Position numbers and translations under genes: made by a program
Notes under the pieces: generated by a model
Database searches by the model: none
What the model saw: only the letters and a program-made list of their open reading frames with translations
Told to the model about the DNA's origin: nothing
Source: a virus
Reading direction: 5' to 3' (one strand)
Length of the DNA: 64,000 bases
IMG/VR virus record: IMGVR_UViG_3300046170_000478
Span: 30,028 to 94,027 of that record
Shown: positions 1 to 64,000 of the stretch, in pieces
How the letters are laid out: the number at the start of each line of letters is the position of its first letter
How positions within the stretch are numbered: position 1 is the first letter of the stretch

Positions 1-603
1 GGTCAGAACTTTGATGAAGTCAATATCCAGACTAAACAGAAAAAAATGTGCGAAAAGCTGCTTTTTTATCTCAAGAGTCCAAGATTTGTTCATTTCATCA
101 ATCAATACTCAACAATCGCAGACAGAGACTTATTTGAAAGCGAATTCGTAAGAACTGTTTGGGATAAGCCAGATTTAACCAACGATGAGTTGAATTTGTA
201 CATAACTGTATGCACGAACTACGTTAGGCAAAAACACATCCAACAAAGAATCGATAAGTTGAACACTATGCTCAATGATACTGATAATGAGCGAGATTTG
301 ACCTTACGCCTTACTGAGCTTATAAAGGCCACTAGTGAGGAGTTGAATCAATGCGAGAAGAGAATTGAATCTTTGACGAAAGACCTTAACGGGAGCCGTC
401 AGGCGCGTTTAAAAGCCAGAGGGGAGCAAAATGGAAGTATCGCGGCTTTGGTGGAGGCGTTTCAAGAGAAAGAAGAGCGAGAACGCATGATTTTGATGGC
501 TGAGATGCAAAATAAGCTGATTGAAGACGAAGCAGATCGATTAGAGTCTATGGACGAATATAAGGCTCGCATTTTAGGAATATCTAAGAAGGAAATTTTA
601 TGA
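1..603 (+). CDS. Partial coiled-coil protein upstream of terminase
   Basis: The frame is open from base 1 with no stop before TGA at 601-603, so the gene probably begins upstream of the window and at least 200 residues are visible. The first ATG is at 46. The C-terminal two thirds is rich in Glu, Lys, Arg and Leu and looks like a long coiled coil. The N-terminal third is a compact helical region. The stop overlaps the next start (ATGA). Its place just before the nuclease and large terminase genes suggests a small terminase subunit, but I see no recognisable DNA-binding motif, so this is only a positional guess. Confidence 0.6.
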   Translation, partial: GQNFDEVNIQTKQKKMCEKLLFYLKSPRFVHFINQYSTIADRDLFESEFVRTVWDKPDLTNDELNLYITVCTNYVRQKHIQQRIDKLNTMLNDTDNERDLTLRLTELIKATSEELNQCEKRIESLTKDLNGSRQARLKARGEQNGSIAALVEAFQEKEERERMILMAEMQNKLIEDEADRLESMDEYKARILGISKKEIL

Positions 604-1553
604 GTGAATTTGTTTGTTTAGAGTGTGGGAAAGAGTTTGATAAAAAAAGGAGCTTCCACGCTCACTTGAAGGCCCATGCGCTTACTATAGGAGATTACTA
701 TGTGAAGCATTATGACAAAAGAGATTTATATACTAACGAAAAGCTCGCTTTTAGAAATTATGACCAATATATGCGCGACAACTTCAATACTTACGATAAT
801 TTTGTTTCTTGGATGGAATCTGCTCCAGAAGAGACTGTGAAAAGCTATATTAGAGGAAGAACTATAGAAAAATTCAAACTAAAAGAAATAAAGGTTTCCC
901 CACCTAATCTTTTTTATGACCTATCGGAAATGGCCAATATATTTTATTATAAAAAATTTTGGGGATCATACTCAAATTTTTTAAAAGAATTAGATGTAGA
1001 ACATTACTTTAACAAAAATCTACCAAAAAAGTTCTGGGATGACTCTCACGAAGATATCCCTATATTCACAGATACAAGAGAGAAGGCTCCACTAACATTT
1101 AATGACTCTATAACTAATAAATTAGATTTTGGAGACTATACCGCCAGAGGCGACCTATACACAAAGACATTTGTAGACAGAAAGGCTCAAGATGATTTCA
1201 GACAGACGTTTGGGAAAGACATTGATCGATTCAGGAGGGAGATGGATAGGTGCGTTGAGTTCAACTCTTTTATGTTTGTTGTGGCAGAGACTTCAATAGA
1301 TAAACTAGAAGACCACAATAAAACCTCTAAGTTCAAATCTAACTTGGGGTACCTGTGGCATAACGTAAGAAATTTAATAATAGATTACCCCAAAAATCTT
1401 CAAATTATTTTCGCTCACAATAGGGCGGGAGTAAAAAAACTAATCCCACTCATATTATATCATGGAACTGATTTATGGAGCGTGGATTTACAATATTTTA
1501 TAGATAAAAGAATAAATGGCTTGGACAAAAGGAAAACAAGGATTTCGGCTTGA
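600..1553 (+). CDS. C2H2 zinc-finger / ERCC4-type nuclease
   Basis: A 317-residue protein. Residues 6-26 form a C2H2 finger (C6, C9, H22, H26; spacing C-x2-C-x12-H-x3-H). The C-terminal half carries the XPF/ERCC4 nuclease signature: DTRE near residue 157, GDY near 178 and the V-D-R-K-x2-D-D core near 190-197, matching the family motif GDXn-ERK-XXX-D with Asp for Glu. It probably cleaves structured or branched DNA. It lies between the coiled-coil gene and terL, overlapping terL by 38 bases, where many phages keep an HNH nuclease. A role at packaging is inferred from position. Confidence 0.75.
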   Translation: MSEFVCLECGKEFDKKRSFHAHLKAHALTIGDYYVKHYDKRDLYTNEKLAFRNYDQYMRDNFNTYDNFVSWMESAPEETVKSYIRGRTIEKFKLKEIKVSPPNLFYDLSEMANIFYYKKFWGSYSNFLKELDVEHYFNKNLPKKFWDDSHEDIPIFTDTREKAPLTFNDSITNKLDFGDYTARGDLYTKTFVDRKAQDDFRQTFGKDIDRFRREMDRCVEFNSFMFVVAETSIDKLEDHNKTSKFKSNLGYLWHNVRNLIIDYPKNLQIIFAHNRAGVKKLIPLILYHGTDLWSVDLQYFIDKRINGLDKRKTRISA

Positions 1554-3405
1554 TCACTCCTCTCAGGAACTGAATAACTCTTTAAAGGAGATAGAAGGCA
1601 CAATAAAAGAAGAAGAAGCTAAATATTTATTATATAAGTTTCTGAGGAACAATATCGCTTTTACATCAGAGCTTTTTTTAGGAGTTAAATTATTTCCTTT
1701 CCAAGCTATGGCAATTAAAGGAATGATGGTTTCTGATTATTCTATGTTTGTTTTTTCCCGTGGTATGTCTAAGACGTTCTCCACTGCGGTTTATGTATTG
1801 ATGGAGTGCTTGCTCAACCCAAATGCTAACATTGGTGTTATCGCAGGTAGCTTCAGGCAATCTAAACAGATTTTCCAAAAAATGGAAGATATTGTGAGTA
1901 AACCAGAGGCTAGTCTAATCAAAGAGTGTGGGTTCAGGATTCAGAAGGGAACTGACCAATGGACGATGACTTTAGGCAAATCTAGGGCGATAGCTCTACC
2001 TCTAGCTAATGGAGAAAGGCTCCGTGGATTTCGTTTTAATCGGATTGTATTGGATGAGTTCTTAACTATCCCAGAAAAGATTTTTAACGAAGTTATCATA
2101 CCATTCCTTGGCGTGGTGGAAAATCCTATCGAGAGGGAAGAGCTATACAATCTAGAATCCAGAGTAATCGACAAAGGCGAGATGAAAGATGAGGATAGAT
2201 ATATTTGGCCAAACAACAAGCTTATCATCCTATCATCTCCATCATTTAAGTTTGAGTATATGTATAAATTATATAAAAAATATGAGGATCTTATATTCGG
2301 AGTAGACAAAGAAGAAGATGACGAGGAGGAATTAAAAGATGATGCTTATAGGCTTATTATGCAATTAAGTTATGATTGCGCTCCGACAAGACTGTATGAC
2401 CAAAACCTACTAAAACAAGCTAAGGCAACAATGTCAGAGATGCAGTTTAAAAGAGAGTTTGGCGCACAATTTATTGATGAGAGCGACGGTTACTTTAGAT
2501 TATCTAAAATGGCTGCTTGCACAATCCCTGATGGGGAATTTCCCGCTGTAGAAGTTGTAGGTAATCCTAGCGATGAATATATACTTGCTTTTGACCCTAA
2601 CTGGGCTGGGAATACAAGTGCTGACCATTTTGCAATGCATGTCTTCAAAATAGATAGGGACGCTCAAAAGGTCTGTTTAGTTCATAGCTATGCTATAGCT
2701 GGCGTTTCTCTAAAGCAACATATGGAGTATTTTCTCTACCTGATCCAACACTTTAATATAGTGGGTATATGCGGAGACTACAATGGAGGAGTACAGTTTA
2801 TAAATTCTTGTAATGAGAGCGCTTTATTTAAAGATGCTAAAGTGAAAATTGGAGTAGTTGAAGTTGATCTAGAAAAACCAGAGAATTGGAACTCAGATAT
2901 ATTAAATTTTAAAAATCAATATAATCTAAGAGAGAGAAATTATTGTATTTTAAGAAAACCTACATCTAACTGGATTAGAAATGCTAATGAGATGCTACAG
3001 GCGGCGATAGATCATAAAAGAATTTTATTTGCTTCTAGAGCGATAGATAGTCACTTTGATTCACAAAGGAAAAAGAATATACCTATAGATAAAATAAAAT
3101 GGGATGTCAAAACACCAAAGGCATCCAAGGGTGCCATGATGATTGATCTGATTGATCATCAAAAGTATGTAGTAGAACTTACAAAGTCTGAATGCGCTAA
3201 CATTGAGGTCATAGGGAACCCACAAGGATCACAGGCATTTAACTTGCCTCAAAACCTCAGGAGACAGAAGGGGCCGAATAGAGCAAGAAAAGATTCTTAT
3301 TCTGCCTTGGTTCTGGGCAATTGGTTTGCAAAGGTGTTCTTTGATTCAGAAAATGCTAATGAAGAGAGAAAGCCAGAAGGAACATTTATTCCTTTTGCTA
3401 TTTGA
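1516..3405 (+). CDS. terL: Terminase large subunit
   Basis: A 629-residue packaging motor. The N-terminal ATPase has a Walker A-like loop SRGMSKT near residue 80 and a Walker B V-L-D-E near 178-181. The C-terminal nuclease domain opens with an acidic strand (A-F-D-P-N-W) near residue 358, the RNase H-like fold used to cut concatemeric DNA. Length and order fit phage large terminases. The ATG at 1516 lies inside the preceding gene; there is no clear ribosome binding site, as for most genes here. It pumps DNA through the portal encoded next. Confidence 0.93.
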   Translation: MAWTKGKQGFRLDHSSQELNNSLKEIEGTIKEEEAKYLLYKFLRNNIAFTSELFLGVKLFPFQAMAIKGMMVSDYSMFVFSRGMSKTFSTAVYVLMECLLNPNANIGVIAGSFRQSKQIFQKMEDIVSKPEASLIKECGFRIQKGTDQWTMTLGKSRAIALPLANGERLRGFRFNRIVLDEFLTIPEKIFNEVIIPFLGVVENPIEREELYNLESRVIDKGEMKDEDRYIWPNNKLIILSSPSFKFEYMYKLYKKYEDLIFGVDKEEDDEEELKDDAYRLIMQLSYDCAPTRLYDQNLLKQAKATMSEMQFKREFGAQFIDESDGYFRLSKMAACTIPDGEFPAVEVVGNPSDEYILAFDPNWAGNTSADHFAMHVFKIDRDAQKVCLVHSYAIAGVSLKQHMEYFLYLIQHFNIVGICGDYNGGVQFINSCNESALFKDAKVKIGVVEVDLEKPENWNSDILNFKNQYNLRERNYCILRKPTSNWIRNANEMLQAAIDHKRILFASRAIDSHFDSQRKKNIPIDKIKWDVKTPKASKGAMMIDLIDHQKYVVELTKSECANIEVIGNPQGSQAFNLPQNLRRQKGPNRARKDSYSALVLGNWFAKVFFDSENANEERKPEGTFIPFAI

Positions 3406-3434
3406 AAAGTTCTAAAGTCACTTTTATAACTTTA

Positions 3435-3448
3435 GTGTAAACTTTGAT
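3435..3448 (+). promoter_or_regulatory. GTGTAA motif before portal gene
   Basis: GTGTAA at 3435-3440 ends 8 nt before the portal ATG. TAAACT at 3438-3443 resembles a -10 element, which would place the RNA start at or next to the ATG. It is one of a recurring set of such sites. No matching -35 is obvious. A TAAAGT/ACTTTA inverted repeat lies just upstream (3413-3434). Confidence 0.5.
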
Positions 3449-5404
3449 ATGGCTCGTAGATATACTAAACGCTCTGAATATTGGGAAAAGTTCAATAAGA
3501 AAAAAATTCCACTTGAAAACCTAATTCAACCTCAAGACGAGGGTTTTCAGCCAGAACTAATTGGAGAACCTGTTTTCAGCTCTGAGTCGTCTCGTTTAGA
3601 CTCTCCCACAGCTAGAACGAAAGCTCGTACCAATGCTGTTGCCACTTCAGGCTTAGGTAATAAATTTGAGAATATCAAAAACGGAATCTTACCGTTTAAC
3701 TATGAGAAAGACTCTGCAGACGCTAAAGAAGCAGTAGAACTTTGTCAAAAAGCTTATTTTAATATTTCTTCTTTTAAAGGAACGATTGATCTTTTGTCTG
3801 AATTTGCTGACTCGGAAGTATATCTTGAGGGGGGTACAGAAAAATCTAGAAAATTTATCGACGCTTGGTTTAAAAGAATCAAGATGCATGATTTAAAACA
3901 ACAATACTTCAGAGAGTATTACCGATCAGGCAACGTCTTCTTTTATAGAGTAGATGGGAAAATACCTCTTAAAAATTCGCAAAAAATGCTAGAAGCTTAT
4001 GGGGCTAGTTCTAGGAAAGAAATCCCTATTAGATACCTTTTAATCAACCCTACAGATATCGCAACCAAAGGCTCTGTTTCGTTTAGTGGCTATGAATATT
4101 TTAAAGTATTATCTCCATTTGAAATTTCTCGACTGCAAAAGCCAGAGACAGAGCATGAGCTAGAAATGTTTAAATCCTTGCCAGAAGACGTTCAAGAAGC
4201 GCTTAAATCAGGGAAGAATGCTTATGCAATGACTAGAGTTCAAATTAAACTTGACCCACAATTATTGCATGTTGTTTTTGCTAAAAAGCAAGACTACGAA
4301 CCTTTAGCGATACCCTTGGGTTATTCTGTTCTTGATGATATCAATAGAAAAATAGAATTGAAGAATATCGATCAGGCAATTAGTCGTTCTATTGAGAATG
4401 TAGTTTTATTAGTAACAATGGGCAATGAGCCAGATAAGGGTGGAGTCAATCACCGAAACCTAGCTGCAATGCAGCAAATATTTAAGAATCAGAGCGTTGG
4501 TCGGGTTCTTGTTTCTGACTATACGACAAAAGCAGATTTTATCATTCCAGATATCCGTAAAGTCGTAGGCCCAGAAAAATACGAAGTCTTAAACAGAGAT
4601 ATTGAACAAGGTTTACAGAATATTCTTATAGGGGAATCTAAATATTCAGATACTCAGATCAAAATGAAGGTTTTCTTCCAGAGATTAGAAGAGTCTCGTA
4701 GAGCCTTCCTAAATGACTTTATTAATCCCGAGATCAGAAGAATATGCAAGGCTGCTGGCCTTCGTTCTTGGCCAGAAGCTAAATTTGTTAGGACAGATAC
4801 AATGGACGACAATAACCTGTCAAAGTTGGCCACAAGATTGATGGAGTTGGGAGTCCTTACCCCAGAACAAGGCATGAAGGTTGTCCACACTGGAGTTTTC
4901 CCTCAAGCTTCTGACATGCAAGTAGCTCAAGATAAATTCAAGGAAGAACGTGAAAAAGGGCATTACATGCCTCTTGTGAATACAATTAATTTGTATAATG
5001 AGGAGGGAGAGGGTTCTCCAGAGCCAAACAGACCTCAAGCTATTGCACCGTCTGGAGGAAGACCTATTGGAGTTTCTAATTCTTCTTACTCAAAGAAAAA
5101 CATTGTAGAAGCCACCAAAAGAATCAACGAACTTGAGATTTTAGCTTTCAGAGAATTCGCTTCAAAGTTTGGACTTAAAAGGATGTCAAAGCAAAAGAAA
5201 GAGATGGTAACTCAAGTCTGTGAATCTATTGTTATAGCGAAAGATAGTGGTGATTGGGAGTCTACTTTATCAGAAATAGTTGAAGACTTGGACAAGCTAT
5301 CTTCTCTCGCAGTAAATCAAAAAGTACTAGAATTGGGCTGCCAACATCAGCTAGATGACTTAGCTTCTGCTATTTTATATCATTCAACTCAAATTTGCGT
5401 GTAA
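3449..5404 (+). CDS. Portal protein
   Basis: A 651-residue protein directly after terL, the usual place and size of a portal. It has the mixed alpha/beta wing region with a Y-R-S-G-N-V-F-F-Y-R segment near residue 155 and a long helical stem and crown towards the C-terminus. The portal forms the dodecameric ring at one capsid vertex through which DNA enters and leaves and to which the neck attaches. The last two codons and stop (GTG TAA) double as the promoter-like motif for the next gene. The call rests on context and overall pattern. Confidence 0.85.
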   Translation: MARRYTKRSEYWEKFNKKKIPLENLIQPQDEGFQPELIGEPVFSSESSRLDSPTARTKARTNAVATSGLGNKFENIKNGILPFNYEKDSADAKEAVELCQKAYFNISSFKGTIDLLSEFADSEVYLEGGTEKSRKFIDAWFKRIKMHDLKQQYFREYYRSGNVFFYRVDGKIPLKNSQKMLEAYGASSRKEIPIRYLLINPTDIATKGSVSFSGYEYFKVLSPFEISRLQKPETEHELEMFKSLPEDVQEALKSGKNAYAMTRVQIKLDPQLLHVVFAKKQDYEPLAIPLGYSVLDDINRKIELKNIDQAISRSIENVVLLVTMGNEPDKGGVNHRNLAAMQQIFKNQSVGRVLVSDYTTKADFIIPDIRKVVGPEKYEVLNRDIEQGLQNILIGESKYSDTQIKMKVFFQRLEESRRAFLNDFINPEIRRICKAAGLRSWPEAKFVRTDTMDDNNLSKLATRLMELGVLTPEQGMKVVHTGVFPQASDMQVAQDKFKEEREKGHYMPLVNTINLYNEEGEGSPEPNRPQAIAPSGGRPIGVSNSSYSKKNIVEATKRINELEILAFREFASKFGLKRMSKQKKEMVTQVCESIVIAKDSGDWESTLSEIVEDLDKLSSLAVNQKVLELGCQHQLDDLASAILYHSTQICV

Positions 5405-5412
5405 TAAAAACT
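5399..5412 (+). promoter_or_regulatory. GTGTAA motif embedded in the portal stop
   Basis: GTGTAA at 5399-5404 is the final Val codon plus stop of the portal gene and ends 8 nt before the ATG at 5413. The same spacing as at 3449 and 13083 supports 5413, rather than the in-frame TTG at 5395, as the start of the protease-scaffold gene. Confidence 0.5.
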
Positions 5413-6912
5413 ATGTCATTGGATGATTTTAATATTTGTTTATTTGAAGGTAAAGTAAGGGAGATTAAAAATGAGGAGTTTGAGTTATTCGGGCTTTCTC
5501 AAGGCTCCATCCAAGAAGCTGCAGAATCTTTATTGCCAGAGGACTTTAATCCAGAAGAGAATATCGATGTTTTGCCTGTCGTCTTTAACTTGGCGAAGGT
5601 GAACGAGTTTAATAAAAATGGAGATGGTATTGATGCAGAAACAGCTATAGCGGCAGTAAAACGTTTCATTAATAAGCCAATCAACATTGAGCACAAAAAA
5701 GATAAAATTGTTGGTCACATGATTAACGCCTCTTTCTCTGATAAGGAGTTTGACTTTAAGGATAATGACATTGAATCTTATGCTGATAAAAAAGAACCTT
5801 TTTATATTAATGCCGCAGGATTGATTTATAAATCTGTTTATCCAGAATTAGCAGAGGCTATCACAGAAGCCTCTGAAGAAGAGGAGCCGTCTTATCAAAG
5901 TATCTCTACCAGCTGGGAGCTAGCATTCAAGCAGTTTGAAGTGGCTGTTGGATCTAAATATCTAAACGAATCTAGCATCGCAGAAGGTGCTGAGAAAGAA
6001 GATCTAAAACAATATATTAGAGGATTAGGAGGGAAGGGAGTCGATAAAAATGGTAATCCTGTGAATAGATTAATCGTCGGCCAAACTTATCCCTTGGGGG
6101 CAGCATTAACTAAAAATCCTGCCGCAGCAGTGAAGGGAGTTTATACAACAAAAAATGCTTTAGATAATAAAAAAGTAGAAAAAATTTCCCGAAATAGTAA
6201 TATTAATGTAAACTCAAACAAATTAAAAAGTATTTTTAATATGGATAACGAACAATTTGATCAATTAATCTGTCAGTTGACCAAGAGTGTTGCTTCTGCT
6301 GTGAAGGAAGGCTCTGAGGCTAAAACTGTTAGCGAAAGTATTCGTGATACTCTCGTAGAACACAACGAGTCTTGGACTTCCAAGATGAAAGTTGAGCAGG
6401 AAGCTAAGGCTAAAGCCGAAGCTGAGCTTAGTGAGTTGCAAGACTCTTTTAAGCAAACAAAAGAAGAACTAGACGCTCTTAGGGGTGAGGTTGAAGCAAA
6501 AGCTGCTGTTGACCTTTTCAATGACCGTATGAACTTTATTGATAGCGATTATGACCTTAACGAGAAAGAACTCGCTTTGGTCACTGCTGAAGTAAAAGAT
6601 CTAGGTTCTTCCGAAGAAAATTTTAATTCCTATAAGGAAAAGCTTGAAGTGATTTTTGCTCACAAACTCAAAAAGAATATTGAGGCAAAAGAAGCAGAAA
6701 TTAAAGCTCGTATCGACGAAGCAGTGGCTAGCCGTGAAGAAGGTGACGAACCTGAAGAAGAAGCTGCTGACGAAGAAGAGTCGGAAGAAGAGCTTGAGGT
6801 TGAAGGGGAAGAGGCTGAAGCTTCCATCCCTAATAACAACGCTGAAGCAAGCGAACAAATTTCTTTTGTCGAGAGGCTTAAGAAGAACTTCTCTGTAGAA
6901 GTTGCAAACTAA
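5413..6912 (+). CDS. Prohead protease-scaffold fusion
   Basis: A 499-residue protein from ATG 5413. The N-terminal 220 residues resemble phage prohead proteases: a conserved N-I-E-H-K-K-D-K-I-V-G-H block holds a candidate catalytic His, followed by S-Y-Q-S-I-S-T-S-W-E with candidate Ser residues. The C-terminal half is a highly charged coiled coil ending in an acidic Glu run, as expected for an internal scaffold. It lies between portal and capsid genes. An ATG inside the gene at 6241 is preceded by an A-rich tract and could start a separate scaffold chain, as in other phages with nested scaffolds; this is inference. Confidence 0.75.
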   Translation: MSLDDFNICLFEGKVREIKNEEFELFGLSQGSIQEAAESLLPEDFNPEENIDVLPVVFNLAKVNEFNKNGDGIDAETAIAAVKRFINKPINIEHKKDKIVGHMINASFSDKEFDFKDNDIESYADKKEPFYINAAGLIYKSVYPELAEAITEASEEEEPSYQSISTSWELAFKQFEVAVGSKYLNESSIAEGAEKEDLKQYIRGLGGKGVDKNGNPVNRLIVGQTYPLGAALTKNPAAAVKGVYTTKNALDNKKVEKISRNSNINVNSNKLKSIFNMDNEQFDQLICQLTKSVASAVKEGSEAKTVSESIRDTLVEHNESWTSKMKVEQEAKAKAEAELSELQDSFKQTKEELDALRGEVEAKAAVDLFNDRMNFIDSDYDLNEKELALVTAEVKDLGSSEENFNSYKEKLEVIFAHKLKKNIEAKEAEIKARIDEAVASREEGDEPEEEAADEEESEEELEVEGEEAEASIPNNNAEASEQISFVERLKKNFSVEVAN

Positions 6913-6932
6913 AAAATTAACAATTATATATT

Positions 6933-7562
6933 ATGGCTAACGAAATTACACGTTTATTGCCGTTTCGTCAATATGACGAGAATGATGTTATCAACTTCTA
7001 TTCTCTTGATGCCGAAACGGGTGAGGCGGGTTCTGTTGTTAAGGTAAGCGCTGCTAACCTTTCCGACGATCCTGTCAGTTATGTTGAGCGAGGCGATGCC
7101 GACTCGTATCAATCCACTATGGGTAAGGGTCTTTCCCTTTACCCCGAAGTACCTTACAAGGTGACCAAAATGGTCACTACTGGAGGTAATGCTAAAGCTC
7201 TCGGAATTCTTTTGCGCGATGTTCGCTCTAAAGATGAAAACGGAGAGAACCTTCTATACTACCCACAGAAGAAAGAAGAACTTCAGTGTGTTGTATCTGG
7301 CGAAGCGGTTCCTATCGCTACAAAGGGTATTTTCACAATCAACGCAAATGGTCTCACAAATGGAGTCGCACCTACTGTTAATCAGTTCGCTATACCTTCT
7401 TTGAATGGAACTATTTCTGGGATCACTAGTACTGCAGGTAACCACGGTCAACATCACACTCATTCAATCGGAACCTTCATTGGAACTGGACTTCGTGAGT
7501 CACAAGGTGGAACGACTGATGCTTTCGCAGGTGCTTACGCAATTCTTAAACTTAACTGCTAA
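6933..7562 (+). CDS. Small head protein, possible decoration protein
   Basis: A 209-residue protein with no recognised catalytic motif. It is beta-rich with many Gly, Thr and Val, and has a His cluster (G-Q-H-H-T-H) near residue 173. It sits between the scaffold and the major capsid gene, where decoration or head-stabilising proteins are common. Like the capsid gene, it uses more C-ending codons than its neighbours, suggesting high expression. The function is inferred from position. Confidence 0.6.
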   Translation: MANEITRLLPFRQYDENDVINFYSLDAETGEAGSVVKVSAANLSDDPVSYVERGDADSYQSTMGKGLSLYPEVPYKVTKMVTTGGNAKALGILLRDVRSKDENGENLLYYPQKKEELQCVVSGEAVPIATKGIFTINANGLTNGVAPTVNQFAIPSLNGTISGITSTAGNHGQHHTHSIGTFIGTGLRESQGGTTDAFAGAYAILKLNC

Positions 7563-7573
7563 TATTTACGAAA

Positions 7574-8713
7574 ATGAAAATCACAATTAAAAGAACTGAA
7601 GATCAGTTAGCTCTTATTAGAGCAATGGGATCTAATAATCGTGAAGAGGCTTATGAGGCTCAGGCGGCAGTTGCAGAACTGCTCGGACCTGTTGTATCTG
7701 AAGTTATTAACAACGCTCCTACTATTGGAAATCTCTATACGACGATTTCTTATGGAGAAGATGATAATCCTTCTCTTCCTTTGGACCTTTTCCACGACAT
7801 CACTGACGAGGACTACATTGAAGTGTATTCTCAGCAGGTCGCTGGTGGGCTTCCATACAGTCAAGTCTTCCCCGCTCACAATGAGTTGAAGTTTAGCACT
7901 TACACCTTGGACAGTGCTCTTGCGTTTGATCGCAAGTACGTCCGTAAGGCTCGCCTCGATGTTGTAAGCAAGACTTTCACTCGGATGGCTCAAGAAGTTC
8001 TGCTCAAGCAAACGACTACCGCTTTCAACGTTCTCGCTACCGCTTTGGTAAAAGGAACTGGAACTGGAACAACCGCTGGAGGAAGCATCATTGGTTCTTC
8101 TGCGGCTGACCGTTTTGTCCTTGCAGACTTTAATAACCTGATTACCAAGAGCAAGCGTATCAATAGCTCCTTCAGTGGAGGAACTCCTGTTGGTGGCGTT
8201 AAATCTGGTATTTCTGATCTCCTTGTTTCTCCAGAAATGGTCGAGGAGCTTCGGGCAATGGCTTATAACCCAATCAACACCGCTGAAGCCCCTTACGGAT
8301 CTGCAGTTAAGGACAGTCTTCCTGCTCCTGATGCTCTTCGTCAAGAACTCTTCAGTGCTGCTGGTCTTCCTTCTTTCTACGGAATTAATGTTATGGAGAT
8401 CAACGAGATGGGCATCGGACAACGCTTCAATAAGCTCTTTGGTGCTGTTGTTGCTTCCGAAGGTGCTACTGTTATCGGTGGTGGAGGATCTGGAACTTGG
8501 GTAACTGGTGATGATGAAATTCTCATCGGTATCGACCGTTCTAAGGATGCTCTTATCCGTCCTACCGTTGTTGGTGAGGGATCACCATCTGAATTCCAAG
8601 TCCTTGTTGACGATCAGTTCTCTGTTCGTCAGAACAAGATTGGATACTACGGTAAAGTTGAAGAGGGTCGTATTTGCATCGACAATACAGCTCTTATCGG
8701 CTTGGTGGTATAA
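7574..8713 (+). CDS. Major capsid protein
   Basis: A 379-residue protein in the canonical place after portal, protease-scaffold and decoration genes, and followed by a strong terminator. Its size, an N-terminal helix and an alternating alpha/beta pattern with a Gly-rich loop near residue 305 fit an HK97-fold capsid subunit. No N-terminal scaffold domain is visible, consistent with the separate scaffold gene. Codons ending in C are frequent, typical of a very highly expressed phage gene. A family search would confirm the fold. Confidence 0.85.
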   Translation: MKITIKRTEDQLALIRAMGSNNREEAYEAQAAVAELLGPVVSEVINNAPTIGNLYTTISYGEDDNPSLPLDLFHDITDEDYIEVYSQQVAGGLPYSQVFPAHNELKFSTYTLDSALAFDRKYVRKARLDVVSKTFTRMAQEVLLKQTTTAFNVLATALVKGTGTGTTAGGSIIGSSAADRFVLADFNNLITKSKRINSSFSGGTPVGGVKSGISDLLVSPEMVEELRAMAYNPINTAEAPYGSAVKDSLPAPDALRQELFSAAGLPSFYGINVMEINEMGIGQRFNKLFGAVVASEGATVIGGGGSGTWVTGDDEILIGIDRSKDALIRPTVVGEGSPSEFQVLVDDQFSVRQNKIGYYGKVEEGRICIDNTALIGLVV

Positions 8714-8737
8714 TCAACCTGATGTTACTTATAAAGA

Positions 8738-8770
8738 GAGTCGCTCCATAAGGGGCGGCTCTTTTTTTTT
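8738..8770 (+). terminator. Rho-independent terminator after capsid gene
   Basis: A 10-bp stem (8738-8747 with 8752-8761, two G-T wobbles) with an ATAA loop is followed by nine T residues. It ends the head-gene transcript after the major capsid gene. Confidence 0.92.
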
Positions 8771-8802
8771 GATTTTTATCTAAATTTTAACTATTATGTA
8801 TT

Positions 8803-9225
8803 ATGAGTGAGAAAAAACCAGCAAAGAAAATGAAAGCTTCAAAGGGAATTGAAAAGAAACACTTAGAGGAGTTTGATGTCACTGATGGTAAGCACAGGAG
8901 TTCCAAGGAGGAACAGATTGAACATGTAAAAGAACTAGAGGATCTATTGGGTATGCCTCAAATGAATCCTTATGGGACACTACATCGAGACGTTTTCAGG
9001 CAACGTCTAGATTCTTGCAATGCTTCTGAATTAACTGATTTAGCAGCTAGAGTTGGCATCCCGAGAGAGAGAAACATGAACCTGCTGAGAAAATCTTTGA
9101 TGAAATCTTTTGATTTTTATGTACAGAAACACAATGTAACAGTTCAGGGTTCATCTAAACCAATTTTAGATCCAAGTTCCCCAGACTACGAATCTACTGT
9201 AAGGTTATTTAAAGAAGGTTTTTAA
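8803..9225 (+). CDS. Neck/connector protein candidate
   Basis: A 140-residue basic protein. The N-terminus is Lys-rich. The C-terminal part is a helical domain (around residues 70-115) resembling the small Rho-N/SAP-like helical units annotated in the equivalent place of other phages. It is the first gene after the capsid terminator and begins the connector block. A head-completion role is inferred from order; I cannot name the family. Confidence 0.5.
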   Translation: MSEKKPAKKMKASKGIEKKHLEEFDVTDGKHRSSKEEQIEHVKELEDLLGMPQMNPYGTLHRDVFRQRLDSCNASELTDLAARVGIPRERNMNLLRKSLMKSFDFYVQKHNVTVQGSSKPILDPSSPDYESTVRLFKEGF

Positions 9226-9228
9226 TTA

Positions 9229-9717
9229 ATGAATGATCTTGGAGTTTTAGCTACTGACATTGTCACATATGATTTCCCTAATGATACGGGGTCATATAAT
9301 GTTGGATTTGTTTCTGGGTGGCTGGAAACTAATATTGGAGAGTTTAATGGGCTTATACATGAAGAATTTTCAGTAGACTCTACTGGAGCGATCTTGATGG
9401 ATAATACAGGTCTAGCTGAAGTAGAAAAGAATATTTTTTCTAAATTGTATGAGATCTGGTATTACCAAAAATCAGCAAGAGAATCTCTAAGATCATTTAC
9501 TTATTCTGATTCTGTAGATTGGGTGACCATTAAAGAAGGTGACACGACAATCCAGAGACAGAATAAAAACTCTGTAGCCAAAACGTATAAGGATTTAGGA
9601 GAACAAGCTCAAGAAGCTCTTGATGGACTCCTTTTCCAGTATAACTATCAAAAATCTTCCCCTGTTCAAGTTGCAGGGACAGATGGAACTTTTAACTTGT
9701 CTGGTCAATTAGTTTAA
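9229..9717 (+). CDS. Virion structural protein, connector region
   Basis: A 162-residue protein. An aromatic N-terminal half (F-P-N-D-T-G-S-Y, W-L-E-T-N-I-G-E) is followed by a helical segment rich in Tyr, Lys and Arg and a repeat-like S-V-A-K-T-Y-K-D-L-G-E-Q-A helix. It looks like a conserved neck-region protein of large marine phages, but no catalytic motif is seen. It starts 3 nt after the previous stop and ends 1 nt before the next start, so it is part of one operon. Confidence 0.5.
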   Translation: MNDLGVLATDIVTYDFPNDTGSYNVGFVSGWLETNIGEFNGLIHEEFSVDSTGAILMDNTGLAEVEKNIFSKLYEIWYYQKSARESLRSFTYSDSVDWVTIKEGDTTIQRQNKNSVAKTYKDLGEQAQEALDGLLFQYNYQKSSPVQVAGTDGTFNLSGQLV

Positions 9718-9718
9718 T

Positions 9719-10165
9719 ATGCCCTCCTTACTCACAGACGCTGAAAAATCCGCTATTAATTCTGCTTTAAGTAGCATTCATGATACATTTGCTAGAAACA
9801 TCTTTATCTACGTCAAGGAGGCTTCTGTGGTCCCAGCTGAGCTTAATTTTAACCCTTTGTATGGCAGAAATAAAAACGCAGCCAAAATCTCTTCTGAGAT
9901 AACTCTGACCAAGTACACGTTCCCTGCTCGCATTTATTATAAAAACGAACAAAAAGAAGATATACTAGATGGGAACGGACAAATGAATCTTGTAGGATCA
10001 GAAGGCCAAATTAGAGTCAAAATAAAAGCTGACGCATACGAAAAACTTAAGATTTGTTCAAAGATAGAAGTTGATGATCAACTCTTTGTAATTGATGGAG
10101 ATGCAAAAATCATCGGACCATTTGATACCCAATTTTACTCGATCTTTTTGAAACGTGAAAACTAA
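9719..10165 (+). CDS. Head-closure-like protein
   Basis: A 148-residue, mostly beta protein containing V-K-I-K-A-D-A-Y-E and S-K-I-E-V-D-D-Q-L-F-V-I-D-G-D strands. The pattern and size resemble head-closure/connector proteins that sit between portal and tail. The stop overlaps the next start (TAATG at 10163-10167). The assignment rests on gene order and secondary-structure pattern only. Confidence 0.5.
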   Translation: MPSLLTDAEKSAINSALSSIHDTFARNIFIYVKEASVVPAELNFNPLYGRNKNAAKISSEITLTKYTFPARIYYKNEQKEDILDGNGQMNLVGSEGQIRVKIKADAYEKLKICSKIEVDDQLFVIDGDAKIIGPFDTQFYSIFLKREN

Positions 10166-10566
10166 TGGCAAAAAAGAATTTCATGAGGGTTTCAAAGCCC
10201 GTGGTGACTATAGACGCCAAAGAACTACTAAGAGAGCTTACCGCAGATAGCCCGAATAGTAAATCTATGGCGATGGCTATTCGGCAGGTTATCGCTCCAA
10301 AAATAGAGGATAGGCAGAAAGACCTACAAAAAGAATTTAAAGTACACCCAATCACAGTTGAATTAGATGCTGGTCCGACTGCGTCTAATACTAGTGGAAG
10401 CTTGGGAGGATACGGTAACCTTTTTTCTTTTATAGGTTTCTCAGGAGGAGATAACCCAACGGAAATTATATCTGAGATTTTCAGACAAAAGATTAGGTTT
10501 ACGGTACGGAGAAGAAATAACAAAGGGCAATACAATGTTACTTTTTTATATACCCTCTACAGATGA
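10165..10566 (+). CDS. Connector protein, N-terminal part (frameshifted)
   Basis: A 133-residue reading frame whose last few residues after the T6 run at 10542-10547 look unrelated. Skipping one T would continue into the frame of 10535-10807 and yield one protein of about 213 residues (10165-10807), where F-T-V-R-R-R-x-x-K-G-Q-Y-x-V is followed smoothly by Y-I-P-S-T-D-D-I-Y. The N-terminal part is basic and helical. This may be a +1 programmed frameshift, a homopolymer read error or a real split. A tail-completion/neck role is inferred. Confidence 0.6.
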   Translation: MAKKNFMRVSKPVVTIDAKELLRELTADSPNSKSMAMAIRQVIAPKIEDRQKDLQKEFKVHPITVELDAGPTASNTSGSLGGYGNLFSFIGFSGGDNPTEIISEIFRQKIRFTVRRRNNKGQYNVTFLYTLYR

Positions 10567-10807
10567 CATATATAATTTGACTCCGATCCCTTGGATGACA
10601 GGAAAGAGTTGGGCGAAAAGCGTTGAAGAGGGAGGTATAACAAACTTAGGGCAGTTTCTATACAGCTCTACTGGTTTTGGGCAATCTTCTTCTGGTACGG
10701 GTATACAGGTCAAAAATAGATCTTCTGGTGTAAAGTTTACTAGGACTCCGTATATCGGGCAGTTAATAGAGAATTTTAAAAAGAATTTGTTAAGGTTAGA
10801 TAGATGA
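10535..10807 (+). CDS. Connector protein, C-terminal part (frameshifted)
   Basis: A 90-residue frame overlapping the previous one by 32 bases. It contains L-T-P-I-P-W-M-T-G-K-S-W and a Gly/Ser-rich G-T-G-I-Q-V-K region that I associate with phage neck or tail-completion proteins usually made as one chain with an upstream domain. The ATG at 10535 exists but has no obvious ribosome binding site. The simplest reading is that it is the second half of the protein begun at 10165. The stop overlaps the next start as ATGA. Confidence 0.6.
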   Translation: MLLFYIPSTDDIYNLTPIPWMTGKSWAKSVEEGGITNLGQFLYSSTGFGQSSSGTGIQVKNRSSGVKFTRTPYIGQLIENFKKNLLRLDR

Positions 10808-11688
10808 AAGCACAATTTGATCAGAATATTTTATCCAGTTTTTACCTATGGTTTGAAAATCGCTTGTTGAGCGATTCTGCTAAGGCTTATAAAATAGATT
10901 TAGATAATGCTTTTGTATCAGGATCTTTTTCTGATATACCGTCAACTCATATAGGATTTCAAGGCAAGTACCGATCTCTTGTAGGCGAATATGGCGTTGA
11001 TAATCCAAACTCAGGTTTTTTCTTAGGGAATGATTTCATTACAGGCGATTATGACGAAAATGGAGGTATTTTTACAGATTACGAAAATGGTAGACTTATT
11101 TTCCCGCAAGCGTCTGGTGCAGAGATAGCAAGCAATGCTTTGACGGCAAATTCTACAGTAAAAGAAGTAAATACCTATATCACAAATGATACTGATGCTC
11201 AAATCATCATTCATTCTGATTTTAAAGATAGCGCTACAGAGTTGCCTTATCAGTATGGTAAAACGGGAGAGTTTGATGAGACCACTTACTTTTTGCCAGC
11301 ATGTTTCATATCTGTAGCTTCTTCAGATAACAAGGAGTTTTCTTTCGGCGGAGAGGAAGACACTACTACTAGAATCAGAGTTATGGTATTATCCTTTGAT
11401 AATTATACTCTAGATTCTGTTCTGTCTTTATTCAGAGACTCTGTCAGAAAAGACATGACTCATGTCCCATATGAAGATTTCCCATACGGTTTCTCTTTTT
11501 CAATTAAAGATTTCCCTTATAATTATAATAATTTAATCTCAGGACAATCAGACCCTGTGAAGTCTCATATCAAGGATGTTTCAGTCTCAAAAATTGTGTC
11601 AGAAAGAATTAGGGAGAATTTAAATAAGAACATTTCAATTGGATATATCGATTTTGAATTATGTACTTATCGTTTCCCCAGAGCTTAA
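10804..11688 (+). CDS. Virion structural protein, neck/tail junction
   Basis: A 294-residue protein without recognised motifs. It is acidic and aromatic, with alternating strands and short helices and a C-terminal segment (S-K-I-V-S-E-R-I-R-E-N-L) that looks helical. It is the last gene of the connector block, translationally coupled to the previous frame (ATGA) and followed by a gap holding two GTGTAA motifs before the tail-tube gene. Its position between neck and tube genes suggests a tail-terminator or joining role; unproven. Confidence 0.5.
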   Translation: MKAQFDQNILSSFYLWFENRLLSDSAKAYKIDLDNAFVSGSFSDIPSTHIGFQGKYRSLVGEYGVDNPNSGFFLGNDFITGDYDENGGIFTDYENGRLIFPQASGAEIASNALTANSTVKEVNTYITNDTDAQIIIHSDFKDSATELPYQYGKTGEFDETTYFLPACFISVASSDNKEFSFGGEEDTTTRIRVMVLSFDNYTLDSVLSLFRDSVRKDMTHVPYEDFPYGFSFSIKDFPYNYNNLISGQSDPVKSHIKDVSVSKIVSERIRENLNKNISIGYIDFELCTYRFPRA

Positions 11689-11692
11689 ATTG

Positions 11693-11717
11693 GTGTAAGA
11701 AGGTGTAAACCTTTACA
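11693..11717 (+). promoter_or_regulatory. Tandem GTGTAA motifs and dyad before tail-tube gene
   Basis: Two GTGTAA copies start exactly 10 bp apart (11693-11698, 11703-11708). The second forms a perfect dyad TGTAAA-CC-TTTACA at 11704-11717. The ATG at 11736 lies 27 nt after the second motif, longer than the usual 8-10 nt. One-helical-turn spacing fits a protein bound to one DNA face. Confidence 0.5.
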
Positions 11718-11735
11718 TTTTTAACTTAAAATCTT

Positions 11736-13019
11736 ATGGCTTCTAGAACTAGAATAATTTCACAAAGCAAGGCTGTTTATGTATCCCCTACTGGTACACT
11801 CGGTGGGCTTACCACCCCTGAAAAGGCAGTTACTGGGGTTATGCCTCAACAATTACACCGTGTAGATACTTTATCTTTTGATGTTGATATCGCTGGAGGG
11901 CGACAGGACATTAGAGAGTTTGGTCAATTGGCACGAATCGGAACAATCACTTTGGGTGATCTAAACCCATCTTTTTCTCTGGGTTATTACCTTGGAAATG
12001 GAGAAAACGAGGGTAATTTGGGATTCAATGGTCTTGGTAGAAGCGCTGTAGATGGTTCTTTGCAAGATCAATTTATTTCTGGGATTCTTGCTGAAGATCC
12101 CGCTAAAAGAGAAAAGAATCTTTTCATATTGACTGTTAAAGAGGGTGAGGATGCTTTTGCATCTACGAGTTCATTTAACGATAACCCAACTGGGAGATTT
12201 ACCACTGCTGAAAGAGCGGGCCATGATGTTGTTTCTCTCGGAAACTGCAACTTTGAAAGTTATACTGTTAACTTTGCTGTTGGAGAGATCCCTAGGGTAG
12301 ATATTGATGGAACCGCAGAAAACATTACTTTTGATACTACCAGTTCTGGCCTTTATAACCCATCTTTGAACAAGGCGGGAGGACGAGCTGACACAGGACA
12401 ATTCATGTTAGGAACTCCTAGTACAGGTAATATGGACGTTCTTGTTCTTCGTCCAGAAGACGTAAGTTTAGCCTTCTCAAAAGAAGAATTCTCATTTGGT
12501 GGAACAGATCTTGGAGATATGCATGTGCAAAGCGCCTCAATTGAAGTCCCTCTTTCTAGGACTCCCATTGAAGCTCTAGGATCAGCTAAAGCTGTTGCTA
12601 AACCTTTGGATTTCCCAATCAATGTAACTATGTCAGTTAGTGCGTTGCTAAAGAATATCCACTCAGGTCAAATCGACAAAATCTTGACTGGAAATGCTGG
12701 AAACGAAACCACGAACATCACCCTTACTGTTAAGGGCGATGATGGAAAAACCAAGCATCAATACACTATGCAGAAGGCAGTGATGGATTCACAAGGATTC
12801 TCCCAAGGCTTAGATGATAACGAATCAATTGAATTGACATTCTCCACTCAGATTGGAGGAATAAATCAAACTGATCAGGGATTGTTCTACTCTGGTGTTA
12901 ATGCAAGTCAACCTGATGTATATAGTAGTACTGCTACTCAGAAATTTGGAGATGGATTCATGTATAAAAAGAACAATGCGATATCACCATACTCCTTGGA
13001 AGACGGAGCTGGGTCTTAA
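11736..13019 (+). CDS. Tail tube-like protein 1
   Basis: A 427-residue beta-rich protein with its own promoter-like region and terminator, as expected for an abundant structural subunit. It shares a local pattern with the next gene: a strand ending in S-R-T-P-I-E-A-L-G here (near residue 280) against Q-K-T-P-V-T-R-L-G there, followed by strands rich in Pro and Asn. That suggests two paralogues of a tail-tube or tube-like protein. No sheath-like gene is visible nearby. A structural search would test it. Confidence 0.6.
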   Translation: MASRTRIISQSKAVYVSPTGTLGGLTTPEKAVTGVMPQQLHRVDTLSFDVDIAGGRQDIREFGQLARIGTITLGDLNPSFSLGYYLGNGENEGNLGFNGLGRSAVDGSLQDQFISGILAEDPAKREKNLFILTVKEGEDAFASTSSFNDNPTGRFTTAERAGHDVVSLGNCNFESYTVNFAVGEIPRVDIDGTAENITFDTTSSGLYNPSLNKAGGRADTGQFMLGTPSTGNMDVLVLRPEDVSLAFSKEEFSFGGTDLGDMHVQSASIEVPLSRTPIEALGSAKAVAKPLDFPINVTMSVSALLKNIHSGQIDKILTGNAGNETTNITLTVKGDDGKTKHQYTMQKAVMDSQGFSQGLDDNESIELTFSTQIGGINQTDQGLFYSGVNASQPDVYSSTATQKFGDGFMYKKNNAISPYSLEDGAGS

Positions 13020-13038
13020 TATAACTATTATATCTAGA

Positions 13039-13068
13039 AAAAGCCTCGCAGGAATGCGGGGCTTTTTT
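13039..13068 (+). terminator. Terminator after tail tube-like gene 1
   Basis: The stem GCCTCGC (13043-13049) pairs with GCGGGGC (13056-13062), one wobble, loop AGGAAT, extended by A-T pairs and followed by six T (13063-13068). A GTGTAA motif begins at the very next base. Confidence 0.92.
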
Positions 13069-13082
13069 GTGTAAACTACTAT
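13069..13082 (+). promoter_or_regulatory. GTGTAA motif abutting a terminator
   Basis: GTGTAA at 13069-13074 follows the terminator T-run directly and ends 8 nt before ATG 13083. Because the terminator stops upstream RNA, something here must start a new transcript. This makes it one of the best arguments that the motif is a promoter. TAAACT (13072-13077) would serve as a -10. Confidence 0.6.
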
Positions 13083-13928
13083 ATGCCAGATAGGATTCAT
13101 GCTAGTGATGTTCAGCTTTTTGTAGATGATCAGCGGATTCCTTCTGTAACCTCTCTATCTATTTCATCTCCTAAGAGTGTTGTTGATATCCAAAGATTAG
13201 GAGCTTCCCACTCTGTAGACAGAATATTAACCTCTAACCAATCTACCACATTAACCTATGACGTTAATTTAACAACTGGAGCTACTGGAATTGACCCTAT
13301 TTACAGCTACCAAAATATGAAGTCAGGTTTTTTGTCTACTGGCTTTTTTGAATTTAAAGCAAAGGACTCTGTTGGTGTGACCACTATTTCTGGAGCATCT
13401 TTAACATCTTATTCTATTAATGGATCTGTGGGGGATATTGTTAAGGGATCTTCTTCTTACGAGGGAGATGGAGCTATTTTTACTGACGCTGGAGCTTTAA
13501 CAAGTGAATCTAACGATATATTTGACGGTTTCTTTAGACCTGAAGATATCGAGATCTCCACATCTTCTAACGGCGACGAAGGAATAGATTCTACTAGTTT
13601 GAATATACAAGATTTTTCTATATCAGTTTCTCTTCAAAAGACTCCTGTAACTAGGTTGGGTACTAGAGTCCCTCAATACAGATATCCTCAGATGCCAGCT
13701 CAGGGAAATCTTAATTTCAATGTTTTAAAGACAGATGTTACTGGAATTAATATTTCCAGTCTAGTTTGCGAAAGCGGGGTGATTACTATCGACTTAAAAG
13801 GTAGAGACAATGAATCTATTTTAGATTTTACTACAAGTGGCTGTTGTTTAGAATCTGTTGAGGAATCGACTTCTCTAGACGATAATACTTCTGTAAGCTT
13901 CTCTTACTATTTCCCAATAATAAAATGA
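13083..13928 (+). CDS. Tail tube-like protein 2
   Basis: A 281-residue beta-rich protein. It shares the K/R-T-P-V-x-x-L-G strand pattern near residue 193 with the 427-residue protein upstream, and both have a long Ser/Thr/Gly-rich first half. It is preceded by its own terminator-plus-promoter boundary, so the two are expressed separately. A minor tube, tube-initiator or tail-terminator role is possible. The stop overlaps the next start (ATGA). Confidence 0.55.
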   Translation: MPDRIHASDVQLFVDDQRIPSVTSLSISSPKSVVDIQRLGASHSVDRILTSNQSTTLTYDVNLTTGATGIDPIYSYQNMKSGFLSTGFFEFKAKDSVGVTTISGASLTSYSINGSVGDIVKGSSSYEGDGAIFTDAGALTSESNDIFDGFFRPEDIEISTSSNGDEGIDSTSLNIQDFSISVSLQKTPVTRLGTRVPQYRYPQMPAQGNLNFNVLKTDVTGINISSLVCESGVITIDLKGRDNESILDFTTSGCCLESVEESTSLDDNTSVSFSYYFPIIK

Positions 13929-14326
13929 TTACTAGCGGAAACCTACCAAATTATAAAAATTGTATCTACAATGTAGATGTAACGATTGATTCTCCCATCA
14001 GTGGTTTTGAGTTTTCCATTATGGAGACAGGGATAGACGGAGGTTTTAAAACAGCTAACTTAATGACGTTTTCTGGAGCGGAAGGTTATATATTTGACCA
14101 AAGTGGCAACTTTTTTGGAGGGTATAGAAGTGGCGTCCCCTTTGACCTTGAAATACATCATGATTTTTTAAACTCCACATTTTCTTATTACAAAGATAAT
14201 ATTTTAATAGCTAATGGATTAGATGTGACGGGAGATAGTATTTTGAATGGAAGGCCAAATCTAGTTATGTTCACTAAACATGGGGAATCGGTACTTTCTT
14301 TAGAGGCCACAGGTTGTATAAGTTGA
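13925..14326 (+). CDS. Small tail protein, lectin-like pattern
   Basis: A 133-residue protein, coupled by ATGA to the preceding gene. It is made of short strands with the segment F-D-L-E-I-H-H-D followed by S-Y-Y-K-D-N-I-L-I-A-N-G-L, a pattern seen in concanavalin/LamG-like beta sandwiches. It may decorate the tail or bind a glycan; this is a weak structural guess and the family is not recognised. Confidence 0.45.
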   Translation: MITSGNLPNYKNCIYNVDVTIDSPISGFEFSIMETGIDGGFKTANLMTFSGAEGYIFDQSGNFFGGYRSGVPFDLEIHHDFLNSTFSYYKDNILIANGLDVTGDSILNGRPNLVMFTKHGESVLSLEATGCIS

Positions 14327-14334
14327 TTTTTTTC

Positions 14335-14358
14335 TGTATATTTATATAATAATATACA
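14335..14358 (+). promoter_or_regulatory. TGTATATT/AATATACA dyad at a start codon
   Basis: TGTATATT (14335-14342) and AATATACA (14351-14358) form a perfect 8-bp inverted repeat with an 8-nt A/T spacer. The last A is the A of the ATG at 14358. It resembles the TGTAA...TTACA dyads elsewhere and lies in the gap before the tail-assembly genes. Confidence 0.45.
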
Positions 14359-15170
14359 TGAAAGAGCTATACTCGTTTGATGTAAAGAGAACCATTGAGA
14401 AAGAGGTTCCTCATGTCAAAAAAACTAAAAATGGTCCAGTTGAAACTACTAAAAAAGTAAAAAACACCATTAAGAATAGAATTGTTTTTCGGAAGCCATC
14501 TATTCTAGACCTTGAAGACGCCGAGTTCTTCTACGGGCAGAAATACAACGAATATATTAACGCTGGATTTTTAACTAAAGCTATGCTGTCTAAGAAACTT
14601 GGAGACATGGGTGGGCTTACTTCTAAAACGTCCCAAGAAGCCATGAACCAGATTATCATTGATAATATGGAATCCTCAAGAACGATTGAATTTTTTGCTG
14701 GTGCAAAAGATTTGTCTGAAGAGCAAGAAGAGCAGTTAGAAGAAGCTAAAAAACTGTTTACGCACACTAAAGTTCAACTACATGAATACGAAACTTCTCT
14801 AAGGTCTCAATTCAGTCAAACTGCAGACTCAAAAGCTGAGATTAAGGTTATTGAGTGGCTGGTGTTGAATTTCTCTTATTTTGAAGATAGTGTAAGTGAC
14901 AAGAAAGATTTGTTTGAGATTTTTGAAGGAGATGAATTTGAGCAAAAGCGCATGTTCTTGATTAGACTACAAGAAGCTGAAGACGAAGACATTGAAGACG
15001 CTACATTCTTAAGAGCCAAAAAGATTTACGACGAGTGTTTTGAGAAGCTTATTAGGGTTGCTAGCATTTGGTATAATAAAATGGGCAATGATCAGAAATC
15101 AATTGATGAAGCTCTAAAAGACCTGTTTGAACCTGAAGCAGAAGCTTTAGATGAACAACAAGGAGAATAA
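14358..15170 (+). CDS. Tail assembly chaperone-like protein
   Basis: A 270-residue acidic, helical protein two genes before the tape measure, the usual position of tail-assembly chaperones that coat the tape measure before tube polymerisation. The N-terminus (L-Y-S-F-D-V-K-R-T-I-E-K) is a strand pair; the rest is charged helices ending in a Glu-rich tail. It overlaps the next gene by 20 bases. Phages often join the two chaperones by a -1 frameshift, but here the second frame is +1 relative, so simple overlap is more likely. Confidence 0.6.
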   Translation: MKELYSFDVKRTIEKEVPHVKKTKNGPVETTKKVKNTIKNRIVFRKPSILDLEDAEFFYGQKYNEYINAGFLTKAMLSKKLGDMGGLTSKTSQEAMNQIIIDNMESSRTIEFFAGAKDLSEEQEEQLEEAKKLFTHTKVQLHEYETSLRSQFSQTADSKAEIKVIEWLVLNFSYFEDSVSDKKDLFEIFEGDEFEQKRMFLIRLQEAEDEDIEDATFLRAKKIYDECFEKLIRVASIWYNKMGNDQKSIDEALKDLFEPEAEALDEQQGE

Positions 15171-16020
15171 ATATTCTATTGACTTATTAGACATAGTTCG
15201 TGGATACAGTGTTTTAACAAGTTCTGATAGTCAATGCTATTTTAAGCACTTTACGGTGCTTGAACTTCTTGAATTAGATAACCTTCAAGAAATTGATATT
15301 AGTCGATCTATAAAATCAGGCATTAAGACCGAGAAAGACCTAGTTGAGACTGCTATTAAAAGAAAGTCTTGGTCAGTGCAGAAAGAGGACAAAATAAAGT
15401 CCTTAGAGTGGACTATAAAAAAATCACTTACAGCTTTCGGCAAGATTGAAGATCCCAAACAAAAGGAAATATTCAAGAGGCAGATAGATAGCCAAGAAGA
15501 CGAACTCAAAGAAATCAGGGTTAAAAGAGCCAATATAACTTCTTATAGTGCGGAGCACTTATCTGAAGTGAAAAGAGTTAAGAGGATGTTTAAACAGTCT
15601 ATTTTTATGGATTTAGATTTTACAGAATCTCCAACCCAAGATCAAGAGCTTGTTTTTACTACAGCGATGTTCTCTAGGTATGGGGAACTCAATAATCGAG
15701 AATCAATATTAAAAGCATCTTATTTTGGTGGGTTTTTTGATTTATTCTCTGCTCAAGATGGAAATCCTTTAACTCTCTTGGGCAAGACATTTGAGGATAT
15801 AACAAATTTCCAAAAGTATCTAATTGTAGTCTCTAATGGGTTATTAAATAAGATTAAAAATACAAGAATACCCGAAGAAATTTATGGAGACCCAGTAAGA
15901 ATGATGAATTACGAGGAGAAAGAAGAGAAGGATACAAAGGTTTCTCATGGTCTAGATGATCTAAGACGTAAATCTCAAGTAAGAGGGGGAGAACTTAAAG
16001 CAGAGGACTTTTTAAGCTGA
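15151..16020 (+). CDS. Second tail assembly-region protein
   Basis: A 289-residue helical protein between the first chaperone-like gene and the tape measure. It has a long Lys/Glu-rich coiled region (residues 75-135) and a hydrophobic second half. Its start ATG is inside the previous gene. The position corresponds to the second tail-assembly chaperone (gpGT-type) in siphoviruses, but it is longer and translated from its own start. The function is inferred. Confidence 0.5.
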   Translation: MNNKENKYSIDLLDIVRGYSVLTSSDSQCYFKHFTVLELLELDNLQEIDISRSIKSGIKTEKDLVETAIKRKSWSVQKEDKIKSLEWTIKKSLTAFGKIEDPKQKEIFKRQIDSQEDELKEIRVKRANITSYSAEHLSEVKRVKRMFKQSIFMDLDFTESPTQDQELVFTTAMFSRYGELNNRESILKASYFGGFFDLFSAQDGNPLTLLGKTFEDITNFQKYLIVVSNGLLNKIKNTRIPEEIYGDPVRMMNYEEKEEKDTKVSHGLDDLRRKSQVRGGELKAEDFLS

Positions 16021-16023
16021 TAG

Positions 16024-16036
16024 GTGTAAATTACAC
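16024..16036 (+). promoter_or_regulatory. Perfect GTGTAA-A-TTACAC dyad before tape measure gene
   Basis: GTGTAAATTACAC is a perfect 13-bp palindrome, the cleanest copy of the recurring motif. The motif ends 10 nt before the ATG at 16040. TAAATT at 16027-16032 could serve as a -10. Confidence 0.6.
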
Positions 16037-16039
16037 TAT

Positions 16040-19000
16040 ATGGCTACCAGTCTAAATGCATCCCTAAATGTCTCTCTAAACCCGCAGAGCCTGAATGCTT
16101 CTACGAAGCAGGTTCAACAAGCTTTAGGGAGAATCACGGGACAAGCTTCGGAGTTCCAGAAATCTCTGGATGCTTCCACTGCTCGTGTCTTTGCATTTGG
16201 AGCTACTACCGCCGTTCTAAACGGAGTAACTCAATCTTTTAAAAAATTAGTTTCTTCAACTATTGAAGTAGAAAAACGATTAATTGAAATAAACTCTATT
16301 TTTCAAGCTACTGACGCGACATTTAATAAATTTAGGAATTCAATATTTAAGGTTGCAAAAGAAACTGGCCAATCATTTGCGACCGTTGCAGATGGTGCTG
16401 CTGAATTAGCTAGACAAGGTCTAAGCGCAGAAGAGACCGCTAAAAGACTAAAAGCGTCTTTAGTCCTAACGAGAATCTCTGGATTAGATGCAGAGAAATC
16501 TGTCAAAGCCCTCACTGCTGCGATTAACGGTTTCGCATCCGCTGGATTAAACGCAAATCAAATCGTCAATAAACTGGTTGCTGTTGACACGGCTTTCGCT
16601 GTATCTGCTCAGGATTTGGCAGAGGCATTTAGTCGTGCTGGATCTACAGCGGAGGATGCTGGGGTTAGTTTTGATCAGCTTTTGGGGCTTGTCACAGCTG
16701 TAGAACAAAAGACCGCTAGGGGAGGAGCAGTTATTGGTAACGCATTTAAATCTATTTTTACTAGAATATCTAGGGGCAGTACAATTGATAAACTTAAAGA
16801 GTTGGGGGTTGAAATTGATGCGACTCAAACAGGAATTCAAAAACTCAATGCTTTATCTGTAGCTTTGCAGAATGTCTCCGATCCAACTGTAGCTTCTCAA
16901 ATCAAAGAACTCGCAGGTGGCGTCTTTCAAATTAACGTTGTTAGTGCTGCTTTAAAAGACTTGGGTTCTGATACTTCTATATTTGCCAGTGCAGCGAGAA
17001 CAGCCTCTCAAGCCACAAATGAAGCTTTTGAAAAAAATGCAGAGTTAAGTAAATCAATATCATCTCAAATAAATGTACTTGTTCAGGGTTTAACTAGTCT
17101 TTCTGAAAAGATAGGGACAATTACTTTTGGGCCTCTTCTAAAAAACCTAATTGGTTTAGCTAATAAGTTTACGGAGTTTTTGGATAATGCTCTTGATCCA
17201 GAGAAGGGTAATACGTTTATTAAAGGATTATTTAAAGCCATAGGTAGTTTCTTGAGTGGCCCCGCTGTAGTCATCTTTACAGCAGCTTTTGTTAAGATTT
17301 TCAAATTAGTCGCTAGGTTCGCTGGAGACGGATTAAAATCCTTGTTCGCGATTGGAACCCAGACAGAGAGGATTAAAAATATTGAAGGAGGGATCGTCGG
17401 TTTGCTGCAAAAGGATGAAAGCCTTAGGAATGCAATTACAAGCTCGACAATAACTCAAGCTCAAAAGGAACAATTAGTTTTAAATGCTATAAGGAGCGAA
17501 AATAAACTTTTGGAGCGACAAGCCCAGTTAGTGAGGCAAATTGCGACCTCTGCTGCCGCAAAAGGTGTGACTGGGTTTAGTGCTACTTCTGGGACTTTTA
17601 AGGGTCGGCGGGGCAAGCGTTATGCTTCTGGATTCATGGAGGAAGAGGCTACCGCTAGAATGCTTGGCGCTCCTGATAATGTGCAAGCTCATTTCGGTAA
17701 GGGAACTATTGGTGGACGTAGATTTGTCATGAATGACAATGAGGTAGAGATACCTAATTTTGCAGGAGGAAATTCTGCTGTTATCCCCATGTATGCTGGA
17801 GGAAATCTACCCAAATATAACAGGGGGTTTTTATCTCCACTCAAAAATAGGACAGATATAACAACTAGGCAACAAGCTATAGATGCTGGATATAGTGGAG
17901 CTGCTGCCAGTAGTAGATTCGGAGCAGCCCCGAAGGTTGCGCCTACTCAAAAAATGGAGGATGTAATTCAAGTTAATCCTACTGGATCAGCTATGCTTGT
18001 TCCGAATATAGGTAAAACTTCTAGAATAAATAAGGGGACTAGAGGTAGATTTAAATTCAAGGGCAAGAACATGGGGTTTGAATACGGGGCGGGATTGGGT
18101 GTTTATGGACCCAAGGTTCCAGAAACTGTTGATGGAGCAGCCAACCCTCAAGACGAAAGACTGAGGAAGAATATAACAAGAGGGGTTACTACAAGTGCAG
18201 CAAACTATGCTGGATCGTTAAATCCTATTCTAGGTAAGCCTAAACCATCTCAAATTAGCAAAATGCTACAAAGACAGGGTGGTGGTAAAGGAGCACTCAG
18301 AGGAGTTGTTGGCGCGGCATTTGAAGCTGCTGTTAATGTTGGATTAGGAATAAGTCCAGCCCGAAAGGTAGATGGTGGAGATTTTGATATTAAGGGGGTT
18401 AGTGGAGAGAAACGCAAAGATGTTAACACCATGTTTGGAGTTAAAAACCAAGCAACAAACCTGTATGATTATAAGGAGAATGCTGGAAAGAATAGTTATT
18501 CTAGTTTTGCTAAAAAATTAGCTAACCAAGGGAGATACACTACTGTTAAGAGGCCCAAGTTTTCTAAGAAAGGTTTTGCTGGAGGATATATGCCTAAGTT
18601 TGCTAAAGGGGCTACTGGTGGAGGCGGTGGAGGCGGCGGATTGATGATCGGTCTTTTCGCACTACAAGGAGTTTTAGGAGGTGTTACATCAAGTTACGAA
18701 CAGAATAAAAGTGCTGTAGAGGCAGATACTGAAGAAAAAATACAAGCTCTGAAACAGTCTAAAAAGAGCTATAAAGAAATAAGCTCTGGGATAAAAGCGC
18801 TTAAAGAAGAGGGTAAAGCTAGGGGAGAAGCCAAGACTGCTATGGAGGTTCTAGCAGAAAAAGCTATGTTGGCGGCGAACGCATTAATAACTTTAAGCAC
18901 CTTGAATATGGTTACTGGAGGAGGGTTAGGTAAGGCTGGAAGTTTTTTGATGGGTAAAGGTGGAAAAGCCGCAAAGTTGACTCAAGCTCAGAATAAGGCT

Positions 19001-20902
19001 AGACACGCTAAAGAACTGAAACAATTTAGAAAAAACAAGGCATCAGGTATGAATCCTGCAGATGCTCAAAAAGCAGCTAGATCTACCGTAGCCAAGAGGG
19101 GAATGATGGGAACTGCTGCCAAACGACTGGGCGTGGTTGGATCGATAGGTTTCGGGGGTTATGAAGCTGGGTCAGCTTTCTTTGATGATAGCCTAGAGCA
19201 AGAGCAGAAAGATGAAAGATATAAAAGTGCTGCTGGCTCTACAACAGGAGCTTTGGTAGGTGGATTGGTTGGTTCTATACTTGGCCCAATAGGTACAATT
19301 GTCGGATCGGCTGCTGGAGGATATTTAGGTGGTAAACTGGGAGACTCTGAAGGAGCAGATAGTGCTGTAGCGACTAGGCGAGAAGAGTCTTTCAAAGAAG
19401 CTCAGACTTTTGGGATGTTAGATTTTAATGCATCTGATTTTCAAGAAGCTATTGAGGAAAATCTAGACGCGATTACCGCTCAAGATGGCTTTGAAGCGGC
19501 AGCAAATCTTCAAAAAGCTTATGATGATGCTTTGGCAGCAAAAGCCCAATTACTAGATGAAGCTAAAAAAGGAGAAGTTTCAGAAAAAGATAGGGTCGCT
19601 ATTCAAGAACGACTAGATCAAGCTTCCATGAGGCTTGCTGGGGTTAGATTCAAATCTGCTGCAGATGAAAGTGCAAATATAAAAGCTATAGCTCAAACAG
19701 AAAGAAAAATAGTTGCGTCAAGTGATGCTCTAGCTAAGGCTAGAAAAGAATTAGCTGATAAAACCCTAGATATGGCTGCTAGGGTTAAGAGAGAACAATC
19801 TCAGGGTAAACTAAGGACTCAATTATCTCAATCTGTTTCTGGACCGTTTGCTGGAGCTGTAGGATTAGCTTCTGAACAAAACCTAATGTTTAGAGATATT
19901 AATGTAGCTAAGAATGAAAAAGTAAATGCTGAAGCTGCTCTAAGGGCAGGTCAGAAGATTGGAGTTTCAGGAGAGGAGTTACAAGATCTTAAAGATGCTG
20001 TAAGCTCCGCTGGAGAAAACTTTGAATCAACTGTCAATAACGCTGCAGTTTCATTCAAGAATAAAATGGTAGCCCTTGAAAAGGGTATTGCAGATATAGA
20101 TAAGCAAAAGGCGAAACTAAGAGAAAAGGAAGTTCAAGCCTCAGAAAACTTTATTCAAAAAGTTGTGGCAGGAAATAAAGGAGGAGGGTCATTGAATTTC
20201 CTGATGGACTCTATGACTAATCTTAAAGCTTTTACAAAAGATATCCAAGCTAGAAAATCCGCCGTAGAAAAACAAGGGGGGACTTTTGAAATGACAAGAG
20301 AAGAAGTCCGTAAATTAGCTCAAATGCAAGCCGCTGTTGAGCAAGGTGGAGAGAACGCAGGTCTCTCTCAAAACTTCTCTGAACTAATTAAAAAACTAGC
20401 GCCTGAACTTTCTAAAATATTTTCTGGAGAGGGGGCAATGGGGGCGAAAGCTAGAGCTAGAGCCATGTTCGGGGACGAAGAGTCTAGAGCTGAATTTGAG
20501 AGAAGATATGGGAAAGGAGCTATTGACAAAATTCTTGCTGGAGAAGGGATGTCAGAGAAAAAAGCGATAGATGAATTGACTAAAACTCAAGAAGATTTAA
20601 GAGCGCAACTAGAGATAACTAGGAAAAATTATGAAAAGCTTAATACAGATGCTGATACTGCAGCCCTAGCTGCGAATATAACAAACCTAGCTACAGAAAT
20701 GGAAATGGCTGCTCGTGGCTTATTTGAACTTAATGATTTCTCCGCTAGAATTACAAAAACAGTAACAGATACAAGTGGATTGATAACCACAAATGCAGCT
20801 TTCGTTGAAACTCAGAAAGGTTTAATATCTGCTCTAACTTTAGAGTTAGCCAATCTGAAAATTAAAGTTGATGACCTTTCTGCAGATTCAGATCTTAAAT
20901 AA
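16040..20902 (+). CDS. Tail tape measure protein
   Basis: At 1620 residues this is the largest gene. Residues about 75-300 match the TP901-type tape-measure core (E-K-R-L-I-E-I-N-S-I-F then A-A-E-L-A-R-Q-G and a G-N-A-F-K-S-I-F segment). Long coiled-coil regions occupy the last third. A seven-Gly stretch lies near residue 860 and a hydrophobic Gly-rich segment near 1070-1105 could insert in the host membrane. Length sets tail length, roughly 240 nm. Residues about 755-815 hold E, F-D and D-Y-K elements that look like a degenerate PD-(D/E)XK fold. Motifs of the type A-G-G-x-x-P-K-F/Y occur twice. Confidence 0.93.
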   Translation: MATSLNASLNVSLNPQSLNASTKQVQQALGRITGQASEFQKSLDASTARVFAFGATTAVLNGVTQSFKKLVSSTIEVEKRLIEINSIFQATDATFNKFRNSIFKVAKETGQSFATVADGAAELARQGLSAEETAKRLKASLVLTRISGLDAEKSVKALTAAINGFASAGLNANQIVNKLVAVDTAFAVSAQDLAEAFSRAGSTAEDAGVSFDQLLGLVTAVEQKTARGGAVIGNAFKSIFTRISRGSTIDKLKELGVEIDATQTGIQKLNALSVALQNVSDPTVASQIKELAGGVFQINVVSAALKDLGSDTSIFASAARTASQATNEAFEKNAELSKSISSQINVLVQGLTSLSEKIGTITFGPLLKNLIGLANKFTEFLDNALDPEKGNTFIKGLFKAIGSFLSGPAVVIFTAAFVKIFKLVARFAGDGLKSLFAIGTQTERIKNIEGGIVGLLQKDESLRNAITSSTITQAQKEQLVLNAIRSENKLLERQAQLVRQIATSAAAKGVTGFSATSGTFKGRRGKRYASGFMEEEATARMLGAPDNVQAHFGKGTIGGRRFVMNDNEVEIPNFAGGNSAVIPMYAGGNLPKYNRGFLSPLKNRTDITTRQQAIDAGYSGAAASSRFGAAPKVAPTQKMEDVIQVNPTGSAMLVPNIGKTSRINKGTRGRFKFKGKNMGFEYGAGLGVYGPKVPETVDGAANPQDERLRKNITRGVTTSAANYAGSLNPILGKPKPSQISKMLQRQGGGKGALRGVVGAAFEAAVNVGLGISPARKVDGGDFDIKGVSGEKRKDVNTMFGVKNQATNLYDYKENAGKNSYSSFAKKLANQGRYTTVKRPKFSKKGFAGGYMPKFAKGATGGGGGGGGLMIGLFALQGVLGGVTSSYEQNKSAVEADTEEKIQALKQSKKSYKEISSGIKALKEEGKARGEAKTAMEVLAEKAMLAANALITLSTLNMVTGGGLGKAGSFLMGKGGKAAKLTQAQNKARHAKELKQFRKNKASGMNPADAQKAARSTVAKRGMMGTAAKRLGVVGSIGFGGYEAGSAFFDDSLEQEQKDERYKSAAGSTTGALVGGLVGSILGPIGTIVGSAAGGYLGGKLGDSEGADSAVATRREESFKEAQTFGMLDFNASDFQEAIEENLDAITAQDGFEAAANLQKAYDDALAAKAQLLDEAKKGEVSEKDRVAIQERLDQASMRLAGVRFKSAADESANIKAIAQTERKIVASSDALAKARKELADKTLDMAARVKREQSQGKLRTQLSQSVSGPFAGAVGLASEQNLMFRDINVAKNEKVNAEAALRAGQKIGVSGEELQDLKDAVSSAGENFESTVNNAAVSFKNKMVALEKGIADIDKQKAKLREKEVQASENFIQKVVAGNKGGGSLNFLMDSMTNLKAFTKDIQARKSAVEKQGGTFEMTREEVRKLAQMQAAVEQGGENAGLSQNFSELIKKLAPELSKIFSGEGAMGAKARARAMFGDEESRAEFERRYGKGAIDKILAGEGMSEKKAIDELTKTQEDLRAQLEITRKNYEKLNTDADTAALAANITNLATEMEMAARGLFELNDFSARITKTVTDTSGLITTNAAFVETQKGLISALTLELANLKIKVDDLSADSDLK

Positions 20903-20919
20903 AGTGACTAAAATTTAAA

Positions 20920-22467
20920 ATGGCTAGCTTAATAGTAACAAATGTTTTAACTTCTTCGGTTCAGATAGAATATTCTTATCTGAACACTGAGGAGCTATTT
21001 GGCTATAAGGTTGTTGGATCTTATCAGATTGACGTTTCTGATATTAATATTGAACAAGAAGACACTACTTTAGTTAAAGGCAGGGACGCTATTGAAAGCG
21101 CCTACAATAGACCAAACATTACAGCAAGAATCGGAGCTGATGATTATATAAATGGTCAAATAACTTCATATAGTTTTGATGCGGGGACTCTAGTAGGATC
21201 TGAAGTTGTATCTATTACAATAGAAGAGTATAGAAGATTAGATGATTATTCTTCTTCTGAGTTTGCAAAATACATTCCAAACCCTCATGCAATATCTAGT
21301 TTTTCTGAGTCTTATGATTTCTCTAGAAATGGCTCTGATTACAGCTCAAGTAGAAAGATATCCTTAACATATATTCAAGATGCGGGAGATCAATTTCTCA
21401 ATAATGCCAAGACCTTTTTAACTAATTATTATTTCGGTAATAGACCTGACTTTGGTTATCAAGAAGATGGAATATCTGAAAACGCTAAAATTAGCGATAA
21501 TTTTCGGGGATTGATCAGTGAGACTTATGATCTTATTGGGCTAAGCGTTTCTTTAGAGGAGAATGTGAATTCTTCAATAGTTGATGATGCTAATAAGGTC
21601 AGTAAGAAAGAGACTCAAAACTTGAGTATTGATGAAAGAGGTTACTTAAACAAAACTATAAATATAGATCTTACTTCTCTTAGATTAGATTCTGAAAATG
21701 TTATCAATGCAGCTATAGCAAATATTATTGACGCGAAGAAGGCTGAAGAACAAGTTGAATTTGGCAACCCACATTCTATATCTAAAGCAGTCTCTACAGA
21801 CGGAAATAAAGCAACTATCTCCCTTTCTTTTTCAACAGATCCCAAAAAATCTCAAGAGAATGTGATATCATATTCTGGAACCGAGAGTAAAGATGGAAGA
21901 TTTATAAGTTATTCATTATCTATAGAATACGTATCGGATGGAAAGAACAATATAGATAAATTTAAAAATACTAGGGCTTCTTGGGGAAACGAGCAGCCTC
22001 TATATCCATTAAAAATTCGTAGATTATTTCATCCTACATTTCAATTTTTTGAAAAGAGTAGGTCAACAAACTTCTTAAAAACCGAGGGAAAGATTACTGA
22101 GAGTGTAGTATTCACTAGTGATGATGCATATCAATCATCTGACGATGGATTACTTAAATTTAAAAAAACTTTAAATAAAGCAAATCAAATTAATAGATTG
22201 GAGAAATTTTTAAATTTAGAAGATTTAACAGATCAGATTGTACAGAGTAATCTAAAAACTGTCGGACAAGCGAGCGTGTCAGCTGAAGCTACAGTTAGTC
22301 AAAGTGCAGGAATACTCAAAGCCAAAGAAATTTTACAATCAAAAACTGCGGAATTAAATGAATTGGTTGATGAGGATGTTATTCATATTACCTCGGATAC
22401 AACAAGTCTAAACCTAGGGGACGGGAAAGCTACTAGAAACTTAACTTATTTATTTATTGAAGAGTAA
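20920..22467 (+). CDS. Distal tail protein 1
   Basis: A 515-residue protein straight after the tape measure, the place of distal tail proteins. It is strand-rich with Ser, Asn and Asp, and ends in a helical segment (near 400-480) and a final strand. It shares a repeating style with the following 534-residue protein: blocks of N-L-S-I/S-I-S-Y strands separated by D-S-E-N loops and a closing R-N-L-T-Y strand against Y-N-V-S-R-Y. They may be paralogues building the tail tip. No enzymatic motif is seen. Confidence 0.6.
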   Translation: MASLIVTNVLTSSVQIEYSYLNTEELFGYKVVGSYQIDVSDINIEQEDTTLVKGRDAIESAYNRPNITARIGADDYINGQITSYSFDAGTLVGSEVVSITIEEYRRLDDYSSSEFAKYIPNPHAISSFSESYDFSRNGSDYSSSRKISLTYIQDAGDQFLNNAKTFLTNYYFGNRPDFGYQEDGISENAKISDNFRGLISETYDLIGLSVSLEENVNSSIVDDANKVSKKETQNLSIDERGYLNKTINIDLTSLRLDSENVINAAIANIIDAKKAEEQVEFGNPHSISKAVSTDGNKATISLSFSTDPKKSQENVISYSGTESKDGRFISYSLSIEYVSDGKNNIDKFKNTRASWGNEQPLYPLKIRRLFHPTFQFFEKSRSTNFLKTEGKITESVVFTSDDAYQSSDDGLLKFKKTLNKANQINRLEKFLNLEDLTDQIVQSNLKTVGQASVSAEATVSQSAGILKAKEILQSKTAELNELVDEDVIHITSDTTSLNLGDGKATRNLTYLFIEE

Positions 22468-24071
22468 TGTCTGAACAAATTACATATGGAACTTATACTT
22501 TCCCAACTCCTGTCCCTTTCGTTGGACAAGGGGTTGAGCCTGTTTACCTTGGAGGCAAGGCTGACCACTTTAGAAATACGGTTGAACTCGTAGGCAACTT
22601 AACTGGAGAAAATTTAAGTGGTTTACACTTGCAGAAGATGCAAATGGTTAGTGGTTTAATGTCAACATTTGAAACTCTTACCGTTTCTCATGACGCAGGT
22701 AATAAGACTTTTACACAAGCAAAGCCTGAGACGATTTCTTTTTCTGATTCTGACTTGAGTACTGTCTTGCCATATTCTGTATCTTTTAGCTGTTATAAAT
22801 CGGAAGACTTTTCTGAATTTTTTGGAATAACTAATCCTACCGATACTTGGTCTTTTAATGAACAAGATGGTCGTATTGTAGAAGCAAGCCACAATGTTTC
22901 AGCACAAGGTTTAAAAGTTGATGCGACCTCTCCACTGGTAAATGCTAGACACTTTGTGACTGGTAGGACAACAGGTTATCGTGATTTAAGTCTATTTTTG
23001 ACTGGAGCGACAGGCTATTTGATGTCTAGAACAGAGAATATAGACAGGAGCCAGAATACCTACGGGTTGCAAGAAACTTATCGTTATAACTCAAGCGAGT
23101 ATATGAAGACTGGTTTATCTGGAGTTTTTTCATCAGACTGTTCTATATCTTACGAGAAAGAAGCTGGCTTAAGCGTGAATGTTAATGCTAGTATTCAAGG
23201 GGACTTTGATTCCATTAGAAACTCCGAGGGTCTTGTGACTACAGGACTATTTACAGCGTCTCAAGCTCAAGAAATTGCAGTTAACGCCATCGCGTCTTCC
23301 CTCTCTGATTATGAAAGCGGAATCTATACCTTTATGGATAGAGGTCCGAAAACAGTATCTTATGATATAGATACTGGAACTAATGTTATTAACTTTTCCT
23401 ATGTATTCTCTGACCCTGAAAATACAGACCAAGTCGGCAATGTTTCGCACAAGAGAAGTTCTTCTGTAAACGCCAGCAAAGATGATTCAAAAGTTAAAGT
23501 TTCAATTCAGGGAGAATTTAAATATAATTCTCCTTTTGAAGTTATCCCTACTGGAGACCCAGCTACTGGGCAAAGGTTTATTGAAATAGATGAGCAATAT
23601 AGTGGGATAGCTACTGGGTCTGGGTTTTTAAATTTAGCTATTGAGGCTTTGCAAGACTTTACGGGTTATGCAACTGGATACTATATAAGTGGAGACTATA
23701 TTAATCCTGAGCCTCTTAGTAGGTCCATTTCTAAAAATCCATCTGATAGTATCATTAATTACTCATTAGAATTTGATAATAGGCCAGATCTTTCTAATGG
23801 AACCCTGACAGGTTTGAAAGTTACTTTAACTGATAAGCAACCATTGGAGCGAAGTGGAATAGTTCCAAGTTTAGGGGGGTTTGCAAAACAAAAAATAAAT
23901 AACCGTAGTGCAGGAGAGTTTTCTGCGTCTGCTGTTTGTGAAGCCTCAACAGGACAGTTGCAAGAACTAAAAGATGTTGTGAGTGGATATATGACAGGAG
24001 TATATATATTTTCTGAGTCAAGTAGTTTAAATGACAATTCTATTTCTTATAATGTAAGTAGGTACTATTAA
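22467..24071 (+). CDS. Distal tail protein 2
   Basis: A 534-residue beta-rich protein overlapping the previous stop (TAATG). Internal blocks repeat a theme of strand, A-S-x-G-x-F/L loop and short helix (for example G-L-F-T-A-S-Q-A-Q-E near residue 265). Its C-terminus echoes that of the preceding gene. The two probably form rings at the tail end between tube and hub. The family is not recognised by eye. Confidence 0.55.
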   Translation: MSEQITYGTYTFPTPVPFVGQGVEPVYLGGKADHFRNTVELVGNLTGENLSGLHLQKMQMVSGLMSTFETLTVSHDAGNKTFTQAKPETISFSDSDLSTVLPYSVSFSCYKSEDFSEFFGITNPTDTWSFNEQDGRIVEASHNVSAQGLKVDATSPLVNARHFVTGRTTGYRDLSLFLTGATGYLMSRTENIDRSQNTYGLQETYRYNSSEYMKTGLSGVFSSDCSISYEKEAGLSVNVNASIQGDFDSIRNSEGLVTTGLFTASQAQEIAVNAIASSLSDYESGIYTFMDRGPKTVSYDIDTGTNVINFSYVFSDPENTDQVGNVSHKRSSSVNASKDDSKVKVSIQGEFKYNSPFEVIPTGDPATGQRFIEIDEQYSGIATGSGFLNLAIEALQDFTGYATGYYISGDYINPEPLSRSISKNPSDSIINYSLEFDNRPDLSNGTLTGLKVTLTDKQPLERSGIVPSLGGFAKQKINNRSAGEFSASAVCEASTGQLQELKDVVSGYMTGVYIFSESSSLNDNSISYNVSRYY

Positions 24072-24072
24072 T

Positions 24073-25461
24073 ATGAGCGAAAAAGGTTTAAATTACTCTT
24101 TAACAGAATCATTGGGAAATAATAATGACTTACTTGTCTTTTATAATTTTTCTGGGCTTAGTGGTAGGCATATCGGAATTGATAATAGAGCAGGAACCAA
24201 ATATTCTGTTATAGAAAATTGCGAGCCAGTAAATGATACAGGAATATATAGCGGGGTTGTAGTTGGGTTGGGTTCTACCACAGATGCAGGAACTAAAGAG
24301 CTAACTACAGGAACATTTTTAATCAATGATAAAGCAGACTTGTCTGAATCAAACTTGCAAATTACAGGTACCGAGACATTGCCTTATTCCAATTGCTCTG
24401 TGATCATGGACTTTGAATTTAATGGGGAAGTGAATGATTGCGTATTATTTGGTTCTCTTGAGAAGAGTTCAACAACCATCAATGATCAAGTTATAACGGG
24501 AGCAAAAGGATTCAATTTTGGCATAACAGATAGAGGAAAGCTTTTTTACCAAGGTTTTGGCAAAGACGGGGATTTCATATATACTTCTAGTGATTTAGAA
24601 TTATCTAAAAGAAACATAATTAGTTTTTCCCTTGGATTTAATCAAGTCACCATGTGCAAATATGACTTCTTCAATCAACAAATTGATAAGGATGATTTCA
24701 ATGTTGACACATCTTATATTGCTAATAATGAAGATTTTTACATCGGGGGTTCTAATCAATATTTTAGAGGGACGAACGGAGAATTTAAGACTTCTAATGT
24801 AAGCCTAAATTCCTTCGCTTTACTATCGGGTTATATTTCTCCTAATACTATATTTGGTCTGGGTAGTGGAATGATAGGAAATTACTTCACCTCTTCTGAA
24901 TCAGCTACAACGGAGACTAGAATTACAGGATATCATCAAACCACAGTTTATGAAACGGGTATAACTGGGTACGACTATGAGGATACTGGAAGTATTAACC
25001 TGTCTACGGGAAGAGGAATGCTTACAGGAAACTTCTCTTTTGATTCAAATACTAATACGGGAGAGGGCGATAGATATTTTGTTTATAGATTTTTTGATGT
25101 AAACCAAGTAACTGGGTTTGTAAAAGAAGAGGTCGGGTTTCTACATCCAGATTCTGGTTATCAATACTTGCCGACTGGAGACACTTCTGCATTTGATACC
25201 TTGGGATTACAAGATGTCGAGGGAGCAGTAGCAGAGTATATAGAACAAAGGGGTATATCTGGAGCGGCTGCTATTTCTGTTCAGCTATTTGGATCTAGAA
25301 TACAAACAGGAGTCTTAGATAAAATAAGTGGAGTTATTCAAGAGCCTATGTACGAGACTGTGATAGATAATCCCAAGTCTGATAATTCAGGTATTAGGAT
25401 GGACGTAAGTGGAGAGTATTTGAAGAAAGATTACATTTATTATTTAGGAGATAGGATATGA
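24073..25461 (+). CDS. Tail protein with LamG/lectin-like domain
   Basis: A 462-residue protein. Residues about 100-270 look like a concanavalin/LamG jelly roll: S-V-I-M-D-F-E-F, F-N-F-G-I-T-D-R-G-K-L, I-S-F-S-L-G-F-N and D-F-Y-I-G-G strands in the expected order. The rest is rich in T-G-x-x-x-Y repeats. Such modules in tail-tip proteins usually bind saccharides, so a role in touching the host surface glycan is plausible. It is coupled to the next gene by ATGA. Confidence 0.6.
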   Translation: MSEKGLNYSLTESLGNNNDLLVFYNFSGLSGRHIGIDNRAGTKYSVIENCEPVNDTGIYSGVVVGLGSTTDAGTKELTTGTFLINDKADLSESNLQITGTETLPYSNCSVIMDFEFNGEVNDCVLFGSLEKSSTTINDQVITGAKGFNFGITDRGKLFYQGFGKDGDFIYTSSDLELSKRNIISFSLGFNQVTMCKYDFFNQQIDKDDFNVDTSYIANNEDFYIGGSNQYFRGTNGEFKTSNVSLNSFALLSGYISPNTIFGLGSGMIGNYFTSSESATTETRITGYHQTTVYETGITGYDYEDTGSINLSTGRGMLTGNFSFDSNTNTGEGDRYFVYRFFDVNQVTGFVKEEVGFLHPDSGYQYLPTGDTSAFDTLGLQDVEGAVAEYIEQRGISGAAAISVQLFGSRIQTGVLDKISGVIQEPMYETVIDNPKSDNSGIRMDVSGEYLKKDYIYYLGDRI

Positions 25462-26324
25462 TTTACGACTCTGTTATATTTACTGGTGACACTACAATTT
25501 CTGGATGCTCTTCTTCGGACTTGCATACAGATAATTTTCTTTTATTAAACAAAGATGTAGCGGGGTCTCAAGATGTCGTTTATTATGACCGAAGAGTATC
25601 TCTTGAGGATAGGAGATTTCAATTATCTTTAAATGGCCAAACTTTAACTCAGGAGGTTCCGATAACTGGGCTAGCAATTAATGAGATATCTTACCAAATA
25701 AATACTGGAGATTTCTTTATTAAAGATGAGGAGAGTAATCCGATTGATAAAAGCAGAATATTTTTTGACCAGACCACCCCAGCAAATGCTTTAGATGATA
25801 TTTCTTATAATCTAGTTTCTGGTTCTGGGATAATCGCTGCAACAGGAGATTTCGGACAATCCTTAAAAACAAGTATCACTGATGGTATCGGGACAACATC
25901 AATTGCTTTCAATGAATGCGATTATTTTTTAAATGGTCAAAAGGTTTATTCTGGTGTTGGCGTTGGAGTTTCTGTTGGGACAGAGTCTAATTTCATACCT
26001 CTTTTTGGAGGAGCTGGATCAGAAGCCCAAAATGTCGGAGGTGTAGTCACAACAAATAATAAAAATGAATTTAAATACTCTGCTTACAAGAAGAGATTTA
26101 GGTCAGACTCTGTAACAGGGGTAAATCCTGATGTTTTTGGTTCTGGATTTATAGAGAAAAGAACAAATTATTATATTAATGGAGTTTCAGAGCTTCAATC
26201 TAACTATCTAGAGCTTTATACAGGTGTAAGTATAATAAAATCAGGAGTTAATGCTTTGATTAGTGGATCTATCGAGGGGAATAAGTTCACTGTAGAAACA
26301 TTAGTAGAAGATATTATTTTATGA
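25458..26324 (+). CDS. Tail protein
   Basis: A 288-residue strand-rich protein in the tail-tip operon, starting and ending in ATGA overlaps. The N-terminus (I-F-T-G-D-T-T-I-S-G) and the D-R-R-F-Q-L-S-L-N-G-Q-T-L block look like beta-sandwich repeats. The middle is Gly/Val-rich. There is no catalytic motif and I cannot name a family; a structural role is inferred from its place between the lectin-like protein and the hub. Confidence 0.5.
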   Translation: MIYDSVIFTGDTTISGCSSSDLHTDNFLLLNKDVAGSQDVVYYDRRVSLEDRRFQLSLNGQTLTQEVPITGLAINEISYQINTGDFFIKDEESNPIDKSRIFFDQTTPANALDDISYNLVSGSGIIAATGDFGQSLKTSITDGIGTTSIAFNECDYFLNGQKVYSGVGVGVSVGTESNFIPLFGGAGSEAQNVGGVVTTNNKNEFKYSAYKKRFRSDSVTGVNPDVFGSGFIEKRTNYYINGVSELQSNYLELYTGVSIIKSGVNALISGSIEGNKFTVETLVEDIIL

Positions 26325-28828
26325 GAGAAGGCATAACAAAAGTAGATTTGAATTTTACAAACGCTGGAGGAGGTCACACAGCGTCTGTAACTTCTTTCTT
26401 GAACCCCAAATCTGTAGAGACTGGGGAAGATTTGGGCATTGTCATCGGTGGGTTAGGTGAGATCAATAACTTTTCTAATCCTAAGATTACTGAGATGCTT
26501 GGGAATTTTATCTGCACTCAGAAAACTACTTCGGCTGGCCCTACAAAAAAAGCGATCACCAGAAGGTATGTGGATAGAACGTCCTTACTTTTAGAATCTT
26601 ATGTGGTTTTAGTTCGGGGTATCAATTCTGGTCCAAATGGAGGTAGTGATTTTGAAGGTGCAGTTCCATATTTTACAGAGGTCTCAAATACTCCCTTAAC
26701 ATCTTTTAGATCTCAGGGACCAAGAGTTGAAGGTTCTGTGATCTACATAGGAAAAGTTTATAATGTAGAGTCTGCAGCTAACTTCCAAGGAGTTAAGATT
26801 AGCCTTGTCTATCACAATAAGAAATTAAAAGAAGATCTCAGTTTAAACACTGAGTTTGTAAATGGCACTTATAAGGCTGCTCCAGATTTATCTCAATACG
26901 ACTTGAAATTTGGTTATACCCTTTCTGATTTTAGATCAGCTTTAAATAGTGTTGGCATATCTATAAATGGATTACCCTCAAGCAATAATACTTTATTTGA
27001 GACCAGTGGCACTCTCAGTAGTGTTGTTAGTAGTATAGCAAGTTATTTGGGTTATTATTGGTATGTAGACCCTAGAAATGGGAGTATTAACTTAATTAAC
27101 AGTGAAATAGCTAGTCAAATACCAATTGATAATTATACAGATACAACCAATTCCGATATTGTAAGTGCATCTTTCACTGAGAGTATCGTTTCTAATAAAA
27201 TAGTTAACGTTTATAATGGATCTACAGAAAAAGATTCAAACAATCCTAAAGATGACGATAGACCTAGACCGATTTTCTTTAAAAGATGTCGATTTGAGAC
27301 TCTAGGGATACATAAAAAAGCATCTAGAACTGTTTTGGCTGCTTTTTTCAGTTTGTTTGATCAGGAGGAAAGTGTTGATGTTTTTGATAAATTTACCTAT
27401 TTCGCAACTGCAATAGCTAAAAACAAATCTTTGAAAAATGAAGTTTTTGGTAAAGAGAAATTAAATGATCATCCGTTTGATTTAAGTAAATTGTATCCTT
27501 ATGAACCAGTTTTAAATCCAGAGGGAAATGCTCTACCACTAATTCCTTTCCTAGAAGAGCATGGGGGAAATGCTGATGAAAAATTAAGAGCAGTATTCAA
27601 TACTAACGATGCAGAAGCAAAAAAAGAAGCGAAAAAAACATCTCTTCTTAATATGGATAGGATTACTAATAAATTTAAATATATTAGGATGACTCAATAT
27701 ACCGTTCAAAACGGGAAAAATGTAGTTAAAAAAATGGAGAGACCCCATAAAAGTGAATTATATAGCTTTCTGAAATTATTTTATCAAATAGCTGGAGGTA
27801 TTTACATTTCAAATGGCTATTCAGAATATAAGGTAGAGAGAATGGAGTTCTCAAATAGTAACAATGTCAATGTTGTTGGTCCTTTAAAAGCCTCTGATAA
27901 AATAAACGAAATTTCGGAATTATCGCCCATAACAGACTTTTTTGACTCTTTGGGCATAGACCAAGATGTGACAGTCAAAGGTCTAGCTAATTTGACTCAA
28001 GCAGAAAATCGTATTGGAGGAGTCCCAGCAAAAAGCACTCATGAGCATCATTTCATAGCTATTAGGTCTATACCTAAGTTAGAGAGAGTTAAATCCACAA
28101 ACAATCAGAAAATAGTTCAAAAAGATGCAAAGGTAGATTTTTCTCCTTTGCAGGAGTATTATGAAATTTATGAAAACCCAGCCAATAAAGAAGACCTCCT
28201 AGTAGGCGGACCAACTTTCCCCAACAACCTTATCGATAAAACTCTTGTTGAGGGAATGAAACATTTGATGAATCAATCAATTGACAATTATTATAGAGCC
28301 ATAAAGAAAAAAACAACTTTACGATTAACCTATAAACGGAGTAAGACACGGGTCAATAAAACAAGCGAAGATGGAGAAGAAGCTGAAGACGATGAATTGG
28401 CAGAAGCTTCAGAAGACGATCAGAAGATCGCTGAACTTTTTGATCGTTATGATTTGAAATATAATTCAATTGAAAGCCCACCTCATAATATGTTAAACAA
28501 GCTCAGTCTATCATCTGCTTCTGGTTCAACTGCAGAAATGAAGGTTCTCCAAAAAATTAGAGGTAAATACCGTAATCGCTTTGATAAGCCTGAATCTTCT
28601 AGTAGGACTTTCTATGGCCTTCAGATCCCAGAGTTTTCTCCAACAATGAATTCTGTTTCTATCTCTATCGGTCCAGATGGTATTACAACTACAGTGAGTG
28701 AGTCTACGATAAAGCTAATTCCACCAGATCAAGGTTTCCAGATTACAGAAGGAATGGAGGCGCTGACTCCGAAATCAATGCTTCCAAGCTCCTTTAATGC
28801 GAGACAGAGGAACACTCTAGGTCTATGA
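26321..28828 (+). CDS. Tail hub / tail-associated protein
   Basis: An 835-residue protein, last of the tail operon. A segment near residues 190-265 (Y-T-L-S-D-F-R-S-A-L-N-S-V-G, then S-S-V-V-S-S-I-A-S-Y-L-G-Y-Y-W-Y-V) resembles hub domains of tail baseplates, which fold as paired beta barrels. The C-terminal third has a charged Glu/Asp-rich linker (near 685-705). Its 3' end overlaps the convergent minus-strand gene by six bases. It probably closes the tube and carries the tip proteins. Confidence 0.6.
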   Translation: MREGITKVDLNFTNAGGGHTASVTSFLNPKSVETGEDLGIVIGGLGEINNFSNPKITEMLGNFICTQKTTSAGPTKKAITRRYVDRTSLLLESYVVLVRGINSGPNGGSDFEGAVPYFTEVSNTPLTSFRSQGPRVEGSVIYIGKVYNVESAANFQGVKISLVYHNKKLKEDLSLNTEFVNGTYKAAPDLSQYDLKFGYTLSDFRSALNSVGISINGLPSSNNTLFETSGTLSSVVSSIASYLGYYWYVDPRNGSINLINSEIASQIPIDNYTDTTNSDIVSASFTESIVSNKIVNVYNGSTEKDSNNPKDDDRPRPIFFKRCRFETLGIHKKASRTVLAAFFSLFDQEESVDVFDKFTYFATAIAKNKSLKNEVFGKEKLNDHPFDLSKLYPYEPVLNPEGNALPLIPFLEEHGGNADEKLRAVFNTNDAEAKKEAKKTSLLNMDRITNKFKYIRMTQYTVQNGKNVVKKMERPHKSELYSFLKLFYQIAGGIYISNGYSEYKVERMEFSNSNNVNVVGPLKASDKINEISELSPITDFFDSLGIDQDVTVKGLANLTQAENRIGGVPAKSTHEHHFIAIRSIPKLERVKSTNNQKIVQKDAKVDFSPLQEYYEIYENPANKEDLLVGGPTFPNNLIDKTLVEGMKHLMNQSIDNYYRAIKKKTTLRLTYKRSKTRVNKTSEDGEEAEDDELAEASEDDQKIAELFDRYDLKYNSIESPPHNMLNKLSLSSASGSTAEMKVLQKIRGKYRNRFDKPESSSRTFYGLQIPEFSPTMNSVSISIGPDGITTTVSESTIKLIPPDQGFQITEGMEALTPKSMLPSSFNARQRNTLGL

Positions 28829-29605
28829 TTTTTTGCAGATTGCCATCAATTTCCTGCATTCTTTGGCTGGGATGTCCTCATAAGACATCCAATTTGCGGC
28901 CTCTTCATTTCGGTAAGACTCCTTCTTCCACAATGACCTTAGAAACGTTTTAAACTCCTCAAAGGACTTTACTCCATGATTCTCGTTCAAAGCCTTCTGG
29001 AGCGATCCTGAGGGGGTTAATGGGAGCATTACTGAGTCACTAGAGGCATCATATTCCACACTATTAGAATTATTCGCTCCTTTTGACTTATCAATCTCGT
29101 CTGCCCCTACGATATGGATATTTAAGAAATTACGGACACAACGAACAAAAGCCCTATTACAAGCAATAGTCTCTAGGAATTTAGCGCAAAAATCATCCGT
29201 ATTATCTAATGAGGCATTGGCGACATCTTCGTAAATTGTGTTGATTCCAGCGCTTTCGTAATTCTTACCCCAAATAATTCTACAAGTTGCTTTGACATAT
29301 CCATCGGAAATATTCTCCGTTTCAAATGACACTGATTCAAAACCTCTTAGCTTGGCTAGTTCTTTAATGCCTCCGAGCATAATTAGGAGTTGATTGTCTT
29401 TCAATCCATCAGTAGAGCTTGGGACAGGCTTCTTCCTTGCTTCAAACCAACCTTTATTAGGATAAAGGAAGTCGTCTTTGATCATGGATCTCCAATCAAC
29501 AGATCCGTCTTCATTAAAACAATACGAAGCATTCTCTAAAAGGCCGTGCTCGTTTCTCTTGTAAATATCTGGACCGTAAACACTATTCTTGCTCATGTGG
29601 CTCAC
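28823..29605 (-). CDS. Conserved phage protein, possible DNA annealing function
   Basis: A 260-residue protein. The centre (residues about 75-175) has G-G-I-K-E-L-A-K-L-R-G-F, then I-Y-E-D-V-A-N-A-S-L-D-N-T and A-C-N-R-A-F-V-R-C-V-R-N-F-L-N-I. A run of strands and a helix with N-R-A-F-x-R-x-V-R is reminiscent of phage single-strand annealing or related proteins, but the match is loose. It is the last gene of a minus-strand operon that begins with an SSB-like gene, which fits a DNA role. An alternative start is the second Met, 9 bases downstream. Confidence 0.4.
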   Translation of the reverse strand: MSHMSKNSVYGPDIYKRNEHGLLENASYCFNEDGSVDWRSMIKDDFLYPNKGWFEARKKPVPSSTDGLKDNQLLIMLGGIKELAKLRGFESVSFETENISDGYVKATCRIIWGKNYESAGINTIYEDVANASLDNTDDFCAKFLETIACNRAFVRCVRNFLNIHIVGADEIDKSKGANNSNSVEYDASSDSVMLPLTPSGSLQKALNENHGVKSFEEFKTFLRSLWKKESYRNEEAANWMSYEDIPAKECRKLMAICKKS

Positions 29606-30713
29606 GGTAAACTCTAAAAAATTCTAAGTCAAGATAAAAATGATCTAAATTTTTTCGTTCATTTAAATCAAAATAGCTAGGATAAATCTCGTCTCCACAA
29701 ACAATTTTTTTATTACTTTTAATTTTAATTGTATTAAAATCGTCGATATCAATCCTTTTTTTATTATTCTCAATAATAGCCTCAGTATCTAGATAATTAA
29801 TTAGCTGATCAAAGTTTTTTGATCTTTCTTCAGTGAGGTTATCTGAAGAGGTGCATATTGTGATAGTGGGTATACCCTGATCTTTTACAAGTTTACAGAA
29901 ATCAAGATCAAACAAATCCGCTTTATATATTAACTTTTTTATTCTCTTGGATTTAATCAGGCTCTCGCTAATGGGTTTTGAAGTAGTAACTTCAACTTTA
30001 TTTCTTTGTAGAATATGATACAGGACTTCTTCGTTATGAGCGTAGTCCATCCTTACATCGATATGATCAGACACAATATTTGTGCGCTTTATCGGTACAA
30101 CCTCGTAAAAATCTGACTTATAATTACCCCCAATGAAAATAGTTTCATGAACAACTTTCTCATCGATCTCTAAAACATCAAGAACAGCTTGAGCGATCTC
30201 CTCTGGTTTTATGAAATTAATTGTTTTTGGATTTTCCTCTAAAGAAAATGAGGGTTTTTTTCCACCTCTATCTGATTCAATTGTTATCGCTTTTGTTTTA
30301 TCATTCCAAAGCGGAGAACATGTGTCTGCATATGTGTGAGCATAGATACCTACAACGGGCTTATCTAATGCAGAAGCTATGTGAACAGGGACGCTATCAA
30401 TCCCGACATGTCCCAGAGAGTTTTTTATAATATATGCAGATTGCTTCAGAGTTTCTGTGGGCATATGAGCATCTACGCCGTCAATTGTTTTTTCTCCTTT
30501 AGCTCCGACTTGGATGATTTTAATATCTCCCAAATGCGTTTTAAGAAGTTCAACAACATCAACCCACATGTCATATTCTTTCGCCTGAACTTTCTTGTCA
30601 TTATGAATTGTAATATACTTATCGTATAAAACTGGGAAATAATGAGGATTCAATACTGGTTTACCAATCTTTACTCCGCATGATTTGGCGTATTCCTCTG
30701 CTAGATGGCTCAT
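29583..30713 (-). CDS. GT9 heptosyltransferase-like C-terminal lobe plus extra domain
   Basis: A 376-residue protein. Residues 1-185 match the C-terminal Rossmann lobe of GT9 (ADP-heptose:LPS heptosyltransferase) enzymes: a K-Y-I-T-I-H strand, I-I-Q-V-G-A-K-G, and the nucleotide-binding block N-S-L-G-H-V-G-I-D-S-V-P-V-H-I-A-S-A. The N-terminal lobe is missing here but is encoded at the end of the upstream gene (30710-32425), so the enzyme is split at an ATGA junction. The remaining 190 residues are an unrecognised domain. It probably adds a sugar to a surface or virion glycan. Confidence 0.65.
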   Translation of the reverse strand: MSHLAEEYAKSCGVKIGKPVLNPHYFPVLYDKYITIHNDKKVQAKEYDMWVDVVELLKTHLGDIKIIQVGAKGEKTIDGVDAHMPTETLKQSAYIIKNSLGHVGIDSVPVHIASALDKPVVGIYAHTYADTCSPLWNDKTKAITIESDRGGKKPSFSLEENPKTINFIKPEEIAQAVLDVLEIDEKVVHETIFIGGNYKSDFYEVVPIKRTNIVSDHIDVRMDYAHNEEVLYHILQRNKVEVTTSKPISESLIKSKRIKKLIYKADLFDLDFCKLVKDQGIPTITICTSSDNLTEERSKNFDQLINYLDTEAIIENNKKRIDIDDFNTIKIKSNKKIVCGDEIYPSYFDLNERKNLDHFYLDLEFFRVYREPHEQE

Positions 30714-32425
30714 CGTAACTCAAATTGTGTTTTATCTTTACCGTTATGGAGATAGTTTAAATGTTTTTGCGTCCCAATATTAGGTAAAAAAGCCATGTCA
30801 AAATACCCCTGATGATCTCCCTTCCCTTCTAGCATTAATAGGTTTTGAAGACTATCTTGATATGGAAGGATTTTATGAACGCTTGGATTATCCTCAATCA
30901 TTTGATAAAATTGAGGTTTAGTAAATACATATATATTTTTTTCTGGATATAAATCTTTAAGATTTTTCATTAAAGAATTCAGGATGAGAATATCTCCAGC
31001 TGATTCAGGAAGAACAACGGCGATTCTATTAGAAATGCCTTCATCGCCTAATACATCTTCAATCCCTAAGGTCTTGCGAGAGTCTTCAGCCTCTTCTTCT
31101 TTAACTTCAGGTTTTTTTAGGTTTAAGAGGACTTTCTTCAGTTTTTCTACTGTAGACTGTACTGAAAACTCCTTCTTTACGTATTCCATACCCTTCTCCG
31201 CTAGAACCATAGTGTCAACTTCTGTCATCCCACGCACCATTTTCAACTTTGCAGCTATATCCTTCGGGCAAGTCGATGCTTTAATAAACTGAGTGCTAGG
31301 TTCTCTATATGAATTCCATTTTAGAGGGATTCCCCCTTGATGTTCATAGCACGAATCTGTTCCACAGGAATATTCCGTGACTAAAGTCACTAGACCCGCT
31401 GCTTTAGCCTCTTGAATCGGCAACTCTTGTCCTCCGCTTGTAAATGGATGACAATAAACATCCATACAATTATAGAGTTCGTTCAACTGTTTTTCATTAA
31501 TTCCCTTCGCGCTATTTTTAGTTTTAAACGATTTTTCTTTTTTACAACGTGGGCAGTCCTTGTCTTCTCCTTGGTAAGGTGCAATGTGGTAATAATCACA
31601 AGCATGGCAAAGGTAAGTGGACAATACATCATCCTGATCGATATCCATTTCTTTAAGATACCTTGGTATATCCCAGCCATGAGATGTTTCCCCCCAATCT
31701 GTATGTAATAGTAATTTTGCGTTAACATTCGGGTTTTCTTCTTTGAAGATCTTAAATCCCTCTAAAAGATTGGGTACTGATTTCCTCAATTGGTTCTTAA
31801 AAACAAATCCTATTACATAACTTGAGTCTAAACCAAATCTCTCTCTTACCGCAGACCTATAATCCATTGGTTTGAAATGAGAGTAATCAACAGCCCCATG
31901 AATTGTCTCTACATTTTTATGTCCGAGCTTCTTCATTTCTTCCTCTGCAAATGATGCCCACACTAACATCTTATCACAGTGAGGCTCCATTTGTTTTGCT
32001 TGATCCAGTATCGGGAGGCTATCTAAAGTCGTCCAAAGAACTTTGTTAATTTTATTCCACCAAGGTTTTTTATGATATTCAGAAAAGGCCCAAATATCTT
32101 CAATCCCAAGATATACGTCTGGTTTAGATTTTTCTACAATTTCGTCTATCGTATAATAACCATATTGAGCCATTCTTTCTTTTTGACCATTCCCTTGAAT
32201 TGATCTTAAGACTGATGGATCACTGGGGTGAGTCCCATACGACTCCCAAGGGGTCAGTAAGTCTGCTCCAAATTTTGCGCCGTTTCCAGCTTCAATAACT
32301 TCAATGTGTGGGTCATTATGTAATGCTAACAAAATATTTTTAGCATTTTTCCCAAACCCCGTAACAAGTCTGCTATGATTAGAGTGTATTAAGACCCTTA
32401 GTTTTTTAGAATGGGACTCCATCAT
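30710..32425 (-). CDS. GT4-like glycosyltransferase with zinc knuckle and GT9 N-lobe
   Basis: A 571-residue protein. Residues about 10-430 are a GT-B glycosyltransferase of GT4 type (G-F-G-K-N early; S-G-G-Q-E-L-P-I-Q-E-A-K-A-A-G acceptor/donor block near 345). An insertion near 272-300 has two C-x2-C pairs (C-H-A-C ... C-P-R-C), a likely zinc knuckle. After a Glu/Lys linker, residues about 460-571 are the N-terminal lobe of a GT9 enzyme (S-A-G-D-I-L-I-L-N-S-L), whose other lobe is the next gene. The start lies inside the SSB-like gene, overlapping 20 bases. Confidence 0.7.
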   Translation of the reverse strand: MMESHSKKLRVLIHSNHSRLVTGFGKNAKNILLALHNDPHIEVIEAGNGAKFGADLLTPWESYGTHPSDPSVLRSIQGNGQKERMAQYGYYTIDEIVEKSKPDVYLGIEDIWAFSEYHKKPWWNKINKVLWTTLDSLPILDQAKQMEPHCDKMLVWASFAEEEMKKLGHKNVETIHGAVDYSHFKPMDYRSAVRERFGLDSSYVIGFVFKNQLRKSVPNLLEGFKIFKEENPNVNAKLLLHTDWGETSHGWDIPRYLKEMDIDQDDVLSTYLCHACDYYHIAPYQGEDKDCPRCKKEKSFKTKNSAKGINEKQLNELYNCMDVYCHPFTSGGQELPIQEAKAAGLVTLVTEYSCGTDSCYEHQGGIPLKWNSYREPSTQFIKASTCPKDIAAKLKMVRGMTEVDTMVLAEKGMEYVKKEFSVQSTVEKLKKVLLNLKKPEVKEEEAEDSRKTLGIEDVLGDEGISNRIAVVLPESAGDILILNSLMKNLKDLYPEKNIYVFTKPQFYQMIEDNPSVHKILPYQDSLQNLLMLEGKGDHQGYFDMAFLPNIGTQKHLNYLHNGKDKTQFELR

Positions 32426-32984
32426 CTTCGTCTTCAGTTACCTCTTGTTTAGGCTCTTCGTATTGTTTTTTTTCGTATTTGGGTTTTTGATTCTGATAAG
32501 AGTCAGCTACAACGAAAGAGTCTAAAATATACTTTTTCATTAGTTCTCCGAGAACCTCTGTTTCTCCAGCTTCTAAGGGAAGCTTGAATGTCTGAGAAGA
32601 ATTTCTCGTTACAGTGAACCCAAATGCAGGGGTTTCAAGCCATTCTTCCCCATCTTTATTCATAATTTTTCTTTTTTTATCCCAAGGCGTGAATTTAATG
32701 ATCGTAGTGTCTTTATCCCGTCTATGGAAGGCTACGAAAGGAATTCTGGTTTTTAGTGAAGATAAAATTTCTCCAGCTTCATTAGCTGTTAACTTAATGG
32801 TTCCAGACTTTTCTGGATTTTTAGCATTTTCTTTAAAAGAACCGCTTTTGGTTTGATCATTCCAGCTGTGTTGTTGAATCATAGAGACGTACATCACTGC
32901 ATTTCCCTTCTTGTCTTTTGCGATATCAAAACTGAATGCAGATCCTGCATTTTTAGAGTTTGGCTTATAAAGAGTAAATTTCAT
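32406..32984 (-). CDS. Candidate single-stranded DNA-binding protein
   Basis: A 192-residue protein. The first 135 residues form a strand-rich domain with S-A-F-S-F-D-I-A-K-D-K-K-G-N-A and a G-T-I-K-L-T-A-N-E-A-G-E-I-L helix region, resembling compact ssDNA-binding folds of phages. A Lys/Gln/Glu-rich linker follows. The C-terminus is E-D-E-D-D-G-V-P-F, an acidic tip ending in Pro-Phe just like bacterial SSB (D-D-D-I-P-F), which recruits replication and repair partners. The acidic-tip codons also carry the start of the next gene. It leads a minus-strand operon. Confidence 0.65.
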   Translation of the reverse strand: MKFTLYKPNSKNAGSAFSFDIAKDKKGNAVMYVSMIQQHSWNDQTKSGSFKENAKNPEKSGTIKLTANEAGEILSSLKTRIPFVAFHRRDKDTTIIKFTPWDKKRKIMNKDGEEWLETPAFGFTVTRNSSQTFKLPLEAGETEVLGELMKKYILDSFVVADSYQNQKPKYEKKQYEEPKQEVTEDEDDGVPF

Positions 32985-32991
32985 TGAATTT

Positions 32992-33022
32992 GTGTAATTT
33001 ATAGAAGATAATCTATTGTATC
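32992..33022 (+). promoter_or_regulatory. GTGTAA motif in divergent gap
   Basis: GTGTAA (32992-32997) lies in the 38-bp gap between the divergent SSB-like and appendage genes, 25 nt before ATG 33023, and points to the plus-strand gene. A weak GATA/TATC dyad follows. No copy of the motif faces the minus-strand gene. Confidence 0.4.
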
Positions 33023-33859
33023 ATGGCTTTTAATAAAATTCAACCTGAACAGATCCAATTGCACACTTTCTTTAGTGACTCTGGAGATCTAAATATAACT
33101 CAAACAAATACAGGAGTTAAAATCAATGTTTCTAGGAACTTGACGGGTGATTTTTCTTTTACGGGAAATTTGACTAATAACGGTAAATCAATTGCGAGTT
33201 TTGCTCAGAAAACTAATAACATCTATAATACAAATAGTGGAAACTTTTTGTTTCTAGGTAGCAATACTGAAATCGGAGATGGACTAAATGCATATAATAA
33301 TTTCGCAATTTCATGCAATGACAGTAGCATTAGTGGAATTAACAATGCTGTTTTCCGCGCAGATTCTGTAGAATTCAGGACAGGTAGTCAAGAAAATGTT
33401 TGCTTGGCTGGGCATGGTATAACGTTTACTGACACTGCAACGGGCAGTGTCGTCTTAAAAGATAACCTAACCACAAACTCAATTACCGTAAGTCAGCAAG
33501 ACGCCTTATATGCGAAATTTAGTTCTGGTCATTTCTTCCAAGGTGGAGACACTTATTTCCAACAGAGTTTAAGTGTAGACGGAACTGGCATATTTAGTGG
33601 TCAATTAGATGTTCTGAGCGATGCGGTGTTAAGCGGTAGCACCATTGTCAATGAACAAATGTTGAACGGCCCTCACACTGTAACGGGAATCGTAAGATAT
33701 CAGACGGGATTCGCCCTCCCTAAATGGTTGGGTAATAGCATGGGAGCTTCTGAAGGATCTCCTGTAACGGAAGCAACAGGAGCACTCGCCATCTCAGGAT
33801 CTACTTTATGCGTATTTATTGGAGGGAGTTGGGCTGGAATCGGTTTAACCTCCATTTAA
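33023..33859 (+). CDS. Tail appendage or fibre-like protein
   Basis: A 278-residue protein made of short beta strands with frequent Gly, Asn, Ser and Thr (F-S-F-T-G-N-L-T-N-N-G-K; S-V-D-G-T-G-I-F-S-G-Q-L), a pattern of beta-helix or fibre proteins. The C-terminal 60 residues form a small distinct domain with a Trp and Gly-rich end, a possible receptor-binding tip. It stands alone between two minus-strand operons with its own motif-bearing gap. Its 3' end overlaps the convergent gene by 4 bases. Confidence 0.55.
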   Translation: MAFNKIQPEQIQLHTFFSDSGDLNITQTNTGVKINVSRNLTGDFSFTGNLTNNGKSIASFAQKTNNIYNTNSGNFLFLGSNTEIGDGLNAYNNFAISCNDSSISGINNAVFRADSVEFRTGSQENVCLAGHGITFTDTATGSVVLKDNLTTNSITVSQQDALYAKFSSGHFFQGGDTYFQQSLSVDGTGIFSGQLDVLSDAVLSGSTIVNEQMLNGPHTVTGIVRYQTGFALPKWLGNSMGASEGSPVTEATGALAISGSTLCVFIGGSWAGIGLTSI

Positions 33860-34236
33860 TCCATATCAATCTTTATTGATTTATTCTCAAAACTAGTTTG
33901 ATTATCTGCAATGTGCTTTTTGCCGATGTCCCTTTCGTAGTCTTTGAAGTGTTTAGTCTTAACGGGGTCTTGTCCTCCATGTTTGTCTGCTCGTTTCTGG
34001 CTCAACTCTTCAGAATAGCTCATCATATCTCCCACAGTACCCTTCATTTTCCCTGTCTTCTCAACGAAGGCGTTAGAGTTAAAGGGGTCATCGTTACTTG
34101 ATATCGAGGCATGTGGAACTGTGAATACTCTTCGCCATTCCTCTCCGTCTTTTGAGAAAGTATGGGGGTCATTCATTCCCTGAATAACCTCCTCGTACTC
34201 GTCTTTCGTGGGGTGTTTATATAGGTATATTGCCAT
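33856..34236 (-). CDS. FmdB-like protein without zinc cysteines
   Basis: A 126-residue protein. The N-terminus (M-A-I-Y-L-Y-K-H-P, E-Y-E-E-V, M-N-D-P-H) follows the outline of phage FmdB-type zinc-ribbon proteins, but the four Cys ligands are absent. The second half has the family's E-L-S-Q-K-R-A-D-K-H-G-G-Q-D-P-V-K block. The role is unknown in phages. It is coupled to hsp20 upstream by a TAATG overlap. Confidence 0.6.
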   Translation of the reverse strand: MAIYLYKHPTKDEYEEVIQGMNDPHTFSKDGEEWRRVFTVPHASISSNDDPFNSNAFVEKTGKMKGTVGDMMSYSEELSQKRADKHGGQDPVKTKHFKDYERDIGKKHIADNQTSFENKSIKIDMD

Positions 34237-34523
34237 TATATAACTTCTATTTTTCTTCTTCCTATTACACTCTTTTTGGGGAGAGTTACTGTAAGAAGAC
34301 CGTTCTTCATATTTGATACTATATTTTCAATAGAGACAATTCCATATAAATTTAATTTAAAATGACTTTGTCTATCTTCATTTTTAGCATCAATTATTAA
34401 TTTTGAATTTGTAGCTGTAACATCAAGATCTTTTTTTGAGAAACCTGCTAGTTCAAATTGAGCGATATAATCGTCTCCGTTATCTTTGATTTCACTTTTA
34501 TTTGTATTATATGAGTAATTCAT
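34236..34523 (-). CDS. Hsp20 / alpha-crystallin small heat-shock protein
   Basis: A 95-residue protein from ATG 34523-34521; a TTG 18 bases upstream is in frame but the promoter-like motif spacing favours the ATG. It is essentially a bare alpha-crystallin domain: D-Y-I-A-Q-F-E-L-A-G-F-S-K-K-D-L, a central K-L-I-I-D-A strand and the closing G-L-L-T-V-T-L-P signature with an I-E-V C-terminal anchor. Small heat-shock proteins hold unfolded proteins and occur in T4-like phages, probably to help virion assembly. Confidence 0.85.
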   Translation of the reverse strand: MNYSYNTNKSEIKDNGDDYIAQFELAGFSKKDLDVTATNSKLIIDAKNEDRQSHFKLNLYGIVSIENIVSNMKNGLLTVTLPKKSVIGRRKIEVI

Positions 34524-34539
34524 ATTTTCTATATAACAC
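34524..34539 (-). promoter_or_regulatory. GTGTTA variant motif before hsp20
   Basis: Reading the minus strand, GTGTTA (34539-34534) ends 10 nt before the ATG at 34523, the spacing seen for GTGTAA at several plus-strand genes. TTATAT within it resembles a -10. Confidence 0.45.
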
Positions 34540-34555
34540 AACTCATGCCAAGGCT

Positions 34556-35641
34556 CTAATCCCCATAGATACGAGATAAAATAGCGTCTATGCTTTTGGC
34601 ATATGTAAAGTTGTCGCGCAATTTTGTCCCATCTGTGTTTTTTTGTCCCACTTTCTCTAAGGCTTCATCAAATCCCTTTTGAATGTCGTCTGCATTCAAT
34701 TTATAATATTCCCCCTGATTAAAAGACATCCCTTCTCTAAAAAAGAAATTATCATAACAAGGTTGTTTACCGATTGGATCTACGAGAATGCTATTATTTT
34801 CTGTTGCCCAGTCTTTATGGGAAGAACAGTTGCTCACTATGGACCATTTGCCAAGAGCGGTCGCGTTGAAAGCAGGAAGATTCCAACCCTCTCCATTTGA
34901 AAGTCCAGAAAGATCTATATCAATTGAATTCATGAAATCATTCACTTCTGAATTTGTCTTCAAGTGGGGTAAGAAATTAATGTTTGACCAACTCTGTCCA
35001 CTTAGAGAATTATTGATTGCCTGATTCATCTGCTCTCCATTTAAAAATGGGTTCGCAACAAGACAAGATAATTGGTATTTTGGGTTATTCCCGAATTTCT
35101 GAGTCCATAATTGGATGATGGCCTGTGTGTTTTTTCTTCTTTCAAATTTGCCAACTAAACCGAAATGGATTGTATCTTTTAGGTATTCTTTTCCTGTTTC
35201 TTCAAAATCTTGATCAAACCCAAGGGGGACATGGCTGACATTGTCGCAACCTTTATCTTTAAACGCTTGGGCTGCTTCTGACGATGAGAAAAATACATGG
35301 TTTTGAAGATTGACTATATTGACTTCCTCTTCCGTAGGGGAATCAAGTTCGTAAAATGTATAAAGAAATTGGTTGGGTAGAACTTTTTCGGAACCATTAA
35401 TGTGCCAAACCTTTAGGGATGGCGTATTTTTGTCTAATTTTTTCAGTCTAGTGGCTGAAATATTACTGACCCATTGTTGGAAATCTTTGGGGATTTTGTC
35501 GTAAGCAGAGAAATCACCTTTATCTCCTATTGGGAAAAAAGAGATTTCAAGGTCTTTTTCTTTGAGTTCTCTTAGAAAATTTACTGTTACATTCCCTAAA
35601 CTGAGTGAGTTTATTGGTCCTTCAAAATTTAATCTTTTCAT
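34556..35641 (-). CDS. GT4-family glycosyltransferase
   Basis: A 361-residue GT-B type enzyme. The N-terminal lobe carries the acceptor side. The C-terminal lobe begins near residue 165 with F-G-L-V-G-K-F-E-R-R-K-N, a GT4 hallmark. The nucleotide-sugar region near 275 (S-N-G-E-G-W-N-L-P-A-F-N) is the usual E-x7-E area in reduced form. It probably transfers a sugar to a surface or virion glycan. It overlaps the sigma-factor gene upstream by 20 bases, so both are made from one transcript. Confidence 0.75.
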   Translation of the reverse strand: MKRLNFEGPINSLSLGNVTVNFLRELKEKDLEISFFPIGDKGDFSAYDKIPKDFQQWVSNISATRLKKLDKNTPSLKVWHINGSEKVLPNQFLYTFYELDSPTEEEVNIVNLQNHVFFSSSEAAQAFKDKGCDNVSHVPLGFDQDFEETGKEYLKDTIHFGLVGKFERRKNTQAIIQLWTQKFGNNPKYQLSCLVANPFLNGEQMNQAINNSLSGQSWSNINFLPHLKTNSEVNDFMNSIDIDLSGLSNGEGWNLPAFNATALGKWSIVSNCSSHKDWATENNSILVDPIGKQPCYDNFFFREGMSFNQGEYYKLNADDIQKGFDEALEKVGQKNTDGTKLRDNFTYAKSIDAILSRIYGD

Positions 35642-36218
35642 TATCTATTCTTTGGCTTAATTCTAATATCGCTTTGTCATGTATATTTATACATCCCTGT
35701 GCAGAAAGATTTAATATACTAGCAATTTCCTTCCAAGGTTTTAACTTGCCTCTCTTTCCACAAAAATACCTCTCGTGGAAGATTATTTTCAAGCGACCAT
35801 CTTGGTGTTTTTCTATAAGATTAATAATTCTAGAGAAAGAATCACTCATATCACAAGACTGATCGGGAGTGTATCCTTTATCTTTTTGACAAAATTGTAT
35901 TTCATCAAAATTTGAAGTGAACCGATTGTTTTTGTTTTTCGTTTTCTGGGTCAGGCACATATATTTGGTCTTATTTGCCAAATGAGTTGAAAACTTAGCC
36001 CTAGTTTCATCATACTCTAGGGCTGCTTTGTAAATTACGTAGTCTTTTTCCCCCATTATATCGTATACTTGATTTTTGGTAAGACAATTTGACCCAAATT
36101 TTTTAAGCATATCAACGTAAATGCCTGAATGCCTAGAAATTAGCTCATTCAGGGCTACTTCATTATTATCCTCTCTAATTAGTGCGGTTAAATCAGAATC
36201 TGTAAGATTATTGATCAC
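35622..36218 (-). CDS. Phage sigma-70-like factor
   Basis: A 198-residue protein starting with GTG. Region 2 is seen at about 20-85: L-N-E-L-I-S-R-H, then Y-D-E-T-R-A-K-F-S-T-H-L-A-N-K-T-K-Y, which parallels the sigma-70 2.1-2.4 core (Y-D-x-x-R-x-K-F-S-T). A C-terminal helix-turn-helix (W-K-E-I-A-S-I-L-N-L-S-A-Q-G-C-I-N) near 160-185 is region 4. The linker is short, as in ECF or phage sigma factors. It is a strong candidate for recognising the GTGTAA-type promoters in this window. It is transcribed away from the nrd genes. Confidence 0.75.
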   Translation of the reverse strand: MINNLTDSDLTALIREDNNEVALNELISRHSGIYVDMLKKFGSNCLTKNQVYDIMGEKDYVIYKAALEYDETRAKFSTHLANKTKYMCLTQKTKNKNNRFTSNFDEIQFCQKDKGYTPDQSCDMSDSFSRIINLIEKHQDGRLKIIFHERYFCGKRGKLKPWKEIASILNLSAQGCINIHDKAILELSQRIDNEKIKF

Positions 36219-36279
36219 TTTTTTCTTACTATAAGTAAAAATTAAAAAAAATCAAGTAAAATCTTATAAAATTTTATTC

Positions 36280-36307
36280 TTGACAGGCTGGAATCTTAGC
36301 TTAATAT
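36280..36307 (+). promoter_or_regulatory. Sigma-70-type promoter upstream of nrd genes
   Basis: TTGACA (36280-36285), a 16-bp spacer and TAATAT (36302-36307) form a near-consensus housekeeping promoter on the plus strand. It lies upstream of the inverted repeat and hairpins, so RNA from it would carry a structured leader of about 155 nt before nrdB. Confidence 0.6.
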
Positions 36308-36333
36308 AAGAAATATATCGTATTGGAAACGCT

Positions 36334-36379
36334 CGTATGGGATACGTATTTAAATAATATTCCATACGATACCCATACG
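36334..36379. repeat. Inverted repeat with CCATACG elements (operator or origin candidate)
   Basis: CGTATGGGATACGTAT (36334-36349) faces ATACGATACCCATACG (36364-36379) across a 14-nt A/T spacer, matching at 14 of 16 positions. Each arm contains CGTATGG/CCATACG, with an extra direct copy at 36362-36368 and a relaxed CGTATTGG at 36319-36326. It sits in the largest gap of the window between divergent operons. An operator is the simplest reading; an origin or initiator-binding site is the alternative. Confidence 0.6.
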
Positions 36380-36392
36380 TTTATATTAATTT

Positions 36393-36423
36393 AAATGAGC
36401 TTCGCTCTTTTTAATAAAAAGAG
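36393..36423 (+). other. Two mutually exclusive hairpins in the nrd leader
   Basis: GAGC-TTC-GCTC (36397-36407) followed by five T is a small terminator-like hairpin. The same CTC plus T-run also pairs perfectly with AAAAAGAG (36405-36412 with 36416-36423). Only one can form at a time, an attenuator-like layout, just before the second promoter. Regulation is inferred. Confidence 0.5.
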
Positions 36424-36425
36424 GG

Positions 36426-36460
36426 TTGACTCAGTTCTGACAAAGGCATATTCTGTGTAA
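36426..36460 (+). promoter_or_regulatory. Promoter plus GTGTAA dyad at nrdB start
   Basis: TTGACT (36426-36431), 17 bp, TATTCT (36449-36454), then GTGTAA (36455-36460), which opens a TGTAAAATTACA palindrome (36456-36467). GTGTAA ends 9 nt before ATG 36470. Either hexamer set predicts an RNA start within about 10 nt of the ATG. Confidence 0.6.
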
Positions 36461-36469
36461 AATTACAAG

Positions 36470-37441
36470 ATGATCTTTGACGAACAAATTTCCAGAAAGC
36501 CTGACCATTATTCATGGGCAGGAGAATTTATCGAGGCAATGCACAACGGATTCTGGACGGACAAAGAGTTCAGTTTCGCTTCTGATATTCAAGATTTCAA
36601 CGTGGTGCTCGATGATCAAGAAAAAGAGATTATCGTTAGGACTCTTTCGGCAATTGGTCAGATTGAGGTCGCTGTTAAAAAATTCTGGAGTAAATTAGGA
36701 GATAATTTACCTCATCCGTCTCTTAGTGATTTGGGCTTTGTTATGGCCAATGTTGAAGTTATTCACAACAATGCTTATGAGAGACTCCTTGAGGTGCTAG
36801 GACTAGAAGAGGTTTTTGAAGAAAATCTTAAACTAGATTTCATACAGGGTCGAGTAAACTATTTGCGGAAATATACACACAAGTTTTACAAAAATAGCAA
36901 GAAGCAGTATGTTTATGCTTTAATCCTATTTACTCTTTTTGTAGAGAATGTGTCGTTGTTTTCTCAATTTTACGTAATAAACTGGTTTGCTCGTAATAAA
37001 AATGTCCTAAAAGATACTGACCAGCAAGTGAAGTATACAAGGAACGAAGAGAATATTCACGCTCTCGTAGGCATGAAGCTGATTAATACTATTCGGGAAG
37101 AACACCCAGAATTTTTTGATGAAGAACTTGAGGAAAAAATAGCTCAAGAAGCAGTATGTGCTTTTGAAGCTGAGAGTAAGATTGTTGATTGGATGATCAA
37201 CGGAATTCGTCAAAAAGGCTTGAACGCTATTGTATTGAAAGAGTTCATTAAAAATAGAATTAATGAGTCCATGCAACAAATTGGTTTCAAACAACCTTTT
37301 GAAGTTGACAAAAATCTGCTAAAAGATACAATCTGGTTTGAAGAGGAGTTACTTGGAAATAATGCCACGGACTTTTTTTATTCCAGACCTGTAGAATATT
37401 CAAAAAATTCTCAGACTTATAATGCAGACGACCTATTCTAA
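36470..37441 (+). CDS. nrdB: Ribonucleotide reductase class I beta subunit
   Basis: A 323-residue radical-generating subunit. All expected di-iron ligands are visible: E66 (in place of the usual Asp or Glu), E96, H99, E159, E194 and H197. The radical Tyr is Y103 in the E-V-I-H-N-N-A-Y motif (spacing as in E. coli R2). The C-terminal tail is short, ending in N-A-D-D-L-F, as used to dock on the alpha subunit. It makes deoxynucleotides for phage DNA with the alpha subunit encoded next. The start follows a strong promoter-like dyad. Confidence 0.95.
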   Translation: MIFDEQISRKPDHYSWAGEFIEAMHNGFWTDKEFSFASDIQDFNVVLDDQEKEIIVRTLSAIGQIEVAVKKFWSKLGDNLPHPSLSDLGFVMANVEVIHNNAYERLLEVLGLEEVFEENLKLDFIQGRVNYLRKYTHKFYKNSKKQYVYALILFTLFVENVSLFSQFYVINWFARNKNVLKDTDQQVKYTRNEENIHALVGMKLINTIREEHPEFFDEELEEKIAQEAVCAFEAESKIVDWMINGIRQKGLNAIVLKEFIKNRINESMQQIGFKQPFEVDKNLLKDTIWFEEELLGNNATDFFYSRPVEYSKNSQTYNADDLF

Positions 37442-39085
37442 ATGACTGAATACTATTGGCTAAATGAAGATTCAAGGATTTTCCTTGAAAGGGGCTATTT
37501 AAAAGGAGAAACTCCAGAAGAAAGGATTGAAGATATAGCTAATACCGCCCAAGGATATTTGGGTATTGAGGGATTTTCTGATAAATTCATTTCTTATATG
37601 AAGAAAGGGTTTTATTCTCTCGCTTCTCCTGTTTGGTCTAATTTCGGGAGGAAGAGGGGTCTCCCTATTTCTTGTAATGGGGTATATGTTCCTGACAGAA
37701 TGGATGGAATTTTGTCAAAGCAAAGTGAGGTTGGAATGCAAACCAAACACGGTTCTGGGACTTCAGCTTATTTTGGAGAACTCCGTGGTAGGGGAGCTAA
37801 AATAAATTCAGGTGGGGAATCTTCTGGGGCAGTTCATTTTATGGAACTTTTTGATAAGGTGGCAGCTGTAGTTTCTCAAGGTAATGTCCGTAGGGGTTCT
37901 TTCGCTGCTTATTTACCTATTGATCATCCTGATATCAAAGAATTTTTGCGTATAAGGAGTGAGGGTAATGCAATCCAAGAGATGTCTTTTGGGATTACTG
38001 TCGGAGATGATTGGATGAAATCTATGATTGATGGAGATTCAGATAAGCGTCAGATCTGGGCTTCAGTGATTAAGAAAAGGTTTGAAACGGGATATCCATA
38101 TTTATTTTTCAAAGATACTGCTAATAATCAAGCCCCAGACTGTTACAAGGATCATGCGATGGAGATATTCGCTTCTAATCTTTGTAATGAGATAAGCCTT
38201 CCTTCAAAAGAAGATGAATCTTTTGTTTGTTGCTTATCTTCCCTTAATCTAGTCCAATGGGATGAAATTATTAAAACTGATGCCATTGAGATTTTGACTA
38301 TGTTTCTCGATGCGGTAATGGAAGAGTATATTATTAAAACTAAAGATATTCCATTTATGGAATCTTCCCATAATTTCGCTAAACGGCACAGGGCTTTAGG
38401 CATGGGAGTCCTTGGTTGGCACTCTTACCTACAGAGCAAGAGTATTAGTTTTGAAAGCATGGAGGCTAAGCTGGCTAATAGCTCTATATTCAAAAAGATT
38501 AGAGAATCTAGTGATAAAGCAACAGGGGATCTTTTTAACATTTTAGGCGGTCCTTTGTATGCTAAAGATTACGGTCGCAGAAATACAACTACTCTAGCTA
38601 TAGCTCCGACAACCAGTAGTTCTTTTATTTTGGGTCAAGTGTCTCCTTCTATTGAACCCTTGAATTCAAATTACTTTGTTAAGAATTTGGCTAAGGGCAA
38701 ATTTACTTACAAGAACCCTTACTTAAAAAATGTATTACGAGAGTATGGGAAAGATAATGACGAAGTCTGGTTGAGTATCCTTAAAACAGGAGGATCTGTT
38801 CAAAATTTGAATTTTATGTCTGATGATGATAAGGATATATTTAAGACATTTGAAGAGATTTCTCAGAAAGAAGTCGTTATTCAAGCTTCCCAGAGGCAGA
38901 AATATTTAGATCAAGGCCAATCTTTGAATTTGATGATACCCCCAAACACTCCTGCTAGAGAAGTTAATCAACTTATGATTTATGCTTGGCAAAATGGAGT
39001 GAAAGGCTTGTACTACCAAAGGAGTGCTAATCCGAGTCAAGAACTTTCAAGGTCTTTGATGGAATGTAAATCTTGCGAGGGTTAA
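37442..39085 (+). CDS. nrdA: Ribonucleotide reductase class I alpha subunit
   Basis: A 547-residue catalytic subunit beginning right after nrdB. Active-site elements are present: L-P-I-S-C-N near residue 75, N-L-C-N-E-I-S near 246, a C-C-L-S-S redox Cys near 263, Y-Y-Q-R-S near 524 (radical-transfer Tyr pair) and the C-terminal C-K-S-C redox pair. It is about 200 residues shorter than E. coli NrdA and starts at the ten-stranded barrel, so the N-terminal ATP-cone that shuts the enzyme off with dATP is absent; overall-activity inhibition by dATP should be lost. Confidence 0.95.
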   Translation: MTEYYWLNEDSRIFLERGYLKGETPEERIEDIANTAQGYLGIEGFSDKFISYMKKGFYSLASPVWSNFGRKRGLPISCNGVYVPDRMDGILSKQSEVGMQTKHGSGTSAYFGELRGRGAKINSGGESSGAVHFMELFDKVAAVVSQGNVRRGSFAAYLPIDHPDIKEFLRIRSEGNAIQEMSFGITVGDDWMKSMIDGDSDKRQIWASVIKKRFETGYPYLFFKDTANNQAPDCYKDHAMEIFASNLCNEISLPSKEDESFVCCLSSLNLVQWDEIIKTDAIEILTMFLDAVMEEYIIKTKDIPFMESSHNFAKRHRALGMGVLGWHSYLQSKSISFESMEAKLANSSIFKKIRESSDKATGDLFNILGGPLYAKDYGRRNTTTLAIAPTTSSSFILGQVSPSIEPLNSNYFVKNLAKGKFTYKNPYLKNVLREYGKDNDEVWLSILKTGGSVQNLNFMSDDDKDIFKTFEEISQKEVVIQASQRQKYLDQGQSLNLMIPPNTPAREVNQLMIYAWQNGVKGLYYQRSANPSQELSRSLMECKSCEG

Positions 39086-39105
39086 ATTCCATTATATTTT
39101 TTTTA

Positions 39106-39111
39106 GTGTAG
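39106..39111 (+). promoter_or_regulatory. GTGTAG motif before a small ORF
   Basis: GTGTAG follows an eight-T tract after nrdA and ends 12 nt before ATG 39124. An ATAGT/ACTAT repeat overlaps it. The GGAAT...ATTCC pair around the nrdA stop plus the T-run might be a weak terminator. Confidence 0.4.
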
Positions 39112-39123
39112 ATAGTCATTACT

Positions 39124-39240
39124 ATGACTATTGCAGAACCTACAATTGAGAAGGAAGACATTGAAAATGTTGAATTAGAATATGATGAGACTTTAGCTTA
39201 CATCTTGGGCAAAATAAGCGAACATATTGCCGAAGATTAG
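39124..39240 (+). CDS. Small acidic protein
   Basis: A 38-residue ORF, M-T-I-A-E-P-T-I-E-K-E-D to A-E-D, strongly acidic with one amphipathic helix. It has its own GTGTAG motif upstream and hairpins downstream, which argues that it is really expressed. No homology is recognised. It could be a small inhibitor or regulator; this is speculation. Confidence 0.5.
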   Translation: MTIAEPTIEKEDIENVELEYDETLAYILGKISEHIAED

Positions 39241-39277
39241 TTGATTTTAGATAATTTCCTCAATACAATAAGGGAGG

Positions 39278-39297
39278 TCAAGGATTCTCCTCCTTGA
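39278..39297 (+). other. Hairpin after the small ORF
   Basis: TCAAGGA (39278-39284) pairs with TCCTTGA (39291-39297) around TTCTCC. There is no T-run, so it is not a typical terminator; it may protect the mRNA end or be a processing site. Confidence 0.4.
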
Positions 39298-39308
39298 GGT
39301 CATAGTAG

Positions 39309-39341
39309 CCTCTGGGTCTTTGTTTCCATAAGGCCCAGAGG
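39309..39341 (+). other. Stable hairpin abutting a start codon
   Basis: A 10-bp stem (39309-39318 with 39332-39341, one wobble) ends three bases before ATG 39345. It may terminate upstream RNA, or hide or expose the start of the glycosyltransferase operon. The loop is 13 nt (39319-39331). Confidence 0.55.
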
Positions 39342-39344
39342 TTT

Positions 39345-40079
39345 ATGAAAAAATTACCCTTAAATTTGATTTTGTTTAGCACTACTATGGGTCATGGTGG
39401 TCGGCATACTTACAGCGATGTTATTGAAGATCTGTTTGAAAAAGTAGATCCTAATCTTTTCTCAAACAAGGTTTTACATTTAAAAACTAGAGACGAAGAG
39501 GAATCAGTAGCAGATAAAATAAAATCTTTCTGCTGTGTGTATGGTATAAGAGTCATCGAGACTAAAGAGTCGATTGTGCATCACAGTGAAAATCATTTGT
39601 CTCACTCTGCGGGTTACTTCAAAGACATTTATAAAGCGTATTCTGACAAAGAAATAAGGAAACAAAAATATTCTTTGTGGCTAGAAGATGATTGGTTAAT
39701 AAATTCAAAAATTTGTATAAATAAAGTTATTGAAGAATGTCTAGAATTTCTGGATAATAATCCAGACCAAATTTGTATTAGATTTAATGGGAGTGAAGAA
39801 TATGGCGCTCCAGATGGAGATTACAATAATGAGACTGGCAATATTTTAACTCAATCCATAAATTATACTCAATATGGGCCAACTTTTACTTTTCAACCTA
39901 ATATTAATAGGACTAATGAGATATTTATTGCGTGGAAGGCGGCTCAACAATACTTAGATAAACTTGGATCTTATCATTGTGAGCTAATGTCAGGAGATCT
40001 GTTGAAGCCTATGAGCAACAGTAATACTCCATTTTCATTCTTTAACCCTGAAAAACTTTACTCAGAACATATAGGATGA
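39345..40079 (+). CDS. Glycosyltransferase-like protein (GT-A type) 1
   Basis: A 244-residue protein. The pattern of strand, helix, then L-W-L-E-D-D-W near residue 119 fits a GT-A enzyme, with E-D-D as a candidate metal-binding DxD. The C-terminal half has Q-P-N-I-N-R-T and acidic helix elements typical of small phage glycosyltransferases. It is the first gene of a six-gene glycan operon and overlaps the next by ATGA. The donor and acceptor sugars cannot be read from sequence. Confidence 0.55.
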   Translation: MKKLPLNLILFSTTMGHGGRHTYSDVIEDLFEKVDPNLFSNKVLHLKTRDEEESVADKIKSFCCVYGIRVIETKESIVHHSENHLSHSAGYFKDIYKAYSDKEIRKQKYSLWLEDDWLINSKICINKVIEECLEFLDNNPDQICIRFNGSEEYGAPDGDYNNETGNILTQSINYTQYGPTFTFQPNINRTNEIFIAWKAAQQYLDKLGSYHCELMSGDLLKPMSNSNTPFSFFNPEKLYSEHIG

Positions 40080-40918
40080 ATAAACTTTGGTTGATAGGTA
40101 TAACCACGGAAGGTCATAAACAAGATCTTCAAGAACTAATAGAACCAATCAAAAATCATTTTGATGGGCTTATCTGGACTTTTCATTACCCTAAGGATGA
40201 TGGAGCTGATTATTTAGAAAGCGTAAAAGGTCAGGGCGAAATAATTTATACCAAATGGTGTAATAGGTTGGACTTCAGCAGGAATCATTCATTATTTCAG
40301 AGTCGTATGGAAGTTGGCGATTGGTTCCTTACAATAGATACCTTAGAAAGACTTTCTCCAGATTTTACAGGAAGATTGAAAAGTATTTGTTCTCATTTGG
40401 ATTACTCGGGAGTTGATGGAGCTTATCTATATAATAAAAGACTTTTATTTAAACTTAATGAGCAAACAGCATTTGTAAACAATCCTCACGAAGGAATAGC
40501 GGGAGTGACAAAGACTATAGAGCTTTCCAAGCAATCTTTTTGGGAGGAAAGATATCAAAAAAACGTAAGAGCAGATAAAAGACAAGATCCATTATATTTC
40601 ATTAATCATAATTTTAAATATTATTTTTTCCCCAATACAAATCATTTATTGTTAGGTTTTGAGAATGATAAGGATCTAGTAAATAAAAGATACCAAAATA
40701 GATCCAAGCTTATTTCTCTGATTAAGAAGGAGGGCTTAAATCCTTTTTGCTTAGATTCTGTTGAACTATGTTTTAGGTATAGATTAAATAAAGAAATTAA
40801 AGAGTGTATTAGCTTTGATAAATTTTTAAACGATTGGTATAGATATAAAATCCTAGAACAGAAAGAGGGTTTTGTAGACAAGCACGATTTCTCAGTATTT
40901 GAACCCCTTTTTATATGA
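40076..40918 (+). CDS. Glycosyltransferase-like protein 2
   Basis: A 280-residue protein in the glycan operon. N-terminal strands (L-W-L-I-G-I-T-T-E-G-H) are followed by R-L-D-F-S-R-N near 65 and W-F-L-T-I-D-T-L-E near 84-92, in the place of the GT2 nucleotide/metal-binding region but without a clean DxD. The C-terminus is basic and helical. It may be a GT2 relative with an altered metal site. It overlaps both neighbours by ATGA. Confidence 0.5.
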   Translation: MNKLWLIGITTEGHKQDLQELIEPIKNHFDGLIWTFHYPKDDGADYLESVKGQGEIIYTKWCNRLDFSRNHSLFQSRMEVGDWFLTIDTLERLSPDFTGRLKSICSHLDYSGVDGAYLYNKRLLFKLNEQTAFVNNPHEGIAGVTKTIELSKQSFWEERYQKNVRADKRQDPLYFINHNFKYYFFPNTNHLLLGFENDKDLVNKRYQNRSKLISLIKKEGLNPFCLDSVELCFRYRLNKEIKECISFDKFLNDWYRYKILEQKEGFVDKHDFSVFEPLFI

Positions 40919-41694
40919 TTTCTTTATATACTACTTTATTTAACATTTCTAGACTAAATATTGATTTTGACGATGTATTTTCTAATTGGCTCTACTATTG
41001 TGATGAAATTATTATTTCAACATTTAAAAAAGATGTCGGGGAGATTGAGCAAGAAATATCAAAAAGTAAATTTTATGATCCTCATAAAATAAAGATTATA
41101 TCAAAAGAATTAGATATAGAGGGGGATGTTTTCTGGGAGGGGAAATTAAAAAACGAAGGATTACAATTTTGTAAAAATAAAGTCGTCATTCAGTGTGATA
41201 TGGACGAGAGGATATCTGGCGAACCTATTCTTTTCCATTATTTATGTAATCACATTTTATCTCACGGTTCCCCTTGTAGCATTATGCTTCCTACCATTGA
41301 TCTTTACGAAGATTTAGATCATTATGTGAATGTTGGATACAAATGGTATTTGCATAGAAAAAAGGGAACTTATAGAGGTTCTGTTAAGTGGGCTAGAAAA
41401 GACAATGGAGATCTAGATCCTGAAAAAAGTGATACCTGCGAACTGATCGATAAAGATGCTAATTTAATATCCTGTATTGGCAAAGTTGATTTAGAAGATA
41501 ATGGTCCTAAAATTATCCATTTAGGTTACTTAGATTTGGAAGAAAGAAATAACGTTAATAAATTTTGGGGTAAAATCTGGAATCATAGATCTGAAGGAGA
41601 ATTTGACCCTAGTTTTCTTCCAGAGGAAGTTCAATCAGGAGACTCAAGAAAACAAAAACATAATTTAACTAAACCTTTATGGCCCAACTTATGA
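40915..41694 (+). CDS. GT2-like glycosyltransferase 3
   Basis: A 259-residue protein. It shows N-terminal strand-helix units and V-V-I-Q-C-D-M-D-E-R near residue 88-97, a clear D-x-D of GT-A enzymes. A conserved G-Y-K-W-Y-L-H-R segment near 142 suggests the acceptor side. It is more clearly a glycosyltransferase than the two upstream genes. The stop overlaps the next start (ATGA at 41691). Confidence 0.65.
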   Translation: MISLYTTLFNISRLNIDFDDVFSNWLYYCDEIIISTFKKDVGEIEQEISKSKFYDPHKIKIISKELDIEGDVFWEGKLKNEGLQFCKNKVVIQCDMDERISGEPILFHYLCNHILSHGSPCSIMLPTIDLYEDLDHYVNVGYKWYLHRKKGTYRGSVKWARKDNGDLDPEKSDTCELIDKDANLISCIGKVDLEDNGPKIIHLGYLDLEERNNVNKFWGKIWNHRSEGEFDPSFLPEEVQSGDSRKQKHNLTKPLWPNL

Positions 41695-42449
41695 AGAAAT
41701 ATGGTATAATCTATTGCGGCTTTAACACAGAGGACTACATCCTAAGATCTATTGAACCGTTTTTAAGTAGGGAAAATTATTTTGTTTCCGCAGTGTCTGT
41801 CCCTTTTAAAGAGTATAAAGATATAGATGAACTTGAGGATAATAGTACTAATATATTAAGAGATTTGGTTATCCAAGGACGATTGAAAAGTTTAGTTGAT
41901 AAGCCTAAATATATCTTAGAGTCAGAGGCTAGGAATTTAGCCTTGGAAAAATTAAAAAAGCATGATTTAGATTACATTTGGTTGGTTGACTCAGACGAGT
42001 TTTACACCGAAAAAGATATTCAAAAAATTGAAGATTATGTCGAGTCAAGTGATAAAAATTTATTTAAAATATCGTTTAAAAATCACGTTTTTGATATAGA
42101 TCATTATTTAGAAGAACCCTTTTGTCCTCCAAGAATTTTTAAAACAAGAATTAATGATATGCTTGATTTAGAGGGGTTCTATTGGGACAATGATATTTCT
42201 TATTCTTGCTTCGGGAATCTAGTAAGATACAATGATATTGAACAATTAACGATTATACCTGAAGAGGTAGCTCTTATTAGTCACTTTACATGGCTTAATG
42301 ATAAAATAGGAAAGCGGAAAGTAGAATATCAACACAGGCATTTTGGTCATTGCGGGTATAAGTGGGATAAAGAGTCTAATACTATTGAATTTGATGAAGA
42401 ATTCCACAAAATTCACAACATACCTATTCCAAAAGTTAAAAAAATATGA
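41691..42449 (+). CDS. GT2-like glycosyltransferase 4
   Basis: A 252-residue protein. I place the start at ATG 41691 because it forms the ATGA overlap used throughout this operon; an upstream in-frame ATG at 41679 would add four residues. It has W-L-V-D-S-D-E-F near 100-108, the GT-A D-x-D site, and R-N-L-A-L-E-K-L before it. H-F-T-W and H-R-H-F-G-H near the C-terminus are likely active-site His. It likely acts in the same pathway as the neighbouring enzymes. Confidence 0.68.
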   Translation: MKKYGIIYCGFNTEDYILRSIEPFLSRENYFVSAVSVPFKEYKDIDELEDNSTNILRDLVIQGRLKSLVDKPKYILESEARNLALEKLKKHDLDYIWLVDSDEFYTEKDIQKIEDYVESSDKNLFKISFKNHVFDIDHYLEEPFCPPRIFKTRINDMLDLEGFYWDNDISYSCFGNLVRYNDIEQLTIIPEEVALISHFTWLNDKIGKRKVEYQHRHFGHCGYKWDKESNTIEFDEEFHKIHNIPIPKVKKI

Positions 42450-43228
42450 AAGCAGTATCTCCAGAATGTAGATTAATAATCGACACTCAAAATATGAATA
42501 AGTATAACTTTTTAAAAAAGTTGATTTATCCTCATAGACTTCTTAATTTAAATAAACATAGATATGGAGGTAGTGAAGATGGCAGTTATGTTTTCGTAAA
42601 AGAAGTGTTTGAAAGTTCTAAAAACGTATACTCTTATGGAATCGGTTCAGACGTTTCTTTTGATAAGTGTTGTGCTGAAATGGGTAAAAAGGTATTTATG
42701 TATGATGCCTCGATAGAAGAACTTCCAGAGTTTCATAGTAAGTTTAATTTTAAAAAACAATTCTTATTATCTGGATTAATCAAAGATCATATACTTGAAA
42801 ACGGTCATGGAGAAGGAGATACAGATATGATTTTGAAAATGGATATTGAAGGGCATGAATATGATGTAATTAATAAAGATATTGATTTAATCAAAAAACA
42901 TTTTAATCAAATTTCTATAGAAATTCATGGATTGATAGAAGAAATTCCAGAAGGATGGGTAATAGATGATTTATTAAAAAAAATAAAGCCAGACAAGACT
43001 TTAAAAGAAACTTTTTTCAAGAATCTGTCAAAATACTATAATATTGTTCATATTCATGGCAATAATCACTCTTATAGATTTTTTGATTTTCCAGACTCAT
43101 TGGAAATAAGTTTTTTAAGGAAGGACTTCGCGACATTGGGGAAAGACAACATTTCATTTCCTGTTGACGGATTAGATTTTCCCAATTATGATATGGTGGA
43201 AGATTTTAAATTAGATTGGTGGATTTGA
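42446..43228 (+). CDS. FkbM-family SAM-dependent methyltransferase
   Basis: A 260-residue protein. It has the FkbM/Methyltransf_21 layout: an early D-G-S-Y-V region, a Rossmann strand Y-S-Y-G-I-G-S-D-V, an acidic strand (V-F-M-Y-D-A-S) for SAM, and the diagnostic M-D-I-E-G-H-E-Y block near residue 130-140. Such enzymes often O-methylate sugars. Placed among glycosyltransferases and before gmd, it probably methylates a glycan or sugar. It overlaps the previous gene by ATGA. Confidence 0.75.
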   Translation: MKAVSPECRLIIDTQNMNKYNFLKKLIYPHRLLNLNKHRYGGSEDGSYVFVKEVFESSKNVYSYGIGSDVSFDKCCAEMGKKVFMYDASIEELPEFHSKFNFKKQFLLSGLIKDHILENGHGEGDTDMILKMDIEGHEYDVINKDIDLIKKHFNQISIEIHGLIEEIPEGWVIDDLLKKIKPDKTLKETFFKNLSKYYNIVHIHGNNHSYRFFDFPDSLEISFLRKDFATLGKDNISFPVDGLDFPNYDMVEDFKLDWWI

Positions 43229-43229
43229 A

Positions 43230-44264
43230 ATGAAAAAAATAATTATTACAGGTGTGACAGGTCAAGATGGTAGTTTTATGACTGACTATCTTTTGGAGAA
43301 TACAGAGCATACTATTATTGCGGGAGTACGCCGTCTTAGTGTCAAAAACCACGAGAATATTTCTCATCTTAAGGATAATGCTAGATTTAAATTAATTGAT
43401 CTTGATGTTGCAGACCAAGCAAATACAGATCTTGTGATTGCAGAAGAGAAGCCAGATTATTTTATTAACTTTGCTGCTAATTCTTTTGTCGGGGTTAGCT
43501 GGAAGATGCCAGTCAATCACATGGAAACGAATACAATGGCTGTTTTATACCAGTTGGAAGCTATAAGGAAGCATTGCCCTAATTGTCGTTATTATAATGC
43601 TGGCTCCTCAGAAGAGTTTGGGGACGTTTTATATTCTCCCCAGTCAGAACTTCATCCTCTGCGCCCAAGAAGCCCATATGGGGTTTCTAAGGCTAGCGCG
43701 AGGCATATGGTGAAAGTCTGGAGAGACTCTTACGACTTGTTTGCTGTACAGGGCTGGTTATTTAACCATGAAGGGACTCGTCGTGGTGAAGAGTTTGTCA
43801 CTCGTAAGATCACAAAAAATGTAGCTCGCATTAAAAAAGAGTATATTTTAAATGATTTTAAACCTCTTGAGTTAGGGAATATCGATGCAAAAAGAGATTG
43901 GAGTGATTCCGAGGACTTTGTAGAAGGCATTTGGCTAATGCTGAATCAAGAAGAGCCTAAGGAATATGTTCTATCCTCTAATGAAACTCATACTATTAGA
44001 GAGTTCGTAGAACAAGCGTTTAACTTCGCTGGATTCGCTGTAGAAGAGTGCAAGTGGGTTGGAAAGGGTGTGGAGGAAAAATATTTACATGAAGGTCGGA
44101 CCCTAATGAAAATTAATCCAGATTTCTATCGACCCGCTGAAGTAGAAGTTCTTTGGGGGGATTCTTCTGAGGCTAGAAGACACTTGGGTTGGAAGCCCAA
44201 AACAGACTTTATTGGTCTCGTAAGAAAAATGGTTGACAATGATTTGAAGTTGAGTATGGTTTAA
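43230..44264 (+). CDS. gmd: GDP-mannose 4,6-dehydratase
   Basis: A 344-residue extended short-chain dehydrogenase. The NADP site G-V-T-G-Q-D-G lies at 8-14; the catalytic G-S-S-E-E-F-G region is near 128 and Y-G-V-S-K-A-S near 149-155 gives the Tyr/Lys pair. R-R-G-E-E-F-V-T-R-K near 185-195 matches Gmd substrate-loop residues. It converts GDP-D-mannose to GDP-4-keto-6-deoxymannose, precursor of fucose, rhamnose and perosamine. No second-step enzyme is visible here, so the host or another phage gene must finish the sugar. Confidence 0.88.
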   Translation: MKKIIITGVTGQDGSFMTDYLLENTEHTIIAGVRRLSVKNHENISHLKDNARFKLIDLDVADQANTDLVIAEEKPDYFINFAANSFVGVSWKMPVNHMETNTMAVLYQLEAIRKHCPNCRYYNAGSSEEFGDVLYSPQSELHPLRPRSPYGVSKASARHMVKVWRDSYDLFAVQGWLFNHEGTRRGEEFVTRKITKNVARIKKEYILNDFKPLELGNIDAKRDWSDSEDFVEGIWLMLNQEEPKEYVLSSNETHTIREFVEQAFNFAGFAVEECKWVGKGVEEKYLHEGRTLMKINPDFYRPAEVEVLWGDSSEARRHLGWKPKTDFIGLVRKMVDNDLKLSMV

Positions 44265-44267
44265 TCC

Positions 44268-44711
44268 ATGCCTAGAGGTAAAAAGACCTGTCCTTTATGT
44301 AGTGTCCTAGTTGGAGCTAGAGCAGTCTCATGTGAATGTGGTTACATATTTAAGCCTACCAAGAAGAAGGCTCCGAAACCTTTTTTTAAAGATCGGAGAG
44401 ACTTTGTGAAAAGAATGTTGGGTGGCTCTAAGGCTACAGATTGGCGCATGGAGATGCATGCAGCAACGACAGTCTTTAATCAATTTAATAACGATCTAGA
44501 TTTTTTAGAGAAGGTGAAACCGCCGTTTGTATTTAAAAATACAATAAAATACTTTTTAACTAGAGAAGGCAAGGAGTATTTACTTAAGAAACATAAGGAA
44601 TTTTATTATAAGCCTCCAGATAAGGATAAATTTATTGACACGAAGGAGAAAGCGGGAGAAGATATCTTAGAGACGAAGAAGAAAACCTTAAAAGATTTTT
44701 TAAATGAGTAA
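44268..44711 (+). CDS. Small zinc-ribbon protein
   Basis: A 147-residue basic protein. C-P-L-C near residue 8-11 and C-E-C-G-Y near 24-28 form a four-Cys zinc ribbon; the rest is Lys-rich and helical. It begins 3 nt after gmd and overlaps the recombinase gene, so it belongs to the replication block. A DNA-binding or replication-accessory role is a guess. Confidence 0.6.
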   Translation: MPRGKKTCPLCSVLVGARAVSCECGYIFKPTKKKAPKPFFKDRRDFVKRMLGGSKATDWRMEMHAATTVFNQFNNDLDFLEKVKPPFVFKNTIKYFLTREGKEYLLKKHKEFYYKPPDKDKFIDTKEKAGEDILETKKKTLKDFLNE

Positions 44712-45843
44712 AAAGAAGAGCAAGAACTTAAATAGTTCAAAGGAATATACAGAAGCATACTTTAAGTCAAACCAAGAGTATCACCTTAATTTTGAAGAAG
44801 CTGCTGAGCAATATCTTGTGTCTAGCGGTTCTATGATTCTAGATAAGGTCTTGGGTGGAGGTCTTGGTTCGGGCTTGCATAGATTTATTGGAGCTAACGA
44901 GGGAGGGAAAACTAACGAAGCATTACATGTAATGCATAATATGATGAAGAGCGTGAAAAACTCAAAGGGGCTTTTTGTCATGGCCGAGGGTCGCCTCAGT
45001 GAAGACGTAAGAAATAGAGCAGGAATTAAATTTGTTAACAATCCAGAAGATTGGGTAACTGGAACTTGCTTGGTATGGGAGTGTAATATTACAGATACTG
45101 TGGTAGATTTTTTGAGGGGGTTATTGAAGAATAACCATGATCAAGAAAAGTTTTGTATCATAATCGATAGTATGGATGGTCTAATAAGCAAAGAAGATCT
45201 AGAAAAAAGCTCTTCTGACGCGAGAAAGGTCGCAGGAGGAGCATTGATGTGTTCTGATTTTTTAAGACGAGTTAGCTTAGGAATGAGTAAATTCGGGCAT
45301 ATGTGCATTATGATTTCTCAAGTTCGTAGCTCGATTAATGTTAGCCAATACGCTAAAGCAGATCCCAATAACCAAACGAACAGTAGTGGAGGAAATGCTA
45401 TTCTCCATTATCCAGATTGGATTCTCCAATTTTTGAAGCAAAACAAGTCTGACAAGATTTTAGAAAAACCTAATGAGCAGATAACTCCAGATAACAAGAT
45501 TTATGGACATCTTGCTAAGGTCGCTATTTTGAAATCAACAAATGAATCTACAGGTCAAGTAGTTAGTTACCCGATTAAACATGGACGAATGAACGGTAAA
45601 TCCATTTGGATAGAAAGGGAGATTGTAGAGATGTTACTTATGTGGGGTTATTTAGAAAAAGCTGGAGCTTGGATCAAGCTTGATGAAGAGCTGAAGGGAT
45701 ATCTTACTAGTAAAAAAATCGATTTCAAAGAGTCTTATCAGGGTAGCCGTGCGTTCTACGAGTTTTTAGAAAATGACGAAAAGGTGACTTCTTTGTTGTC
45801 GGAGTTTGTGAGAGATAATATTTTAAATAAAAAATTAGTATGA
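44704..45843 (+). CDS. RecA/UvsX-like recombinase
   Basis: A 379-residue protein. Walker A G-A-N-E-G-G-K-T lies at about 62-70 and Walker B I-I-I-D-S-M-D near 151; downstream I-S-Q-V-R-S-S-I near 199 is the L1-side motif of RecA proteins and the N-S-S-G-G-N-A-I region is the L2 loop. The layout is that of phage recombinases that pair homologous DNA and drive recombination-dependent replication. It precedes a Vsr-like nuclease, helicase and primase. It lacks the bacterial RecA C-terminal acidic tail. Confidence 0.85.
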   Translation: MSKKKSKNLNSSKEYTEAYFKSNQEYHLNFEEAAEQYLVSSGSMILDKVLGGGLGSGLHRFIGANEGGKTNEALHVMHNMMKSVKNSKGLFVMAEGRLSEDVRNRAGIKFVNNPEDWVTGTCLVWECNITDTVVDFLRGLLKNNHDQEKFCIIIDSMDGLISKEDLEKSSSDARKVAGGALMCSDFLRRVSLGMSKFGHMCIMISQVRSSINVSQYAKADPNNQTNSSGGNAILHYPDWILQFLKQNKSDKILEKPNEQITPDNKIYGHLAKVAILKSTNESTGQVVSYPIKHGRMNGKSIWIEREIVEMLLMWGYLEKAGAWIKLDEELKGYLTSKKIDFKESYQGSRAFYEFLENDEKVTSLLSEFVRDNILNKKLV

Positions 45844-46256
45844 CTTTTTTGTGTGCAAATGGTAGAGAGAAAAAAGTTAAAAATATCACTAAGTATCTGA
45901 TCGATTGGGATTCAGAGTGTAGGAGCGGTATACAAAAAAACGTAAAAAATAATATTAAACCATACTGGTTTGCAGATGTTGTTTTTGAAGAATTCCCTGT
46001 CGCAGGGACAAGAATGACTCTTGATTTTTTCAATGCCACTCAAAATATTGCGATTGAGGTTGATGGAAACCAACACTACAAGTATAACAAATTTTTTCAT
46101 TCTAATTCAAGGCAGAATTTCCTTCGTCAATTAAAAAGAGATGAGAATAAGGAATATTTTTGTGAGATTAATAATATAAAATTAATTAGAGTTCTAGAAT
46201 CAGAAATATTGGATTCTGAAGATTACCCAAATAATTTAATAAAACTTTTGAAATGA
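45840..46256 (+). CDS. Vsr/DUF559-like PD-(D/E)XK nuclease
   Basis: A 138-residue protein. L-D-F near residue 60 and I-A-I-E-V-D-G-N-Q-H near 70-79 are the catalytic core strands of Vsr/DUF559-type nucleases; R-D-E-N-K-E-Y-F near 102 and I-K-L-I-R-V follow in the right order. Such enzymes nick mismatched or foreign DNA; here between recombinase and helicase a repair or recombination role is plausible. ATGA overlaps join it to both neighbours. Confidence 0.7.
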   Translation: MTFLCANGREKKVKNITKYLIDWDSECRSGIQKNVKNNIKPYWFADVVFEEFPVAGTRMTLDFFNATQNIAIEVDGNQHYKYNKFFHSNSRQNFLRQLKRDENKEYFCEINNIKLIRVLESEILDSEDYPNNLIKLLK

Positions 46257-46486
46257 GCTACCTTGAAGAAGACCCTGCAAATAATATCCCTCAATCTTTA
46301 CTAGATAAGATTTATGACTCTACTGGATCTGTAAATGGCGGGAATAGGGGGTTTATGTTAATTTACGTCAATAAAGACGGATGCCCAACAGTTACTACTA
46401 AAACAGAAAATCCTTGTGTAGACATGGCTCTTAGCAAGTTGATAGAGATAGCCATGACAAAAAAAGACGACGATATTTCCATATGA
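46253..46486 (+). CDS. Small protein between nuclease and helicase
   Basis: A 77-residue protein with no recognised domain. It has an N-terminal helix (S-Y-L-E-E-D-P), a strand pair with F-M-L-I-Y-V-N-K-D-G and a C-terminal helix. It overlaps both neighbours by ATGA, so it should be co-translated with the helicase and could be an accessory subunit. Confidence 0.55.
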   Translation: MSYLEEDPANNIPQSLLDKIYDSTGSVNGGNRGFMLIYVNKDGCPTVTTKTENPCVDMALSKLIEIAMTKKDDDISI

Positions 46487-48009
46487 TCCATTCATTTGAT
46501 TTAGAGAAGAAAGTTTTAAGTGGTGTTCTCCAACACCAGCATAAGTGGGAAGAGATCTCTAGTTTTTTAAACGAGAGGGATTTCTATTCTGATGATTCCA
46601 AGGTTAATGTATCAATATTTAAGCTCCTTAAAAACGCCTTAAATAATGCGGAGAATATAGATGAAACAATTTTAGTTCAAAGGATTCATCAATTGAAAGC
46701 AACATTCCCTGATAGCGTTGATGTTGCAGAATACATCTATTCACTAGCCTTCTACAAGATAACAGAAAATATATTCTTAAGTTCTGTCAGGGAACTGAAA
46801 AAGTTTACAGCACGTAGAGAGATCTATAACAGCTGTAAAAACGTGGCTGATTTCGTTAAAAAGGCGGACCCAAACCTTAAATATGGAGATATTGTCGAGC
46901 AATCTGATCAGATCTATAATCAGAATATAAAGGATTTTGAAATGACAGAGGCTGGACCAGTCAATTTGTTTGATATGATGGAAGAGCTTGTTGAGGATAG
47001 AGGGAATAATCCCGTTGAAGATTTTGGGATGCTTGGTCCTCACCCAAGGGTCAATGATATGTACGGGTCACTATTACTAGCGGGGAATATTTCTGTGATT
47101 GTAGCTAGGTCTGGAGTCGGCAAGACTAACTTTTGCATGGATTACACAACAAAAGTTTCTGCTGAGCATGGTGTTCCAGTTCTCCACTTTGATAATGGAG
47201 AGATGAGTGAAGATGAATTGATTTTCAGGCAGTGCTCTGCAATGACAGGTATACCTGTATGGCTATTACAAACAGGCAAGTGGAGGACAACAGCTTATAA
47301 AGACTGGAGTGTAGAAGAGGTTGTTGAAAAAGTAAGATCTGCTTGGGGGAAGATAAAGGACATGGAATTTTATTATGAAAATGTCGCAGGATTATCCCCT
47401 GATGAAATGTGTTCTTTATTGAAGAGGTTTTATTTCTCAAAAATAGGAAGAGGGAACCGCTTAATATTTAGTTTTGATTATATTAAGAGCGATTTTGGAA
47501 GTATTGGAAAGGTAGATGGTTGGCAGCAAGTCTCCTATTTGGTCCATAAATTCAAACAGACAATTCATAGAGACTTATCTTTTGATGGGAAGCCATGTGT
47601 TTCTATGTTGACTTCGGTTCAGTCTAATAGACTCGGTATTACAAATAATAGAAATGCTGGAGCAATTGTTGATGATGAGAGCGTAGTTTCTCTTTCAGAT
47701 GGAATCACCCAGTTCTGCTCTCATTTGTTTTTACTGAGGAGAAAGGTTGCAGAGGAGATCCATGATGAAGGGTCTAATTTCGGCACTCATAAGCTTATTA
47801 ATTTGAAGGCAAGACACTTGGGGAGAGATGCTTTGAGGGCCATTCATCCTGTAGAGATGCCTGATGGCACGAAGAGGCAGAATTTTGTTAACTTAAAGTT
47901 AGAAAATTTTAGGATTGATGAATGCGGCGACTTACAAGATATTGTAGATTCTTTTAATGGAGAAGGAATTGAAGTTCGCCAAAATGATCTGGAACAAATA
48001 CCAATGTGA
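46483..48009 (+). CDS. dnaB: DnaB-like replicative helicase
   Basis: A 508-residue protein. Residues 1-100 look like the DnaB N-terminal helical domain. The RecA-type motor follows with Walker A A-R-S-G-V-G-K-T near 208-215, V-L-H-F-D-N-G-E-M near 233-241 in the place of the DnaB Glu strand, and a Walker B-like strand near 327 (F-S-F-D-Y-I). It unwinds duplex DNA ahead of the polymerase and is followed immediately by the primase gene, as expected for a primosome pair. Confidence 0.85.
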   Translation: MIHSFDLEKKVLSGVLQHQHKWEEISSFLNERDFYSDDSKVNVSIFKLLKNALNNAENIDETILVQRIHQLKATFPDSVDVAEYIYSLAFYKITENIFLSSVRELKKFTARREIYNSCKNVADFVKKADPNLKYGDIVEQSDQIYNQNIKDFEMTEAGPVNLFDMMEELVEDRGNNPVEDFGMLGPHPRVNDMYGSLLLAGNISVIVARSGVGKTNFCMDYTTKVSAEHGVPVLHFDNGEMSEDELIFRQCSAMTGIPVWLLQTGKWRTTAYKDWSVEEVVEKVRSAWGKIKDMEFYYENVAGLSPDEMCSLLKRFYFSKIGRGNRLIFSFDYIKSDFGSIGKVDGWQQVSYLVHKFKQTIHRDLSFDGKPCVSMLTSVQSNRLGITNNRNAGAIVDDESVVSLSDGITQFCSHLFLLRRKVAEEIHDEGSNFGTHKLINLKARHLGRDALRAIHPVEMPDGTKRQNFVNLKLENFRIDECGDLQDIVDSFNGEGIEVRQNDLEQIPM

Positions 48010-49055
48010 TGAACTATAAAGAGGTTCTTGAAAATCTTGGTTATCGACTGAAGGACCATGGTTCATATTGGAGGACGAATGCAGTTTATAGATCTGGAGA
48101 TAACTCTACTGCCCTTCAGATATATAAAGACACGGGAGTTTGGAAGGATTATGTTGAGGAATCTCAATTTATGCCGTTTGAGGCTCTACTAAAAAAGACT
48201 CTAAACACTAGTGACGATAAAGCAGTAAGTCATTATTTAAAAGATAATGGTGTAAGTATAGGGGCAAGGATTAAACAAAAGCATCTTTTGAAAGAGGAAA
48301 AGACATACCCAGAGCGAGCATTGACTAAGCTCGTTCCTCATTACGATTTTTACTTGGATAAGGGGATCAGCAGGAATACTTTAGAAGACTTTAAGTGTGG
48401 GTTGGCGATGTCTGGCAAAATGTATCAGAGAGTTATATTTCCGATCTTTAGAAAAGATGGACGTATACATGGGTTCTCTGGAAGAAAGGTTACACAGGAT
48501 GATAGGCCCAAATGGTTGCATATGGGGAAGTCTTCTAATTGGTTATTTCCATATTACAATATAGAGTCAGTTAGAGATGAGATAATACAGAAAGAATCAG
48601 TTCACATTGTAGAGTCTATAGGAGACTGTCTTTCTCTTTATGAGAAGGGGATAAAAAATGTTTTAGTCTCTTTCGGGCTGAATATATCTCCAACTTTCAT
48701 ATCAAGATTAGCTCTTTTGCCTATAAAAAAGATTTTTATATCATTTAATAATGACGAAAACTCTTCTGTTAATAGGGGTTTTGAGGGAGCAATCAAATCT
48801 GTATTTAAATTAGTAGAGTCAATAGACTTTGATAAAGTGTATTTCATGCCTCCAGAAGAAAATGATTTTGGAGAGATGAATGAAATCCAAATAGAAAAAT
48901 ACGCGACTGAGTGTTATAATAAACAACACCAAAACTCGATGTCTCAAGTTTTAAAGATTGCGAGAGACATGGATAAAAAGGGTGTTAACAAAAGTTTTTC
49001 CTCATCACTTAAAAAACTAATGAAGAAAAACGCATTTTATTATGGAGACTTTTGA
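48009..49055 (+). CDS. DNA primase without CHC2 zinc ligands
   Basis: A 348-residue primase with start ATG 48009 overlapping the helicase stop (TGATG). The N-terminal 60 residues keep the outline of a CHC2 zinc finger (Y-W-R-T-N-A-V-Y-R-S-G-D, then W-K-D-Y-V) but have none of its Cys or His ligands. The TOPRIM part has H-I-V-E-S-I-G-D-C near 199-207 and an S-F-N-N-D-E-N acidic loop near 243. It makes RNA primers for the polymerase encoded downstream. The DnaG-like middle domain is short. Confidence 0.75.
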   Translation: MNYKEVLENLGYRLKDHGSYWRTNAVYRSGDNSTALQIYKDTGVWKDYVEESQFMPFEALLKKTLNTSDDKAVSHYLKDNGVSIGARIKQKHLLKEEKTYPERALTKLVPHYDFYLDKGISRNTLEDFKCGLAMSGKMYQRVIFPIFRKDGRIHGFSGRKVTQDDRPKWLHMGKSSNWLFPYYNIESVRDEIIQKESVHIVESIGDCLSLYEKGIKNVLVSFGLNISPTFISRLALLPIKKIFISFNNDENSSVNRGFEGAIKSVFKLVESIDFDKVYFMPPEENDFGEMNEIQIEKYATECYNKQHQNSMSQVLKIARDMDKKGVNKSFSSSLKKLMKKNAFYYGDF

Positions 49056-50082
49056 TAATAAGCCCTTATCAGCATCACGGATTAAGACGTTACAGACATG
49101 TTCTTGGCAATATTGGTGCAAATACCACTTGAGACTTCCTGATAAGTCTAATCATGGTTCCTTGAGAGGTACAATATGCCATGCTATATTTGAAAATTTA
49201 GGAAATCCTAGGCATAAGAAGCATTACAAAGCAATCGTCAAGGCTCAAGATATAAATGTCAGCCATCCTATTAGAAGGATGGTAGAAGCTTATGCTAAAA
49301 AATATGAGATAGATGACTTTGAAAACATGGATCTTATCAACAGGATGACGGTTGAAGGTTTAAATTATGATTTTTTTGGGGATTCTGAGGGAAAGCCCAC
49401 TGAGTCCATTTCAGAAAAAGATTTTGATATTAAGGTCAATGATGGGGATAAAAATTATAGGATACTGGGTTTTATAGATAAGCTGTTTTTATTTAAACGT
49501 AAAAAGATGGCTGTTATCCGAGACTTCAAAACTTCAAAAAGCATTTTTGAAGGGAAGGAGTATAGCGATAATATGCAGGATTATATGTATTGTCTTGCGA
49601 TCAAGTATCTTTACCCAGAATACCTAAAGAGACGGATGGAATTTTTATTTCTTAAGTTTGATTTAAATGGAGAAGGTCTTTTGGAAATGGAGCCTCTAGA
49701 GGAGTTAGACTTAGAAGGATTTGAGTATTTTCTAACTGAGGTCCAACAGGTTATAAATAACTTTAGCGAAAAAGCTGGTAAAAGTGGCTTGGCTTGGGAG
49801 AAGGGGTACCCCAAAAAAGAAGAGGGTTTTGCTGGTAGAATTGTTTGCGGTAGAGCGGATTTTGCTGGGCAATTAAAAAAAGATGGCAGTCCGATGTGGC
49901 ACTGTCCATTCAAGTTTGCTAGAGATTATTATCACCTAGAGGATAGAGAGGGAAAATTTATCTCTTCAGCAGACAATAAGGAAGATTTACAAGAGCGCTT
50001 CAAAGAAGGGTTCAGAATTAAAAAATTAAAATATGCAGGATGCCCTGCTTTTTCATTTGACAAGCGAGTAGAACTCTTGTAA
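49042..50082 (+). CDS. RecB/Cas4-like PD-(D/E)XK exonuclease
   Basis: A 346-residue protein. H in R-G-T-I-C-H-A-I-F-E near 42-51, D in G-F-I-D-K-L near 142-147 and D-x-K in I-R-D-F-K-T-S-K near 160-165 form the RecB-type nuclease site. Several Cys (T-C-S-W-Q-Y-W-C near 15-22; another near the C-terminus) could hold an iron-sulfur cluster as in Cas4/AddB. It likely resects DNA ends for the recombinase. It overlaps the primase gene by 14 bases. Confidence 0.8.
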   Translation: METFDNKPLSASRIKTLQTCSWQYWCKYHLRLPDKSNHGSLRGTICHAIFENLGNPRHKKHYKAIVKAQDINVSHPIRRMVEAYAKKYEIDDFENMDLINRMTVEGLNYDFFGDSEGKPTESISEKDFDIKVNDGDKNYRILGFIDKLFLFKRKKMAVIRDFKTSKSIFEGKEYSDNMQDYMYCLAIKYLYPEYLKRRMEFLFLKFDLNGEGLLEMEPLEELDLEGFEYFLTEVQQVINNFSEKAGKSGLAWEKGYPKKEEGFAGRIVCGRADFAGQLKKDGSPMWHCPFKFARDYYHLEDREGKFISSADNKEDLQERFKEGFRIKKLKYAGCPAFSFDKRVELL

Positions 50083-50091
50083 TTTACAAGA

Positions 50092-50793
50092 GTGATACCG
50101 TTATTCAAAAGTAACTTCAGCATAGGAAGATCTCTCTTAAGAGTAGAGGATCTAGTAGATATTGCTCAATCAGGAGACATAAATAAAATGATTCTGGTAG
50201 AGGATAACTTCTACGGGTTTAGAGTCGTGAATAAAGCTTTCTTAGAAATCGGCATACCCATGATTTATGGAGTTAGATTACCTGTGGTACAATCTAGTTT
50301 TTATCTAGAAAAGCCAAGTAAATTAATTTTCTTCCCAAAGAATAACAAGGGAGTCTCAGTTGTGAGGAAATTATATACTAAGTGCTTTACTAGTGAAGGA
50401 GACTGTTTACATTTATCTGAGTTGGGGGACGCAGAGCTTGATGATGTTAGTATCGGAGTCCCGTTTTATGACTCTTATGTCTACAATAATATTTTTCACT
50501 TTGGTCTTTGCGAACTTTCCTTAAGTAATTATGATCATTTTTACATAGAAGAGTCAAACCAGCATCCATTTGATTTCCAAATTAGTTCTGCTTTAAAGAA
50601 GCTTCAGGTCAAAACAGAGAAGGCGAAAAGTATTTATTACAGAGATAAAGAAGACTTTGAGGCATTCCAAATGTACAAAGCTGTTTGCAGTAGAAAACAA
50701 GGCAGAGTGCCGACTTACAGTAACCCAAGATTGGACGACTTTTGTTCCAATGAATTTTCATACGAATCCTTTTTAGAACATGTTGCCAAGTAA
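50092..50793 (+). CDS. Degenerate PHP-domain subunit of DNA polymerase III
   Basis: A 233-residue protein starting at GTG. Its first 60 residues follow the PHP domain of DnaE/PolC (L-F-K-S-N-F-S-I-G-R-S where DnaE has H-L-H-T-x-Y-S; L-V-E-D-N-F-Y-G where DnaE has I-T-D-H; then G-I-P-M-I-Y-G for G-I-K-P-I-I-G). Metal-binding His residues are replaced, so it should be catalytically dead. It lies directly before the proofreading exonuclease and the catalytic core, which lacks a PHP domain, so it probably acts as a structural subunit. Confidence 0.65.
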   Translation: MIPLFKSNFSIGRSLLRVEDLVDIAQSGDINKMILVEDNFYGFRVVNKAFLEIGIPMIYGVRLPVVQSSFYLEKPSKLIFFPKNNKGVSVVRKLYTKCFTSEGDCLHLSELGDAELDDVSIGVPFYDSYVYNNIFHFGLCELSLSNYDHFYIEESNQHPFDFQISSALKKLQVKTEKAKSIYYRDKEDFEAFQMYKAVCSRKQGRVPTYSNPRLDDFCSNEFSYESFLEHVAK

Positions 50794-51394
50794 CCAAAAA
50801 TATCTAGTCTTTGATACAGAAACCGAAGGTTTAAATTTACATTCCTCCAAACCTTGGCAGTTATCTTGGATAATTTGTCAGGGAAACAAGGTTTTAGAAG
50901 AGCATGATGAATTCATCTCTCATAAAGAGCTTAACATCCCAAGTGCTGTAAAAGAAATGACAGGGTTCAACTGGGATCATTATAATAAAAAATCCAGATC
51001 TCTTTCAGAGGTTTGGTCTAAATTTGAAAGCTACTTATTTGACCCGCAATATATTGTGGTCGGGCAAAACTTACTTGGCTTTGATGTCTATATGGTAGCT
51101 CTCTTGCAGAGGATGTTAAGTCAAGAGCCTGATTACTCTTATTTACCTAGAATCTATGATACCAGAGCTTTAGGTAAAGCATATAGAGAGGAATTAGATA
51201 AGCCGAAGAGTGATATGTTGAGCTGGCAATACAAAATTATTAATGACCGAAGTCTTAAGGCGAAGGTCTCACAAAATCAGCTATTGAAATTTTTCGGTAT
51301 AGAGTTTGAGGAGGAAAAGCTCCATAATGCCATGTATGATATCAAGAAGTGTTATGAAATTTTCTTAAAATTAAAGAAACATATGAATTTATAA
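50780..51394 (+). CDS. DnaQ-like 3'-5' proofreading exonuclease
   Basis: A 204-residue DEDD exonuclease. Exo I is V-F-D-T-E-T-E with D12 and E14, Exo II G-Q-N-L-L-G-F-D near 94-101, and Exo III H-N-A-M-Y-D near 181-186 (DEDDh type). It sits between the PHP-like gene and the catalytic subunit, overlapping both (14 bases, then TAATG), so the polymerase core is made in one go. It gives the phage replicase its proofreading. Confidence 0.88.
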   Translation: MLPSNQKYLVFDTETEGLNLHSSKPWQLSWIICQGNKVLEEHDEFISHKELNIPSAVKEMTGFNWDHYNKKSRSLSEVWSKFESYLFDPQYIVVGQNLLGFDVYMVALLQRMLSQEPDYSYLPRIYDTRALGKAYREELDKPKSDMLSWQYKIINDRSLKAKVSQNQLLKFFGIEFEEEKLHNAMYDIKKCYEIFLKLKKHMNL

Positions 51395-53955
51395 TGTTTG
51401 AAGACTTCACACCATATGATGATTGCGAGCCAGCTGGGGTTGAGCTTCCGAAAACAGTTGTTAACGAATCAAAGTTAAAGGAGCTAGGTCTGGATCTAGA
51501 TAGCACGAATAAGGAGATCCTATATGAGCTTGCAAGGAAGGGGTTAAAAGATCGTGGTATTATACGGTACGAAAATAAAGAAGTTTATTTTTCTAGAACA
51601 CAACAAGAGTTAGAGACTCTGGTAGATTTGGATTTTACAGATTATATCTTGCTTAACTGGGATGTCCTCAATTTTTGCCATGACAATAATATTCCAACTG
51701 GTGCTGGCCGAGGTTCTGCTGCAGGTTCTCTTGTTTTATATTTGCTAGGAGTTACTAATATTGATCCTATACCTAATAATCTTTTTTTTGAGCGATTTGT
51801 GTCTAAATCAAGAGCAAAGAAGGTTGAAGACAAAAGGGGTAATAAATTTCTTGTTGGGAGTCTCCTCCCAGATGTTGATTCTGATATTTCTTATGATCAA
51901 AGACATAAGGTTATAGAATATATTGAGAGGAAACACGAGGGTAGGACAGCAAAAATACTTACGTTTAATACTTTTAGCTCCAAGCTCTGTATTAGAGAAG
52001 CTACTAAATACTTTGATCGAGCGAAAGAGATTGAAGCTAATAGAGTTTCGGATATGATACCTAAAATTCATGGAAAAGTTTTTTCTTTGAATCAGGCGAG
52101 AGAGGAGGGGGAAAGTTTTAAATCTTGGGTTAAGAGCCACAAGAAAACATTTGAAAATGCTTTGAAGGTAGAAGGTCTACCGAAGAACTCTGGGGTCCAT
52201 CCCTCTGGGATTGCTATTTGTTCTAAGAAAATTGAGGATATGGTTCCTCTTCAGAGAACTAAGGACGGAGATTTAATTACTGGCTACGACATGAATGATG
52301 TAGCAGATCTAATGGTCAAGTTTGATATCTTGGGGTTAAGAACATTGACTATTGCTCACAAGACCTGTGATAAAGTACAGGTTGATCTTGAGGATATTGA
52401 CCCAAATGATAAATTAATTTACGATATTCTCCAAGATTTCAAACATCCCATGGGATTGTTCCAGATTTCAGCTGAGACAAACTTTAAAGTTTGTAGAAAA
52501 GTTAAACCAGTAGATATTAATGAGCTTTCAGATGTTGTTGCTCTTGCTAGGCCAGCAGCTCTCCAGTTTGTAGATTCTTACAAGAACCAGAAAGATGACC
52601 CTACAGAGTTAAATTTAAATCCAGAGCTAGATAATATTTTATCTTGGTCAAAGAACGTTATCTTGTATCAAGAGCAATTAATGCAAATCGCCCACAACGT
52701 TTTTGGATTAAGTCTTGAAGAAGCGGAGGTTCTCAGAAGGATAGTGGGAAAGAAAAAGGTGGATGAAATGCCCAAGTGGAAGGATAGAATTTATGATGCA
52801 GCCAAATCAAGGAGCTTGAGTGAAGAAATAGCTGACTTTTATTGGAATTCTCTGGTCGCAGCGTCTCATTACTCTTTCAACAAGTCTCATAGCTTTGCTT
52901 ATGCGGACTTGGCGGCTAAGACGGTTTATCTTAAACACACTTACCCTCAGGAATTTTTTCTTTCAATCTTGGAATGTTCTGAATTTGATCCAGAGCCGCT
53001 GGAGGTAATATCTGGAGTAAATGAAGAATTATCTGACTTCGGTATCAAAATGTTACCGCCCTGTTTGTTTAAATCAGATTTTAATTTTAAAATAGAGGGG
53101 AATGACATCAGGTATGGATTAAATAGTATTAAAGGAATTTCTTTGAAATCTATACAAAGCTTAATCGATTTTAGAGGAAAAAAATTTAATAATAAATACG
53201 AGGTTTTTCTAGCCGCAAAGCAGTGTGGGATTAACATCTCTGTTTTAGCTGCGCTTATCCAAGCTGGAACAATGGATAACACAGGCACAAATAGAACTCG
53301 GCTAGTATTAGAGGCTCAATCATTTAATCTGTTAACAGACAGGGAGAAGAGGAATTTTGTTAAGATGGGAGAAAGGTTTGGGTATGATATATTGAAGGCA
53401 ATATCAGAAGTCGTTAAGAATCAAACTTTGGCAGATGATAACCGCCCTATAATGAAAGAGAAGCGATTCGGCACATTTGAAAAGAAGTATTCGGGTTATA
53501 AAAAAATATATAATCAGAATAGGAAACACGAGATGTTTTCAAATTGGAGGTATGAGACTACTTTATTGGGATATAGTTATTCTCATAATCTACGAGATTG
53601 CTTTATAGATAGGTTTTCTTCTTTAGTAGATATAAAGGAGCTAGACTTTTTTACTGACAGGGAAACATTCCAAGTGGTCGGGGAGGTAAAAGATTTTTTC
53701 GTTAGAGTGTCTTCTAATGACAATAAATATATGATACTAACAATTTGCGATAATACTGCGACGAAGAATTTTCTATTTATGGATAATAGCAGAGAACAGA
53801 AGCTATCTAATTTTCTTGCGCGTGGCAAAAAGATTGCAAAGAATCAAGTAATTGTTATAAATGGCTCAAGAAGTAGCGATGCCTTCTTTGTAGATAAAAT
53901 AAATTCAATCGATACAGATATATATATGAAATTGAAAGAGGTAAAAAATGACTAG
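51394..53955 (+). CDS. dnaE: DNA polymerase III alpha catalytic subunit (no PHP)
   Basis: An 853-residue C-family polymerase starting directly at the palm region. G-A-G-R-G-S-A-A-G-S near 103, the catalytic P-D-V-D-S-D near 158-163 and V-K-F-D-I-L-G-L-R near 307 give the three active-site Asp. A fingers and helix-hairpin-helix part follows (I-I/L-Q-A-G-T near 625). An OB-like strand set appears near 760-800. The PHP domain normally fused at the N-terminus is a separate gene upstream. C-family replicases are rare in phages. Confidence 0.92.
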   Translation: MFEDFTPYDDCEPAGVELPKTVVNESKLKELGLDLDSTNKEILYELARKGLKDRGIIRYENKEVYFSRTQQELETLVDLDFTDYILLNWDVLNFCHDNNIPTGAGRGSAAGSLVLYLLGVTNIDPIPNNLFFERFVSKSRAKKVEDKRGNKFLVGSLLPDVDSDISYDQRHKVIEYIERKHEGRTAKILTFNTFSSKLCIREATKYFDRAKEIEANRVSDMIPKIHGKVFSLNQAREEGESFKSWVKSHKKTFENALKVEGLPKNSGVHPSGIAICSKKIEDMVPLQRTKDGDLITGYDMNDVADLMVKFDILGLRTLTIAHKTCDKVQVDLEDIDPNDKLIYDILQDFKHPMGLFQISAETNFKVCRKVKPVDINELSDVVALARPAALQFVDSYKNQKDDPTELNLNPELDNILSWSKNVILYQEQLMQIAHNVFGLSLEEAEVLRRIVGKKKVDEMPKWKDRIYDAAKSRSLSEEIADFYWNSLVAASHYSFNKSHSFAYADLAAKTVYLKHTYPQEFFLSILECSEFDPEPLEVISGVNEELSDFGIKMLPPCLFKSDFNFKIEGNDIRYGLNSIKGISLKSIQSLIDFRGKKFNNKYEVFLAAKQCGINISVLAALIQAGTMDNTGTNRTRLVLEAQSFNLLTDREKRNFVKMGERFGYDILKAISEVVKNQTLADDNRPIMKEKRFGTFEKKYSGYKKIYNQNRKHEMFSNWRYETTLLGYSYSHNLRDCFIDRFSSLVDIKELDFFTDRETFQVVGEVKDFFVRVSSNDNKYMILTICDNTATKNFLFMDNSREQKLSNFLARGKKIAKNQVIVINGSRSSDAFFVDKINSIDTDIYMKLKEVKND

Positions 53956-56290
53956 CCTTCCTTTTACCCCACATATAGAAGGAGTAATCAAAACAACTGA
54001 AGAGTTGTGTGATGTTTTATACAGGAATGGAGCGGATACAGATTTGTTTTTCCACTGCTTCTTGAATGACTTAAGTGAGTCTTGCTCCTCTATTTTTAAA
54101 AAAGTAGATATTGAACCCAAAGATCTTTTAAAAGAGTCTCGCAAGGTTTTAAGCAAGAAAAGAAAAAATAAGTATACGAAGAAGTTTCTAAAGACAGAGG
54201 TCAGGAAGCTCTTGAGAGAAGCGGAAAAAGTTTCACGGGAGAGTTTTTCCTTGGATTACATACCTCCAGAGGTCATTTTGATGGTGTTCTTTGAAGAAGA
54301 GTATTCGCCTAAGGTAATTAAAAAATTATTTCCAGCAGGAGATGAGGCTTCTGCGGAGGTGGTATTGGGATTTATTACAGAGTCTTCTTTGATTGTCAAA
54401 GATGTGGATTTTGGCAGTGATTTTGTAGATGCTCCGATTAATACTCCAGAGGATTGGATAGATATGTTCTCTAAGAATGAGATATTATCACAATTTGCTG
54501 AAAATTTAAATTTAAAAGCTTTAAATCAAGACTTTGACACTATCGTTGATTTTGACGGCAAGATAGATGAGATAGCTACTGTGCTTTGCAGGAAAAAAAA
54601 GCCGAATGCATTACTTGTGGGGCCAGCTGGGACGGGCAAGACTTCTTTGGTCGAGGGATTAGCTTCTAAAATAGTTTCTGGACATGCTCCAGAGCTGATA
54701 GCCAACAAGGTTATTTACTCCGTCAGCTTGTCAAGTATGGTTGCTGGCACAGAATATCGGGGTCAGTTTGAAAAACGCTTAGAAGATTTCGTTTCTGAAG
54801 CTAAAAAATATTCTAACTTAGTTTTATTTATCGATGAAGTTCATACCTTAGTGGGGGCGGGAGGAGCTACCAATAATTCCTTAGAAGCTTCAAACATACT
54901 TAAGCCAGAATTGGCTCGTGGGACGATTAGCTGCATTGGAGCTACAACTATTAATGAGTATACTAATACGATTAAGAAAGACTCAGCGCTTGATCGGAGG
55001 TTTGAGCGGATCTCAATTCGTGAACCATCTAAATTTCAGATGAAAGAGATTTTGCCTACAATAACCTCATATTATGAAGACTTTCATGGAGTGAGTTATA
55101 CTGATAGATTCTTAGATAATGTGATGGACTATTGTGAGAAGTATATGCCTAATAAGTTTTATCCAGATAAGGCTATTGACGTTATTGATCACTGCGGCGC
55201 TCAATCAAAGGTGAGTCATAATGAGGTGGACCCATCTATAAAAGATCAGCAAATAGAAGCTATGTCAGCAGCACTAGATCCAGAGAGGGACCATTTACAG
55301 ATTTTAGAGAAGTTGAATGAATCATTAGAAAAGTGGGCGGGGTCTGTTTCTCAAAAGACTCCAGAGGTAAAGCTTCGTCATCTAAGGGATTTCTTTGACC
55401 GTAAGAAAAACCCGTTAAGTAATAGAGATGTAACAGATAAAGTATTTAATTGTATTGGCGACTCTATTATTGGCCAAAAACATTTTCTCAAAAAACTAAG
55501 GGAGAAGATGATTCTTTCTGGCCTTGGTATTCGGAAGACGGATAATTTTGCATCTCCAGATTGCTTTGTGATTAGTGGGCCAAGATTTAGCGGCAAGTCT
55601 TATTTTGTAGAATTATTGGAGGATGGTTTGGAAAAAAATTCTGTAAATGTATTGTCTTACAGTGGGGTCCATTTCTCAGATTCTTACGCAGCTCATAAAA
55701 TAGCCTCTTCAGATGGTCATAACACATCTATTTGTGAAAAAGTTTTAATCTCTCCGAATAGTGTTATAATTATAGATGATTTCCACAAAGTCAGCCCCTT
55801 ATCCATTCCTTTGTTTAATCAGATATTCAAGCATGGGCAGCTTCAAATGAGCAATGGGGATATTGCTGACTTTACAAATTGTAAAATATTTTTAACAAGC
55901 GCTGTTTCTACTAGTCAATCATCAATGGGGTTCCAAAAGGAGACCTCGGATAAAGATAATTTAATTATACACCCAGATATATTGTCACTTGTAGATGAAT
56001 GTTTTTCTCTAAAAGAGTTGAATAGCAAGGGGTTAAGAAGATTGCTTTGGTCTAAATTGAATAGATTAAAAAATAGATTAAAAGATAATAATATAGAATT
56101 AACCTTCAATTTCAATTATATTAAACACATTGTATCTCAAATTGATAAGGAAAAAATAAAAGTAGATGCTTTAAGTAAGAAGATGTTATCGGAAATCACG
56201 CCATTTGTTTCAGAGAGGGTTCTGTCTGGAGAAAAAAATATTGAACTTTTTGTTGAAAAAGGTTTAAATAAGCATGATCATACATTATGA
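53948..56290 (+). CDS. Clp-like double AAA+ ATPase
   Basis: A 780-residue ClpA/ClpC-type unfoldase. D1: Walker A G-P-A-G-T-G-K-T near 224, pore loop T-E-Y-R-G-Q-F-E-K near 270, Walker B F-I-D-E-V-H near 292, Arg finger L-D-R-R-F-E. D2: Walker A G-P-R-F-S-G-K-S near 543 and Walker B I-I-I-D-D near 606. The D2 pore loop lacks the usual G-Y-V-G. A tripeptide M-G-F near 659 lies where ClpA has IGL and ClpX has IGF, the ClpP-docking loop. It overlaps the polymerase gene by 8 bases. Confidence 0.88.
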   Translation: MTSLPFTPHIEGVIKTTEELCDVLYRNGADTDLFFHCFLNDLSESCSSIFKKVDIEPKDLLKESRKVLSKKRKNKYTKKFLKTEVRKLLREAEKVSRESFSLDYIPPEVILMVFFEEEYSPKVIKKLFPAGDEASAEVVLGFITESSLIVKDVDFGSDFVDAPINTPEDWIDMFSKNEILSQFAENLNLKALNQDFDTIVDFDGKIDEIATVLCRKKKPNALLVGPAGTGKTSLVEGLASKIVSGHAPELIANKVIYSVSLSSMVAGTEYRGQFEKRLEDFVSEAKKYSNLVLFIDEVHTLVGAGGATNNSLEASNILKPELARGTISCIGATTINEYTNTIKKDSALDRRFERISIREPSKFQMKEILPTITSYYEDFHGVSYTDRFLDNVMDYCEKYMPNKFYPDKAIDVIDHCGAQSKVSHNEVDPSIKDQQIEAMSAALDPERDHLQILEKLNESLEKWAGSVSQKTPEVKLRHLRDFFDRKKNPLSNRDVTDKVFNCIGDSIIGQKHFLKKLREKMILSGLGIRKTDNFASPDCFVISGPRFSGKSYFVELLEDGLEKNSVNVLSYSGVHFSDSYAAHKIASSDGHNTSICEKVLISPNSVIIIDDFHKVSPLSIPLFNQIFKHGQLQMSNGDIADFTNCKIFLTSAVSTSQSSMGFQKETSDKDNLIIHPDILSLVDECFSLKELNSKGLRRLLWSKLNRLKNRLKDNNIELTFNFNYIKHIVSQIDKEKIKVDALSKKMLSEITPFVSERVLSGEKNIELFVEKGLNKHDHTL

Positions 56291-56460
56291 GTGGTTCCAC
56301 TGCTAGGAGAATACGTGAGTTGATCGGCTACGACAAAAAAAACGGCAACCATATCCAAAAAAAACTTTACAAGATCCAGAAAAAACGCTATATTGAGTTG
56401 GGAGACGAAGAATACTGGAAAAGCGTCCAAGGAAGATTTACAAAAAAAGATCATGAGTGA
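56287..56460 (+). CDS. Small basic protein
   Basis: A 57-residue protein starting in the ClpA-like stop (ATGA). It is strongly basic (many Lys and Arg), M-S-G-S-T-A-R-R-I-R-E-L to F-T-K-K-D-H-E, mostly helical, and could bind nucleic acid. It overlaps the next start by 8 bases. Coupling to both neighbours supports expression. Confidence 0.6.
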   Translation: MSGSTARRIRELIGYDKKNGNHIQKKLYKIQKKRYIELGDEEYWKSVQGRFTKKDHE

Positions 56461-56665
56461 AAACACTAAACAAAACGACGAATGGAAGCAGCGTGAATTA
56501 GGCGCTCTTTGGAGAGTAGACGGTCAGAAGCAATCTTACTATAGTGGTTCTATTAAGGACGCAGATGGTAATGAGCTTAAAATCGTCTGTTTCCCCAATT
56601 CCTTCAAAGAGAAGGGTTCAAACCAGCCAGATATTAGAATTTACGCGAGTAAAGAGAAAGGTTAA
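56453..56665 (+). CDS. Conserved small phage protein
   Basis: A 70-residue protein from ATG 56453; an in-frame TTG farther upstream would extend it into the previous gene and is less likely. It has E-L-G-A-L-W-R-V-D-G, S-G-S-I-K-D-A-D-G-N-E and N-Q-P-D-I-R-I-Y strands, a small beta barrel pattern common in phage genomes near replication genes. The function is unknown. Confidence 0.6.
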   Translation: MSENTKQNDEWKQRELGALWRVDGQKQSYYSGSIKDADGNELKIVCFPNSFKEKGSNQPDIRIYASKEKG

Positions 56666-56666
56666 G

Positions 56667-56894
56667 ATGACTGAAGAAGATACAAATAAGCTGAAGTCTT
56701 TTTTAACTTCTGAGATGGTCTCTCGTATTACTTTGGCGGAAGCAATCAACATTATGCATAATCTAGCTGTTCAAGAAGTTGAGCAGAATGTTGAACAGAT
56801 GTCAGAAGAAGAAAGGATTTCTGCTCTAGAAGAACTTCAGTCTAAAGTTGAGTCAGCATCAGTTGAAAATGCAGATGGTAATTTAGAAAAATAA
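56667..56894 (+). CDS. Small acidic helical protein
   Basis: A 75-residue protein starting at ATG 56667, 1 nt after the previous stop. It is acidic and helical (I-M-H-N-L-A-V-Q-E-V-E; M-S-E-E-E-R-I-S-A-L-E-E-L). No family is recognised. It ends just before a dyad-bearing gap. Confidence 0.55.
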   Translation: MTEEDTNKLKSFLTSEMVSRITLAEAINIMHNLAVQEVEQNVEQMSEEERISALEELQSKVESASVENADGNLEK

Positions 56895-56908
56895 GTGTAA
56901 GACACTTA
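56892..56908 (+). promoter_or_regulatory. TAAGTGT-AAG-ACACTTA dyad
   Basis: A perfect 7-bp inverted repeat containing GTGTAA (56895-56900), which ends 10 nt before ATG 56911. The first TAA is the stop codon of the preceding gene. Confidence 0.55.
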
Positions 56909-56910
56909 TA

Positions 56911-57327
56911 ATGCCTTATACAGTCGAGTTTTTAGATGACGAGTTATATCGTAGCCTGTCTTTTGATGCTGATATCAAGTTTGAACAGGGGACCGAATAT
57001 GCTAAAAAAATCTGGGTTTTAAAAAAGTATAAAAGTCAGGGGGGTAAGATCGAGTTGACTGAATTTGAGGAAGAGAAGAAAAAACATACTGTAAATAAGT
57101 ATTCTTCTTACTCCCTGAGTAAGTCATTTAGAAACGATGAGCTAGTAGTGGAGGTGATTCAACATTATACTCTGCAAGACGACTTTGACTTCTTTTCTAA
57201 AGCGGAACTAGAAGAAGATACTGGAGATGAGAGTCTTAATAAAGAGTTGACTAAAATTAAAGAATCTGATTTTAGTGAACAATTGATTAAAAATCTTATT
57301 GAAGAATTTGATTGTGAAGGCGAATAG
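56911..57327 (+). CDS. Conserved unknown acidic protein
   Basis: A 138-residue protein, one of those with the clear dyad motif before its ATG, hence probably a transcription-unit head. The N-terminal half has alternating strands (Y-T-V-E-F-L-D-D-E; K-K-I-W-V-L-K-K-Y) and the C-terminus is a long acidic helix. Its tail overlaps the hldD start. No function is recognised. Confidence 0.55.
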   Translation: MPYTVEFLDDELYRSLSFDADIKFEQGTEYAKKIWVLKKYKSQGGKIELTEFEEEKKKHTVNKYSSYSLSKSFRNDELVVEVIQHYTLQDDFDFFSKAELEEDTGDESLNKELTKIKESDFSEQLIKNLIEEFDCEGE

Positions 57328-58156
57328 AGTATTAATCACTGGTGCGGGCGGATTCATAGGCGGCAATTTAGCCGCCTATTTATCTCATAGGGGATACAAT
57401 GTAACAAAATTTGATTTTAATCTTGGTCATTCTGGATTGCCTAATGTCTTTGATCAAGATATTGTTATTCACCTTGGGGCTAATTCCAGTACAACAGAGA
57501 GAAATTTAAAGAAAATCCTCAAGCAGAATTTTGAATTTTCCAAGAAACTATTTGAGCTATGTGCGAGTGTAGATGTTAAGTTCCAGTATGCAAGCAGCGC
57601 ATCTGTTTATGGAACGGGGAAGAATTTTAATGAAGATGACTTCTGTAAACCTATAAGTCCGTATGCCTTTAGCAAATATATGTTTGATTGCTGGTTATTG
57701 AATCAAGATTATCCATACCAAGGTTTTAGGTATTTTAATGTTTATGGCTTAGGAGAAAATAAGAAGGGAGATCAGGCGAGTCCTGTGTCCAAGTTTATTA
57801 AACAAGCTTACAAAGACGGAGAGATAAGTTTATTTGAAAAAAGTGACAGGATAAAAAGGGATTTTGTTTGTGTCGATGATATTTGTGAGATCCATTACGA
57901 AATGCTTCTTAAAGATGAATCGGGCATATTTAATGTTGGAACTGGCAAGCCCATTTCTTTTACTGATGTCGCTGAGATAATACAATCAAAAATGACATGT
58001 GAAATCAAGGAAATACCTATGCCGAAACAGCTTGTGGGGCAATATCAGAGATTCACTAAAGCAAATAACTCTAAGTTATTAAAAGTTATTGGCGATTATA
58101 AATGGAAGAGTGTAAAGGATTATGTAGAAGAAAATTTAAATGCTCTCTCTAGTTAA
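57314..58156 (+). CDS. hldD: ADP-L-glycero-D-manno-heptose 6-epimerase
   Basis: A 280-residue epimerase; I take GTG 57314 as the start, giving M-K-A-N-R-V-L-I-T-G, though a TTG at 57299 is possible. It follows E. coli HldD along its length: NADP site G-A-G-G-F-I-G-G, S-S-T-T-E, A-S-S-A-S-V-Y-G, Y-A-F-S-K-Y-M-F-D (catalytic Tyr/Lys), G-F-R-Y-F-N-V-Y-G and G-I-F-N-V-G-T-G. It epimerises ADP-heptose, the donor of the LPS inner core. It pairs with the GT9 genes. Confidence 0.85.
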   Translation: MKANRVLITGAGGFIGGNLAAYLSHRGYNVTKFDFNLGHSGLPNVFDQDIVIHLGANSSTTERNLKKILKQNFEFSKKLFELCASVDVKFQYASSASVYGTGKNFNEDDFCKPISPYAFSKYMFDCWLLNQDYPYQGFRYFNVYGLGENKKGDQASPVSKFIKQAYKDGEISLFEKSDRIKRDFVCVDDICEIHYEMLLKDESGIFNVGTGKPISFTDVAEIIQSKMTCEIKEIPMPKQLVGQYQRFTKANNSKLLKVIGDYKWKSVKDYVEENLNALSS

Positions 58157-58406
58157 ATCAGTATTAAAGTCAGTAGAGTTATATTTAACTTTAAAGAATA
58201 AACTATTCTTCTTTGAATTAACCAATAACCATGAAAGAAAAAGAAAAAAAATCATCCAAGAGATTGAAGATATTAGGTCTAATGACGGTGATGCTGACAG
58301 GGCTGATCTCTTGCGGGAACAACTCATCAGTGAAGACAAATCCTTTAAACATTTATCAGCCTTCTACTCTAAGTCTTCAGAACGGGATTCCAGTTCAGAC
58401 AAGTAA
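58140..58406 (+). CDS. Lysis-region protein overlapping an Rz1-like gene
   Basis: An 88-residue protein starting inside the hldD end. An N-terminal amphipathic, mildly hydrophobic stretch (L-S-L-V-K-S-V-L-K-S-V-E-L-Y-L) is followed by charged coiled coil (I-I-Q-E-I-E-D-I-R, A-D-R-A-D-L-L-R-E-Q-L) and H-L-S-A-F-Y. Its last 176 bases are read in another frame by the lipoprotein gene. The arrangement resembles Rz/Rz1 spanin pairs, though a clear transmembrane helix is not obvious here. Confidence 0.6.
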   Translation: MLSLVKSVLKSVELYLTLKNKLFFFELTNNHERKRKKIIQEIEDIRSNDGDADRADLLREQLISEDKSFKHLSAFYSKSSERDSSSDK

Positions 58407-58500
58407 AGGTATATATACCCCCCAGACAGATGAAGTTTGGCATTCTGATGCTAGATTTAGGAAGCTTGAGAGGCAGCTTTATTTTCCCAGCGTGAAATAG
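58231..58500 (+). CDS. Rz1-like outer-membrane lipoprotein
   Basis: An 89-residue protein. A basic N-terminus is followed by a hydrophobic segment and the lipobox L-I-S-C with C28 as the acylated residue, so the mature part is an outer-membrane lipoprotein. The mature protein has Q-P-S-T-L-S-L-Q and T-P-Q-T-D-E-V-W-H-S-D-A-R-F, a pattern repeatedly found next to lysis genes. It starts within the preceding frame, the hallmark of nested o-spanins. It probably disrupts the outer membrane at lysis. Confidence 0.7.
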   Translation: MKEKEKKSSKRLKILGLMTVMLTGLISCGNNSSVKTNPLNIYQPSTLSLQNGIPVQTSKGIYTPQTDEVWHSDARFRKLERQLYFPSVK

Positions 58501-58509
58501 AGCTTTTTA

Positions 58510-58532
58510 AGTGTAGATCTTGTATATACACT
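58510..58532 (+). promoter_or_regulatory. AGTGTA...TACACT dyad
   Basis: AGTGTA (58510-58515) and TACACT (58527-58532) form a perfect inverted repeat around an 11-nt spacer. GTGTAG at 58511-58516 lies 30 nt before ATG 58547, longer than the common spacing. Confidence 0.45.
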
Positions 58533-58546
58533 AACTTTAAATTTAT

Positions 58547-58792
58547 ATGCCTGATCCAAATCACACAAAAGGAGACATACACTCTAATTTCTCAGTTACT
58601 TCTGGAACATGGACTGGTTATAGGGTTGAAGTAACAGGTCTTTACAATGATTATTCTAGTAGTGATTTAGACGCACATGTCTGTAGGGAATTCAACAAAA
58701 AAATAAGAGATTTGGGCCAACCAGAATCTCTTTATATAGCTCCTTATGATGCTGGCTTGAGGTATACGGGTGATGGTTCCACTTTTTCTTAA
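58547..58792 (+). CDS. Small unknown protein
   Basis: An 81-residue protein with its own dyad-bearing upstream gap. It has alternating strands (N-F-S-V-T-S-G-T-W-T-G-Y-R-V-E-V) and an acidic loop, with P-Y-D-A-G near the C-terminus. There is no signal peptide. The family is not recognised. Confidence 0.55.
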   Translation: MPDPNHTKGDIHSNFSVTSGTWTGYRVEVTGLYNDYSSSDLDAHVCREFNKKIRDLGQPESLYIAPYDAGLRYTGDGSTFS

Positions 58793-58846
58793 TTTCTTTT
58801 AAGAAATAGTTGATATTACATTCTATAAATCATATAATAATCACAT

Positions 58847-59044
58847 ATGAACTCTATTGAATTTAGTGATGAAGAGCTTAATGCTCTTATGCAATTAATT
58901 GATATCGCAATTAAATCTCAAGGCTTGAATGTAGCTCAAGCTGGTGTCATCTTAGCGGACAAAGTTCGCGAAGCGGCTTCTCCTCCTCCTGAAGTTGATT
59001 CTGAACCCAAATTTGCTGAAGAAGCAGAGGTGGTATCAGATTAG
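58847..59044 (+). CDS. Small acidic phage protein
   Basis: A 65-residue acidic protein: an amphipathic helical half (F-S-D-E-E-L-N-A-L-M-Q-L-I-D) and a Pro/Glu-rich tail. It ends before the strong bidirectional terminator. The gap before it holds TTGATATTACATT but not the full motif. Confidence 0.5.
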   Translation: MNSIEFSDEELNALMQLIDIAIKSQGLNVAQAGVILADKVREAASPPPEVDSEPKFAEEAEVVSD

Positions 59045-59074
59045 TCTAATTCTACTTAGACATATCAGTTCATA

Positions 59075-59107
59075 AAGACACGATAGCCCCTTGGGTTATC
59101 GTGTCTT
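59075..59107. terminator. Bidirectional 15-bp hairpin between convergent genes
   Basis: Bases 59075-59089 pair with 59093-59107 (one G-T wobble) around the loop CTT. It lies between two convergent genes, so it should stop transcription from both sides even though the flanking T-runs are short. Confidence 0.85.
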
Positions 59108-59123
59108 CATTTATTTAGGTCGT

Positions 59124-59954
59124 CTAATAAGTTTTCCGCTTACCTAGAAGTAAAATTATAGGGATGGCACTAAGAAGAATAAAATGCGCCTCTGGGATTG
59201 CAGTACCCGTTGTACCACTGAACTTTAAAATAGATGGGTTTTGTGAGAATGATACACCATTGAAGTAAATATCATCGCCTTGTACCGCGAATTGATCTAA
59301 CGAACTTAAAGTGAGTTGGGCATTTGGAGATAAGTTAACGATAGACCTTTCGGTTTGACTATTGATTGAGTCTCCAGCCCCTCGTAGAGTTAAACTGCTG
59401 GTTGAATCAACATTTATTTGTAATCCTATTGCGGAAAACATAGCGTTCATACTCGACCCTTCAGTTATATTTAAAGTAGAATAAACATTATCATCATCAT
59501 CTACTCCAGTAAAACCATTATTGTTTTGAAAAGTAAAATTCGTAGATTTTAATGTTACTGAAAACTCGTCACCGATTTCAATATTTGAATAAGAGGGGCT
59601 ATCTTCAAGTATTAGGGCATCCGTTATAGTCAATATGTTAGTAATAGGCGAATCTCTGTTTAATTCCAGAGAATCTGATTCTGAAAAATCCCAGTTTGGG
59701 GCATCATAAAAATCATAAATATCTTCTTCTTCTGCGTCCCAAACTATAACCATATCTAATTTCTTATCTTCGCTTTCGGCTATATCTACAACCTCCTCGT
59801 TACTAATCTGGATGGGTCTTTGAATATTGACTACAGGGTTGATATTAGGGTTTTCTGTAGGGTTTATTAGGAATACATTTCCTTCTACAGAGGCAATAAT
59901 AGCAGATTTAGCTACAGAAATAATTGAGAGTAAAGTTATGAGTGTGCGCTTCAT
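59124..59954 (-). CDS. Secreted PEP-CTERM protein (cargo)
   Basis: A 276-residue protein. The N-terminus (M-K-R-T-L-I-T-L-L-S-I-I-S-V-A-K-S-A) is a signal peptide. The C-terminus has I-P-E-A, a hydrophobic helix and G-K-R-K, the tripartite PEP-CTERM signal cut by exosortase. The body is beta-rich, Asp/Asn/Ser-rich and may form a beta-helix. No phage structural motif is visible. In bacteria such proteins are exported and anchored or secreted with exopolysaccharide, so this looks like host-type cargo that alters the cell surface. ATGA overlap with the upstream gene. Confidence 0.75.
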   Translation of the reverse strand: MKRTLITLLSIISVAKSAIIASVEGNVFLINPTENPNINPVVNIQRPIQISNEEVVDIAESEDKKLDMVIVWDAEEEDIYDFYDAPNWDFSESDSLELNRDSPITNILTITDALILEDSPSYSNIEIGDEFSVTLKSTNFTFQNNNGFTGVDDDDNVYSTLNITEGSSMNAMFSAIGLQINVDSTSSLTLRGAGDSINSQTERSIVNLSPNAQLTLSSLDQFAVQGDDIYFNGVSFSQNPSILKFSGTTGTAIPEAHFILLSAIPIILLLGKRKTY

Positions 59955-60142
59955 TTCTTCTTTTTTAGTATAAGGTTTTTCAGTTTAGTGAGATTCCCCG
60001 TCAACTTCCCTAACAACCTCCCCAGCTTACTATTTTCAGGCACAATGTAGGAAAGCGTCCCCAATAAACCCAAGATAGAAATAATAAACTCAGGCATTGA
60101 CCCCATATAAGGAGCGAGTATTTTTTCAAATAAATCTTCCAT
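59951..60142 (-). CDS. Small membrane protein
   Basis: A 63-residue protein with one hydrophobic segment (residues about 16-34, F-I-I-S-I-L-G-L-L-G-T-L-S-Y-I-V) and a Lys-rich C-terminal tail. It lies between the acidic-repeat protein and the PEP-CTERM protein and overlaps the latter by ATGA. It could be a holin-like or anchoring protein, but the lysis holin is more likely the gene at 61409. Confidence 0.55.
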   Translation of the reverse strand: MEDLFEKILAPYMGSMPEFIISILGLLGTLSYIVPENSKLGRLLGKLTGNLTKLKNLILKKKK

Positions 60143-60147
60143 AATAA

Positions 60148-61362
60148 CTATTTTCTTATCATGTTGGGGAGTTTAATCACATCAGGGACTTGAGTGACTT
60201 GATCATCTTCTTCTAGTTCAAATGTTTCTTCTGAATTCTCAATATCTGTTTTTTCTTTTTCGCCCTCTTCAGACTGTTCTTCAGGCTCCTCTTTTTCTTC
60301 AGGCTCACCCTCTTCAGATTCTTCCTCCACTTCTTCTCCCTCTTCTTCTTCTTCGGATTCCTCCTCTTCGGATTCCTCCTCTTCGGATTCCTCCTCTTCA
60401 GCCTCTTCGGATTCCTCCTCTTCGGATTCCTCTTCTTCAGCCTCTTCGGATTCCTCTTCGGATTCCTCTTCGGATTCTTCTGTTTCCTCTCCTTCAGCCT
60501 CTTCCTCTGCTCCTTCTTCAGTTTCTACAGAATCCTCTTCTTTGACAGCTTCTCCTTCGCCTTCTTCATTATTTTCTTCTGTAGGCTCACCCTCATTTCC
60601 TTCGGCCTCGTCAGACGCTTCGCCTTCCCCCTCTTCACCACTAGATCCTTCACCTTCTCCTTCTTCGCCTCCTTCGTAACCTTCTTCAGATGTGCCGACA
60701 ACATCTCCATAACCTTTTTCAGCGTATTCTACAATTGACTCGGTAACGCCACCAAAAGGCTGAAACCCAATTGTCGTTTCAGTAAAATCATTTAAATTAG
60801 AAAATATCTGGTGTTCTTGCTCTGCCACAACAGCTATTTCAGTACCTTTTTCTTTTGTTGTTTTGGCTTGGAAGTAAGCTCCACTACCTATGGACATAGT
60901 TCCAGCGACCCCAATTGTTCCTACTTTTTGAACTGTCTCTTGGACAAAAGCGCTTAAACCAGTAGCGGCACTTGCTGTTTGGGTTGTCGCTCCAGCAGCG
61001 GCTGCAGCAGCAGTACCTTTTGCAGCTTTTTCTAAAATATCTTTATTTTTTTCAGCTATCTCAGACAACTTATCCATAGTAGAAGTCTCAGGGGTTTCAG
61101 CCTTCACTTCCTGACCTTTATTTTTTTCAACTTTAACTTCTTCTCCCTCAATCTCTTCTTCTAAGGACTCTTCTTCCACCTCATTGCCACATTCTTCACA
61201 GACACAAGGGCTTTGTTCCAAATGTTTAATTCTCTGTAATAAAGCCCATGCTGTTTCTCTTGCATGGCGGTCTAAATCAGAGATGATGTCGCTATCATCT
61301 GGATTGCAGTATTTTTTTGCGAAAGCTTCTGCTTCCGCAAGATCTTTGCGATGTTCCCCCAT
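60148..61362 (-). CDS. Acidic Glu/Ser repeat protein with zinc knuckle
   Basis: A 404-residue protein. The N-terminal part has C-V-C-E-E-C-G near 53-59, a possible zinc knuckle. A region of Ala/Gly/Thr with weak hydrophobic patches follows (about 110-165). Then comes a very long Glu/Ser/Gly tract (about 230-385) with E-E-S-E repeats and near-total lack of hydrophobics, an intrinsically disordered acidic tail. It heads the minus-strand cargo cassette and has GTGTAT 10 nt before its ATG. The function is unknown; DNA mimicry or surface exposure are guesses. Confidence 0.65.
   Translation of the reverse strand: MGEHRKDLAEAEAFAKKYCNPDDSDIISDLDRHARETAWALLQRIKHLEQSPCVCEECGNEVEEESLEEEIEGEEVKVEKNKGQEVKAETPETSTMDKLSEIAEKNKDILEKAAKGTAAAAAAGATTQTASAATGLSAFVQETVQKVGTIGVAGTMSIGSGAYFQAKTTKEKGTEIAVVAEQEHQIFSNLNDFTETTIGFQPFGGVTESIVEYAEKGYGDVVGTSEEGYEGGEEGEGEGSSGEEGEGEASDEAEGNEGEPTEENNEEGEGEAVKEEDSVETEEGAEEEAEGEETEESEEESEEESEEAEEEESEEEESEEAEEEESEEEESEEEESEEEEEGEEVEEESEEGEPEEKEEPEEQSEEGEKEKTDIENSEETFELEEDDQVTQVPDVIKLPNMIRK
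60352..60480. repeat. Tandem 15-bp repeats in the acidic tail gene
   Basis: TTCGGATTCCTCCTC occurs three times head to tail (60352-60396) and continues in altered copies to about 60480. They encode the E-E-S-E tract on the minus strand. The repeat is prone to slippage, so copy number may vary between strains. Confidence 0.8.
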
Positions 61363-61372
61363 TTAATAATTC

Positions 61373-61378
61373 ATACAC
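61373..61378 (-). promoter_or_regulatory. GTGTAT motif before the acidic repeat gene
   Basis: On the minus strand GTGTAT ends 10 nt before the ATG at 61362. It lies beside the plus-strand GTGTAA at 61393 in the same divergent gap, so both directions carry the motif. Confidence 0.5.
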
Positions 61379-61392
61379 ATATTTCTTTTTTT

Positions 61393-61409
61393 GTGTAAGT
61401 TAATTTACA
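61393..61409 (+). promoter_or_regulatory. GTGTAA dyad before holin gene
   Basis: GTGTAA (61393-61398) pairs with TTTACA across a short spacer, ending on the A of ATG 61409. The spacing shows that the holin begins at 61409, not at the in-frame TTG at 61391. Confidence 0.55.
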
Positions 61410-61723
61410 TGGACCTAAAAAATCTAATGAGAGAATTTATGGATGGCGGATGGGTTATTCCAATAATTGGGGCTGCGGGTATGATAGCTAGGATGCTAAA
61501 CTCCAAAGTAGAATACTGTTGGAAGGAATTCGCAAAAAACGTTAGTTCTGCAGCAATACTCTCTATGATTTTATGGTTTATTTTGCATGATGCTCCCATA
61601 AGTGATTTAGTTAAAGCTGTTTCTTATGGTGTTGTTGGTGTAATTAGTCCTGAAATCATTAATGGTCTTATTGCATTAGCAAAAAAATATGCGAAAAACC
61701 CTGAAAAAATCATTAAAAAATAA
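61409..61723 (+). CDS. Holin candidate
   Basis: A 104-residue membrane protein. Two or three hydrophobic helices are visible (V-I-P-I-I-G-A-A-G-M-I-A near 15-27; A-A-I-L-S-M-I-L-W-F-I-L near 48-59; G-V-V-G-V-I-S near 74) separated by charged loops and followed by a Lys-rich tail. The endolysin gene follows at once. It probably forms holes in the inner membrane and times lysis. Confidence 0.7.
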   Translation: MDLKNLMREFMDGGWVIPIIGAAGMIARMLNSKVEYCWKEFAKNVSSAAILSMILWFILHDAPISDLVKAVSYGVVGVISPEIINGLIALAKKYAKNPEKIIKK

Positions 61724-61728
61724 TTAAA

Positions 61729-62349
61729 ATGGACTTTAAATCAAAAAAAGAAGTTGTTAAAACTGTTCAAAAATTACTTGAGATTTCTGCTGACGGAGCA
61801 GATGGTCCAGTTACTTGGAATGCTATATTGGCGAAGTTATCTACAGACGAAACAGAAGTTTCTGGGAGTAGTGTTTCAGAAAAAATGGTTAACCTAGCTC
61901 GTGGAGAAATTGGGGTATCAGAAGTTGACGGAAGTAACTGTGGACCAAGGGTGGATGTATACAAAGCTGCAACTTGGTTAGATCCTGATAAGGGTTGGCC
62001 TTGGTGTGCAGCCTTTATCTGTTGGTTAGTTAGAGAAGCCATAGAAGGAGAGGATATTTCCTTCAAAAGACCTCAAACAGCAGGAGCTTGGGACTTTGAA
62101 AATTGGGCTAGGAAACAAGTTTCAAAAGGAGTCGAGTTGCGGAAGCCTACAAATGAAGATATTAAAGCTGGAGATATAGTTGTTTTCACTTTTTCTCATA
62201 TTGGGTTAGCAGTTAAAGATATTGATTCCAGTGGTTATGTTACCACGATTGAGGGAAATACTAATGGAGCTGGCAGCAGAGAAGGAGGCTCTGTTTTGGA
62301 GAAGAAACGTCATGTTTCTTGTATTCGGAGTAGAATTAGGATTATCTAA
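61729..62349 (+). CDS. CHAP-domain endolysin
   Basis: A 206-residue protein. Residues 1-40 look like a short peptidoglycan-binding repeat (V-K-T-V-Q-K-L-L, D-G-P-V-T-W-N). The CHAP catalytic domain has Cys in P-W-C-A-A-F-I-C-W near 91-99, His in S-H-I-G-L-A-V near 156 and E-G-N-T-N near 175. It cuts the peptide part of peptidoglycan at lysis. It starts 6 nt after the holin stop. Confidence 0.88.
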   Translation: MDFKSKKEVVKTVQKLLEISADGADGPVTWNAILAKLSTDETEVSGSSVSEKMVNLARGEIGVSEVDGSNCGPRVDVYKAATWLDPDKGWPWCAAFICWLVREAIEGEDISFKRPQTAGAWDFENWARKQVSKGVELRKPTNEDIKAGDIVVFTFSHIGLAVKDIDSSGYVTTIEGNTNGAGSREGGSVLEKKRHVSCIRSRIRII

Positions 62350-62366
62350 TAGAATTCCATTATCTC

Positions 62367-62385
62367 CTGTAATATAATGTTACAG
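62367..62385 (+). promoter_or_regulatory. CTGTAA-TATAATG-TTACAG dyad abutting ATG
   Basis: CTGTAA (62367-62372) and TTACAG (62380-62385) form a perfect inverted repeat; the ATG follows at once at 62386. A TATAAT lies between the arms. It is a close relative of the TGTAA...TTACA dyads. Confidence 0.5.
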
Positions 62386-62679
62386 ATGCAGAAAACTAAA
62401 ATCAAAGTCAGCAGGTATGACATCTTTGATTATGTCATAGGCATTTCTAATTTTGATCCTATAGAGAAGTGTATTGATCCAATACGTTATGAAGTCTTTG
62501 AGACTTTTATCTTTGATAATAAAAAAAAAGAAGATCTCCCTCAGGGTAAGGTTTTTTGCAAATTTGAAAAAGAGTTAATAAAACTAAAGACATTTTCCAG
62601 AAAAATGGATAATTCTGAGATTGATCGTATTAGTATAGAATTAGAGGAAATTGCTCCGATATTTGTCGATCTATTATAA
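62386..62679 (+). CDS. Small unknown protein
   Basis: A 97-residue protein from ATG 62386; an upstream ATG at 62377 lies inside the dyad and is less likely. It has basic N-terminal strands (I-K-V-S-R-Y-D-I-F-D-Y-V-I-G) and an acidic C-terminal helix. It ends in TAATG overlap with the GT9 gene. There is no known family. Confidence 0.5.
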   Translation: MQKTKIKVSRYDIFDYVIGISNFDPIEKCIDPIRYEVFETFIFDNKKKEDLPQGKVFCKFEKELIKLKTFSRKMDNSEIDRISIELEEIAPIFVDLL

Positions 62680-63572
62680 TGAAGGGGGATATATTTATAG
62701 ATATCGATTACCATGGAGTGGGAGATAGAATTCAAATGTCTTCAGTGCCAGAGGCTATTTATAGATGGTATGGTAAAAAAGTCGTTGACATAAAGAAATC
62801 TTGGGTCTTTGATCATAATCCATACGTTATTAGAAGAGAAGATCACAGCGACGACCTTCAAATAAAATTTGATAACGAAGGATTTCATTGCCTTTACTGC
62901 GATGAGGTGGATTGGATAAATCCTGAAATAAAGGGGGTAACAAATCTACATAGAACACTTGATAAAAATGTTCAAATACTTATCCATAGCTTGTGTCCCC
63001 CTTACGCTGATCATCAGATAGCTAGCAGTAGGAGTACGTGGATTTTTCAAAGACTATGTATCAACGCTAATCAAAACCCTAAATTAAATATTCCTAGAGG
63101 ATCAAGGTTATACAAATATGAAGATCCTAGTGAGGTTAATAAAGATCAAATATCAATTCATGTCGGGCCTAGTAAAAGCACTGGCCAATTTATCCCCGAT
63201 CATGTTTTAGATATGATAAAGAAAAGATATTCCAATTACAAGATAATTCAAATTGGGAGTTCTAGCGACCACTATTCTCCATTTATTGATAAAAGAGGTC
63301 TTGATATTTGGGATTCTGTTGAAATTATCGCTAAAAGCTCAATTTTTATTGGCATAAACAGTGGACCGATGAATATTGCGAATTGTTATCCGCATATAAA
63401 TAAGAAAGTTATTTTTAATACTGATTTAGATTGGATGGAGAAAGAGATTCAAAGATTTGAGCCTTTGAATGCAAGAGTCAATGCATCTTTCGGATGGGTC
63501 GATTTCGGATGGCAGTACTTTACTACTAAAGAGCATGATATGGGCAGGATGTACTCTTATAACAGAATATAA
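62679..63572 (+). CDS. GT9-like glycosyltransferase
   Basis: A 297-residue protein. The C-terminal Rossmann lobe shows the GT9 donor site: I-S-I-H-V-G-P-S-K-S-T near 155, I-I-Q-I-G-S near 186 and I-G-I-N-S-G-P-M-N-I-A near 225. Strands near the N-terminus (D-I-F-I-D-I-D-Y-H-G-V-G-D) form the first lobe with G-V-G-D in place of the usual G-x-G-D. It probably transfers a heptose or similar sugar. HldD elsewhere in the window could supply the donor. Confidence 0.65.
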   Translation: MKGDIFIDIDYHGVGDRIQMSSVPEAIYRWYGKKVVDIKKSWVFDHNPYVIRREDHSDDLQIKFDNEGFHCLYCDEVDWINPEIKGVTNLHRTLDKNVQILIHSLCPPYADHQIASSRSTWIFQRLCINANQNPKLNIPRGSRLYKYEDPSEVNKDQISIHVGPSKSTGQFIPDHVLDMIKKRYSNYKIIQIGSSSDHYSPFIDKRGLDIWDSVEIIAKSSIFIGINSGPMNIANCYPHINKKVIFNTDLDWMEKEIQRFEPLNARVNASFGWVDFGWQYFTTKEHDMGRMYSYNRI

Positions 63573-63594
63573 ATTTTCCGTTATATTCCTAACG

Positions 63595-63619
63595 GTGTAA
63601 TATATTTATATAACAACAC
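63595..63619 (+). promoter_or_regulatory. GTGTAA motif before the small membrane gene
   Basis: GTGTAA (63595-63600) lies 25 nt before ATG 63626. GTGT pairs with ACAC at 63616-63619, and GTTATAT...ATATAAC flanks the motif. Confidence 0.4.
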
Positions 63620-63625
63620 AAAATT

Positions 63626-63817
63626 ATGGACTCTATTCTTCAATTATTTCAAGATAACCCTTGGTTCGGCGTAGTTACAGCTTTTGTCGCTTTTGCTTCC
63701 GCTCTCGCTGCAGCTACCCCCACTCCTCGAGAAGGGACTTTTTTATCTAAGGTATACAAGGCAATTGATTGGGGCTGCGTTAAATATCGGCAAAGCCAAG
63801 CAGAAATGATTGGTTGA
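63626..63817 (+). CDS. Small membrane protein
   Basis: A 63-residue protein with one hydrophobic helix (V-V-T-A-F-V-A-F-A-S-A-L-A-A-A) and a conserved-looking T-P-T-P-R-E-G-T tail region, then V-Y-K-A-I-D. Similar short proteins are common in phages near lysis genes; it may be a holin-associated or host-takeover peptide. Its function is unknown. Confidence 0.55.
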   Translation: MDSILQLFQDNPWFGVVTAFVAFASALAAATPTPREGTFLSKVYKAIDWGCVKYRQSQAEMIG

Positions 63818-63825
63818 AATAACCC

Positions 63826-63853
63826 TTGAATAATCATCTCAACAGGCTATAAT
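63826..63853 (+). promoter_or_regulatory. Sigma-70-type promoter inside a hairpin
   Basis: TTGAAT (63826-63831), 16 bp, TATAAT (63848-63853) form a good housekeeping promoter. The predicted RNA start is at or near ATG 63861, so transcripts would be leaderless. The -10 overlaps the left arm of the terminator hairpin at 63841. Confidence 0.55.
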
Positions 63854-63882
63854 ACTCTCAATGAGTGTTAAGCCTGTTTTTT
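63841..63882 (+). terminator. 16-bp hairpin with T-run across a start codon
   Basis: The arm 63841-63857 pairs with 63863-63878 (one bulged A, one wobble, loop TCAAT) and is followed by a T-run to 63882. The cupin ATG (63861-63863) spans the loop and the first base of the right arm. Upstream RNA should stop here. RNA started from the internal promoter lacks the left arm and would escape. Confidence 0.7.
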
Positions 63883-64000
63883 CTAGACTTGAAGTTCACC
63901 CTAAAGGATGGGGAGATGAGCTTTGGATTATTAATAACGAGAGATATTGCGGTAAAATTTTGCGCTTTAATAAGGGGGCGAGTTTTTCAATGCACTATCA
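63861..64000 (+). CDS. Cupin-like protein, partial
   Basis: At least 46 residues are visible before the window ends. It starts M-S-V-K-P-V-F-S-R-L, then W-G-D-E-L-W-I-I-N-N-E-R-Y-C-G-K and F-N-K-G-A-S-F-S-M-H-Y. The G-K-I-L-x-F-x-K-G-x-x-x-S-x-H-Y pattern is that of small cupin or mannose-6-phosphate isomerase type II proteins, which bind metal with the following His. It may supply mannose for the gmd pathway. The start ATG is inside a hairpin. Confidence 0.65.
   Translation, partial: MSVKPVFSRLEVHPKGWGDELWIINNERYCGKILRFNKGASFSMHY

Follow-up and report, generated by a model that had tools for sequence, protein, structure and literature searches.

GTGTA[A/T] is a conserved, positioned and strand-specific DNA element that precedes virion and lysis genes in the phage sequences examined here, and it is very likely a promoter core. 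Since its distances to start codons, the terminators adjoining it, its absence from coupled starts, its restriction mostly to virion and lysis genes, its conservation and the fact that the phages encode sigma factors all fit such a reading, we interpret it as marking a promoter class. The likely form of this class (probability about 0.76) is a -35-less phage promoter of the late type, at which host RNA polymerase carrying a phage sigma factor initiates leaderless or near-leaderless mRNAs. No RNA data are available for this interpretation. A preliminary description, made from sequence alone, had proposed a phage promoter class for leaderless mRNAs, and this proposal is now supported as the best-fitting reading, with transcription starts still unmeasured.

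The window analyzed in this study is a 64,000-nucleotide stretch that covers positions 30028-94027 of a viral contig of 94,027 bp (G000), and genes were called on the whole contig with a gene caller that favours ATG. Tailed-phage markers include the genes for terminase, tape measure, endolysin, DNA polymerase III alpha, ribonucleotide reductase (RNR) and PhoH. The terminase gave 237 relatives from viral contigs; the top 80 of them, 82-100% identical, were fetched. Its best isolate-phage matches reach only about 22-28% identity, the portal protein gave a 22% match to isolate phages, and neither the major-capsid candidate nor the two sigma factor candidates matched any isolate phage. By these proteins, the contig belongs to a large, uncultivated group of marine phages with no isolate close by sequence.

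The signal of GTGTAA lies in its position only. Over the whole window it occurs 29 times against 22 expected, which is barely above chance, and this plain count was rejected as evidence because it is not significant. In the region from -25 to -8, GTGTAA was found at 8 of 57 non-coupled starts (those with a gap of at least 5 nt), compared with 0.16 expected from dinucleotide shuffles, and at none of the 44 coupled starts. The earlier claim that the motif sits at intergenic gaps and not at coupled starts therefore held, and a frequency at gaps no higher than in shuffled upstream sequences, which would have refuted it, was not observed. Motif discovery over the contig and its relatives, with distance statistics, had been suggested as a further check; it placed GTGTAA first, at a sharply bounded distance from the start. 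Among all 4096 six-mers at the non-coupled starts of the 94-kb contig, GTGTAA ranked first (8 seen, 0.27 expected; P = 3.6e-10 before correction). It was also the top six-mer in six of eight large contigs, each analyzed separately, and in the two remaining, distant contigs the overlapping word AGTGTA came top with GTGTAA and GTGTAT close behind. All 65 motif genes start with ATG, which is weak evidence given the preference of the gene caller. Shine-Dalgarno words are at background (8 of 104 starts versus 4.9 by shuffling), in agreement with the general lack of such sequences noted before.

The motif occurs at all the positions listed in the preliminary description, and four virion genes on the plus strand show how it is conserved. 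These are the portal gene 3449 (site 3435..3440; GTGTAA in 38 of 38 distinct relatives), the protease/scaffold-like gene 5413 (5399..5404; GTGTA[A/T] in 35 of 35 distinct relatives), the tail gene 11736, which has tandem copies at 11693..11698 and, 10 bp after the first, at 11703..11708 (at least one GTGTA[A/T] in 25 of 25 relatives), and the tail gene 13083 (13069..13074; kept in 12 of 12 relatives). Taken together, these genes have 110 distinct upstream regions in related marine contigs, with proteins as little as 44% identical, and GTGTA[A/T] is missing from none of them; the internal operon starts 6933, 7574 and 9229 have it in none of 86 distinct upstream regions. When orthologous starts are compared, GTGTA persists in 86% of cases versus 31% for other five-mers. 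At the 5413 site, the portal reading frame itself ends in GTGTAA, read as GTG TAA. In a distant clade the portal stop comes earlier and GTGTAT lies outside the coding sequence at an unchanged distance before the next ATG; it is thus the DNA word that is conserved here and not a Val-stop peptide. Even the most divergent locus (L159) keeps GTGTAT, with GTGTA ending 9 nt from the portal ATG.

The remaining plus-strand sites are conserved to different extents. The motif before the tape-measure gene 16040 (16024..16029, within the dyad GTGTAAATTACAC) and that before the RNR beta gene 36470 (36455..36460) are present at nearly equal distance in all eight large contigs, and the site before the tail-fibre-like gene 33023 (32992..32997) keeps its distance of 25 nt in all eight. 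The sites before gene 56911, whose function is unknown (56895..56900; distance equal in G001, G005 and G010), and before the holin-like and endolysin genes 61409 and 61729 (61393..61398; GTGTA[A/G] in G001, G002 and G005) are kept in part of the eight; the Pfam holin match is below cut-off. GTGTAA also lies 25 nt before gene 63626 (63595..63600; kept in G001, G002 and G005) and 13-14 nt upstream of PhoH in G000, G005 and G008, counted from GTGTA. GTGTAG variants precede a 38-aa ORF at 39124 (39106..39111; GTGTAT at the matching place in G002, G008 and G011) and gene 58547 (58511..58516; the orthologue has GTGTAA in G002 and GTGTAG in G005, at a shorter distance). Most motif genes are virion and lysis genes, with RNR and PhoH as carriers outside the virion set, and the label 'late' is a loose one because these two are not virion genes.

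On the minus strand, the site reported at 61378 does contain the motif (GTGTAT, 61373..61378), and its gene 61362 has no orthologue in the contigs compared. The gene at 60148-61362 encodes a 404-aa, very acidic, Glu/Ser-rich repetitive protein that lacks an orthologue in the other seven large contigs. GTGTTA at 34539 failed as a site: it is not conserved, and some relatives have a TATAAT-like box at the start instead. The earlier count of nine sites with a gap of 8-10 nt is right if this GTGTTA is included.

Two further elements near the first sites were observed. A palindrome, AAAAGTTNNAAAGTNACTTTTATAACTTT, lies at 3405-3434 between the terminase stop and the portal GTGTAA; it is near-invariant among relatives whose portal proteins are at least 62% identical and has decayed in L159, and it might be an operator, a packaging site or a part of the portal promoter. 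At the last codons of the portal gene (5360-5398, AILYHSTQI), conservation appears to extend to synonymous positions, and this stretch may hold another DNA signal upstream of the 5413 promoter.

Alignments of relatives define the conserved core as GTGTA[A/T], with the bases after GTGTA varying freely. The suggestion that TAAANT serves as a -10 box thus failed, as its positions beyond the core are among those that vary. Position-by-position information revealed little at -35, and no fixed -35 element was found. Dyads, previously described as part of the class, do occur above chance (2.9 versus 0.7 group-equivalents, P ~0.003), mainly at the tape-measure gene 16040 and RNR 36470. Most sites have none, so the dyad was rejected as a defining feature except at these two genes. 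Neither of the two related dyads in the preliminary description held up: the one at 14335 shares bases with the -10 box of a sigma70-type promoter that is itself conserved, and the one at 62367 is not conserved.

Intrinsic terminators abut the motif, which implies that transcription must restart there. The T-tract of a terminator ends 30 nt or less from the ATG at 11 of 65 motif starts versus 3 of 621 other starts; the 65 starts represent about 21 orthologue groups, and the 11 cases amount to two or three independent ones, comprising the holin gene of G001, G002 and G005 and, in each of the eight contigs, the place before 13083. In the window, the T-tract of the terminator at 13038..13068 (plus strand) directly abuts the GTGTAA at 13069, an arrangement kept in all eight large contigs, and the earlier inference of a restart at this place held. 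An alternative explanation is that an endonuclease cuts at GTGTAA and creates leaderless 5' ends from longer transcripts. Fixed distances would be expected in that case, and the overlap of the 5413 site with the portal stop codon would fit. However, the abutting terminators would stop the very transcript that is to be cut, which makes a cut site very unlikely.

The distance to the start codon provides the link between the motif and leaderless geometry. In the eight contigs, GTGTAA ends 8-13 nt from the start in 49 of 75 cases and never 2-7 nt from it, while TATAAT ends 5-9 nt from the start in 36 of the 50 cases within 30 nt and never 10-16 nt from it. The two distributions coincide once shifted by three letters (GTG), and the TA of GTG-TA-A therefore sits at the TA of TATAAT. 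The criterion for a leaderless -10 box, an end about 5-9 nt from the start codon, is met by the TATAAT histogram and, with this offset, by GTGTAA. RNA thus probably begins at the ATG or within a few bases of it, an inference from sequence in the absence of RNA data. Such spacing also resembles that of a Shine-Dalgarno element, and one could argue that, with Shine-Dalgarno sequences missing, GTGTAA takes over their role in the mRNA and recruits ribosomes from a position 8-12 nt ahead of the AUG. We regard this as very improbable. Coupled starts (0 of 44) and internal operon starts (0 of 86) need ribosomes as well but lack the motif, some conserved sites are 25-45 nt away from the start, and the motif also occurs directly after terminators. 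Moreover, UUACAC, the complement of GTGTAA, is not known to occur in the usual bacterial 16S 3' tail.

Besides the GTGTAA class, these phages possess sigma70-type promoters of the host type. TATAAT boxes with a TTG-type box 15-19 nt upstream number 8 in the contig versus 0.7 by shuffling, and 13 and 14 such promoters were found in G001 and G002, respectively. Plus-strand examples that are placed for leaderless transcripts include those of gene 14358 (14323..14357, TTGATT-N16-TATAAT-N7-ATG; kept in most relatives), gene 58847 (58810..58846; kept in relatives) and gene 8803 (8769..8802), which lies behind a terminator and has a GTGTAA added in the spacer in the distant clade. In one distant relative (L155), this added word reads GTATAA, a natural single-base variant. 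At 36426..36454, TTGACT-N17-TATTCT is followed directly by the GTGTAA of RNR. The TTGA/TATAAT class thus appears to be placed for leaderless transcripts as well, again without RNA data, and leaderlessness is not peculiar to the GTGTAA class.

Many motif sites lie 17-50 nt from the start and need either leaders or a second explanation. Many of these are accompanied by a TATAAT-like box close to the ATG or are situated inside a host-type promoter (33023, 63626 and the distant-clade 8803), which suggests dual control; at the 63626 site, a TATAAT-like box near the ATG accompanies GTGTAA in G001, G002 and G005. All eight contigs also share the short divergent intergenic stretch at 32985-33022, in which the distances of GTGTAA and a GATAAT box do not change. 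The position of the motif inside host-type spacers at 33023 and the distant-clade 8803, together with the dyads at the tape-measure and RNR genes, could instead indicate an operator, where a phage regulator binds GTGTAA over promoters whose own elements are too weak to be seen and so switches late genes. This alternative is unlikely for three reasons. Most conserved sites have neither a dyad nor another recognizable promoter; terminator and ATG are just 14-20 bases apart before 13083 and before the holin gene, and GTGTAA is the sole conserved thing there; and the sharp lower bound of its distance to the ATG is the behaviour of a promoter box.

Two candidate readers of the motif are encoded by the contig. 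Sigma2, encoded just left of the window (G000:28895-29572), is certainly a sigma factor, as it passes the curated models TIGR02937 (52.4 bits versus a cut-off of 42.9) and Pfam Sigma70_r2 (31.6 over 24). It is present in 9 of 10 contigs, the tenth (G011) probably being cut off before that place, and its structure prediction was poor (pLDDT 64). Sigma1, a candidate phage sigma factor of 198 aa (35622..36218, minus strand), matches phrog_36 (2.8e-7) and gave a full-length match to TIGR02937 below cut-off and no Pfam match. In a Foldseek search with its predicted model, the top hits were all sigma factors (best E ~2e-3), and the gene is kept in all eight large contigs. It has its own sigma70-type leaderless promoter (36219..36255, minus strand; TTGATT-N16-TATAGT-N9-GTG), with similar boxes in most relatives. 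Because this host-type promoter would make it an early-made reader, we slightly prefer sigma1 over sigma2; nothing ties either protein to the motif. A host sigma factor might therefore be thought to read GTGTAA, given that no direct evidence links the phage sigmas to it. This is unlikely, as almost every large contig examined retains the two phage sigmas and the phages already use a separate host-type TTGA/TATAAT class. No match to a T7-type (single-subunit) RNA polymerase was detected in the phage contigs, a weak test because the search had no positive control. A gene cluster behind GTGTAA at G000:27810-29572 (L006 7810-9572) encodes PhoH, the ECF-like sigma2 and a small protein whose start resembles a zinc finger; this arrangement could possibly constitute a positive feedback loop.

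If the promoter reading is correct, GTGTA[A/T] would be the single recognition element of a late-type promoter class, to which a phage-coded sigma is inferred to direct host RNA polymerase. The TA of GTG-TA-A would take the place of the TA of TATAAT, so that the first RNA base would be the A of ATG or lie only a few bases ahead of it. The portal, protease/scaffold, tail, tape-measure and holin mRNAs would then have little or no leader, and their translation would do without Shine-Dalgarno sequences, while sites 20-45 nt from the ATG would yield short leaders and, often with a second host-type box adjoining, may allow two-phase expression. A bolder reading, towards which we lean only slightly, is that leaderless mRNAs of two classes carry a large part of the lytic programme in this widespread marine clade. 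Early genes would be expressed from host-type TATAAT promoters and late genes from a GTGTA[A/T] promoter not described before, with a phage sigma outside the gp55 family, both classes being placed so that RNA starts at AUG.

The host of these phages can only be hinted at. One MAG contig carries a Flavobacteriaceae label, which we do not trust because promoters of the TATAAT type do not fit Bacteroidota. A secreted-looking protein (59124-59954, minus strand), for which no family match was found, has a C-terminus, PEAHFILLSAIPIILLLGKRKTY, that resembles a PEP-CTERM sorting signal, and the second-best match of sigma2 is an ECF subfamily (Rhodopirellula/Verrucomicrobium). Together, these two features hint at a PVC-group host.

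In comparison with known systems, the GTGTAA class works like the late promoters of T4 (TATAAATA; gp55/gp33/gp45), which have a single box about one turn before the start, no -35 and an AT-rich downstream region (PMC2988020). It likewise consists of one short box without a -35, is AT-rich downstream and serves mainly virion genes, and if RNA starts at the ATG, TGTAA at the shortest spacing aligns with TATAA at -13..-9. Unlike T4, the core is GTGTA[A/T] and not the TATAAATA consensus, and it is placed for leaderless RNA. Homology of either sigma to gp55 was not found (hhalign probability 0.1-0.2 on the percent scale, with sensitivity limited by a single-sequence gp55 and shallow alignments); gp55 falls in phrog_234, but sigma1 and sigma2 do not. 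A beta-type sliding clamp (PF00712) was not found in six phage contigs, where a host clamp remains possible, and T4-type gp45 and gp33 were outside the search. With a different word and no gp55 homology found, membership of the T4 type is not shown. The late promoters of AR9 and phiKZ (AACA-N6-TA/G; TATG) are read by phage multisubunit RNA polymerases, and AR9 leaders measure 26-491 nt (PMC5312081). The phages studied here resemble them in having a phage-specific late class and genes with both early and late promoters, and differ in that no single-subunit phage RNA polymerase was found, although this test was weak and multisubunit enzymes were outside the search. In bacterial leaderless transcripts, such as those of mycobacteria, the -10 is positioned such that the start codon forms the 5' end of the RNA (PMC3898074, PMC4633059). 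The TATAAT class of these phages fits this geometry, whereas GTGTAA, a phage element, does not match the TANNNT pattern. A GTGTAA phage promoter was not encountered in the open-access literature searched, and subscription papers were outside that search. The motif offers a key for reading gene expression in a large marine phage group, including its operons, its early versus late genes and a testable sigma-promoter pair. If our reading is true, the short list of known phage late-promoter words would gain an entry, and nature would offer an example of virion proteins, which have to be produced in bulk, being synthesized from leaderless mRNAs.

Follow-up and report, generated by a model that had tools for sequence, protein, structure and literature searches.

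The window analyzed here is a 64,000-nucleotide stretch of DNA that corresponds to bases 30028–94027 of a 94,027-base virus record. At positions 59124–61362 it carries a cassette of three tightly packed genes, all on the minus strand, whose ORF coordinates match exactly those given in an earlier reading made from the sequence alone (hereafter the sequence-only reading). The features of the cassette and its surroundings are as follows.

58231–58500, plus strand: lipoprotein-like spanin candidate at the other boundary of the slot (weak Rz-like match, E 0.27, a resemblance only)
58847–59044, plus strand: small gene bounding the slot, from the ORF list, with no function assigned
59075–59107, strandless: terminator-like hairpin between the converging gene sets (15 pairs, 7 G-C)
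59124–59954, minus strand: PEP-like gene (276 aa)
59127–59189, minus strand: hydrophobic stretch and K/R tail of the PEP-like protein, residues 256–276 (variable sequence, constant character)
59190–59204, minus strand: TAIPE codons, residues 251–255 (20 orthologues compared)
59901–59954, minus strand: signal-peptide-like N-terminus, residues 1–18 (by inspection and hydropathy)
59951–60142, minus strand: small-protein gene (63 aa)
60148–61362, minus strand: acidic repeat gene, first of the cassette (404 aa)
61374–61378, minus strand: GTGTA at −16 of the acidic gene, a likely phage late promoter element
61393–61397, plus strand: GTGTA at −16 of the holin gene, a conserved motif
61409–61723, plus strand: neighboring gene for a holin-like protein (Phage_holin_3_3, E 5.7e-5, under the model cut-off)
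61729–62349, plus strand: neighboring gene for a CHAP-domain endolysin (domain match)

The small-protein and PEP-like genes share an ATGA overlap, and the acidic gene stops 5 bases ahead of the small-protein gene. This overlap and spacing make the three genes look like a single operon, a reading that the sequence supports. The cassette genes run opposite to the holin and CHAP endolysin genes, and the proposed minus-strand trio set against the lysis genes is thus borne out by the ORF positions and by the holin and CHAP matches. Directly 5′ of the gene at 58847–59044 lies a sigma-70-like site, TTGATA-17-TATAAT (11 of 12). The hairpin at 59075–59107 had been called a strong bidirectional terminator. 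It is real, and a hairpin occurs at the equivalent position in many relatives, several of which have a canonical A-stem-T terminator; in the window, however, the T-tracts on its two sides are weak.

The divergent gap between the acidic gene and the holin gene had been said to carry a promoter-like motif on both strands, and we indeed found GTGTA at −16 of both starts, kept in 12/12 aligned sequences. Eight genes of the window have GTGTA at −20 to −13, compared to 0.24 expected. The motif, as GTGTA(A), lies at −17 to −14 of the ATGs of the genes at 3449, 5413, 13083, 16040, 36470, 56911, 60148, and 61409; genes with it include the first one of the cassette and those interpreted as portal, tail, tape measure, ribonucleotide reductase, and holin. 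Across 104 related loci, 193 occurrences were counted at −17 to −14 against ∼3.3 expected. We infer a late promoter function for GTGTA. In places the motif sits within short palindromes, e.g., GTGTAAATTACAC before 16040. A second lineage that carries the cassette is T4-like, an assignment made from a gp32-like gene in one of its members (L202). Here, in 6/6 loci checked (L014, L018, L022, L182, L176, and L179), the acidic gene is preceded at ∼20 nt by TATAAATA, which is the T4 late promoter. Late expression in both lineages would be the simplest reading of these motifs. A Phage_integrase search of 11 phage records, fragments among them, gave no match, with a control that was found in 14/14, and the cassette-bearing marine phages are apparently lytic. 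The presence of each phage's own late-type motif (the phage-wide GTGTA here, the T4-type promoter in the T4-like relatives), together with the lack of an integrase match, argues against an autonomously transcribed moron of a temperate phage, and in this sense the moron of the sequence-only reading is not supported. Separately, the phage record encodes a protein resembling Sigma-70 regions 2 and 4 (L157:13396–14073; Sigma70_r2, 1.4e-7), a candidate late sigma factor, and by eye the Pfam-negative product of window positions 35622–36218 is possibly similar to it.

Searches of the three cassette proteins against Pfam, NCBIfam, and PHROGs gave no functional or enzymatic domain. Their descriptions as a secreted protein with a hydrophobic C-terminal stretch, a small membrane protein, and a very acidic protein agree with hydropathy, charge, and composition. 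In the small protein, which is 90–98% identical in most relatives, a single hydrophobic stretch is combined with a cationic C-terminus. The acidic protein has a net charge of −113 and a glutamate content of 31%; an N-terminal C-x-C-x2-C motif and a near-invariant Ala/Gly-rich center are followed by a Glu-rich low-complexity region and a conserved C-terminal segment of ∼30 residues. The PEP-like protein is less conserved than these companions (77–93% identity among relatives), with variability peaking at residues 19–70 and in the tail. The sequences support a contrast between two near-invariant companions and a tagged protein that varies or is exchanged altogether. In 50,697 phage records neither the PEP-like nor the acidic protein had a relative, and for the PEP-like protein a scan of 84,980 prokaryote genomes, by pattern only, likewise gave none of cellular origin.

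In the PEP-like protein only the N- and C-terminal stretches reach a hydropathy of 1.2, the maximum in the middle being 0.82. The mature part contains 0% Cys, 4.7% K+R, and 29.4% S+T+N, compared to 0.9%, 11.9%, and 19.7%, respectively, for the other genes of the window. Published PEP-CTERM proteins have low Cys, few basic residues, and raised Ser/Thr/Asn (Haft et al. 2006, PMC1569441). A fold model was of low confidence (mean pLDDT 48) and gave no more than a hint of a beta-solenoid, and structural comparison of the model gave no significant match. We regard the mature part as an exported, cysteine-free, acidic protein that is probably a beta-solenoid.

The tail of the window protein, TAIPEAHFILLSAIPIILLLGKRKTY, consists of IPEA, a hydrophobic stretch, and KRK. 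Over 20 orthologues the TAIPE codons have a pN of 0 and a pS of 0.53, i.e., no residue has changed despite synonymous variation. Variation within the protein is greatest in the residues that follow, although these are always hydrophobic and then basic, and in 20/20 orthologues the distance from IPE to the first K/R is 15–17 residues, with at least 2 K/R at the end. Applied to 1,885 distinct ORFs, a simple rule for tails of this kind picks out the family of the PEP-like protein and two proteins with swapped bodies, and nothing else. A strict Pro-Glu-Pro motif is absent from the window protein, and most orthologues have IPE followed by A, V, I, S, F, M, or T.

The sequence-only reading had identified the protein as PEP-CTERM, and the curated models divide on this between the window and its relatives. 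Neither PF07589 nor TIGR02595 matched the window protein or 19 orthologues, and an HMM derived from the tails of 19 genuine proteobacterial PEP-CTERM proteins gave no hit to the window tail or the other phage tails. However, AIPEP is present in the sister-phage orthologues L182/L185, L201, and L202, and the tails of L182 and L201 end in TAIPEPNSFLL..RGRRN. The Pfam PEP-CTERM model aligned over its full length to L182, with 14.7 bits (under the cut-off of 20.7), and the L202 tail, TAIPEPNSFLLGSVGILLLAGVRKRKLK, scored 21.8 bits, above that cut-off; this query was the tail alone, taken from a truncated ORF, which flatters its E-value, so that the bit score is the relevant measure. TIGR02595 reached 13.5 of 16, and NCBIfam exosortase-dependent families likewise gave weak matches to the sister-phage orthologues. 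Taken literally, the refuting outcome named in the sequence-only reading, a C-terminal segment that PEP-CTERM models do not recognize, applies to the window protein; it is overturned by the sister phages, which carry AIPEP and of which L202 passes the Pfam cut-off with its tail. The invariance of TAIPE, the mature composition, and the keeping of the tail on swapped bodies also favor the identification. We conclude from these comparisons that the PEP-like protein belongs to a PEP-CTERM-type family, the motif having drifted in the lineage of the window.

Replacement of the body was seen in L224, where the acidic and small genes are those of the other cassettes and the third protein has an unrelated body. 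Compared to the family of the PEP-like protein, the N-terminus of this third protein gave z scores of 9–20 and its tail 6–19, versus ∼0 for the middle. The L224 body has a weak match to the PEP-CTERM family NF038120 (E 0.0086), and a search for it in 399 Pseudomonadota gave marginal matches only. A relative of this body, with an IPE tail of its own, TIPEVSHCGIILGVIALLLTINKRR, was found on a T7-like phage contig (L227); there, positions 1–321 hold the end of the secreted protein with this tail, immediately 5′ of the portal region. Replacement of the body behind a retained export signal and tail would fit a sorting tag.

A simpler view of the tail is that the protein is a plain periplasmic protein anchored in the inner membrane, with no exosortase processing, which would block entry of further phage DNA or regulate lysis. 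That the PEP-CTERM models fail on the tails of the window protein and of most orthologues is in keeping with such an anchor, as is the outcome of the exosortase search in MAGs: exosortase was present in 0/7 MAGs whose bins include phage or sugar-gene contigs of similar kind, some of these bins being phage-contaminated. Exosortase was also encoded in none of 9 phage records. A plain anchor, however, leaves unexplained why TAIPE is fully invariant beside a freely varying helix, and the AIPEP tails of the sister phages (one of them over the Pfam cut-off) and the tail kept on swapped bodies speak against it. In addition, 15–17 residues are short for a stable anchor and usual for PEP-CTERM proteins, whose hydrophobic stretch is usually ∼14 residues (PMC1569441). 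We consider the plain anchor improbable.

IMG/VR scans for the cassette and for the neighboring endolysin gave many marine contigs, and lysis genes adjoin the cassette in at least two lineages of phages; in the T4-like lineage these are an amidase lysin, a spanin-like gene, and small membrane genes. Compared to L025, the immediate flanks of the cassette have a pS of 0.03–0.23 and the PEP-like gene a pS of 0.49, and this difference indicates that alleles have been exchanged. Compared to distant phages, the pS of the cassette is generally under that of its neighbors. Among 71 distinct slots, 46 held a gene for a beta-barrel, 21 the cassette, 4 neither, and none both. This exclusion is partly lineage structure, because the phages with barrel and cassette tend to form different groups. 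The barrel is an exported 12-strand outer-membrane protein (e.g., L039:8337–9008; best PDB match PcoB, 2.7e-7), and its genes mostly have a TTGAC..-type, sigma-70-like promoter and are probably early. The timing, and perhaps the job, of the two slot occupants may therefore differ. At several barrel loci an ATTACA-n4-TGTAAT palindrome lies at the promoter. The idea of a moron thus holds for its exchangeable-cargo part, given the allele exchange and the mutual exclusion with another envelope gene, but not for autonomous transcription.

Since the cassette adjoins lysis genes in both lineages read, assistance in lysis is the main rival to a role at the cell surface. The cassette would then weaken outer layers of the host, such as an EPS matrix or a surface layer, or tune the timing of lysis, and the late-type promoters of both lineages agree with this. 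The small protein, with its one hydrophobic stretch and basic tail, would play the part of an antiholin or of a partner to the holin, and the site of action of the exported protein would be the periplasm or outer layer. Against a lysis accessory stand the absence of an enzymatic domain in all three proteins and the existence of related phages without the cassette, whose slot holds the beta-barrel or neither; the exosortase-type tag and body swapping, moreover, point to surface exposure rather than to a conserved part of the lysis machinery. We regard a lysis accessory as rather unlikely.

PEP-CTERM proteins are tied to exopolysaccharide systems (PMC1569441), and the mature PEP-like protein is acidic and rich in S/T/N. 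Both points would suit a mimic of the host matrix, in which the cassette adds to extracellular material, e.g., for aggregation or sinking, and gives no anti-phage protection. Expression late, just before lysis, would leave little time for such a benefit, however, and no cellular homologue emerged from the patterned scan of 84,980 genomes, so that we find this very improbable. By eye, sugar-nucleotide and glycosyltransferase-like genes lie at window positions 57299–58156, 43230–44264, 39345–43228, 28823–32425, and 62679–63572, the abundance of sugar genes on the phage suggesting glycan modification. Two further observations concern a ClpA-like double-AAA ATPase at window positions 53948–56290 (phrog_4871, ATP-dependent protease, E 5e-103) and a phage protein with tandem VGVGSSS repeats (L157:962–2308).

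Attempts to place the host gave conflicting signals. A search with GMD, a sugar gene, had its closest matches on phage contigs that had been binned into MAGs of Flavobacteriaceae and Lokiarchaeota, and both groups were rejected as hosts on the ground of binning contamination. In the Flavobacteriaceae MAG (G009; contigs L107, L113, L114, and L115), the phage contigs are probably contamination because two different phages of the group sit in one bin. The terminase was found in 1/301 Flavobacteriaceae genomes, namely the contaminated bin itself, and in 0/299 Pseudomonadota genomes. Shine-Dalgarno sequences are nearly absent (10/66 versus 6.1 expected), and Bacteroidota are likewise nearly without them (PMC6847099); the Bacteroidota promoter TAnnTTTG, however, was not enriched, whereas TTGAC..TAnnnT was. 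The translation and promoter signals for a Bacteroidota host thus appear contradictory. The AIPEP tails would lead one to expect an exosortase-positive host among marine Verrucomicrobiota or their relatives. A tRNA search found none.

From these data we propose an exchangeable late cassette that encodes an exported protein with an exosortase-type tag, its role being most likely the masking of receptors late in infection; we hold this proposal with evenly balanced confidence. The PEP-like protein would cross the inner membrane via its signal peptide and be held in the membrane by its short C-terminal helix, until a host exosortase cuts it and passes it to the surface or to surface polysaccharide. 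At that site it would most likely hide receptors in the late phase of infection and so keep superinfecting phages and fresh progeny from adsorbing to dying cells or debris. Its companions, the acidic protein and the small membrane protein, would probably aid delivery or work alongside in the envelope. The export signals, the tag, the packing of the genes, the classes of promoter motif, and the exchangeability can be read from the sequence, whereas exosortase processing, a surface location, and receptor masking are what we infer; that the cassette changes the cell surface, as the sequence-only reading had suggested, is plausible, and receptor masking or superinfection exclusion is our best guess at its function. 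More tentatively, and with the balance somewhat against it, several unrelated lytic marine phage lineages may share a late module of two near-invariant companions and an interchangeable surface protein delivered by the host exosortase, which would remodel the surface of cells that are dying.

Exosortase sorting is known from cells, as a surface system, and its use by a phage would, if true, be a viral borrowing; full-text searches of the available papers yielded no description of PEP-CTERM cargo carried by a phage. Since an exosortase-dependent tag demands a host that possesses exosortase, the proposal would also predict the host group of a widespread family of uncultured marine phages, and it would give a testable handle on the role of exosortase-dependent display in infected cells. 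The naturally occurring variants of the tag (PEP, PEA, PEV, PEI, PES, and PEF) could, if the tag is what it seems, serve work on exosortase specificity.

The closest known system is PEP-CTERM/exosortase (EpsH; PF07589, TIGR02595), with which the phage protein shares a signal peptide, the motif, ∼14–17 hydrophobic residues, a basic C-terminus, the absence of a further membrane segment, a scarcity of Cys and basic residues, and an abundance of Ser/Thr/Asn. It differs in being phage-borne, in having lost the third residue of PEP in the window and most orthologues, and in that the searched phage records encode no exosortase. The same plan of motif, hydrophobic stretch, and basic tail is seen in L147:1979–2311, which we take to be a PID-CTERM-like tail beside an XrtF-type exosortase of Bacteroidota; its motif (APIGG..) is different, however, so such exosortase targets do not fit the phage tail. 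The MipA/OMP_b-brl-type barrels of L039 and others occupy the same slot and are likewise exported envelope proteins, but they have an unrelated fold, lie on the opposite strand, and have a sigma-70-like promoter instead of GTGTA. Phage morons and superinfection-exclusion envelope proteins form a general class that the cassette resembles as exchangeable cargo with a predicted envelope location, mutually exclusive with the barrel. Members of that class have an autonomous promoter and belong to temperate phages, whereas the cassette has late-type promoters, apparently lytic phages, and an exosortase-type tag.
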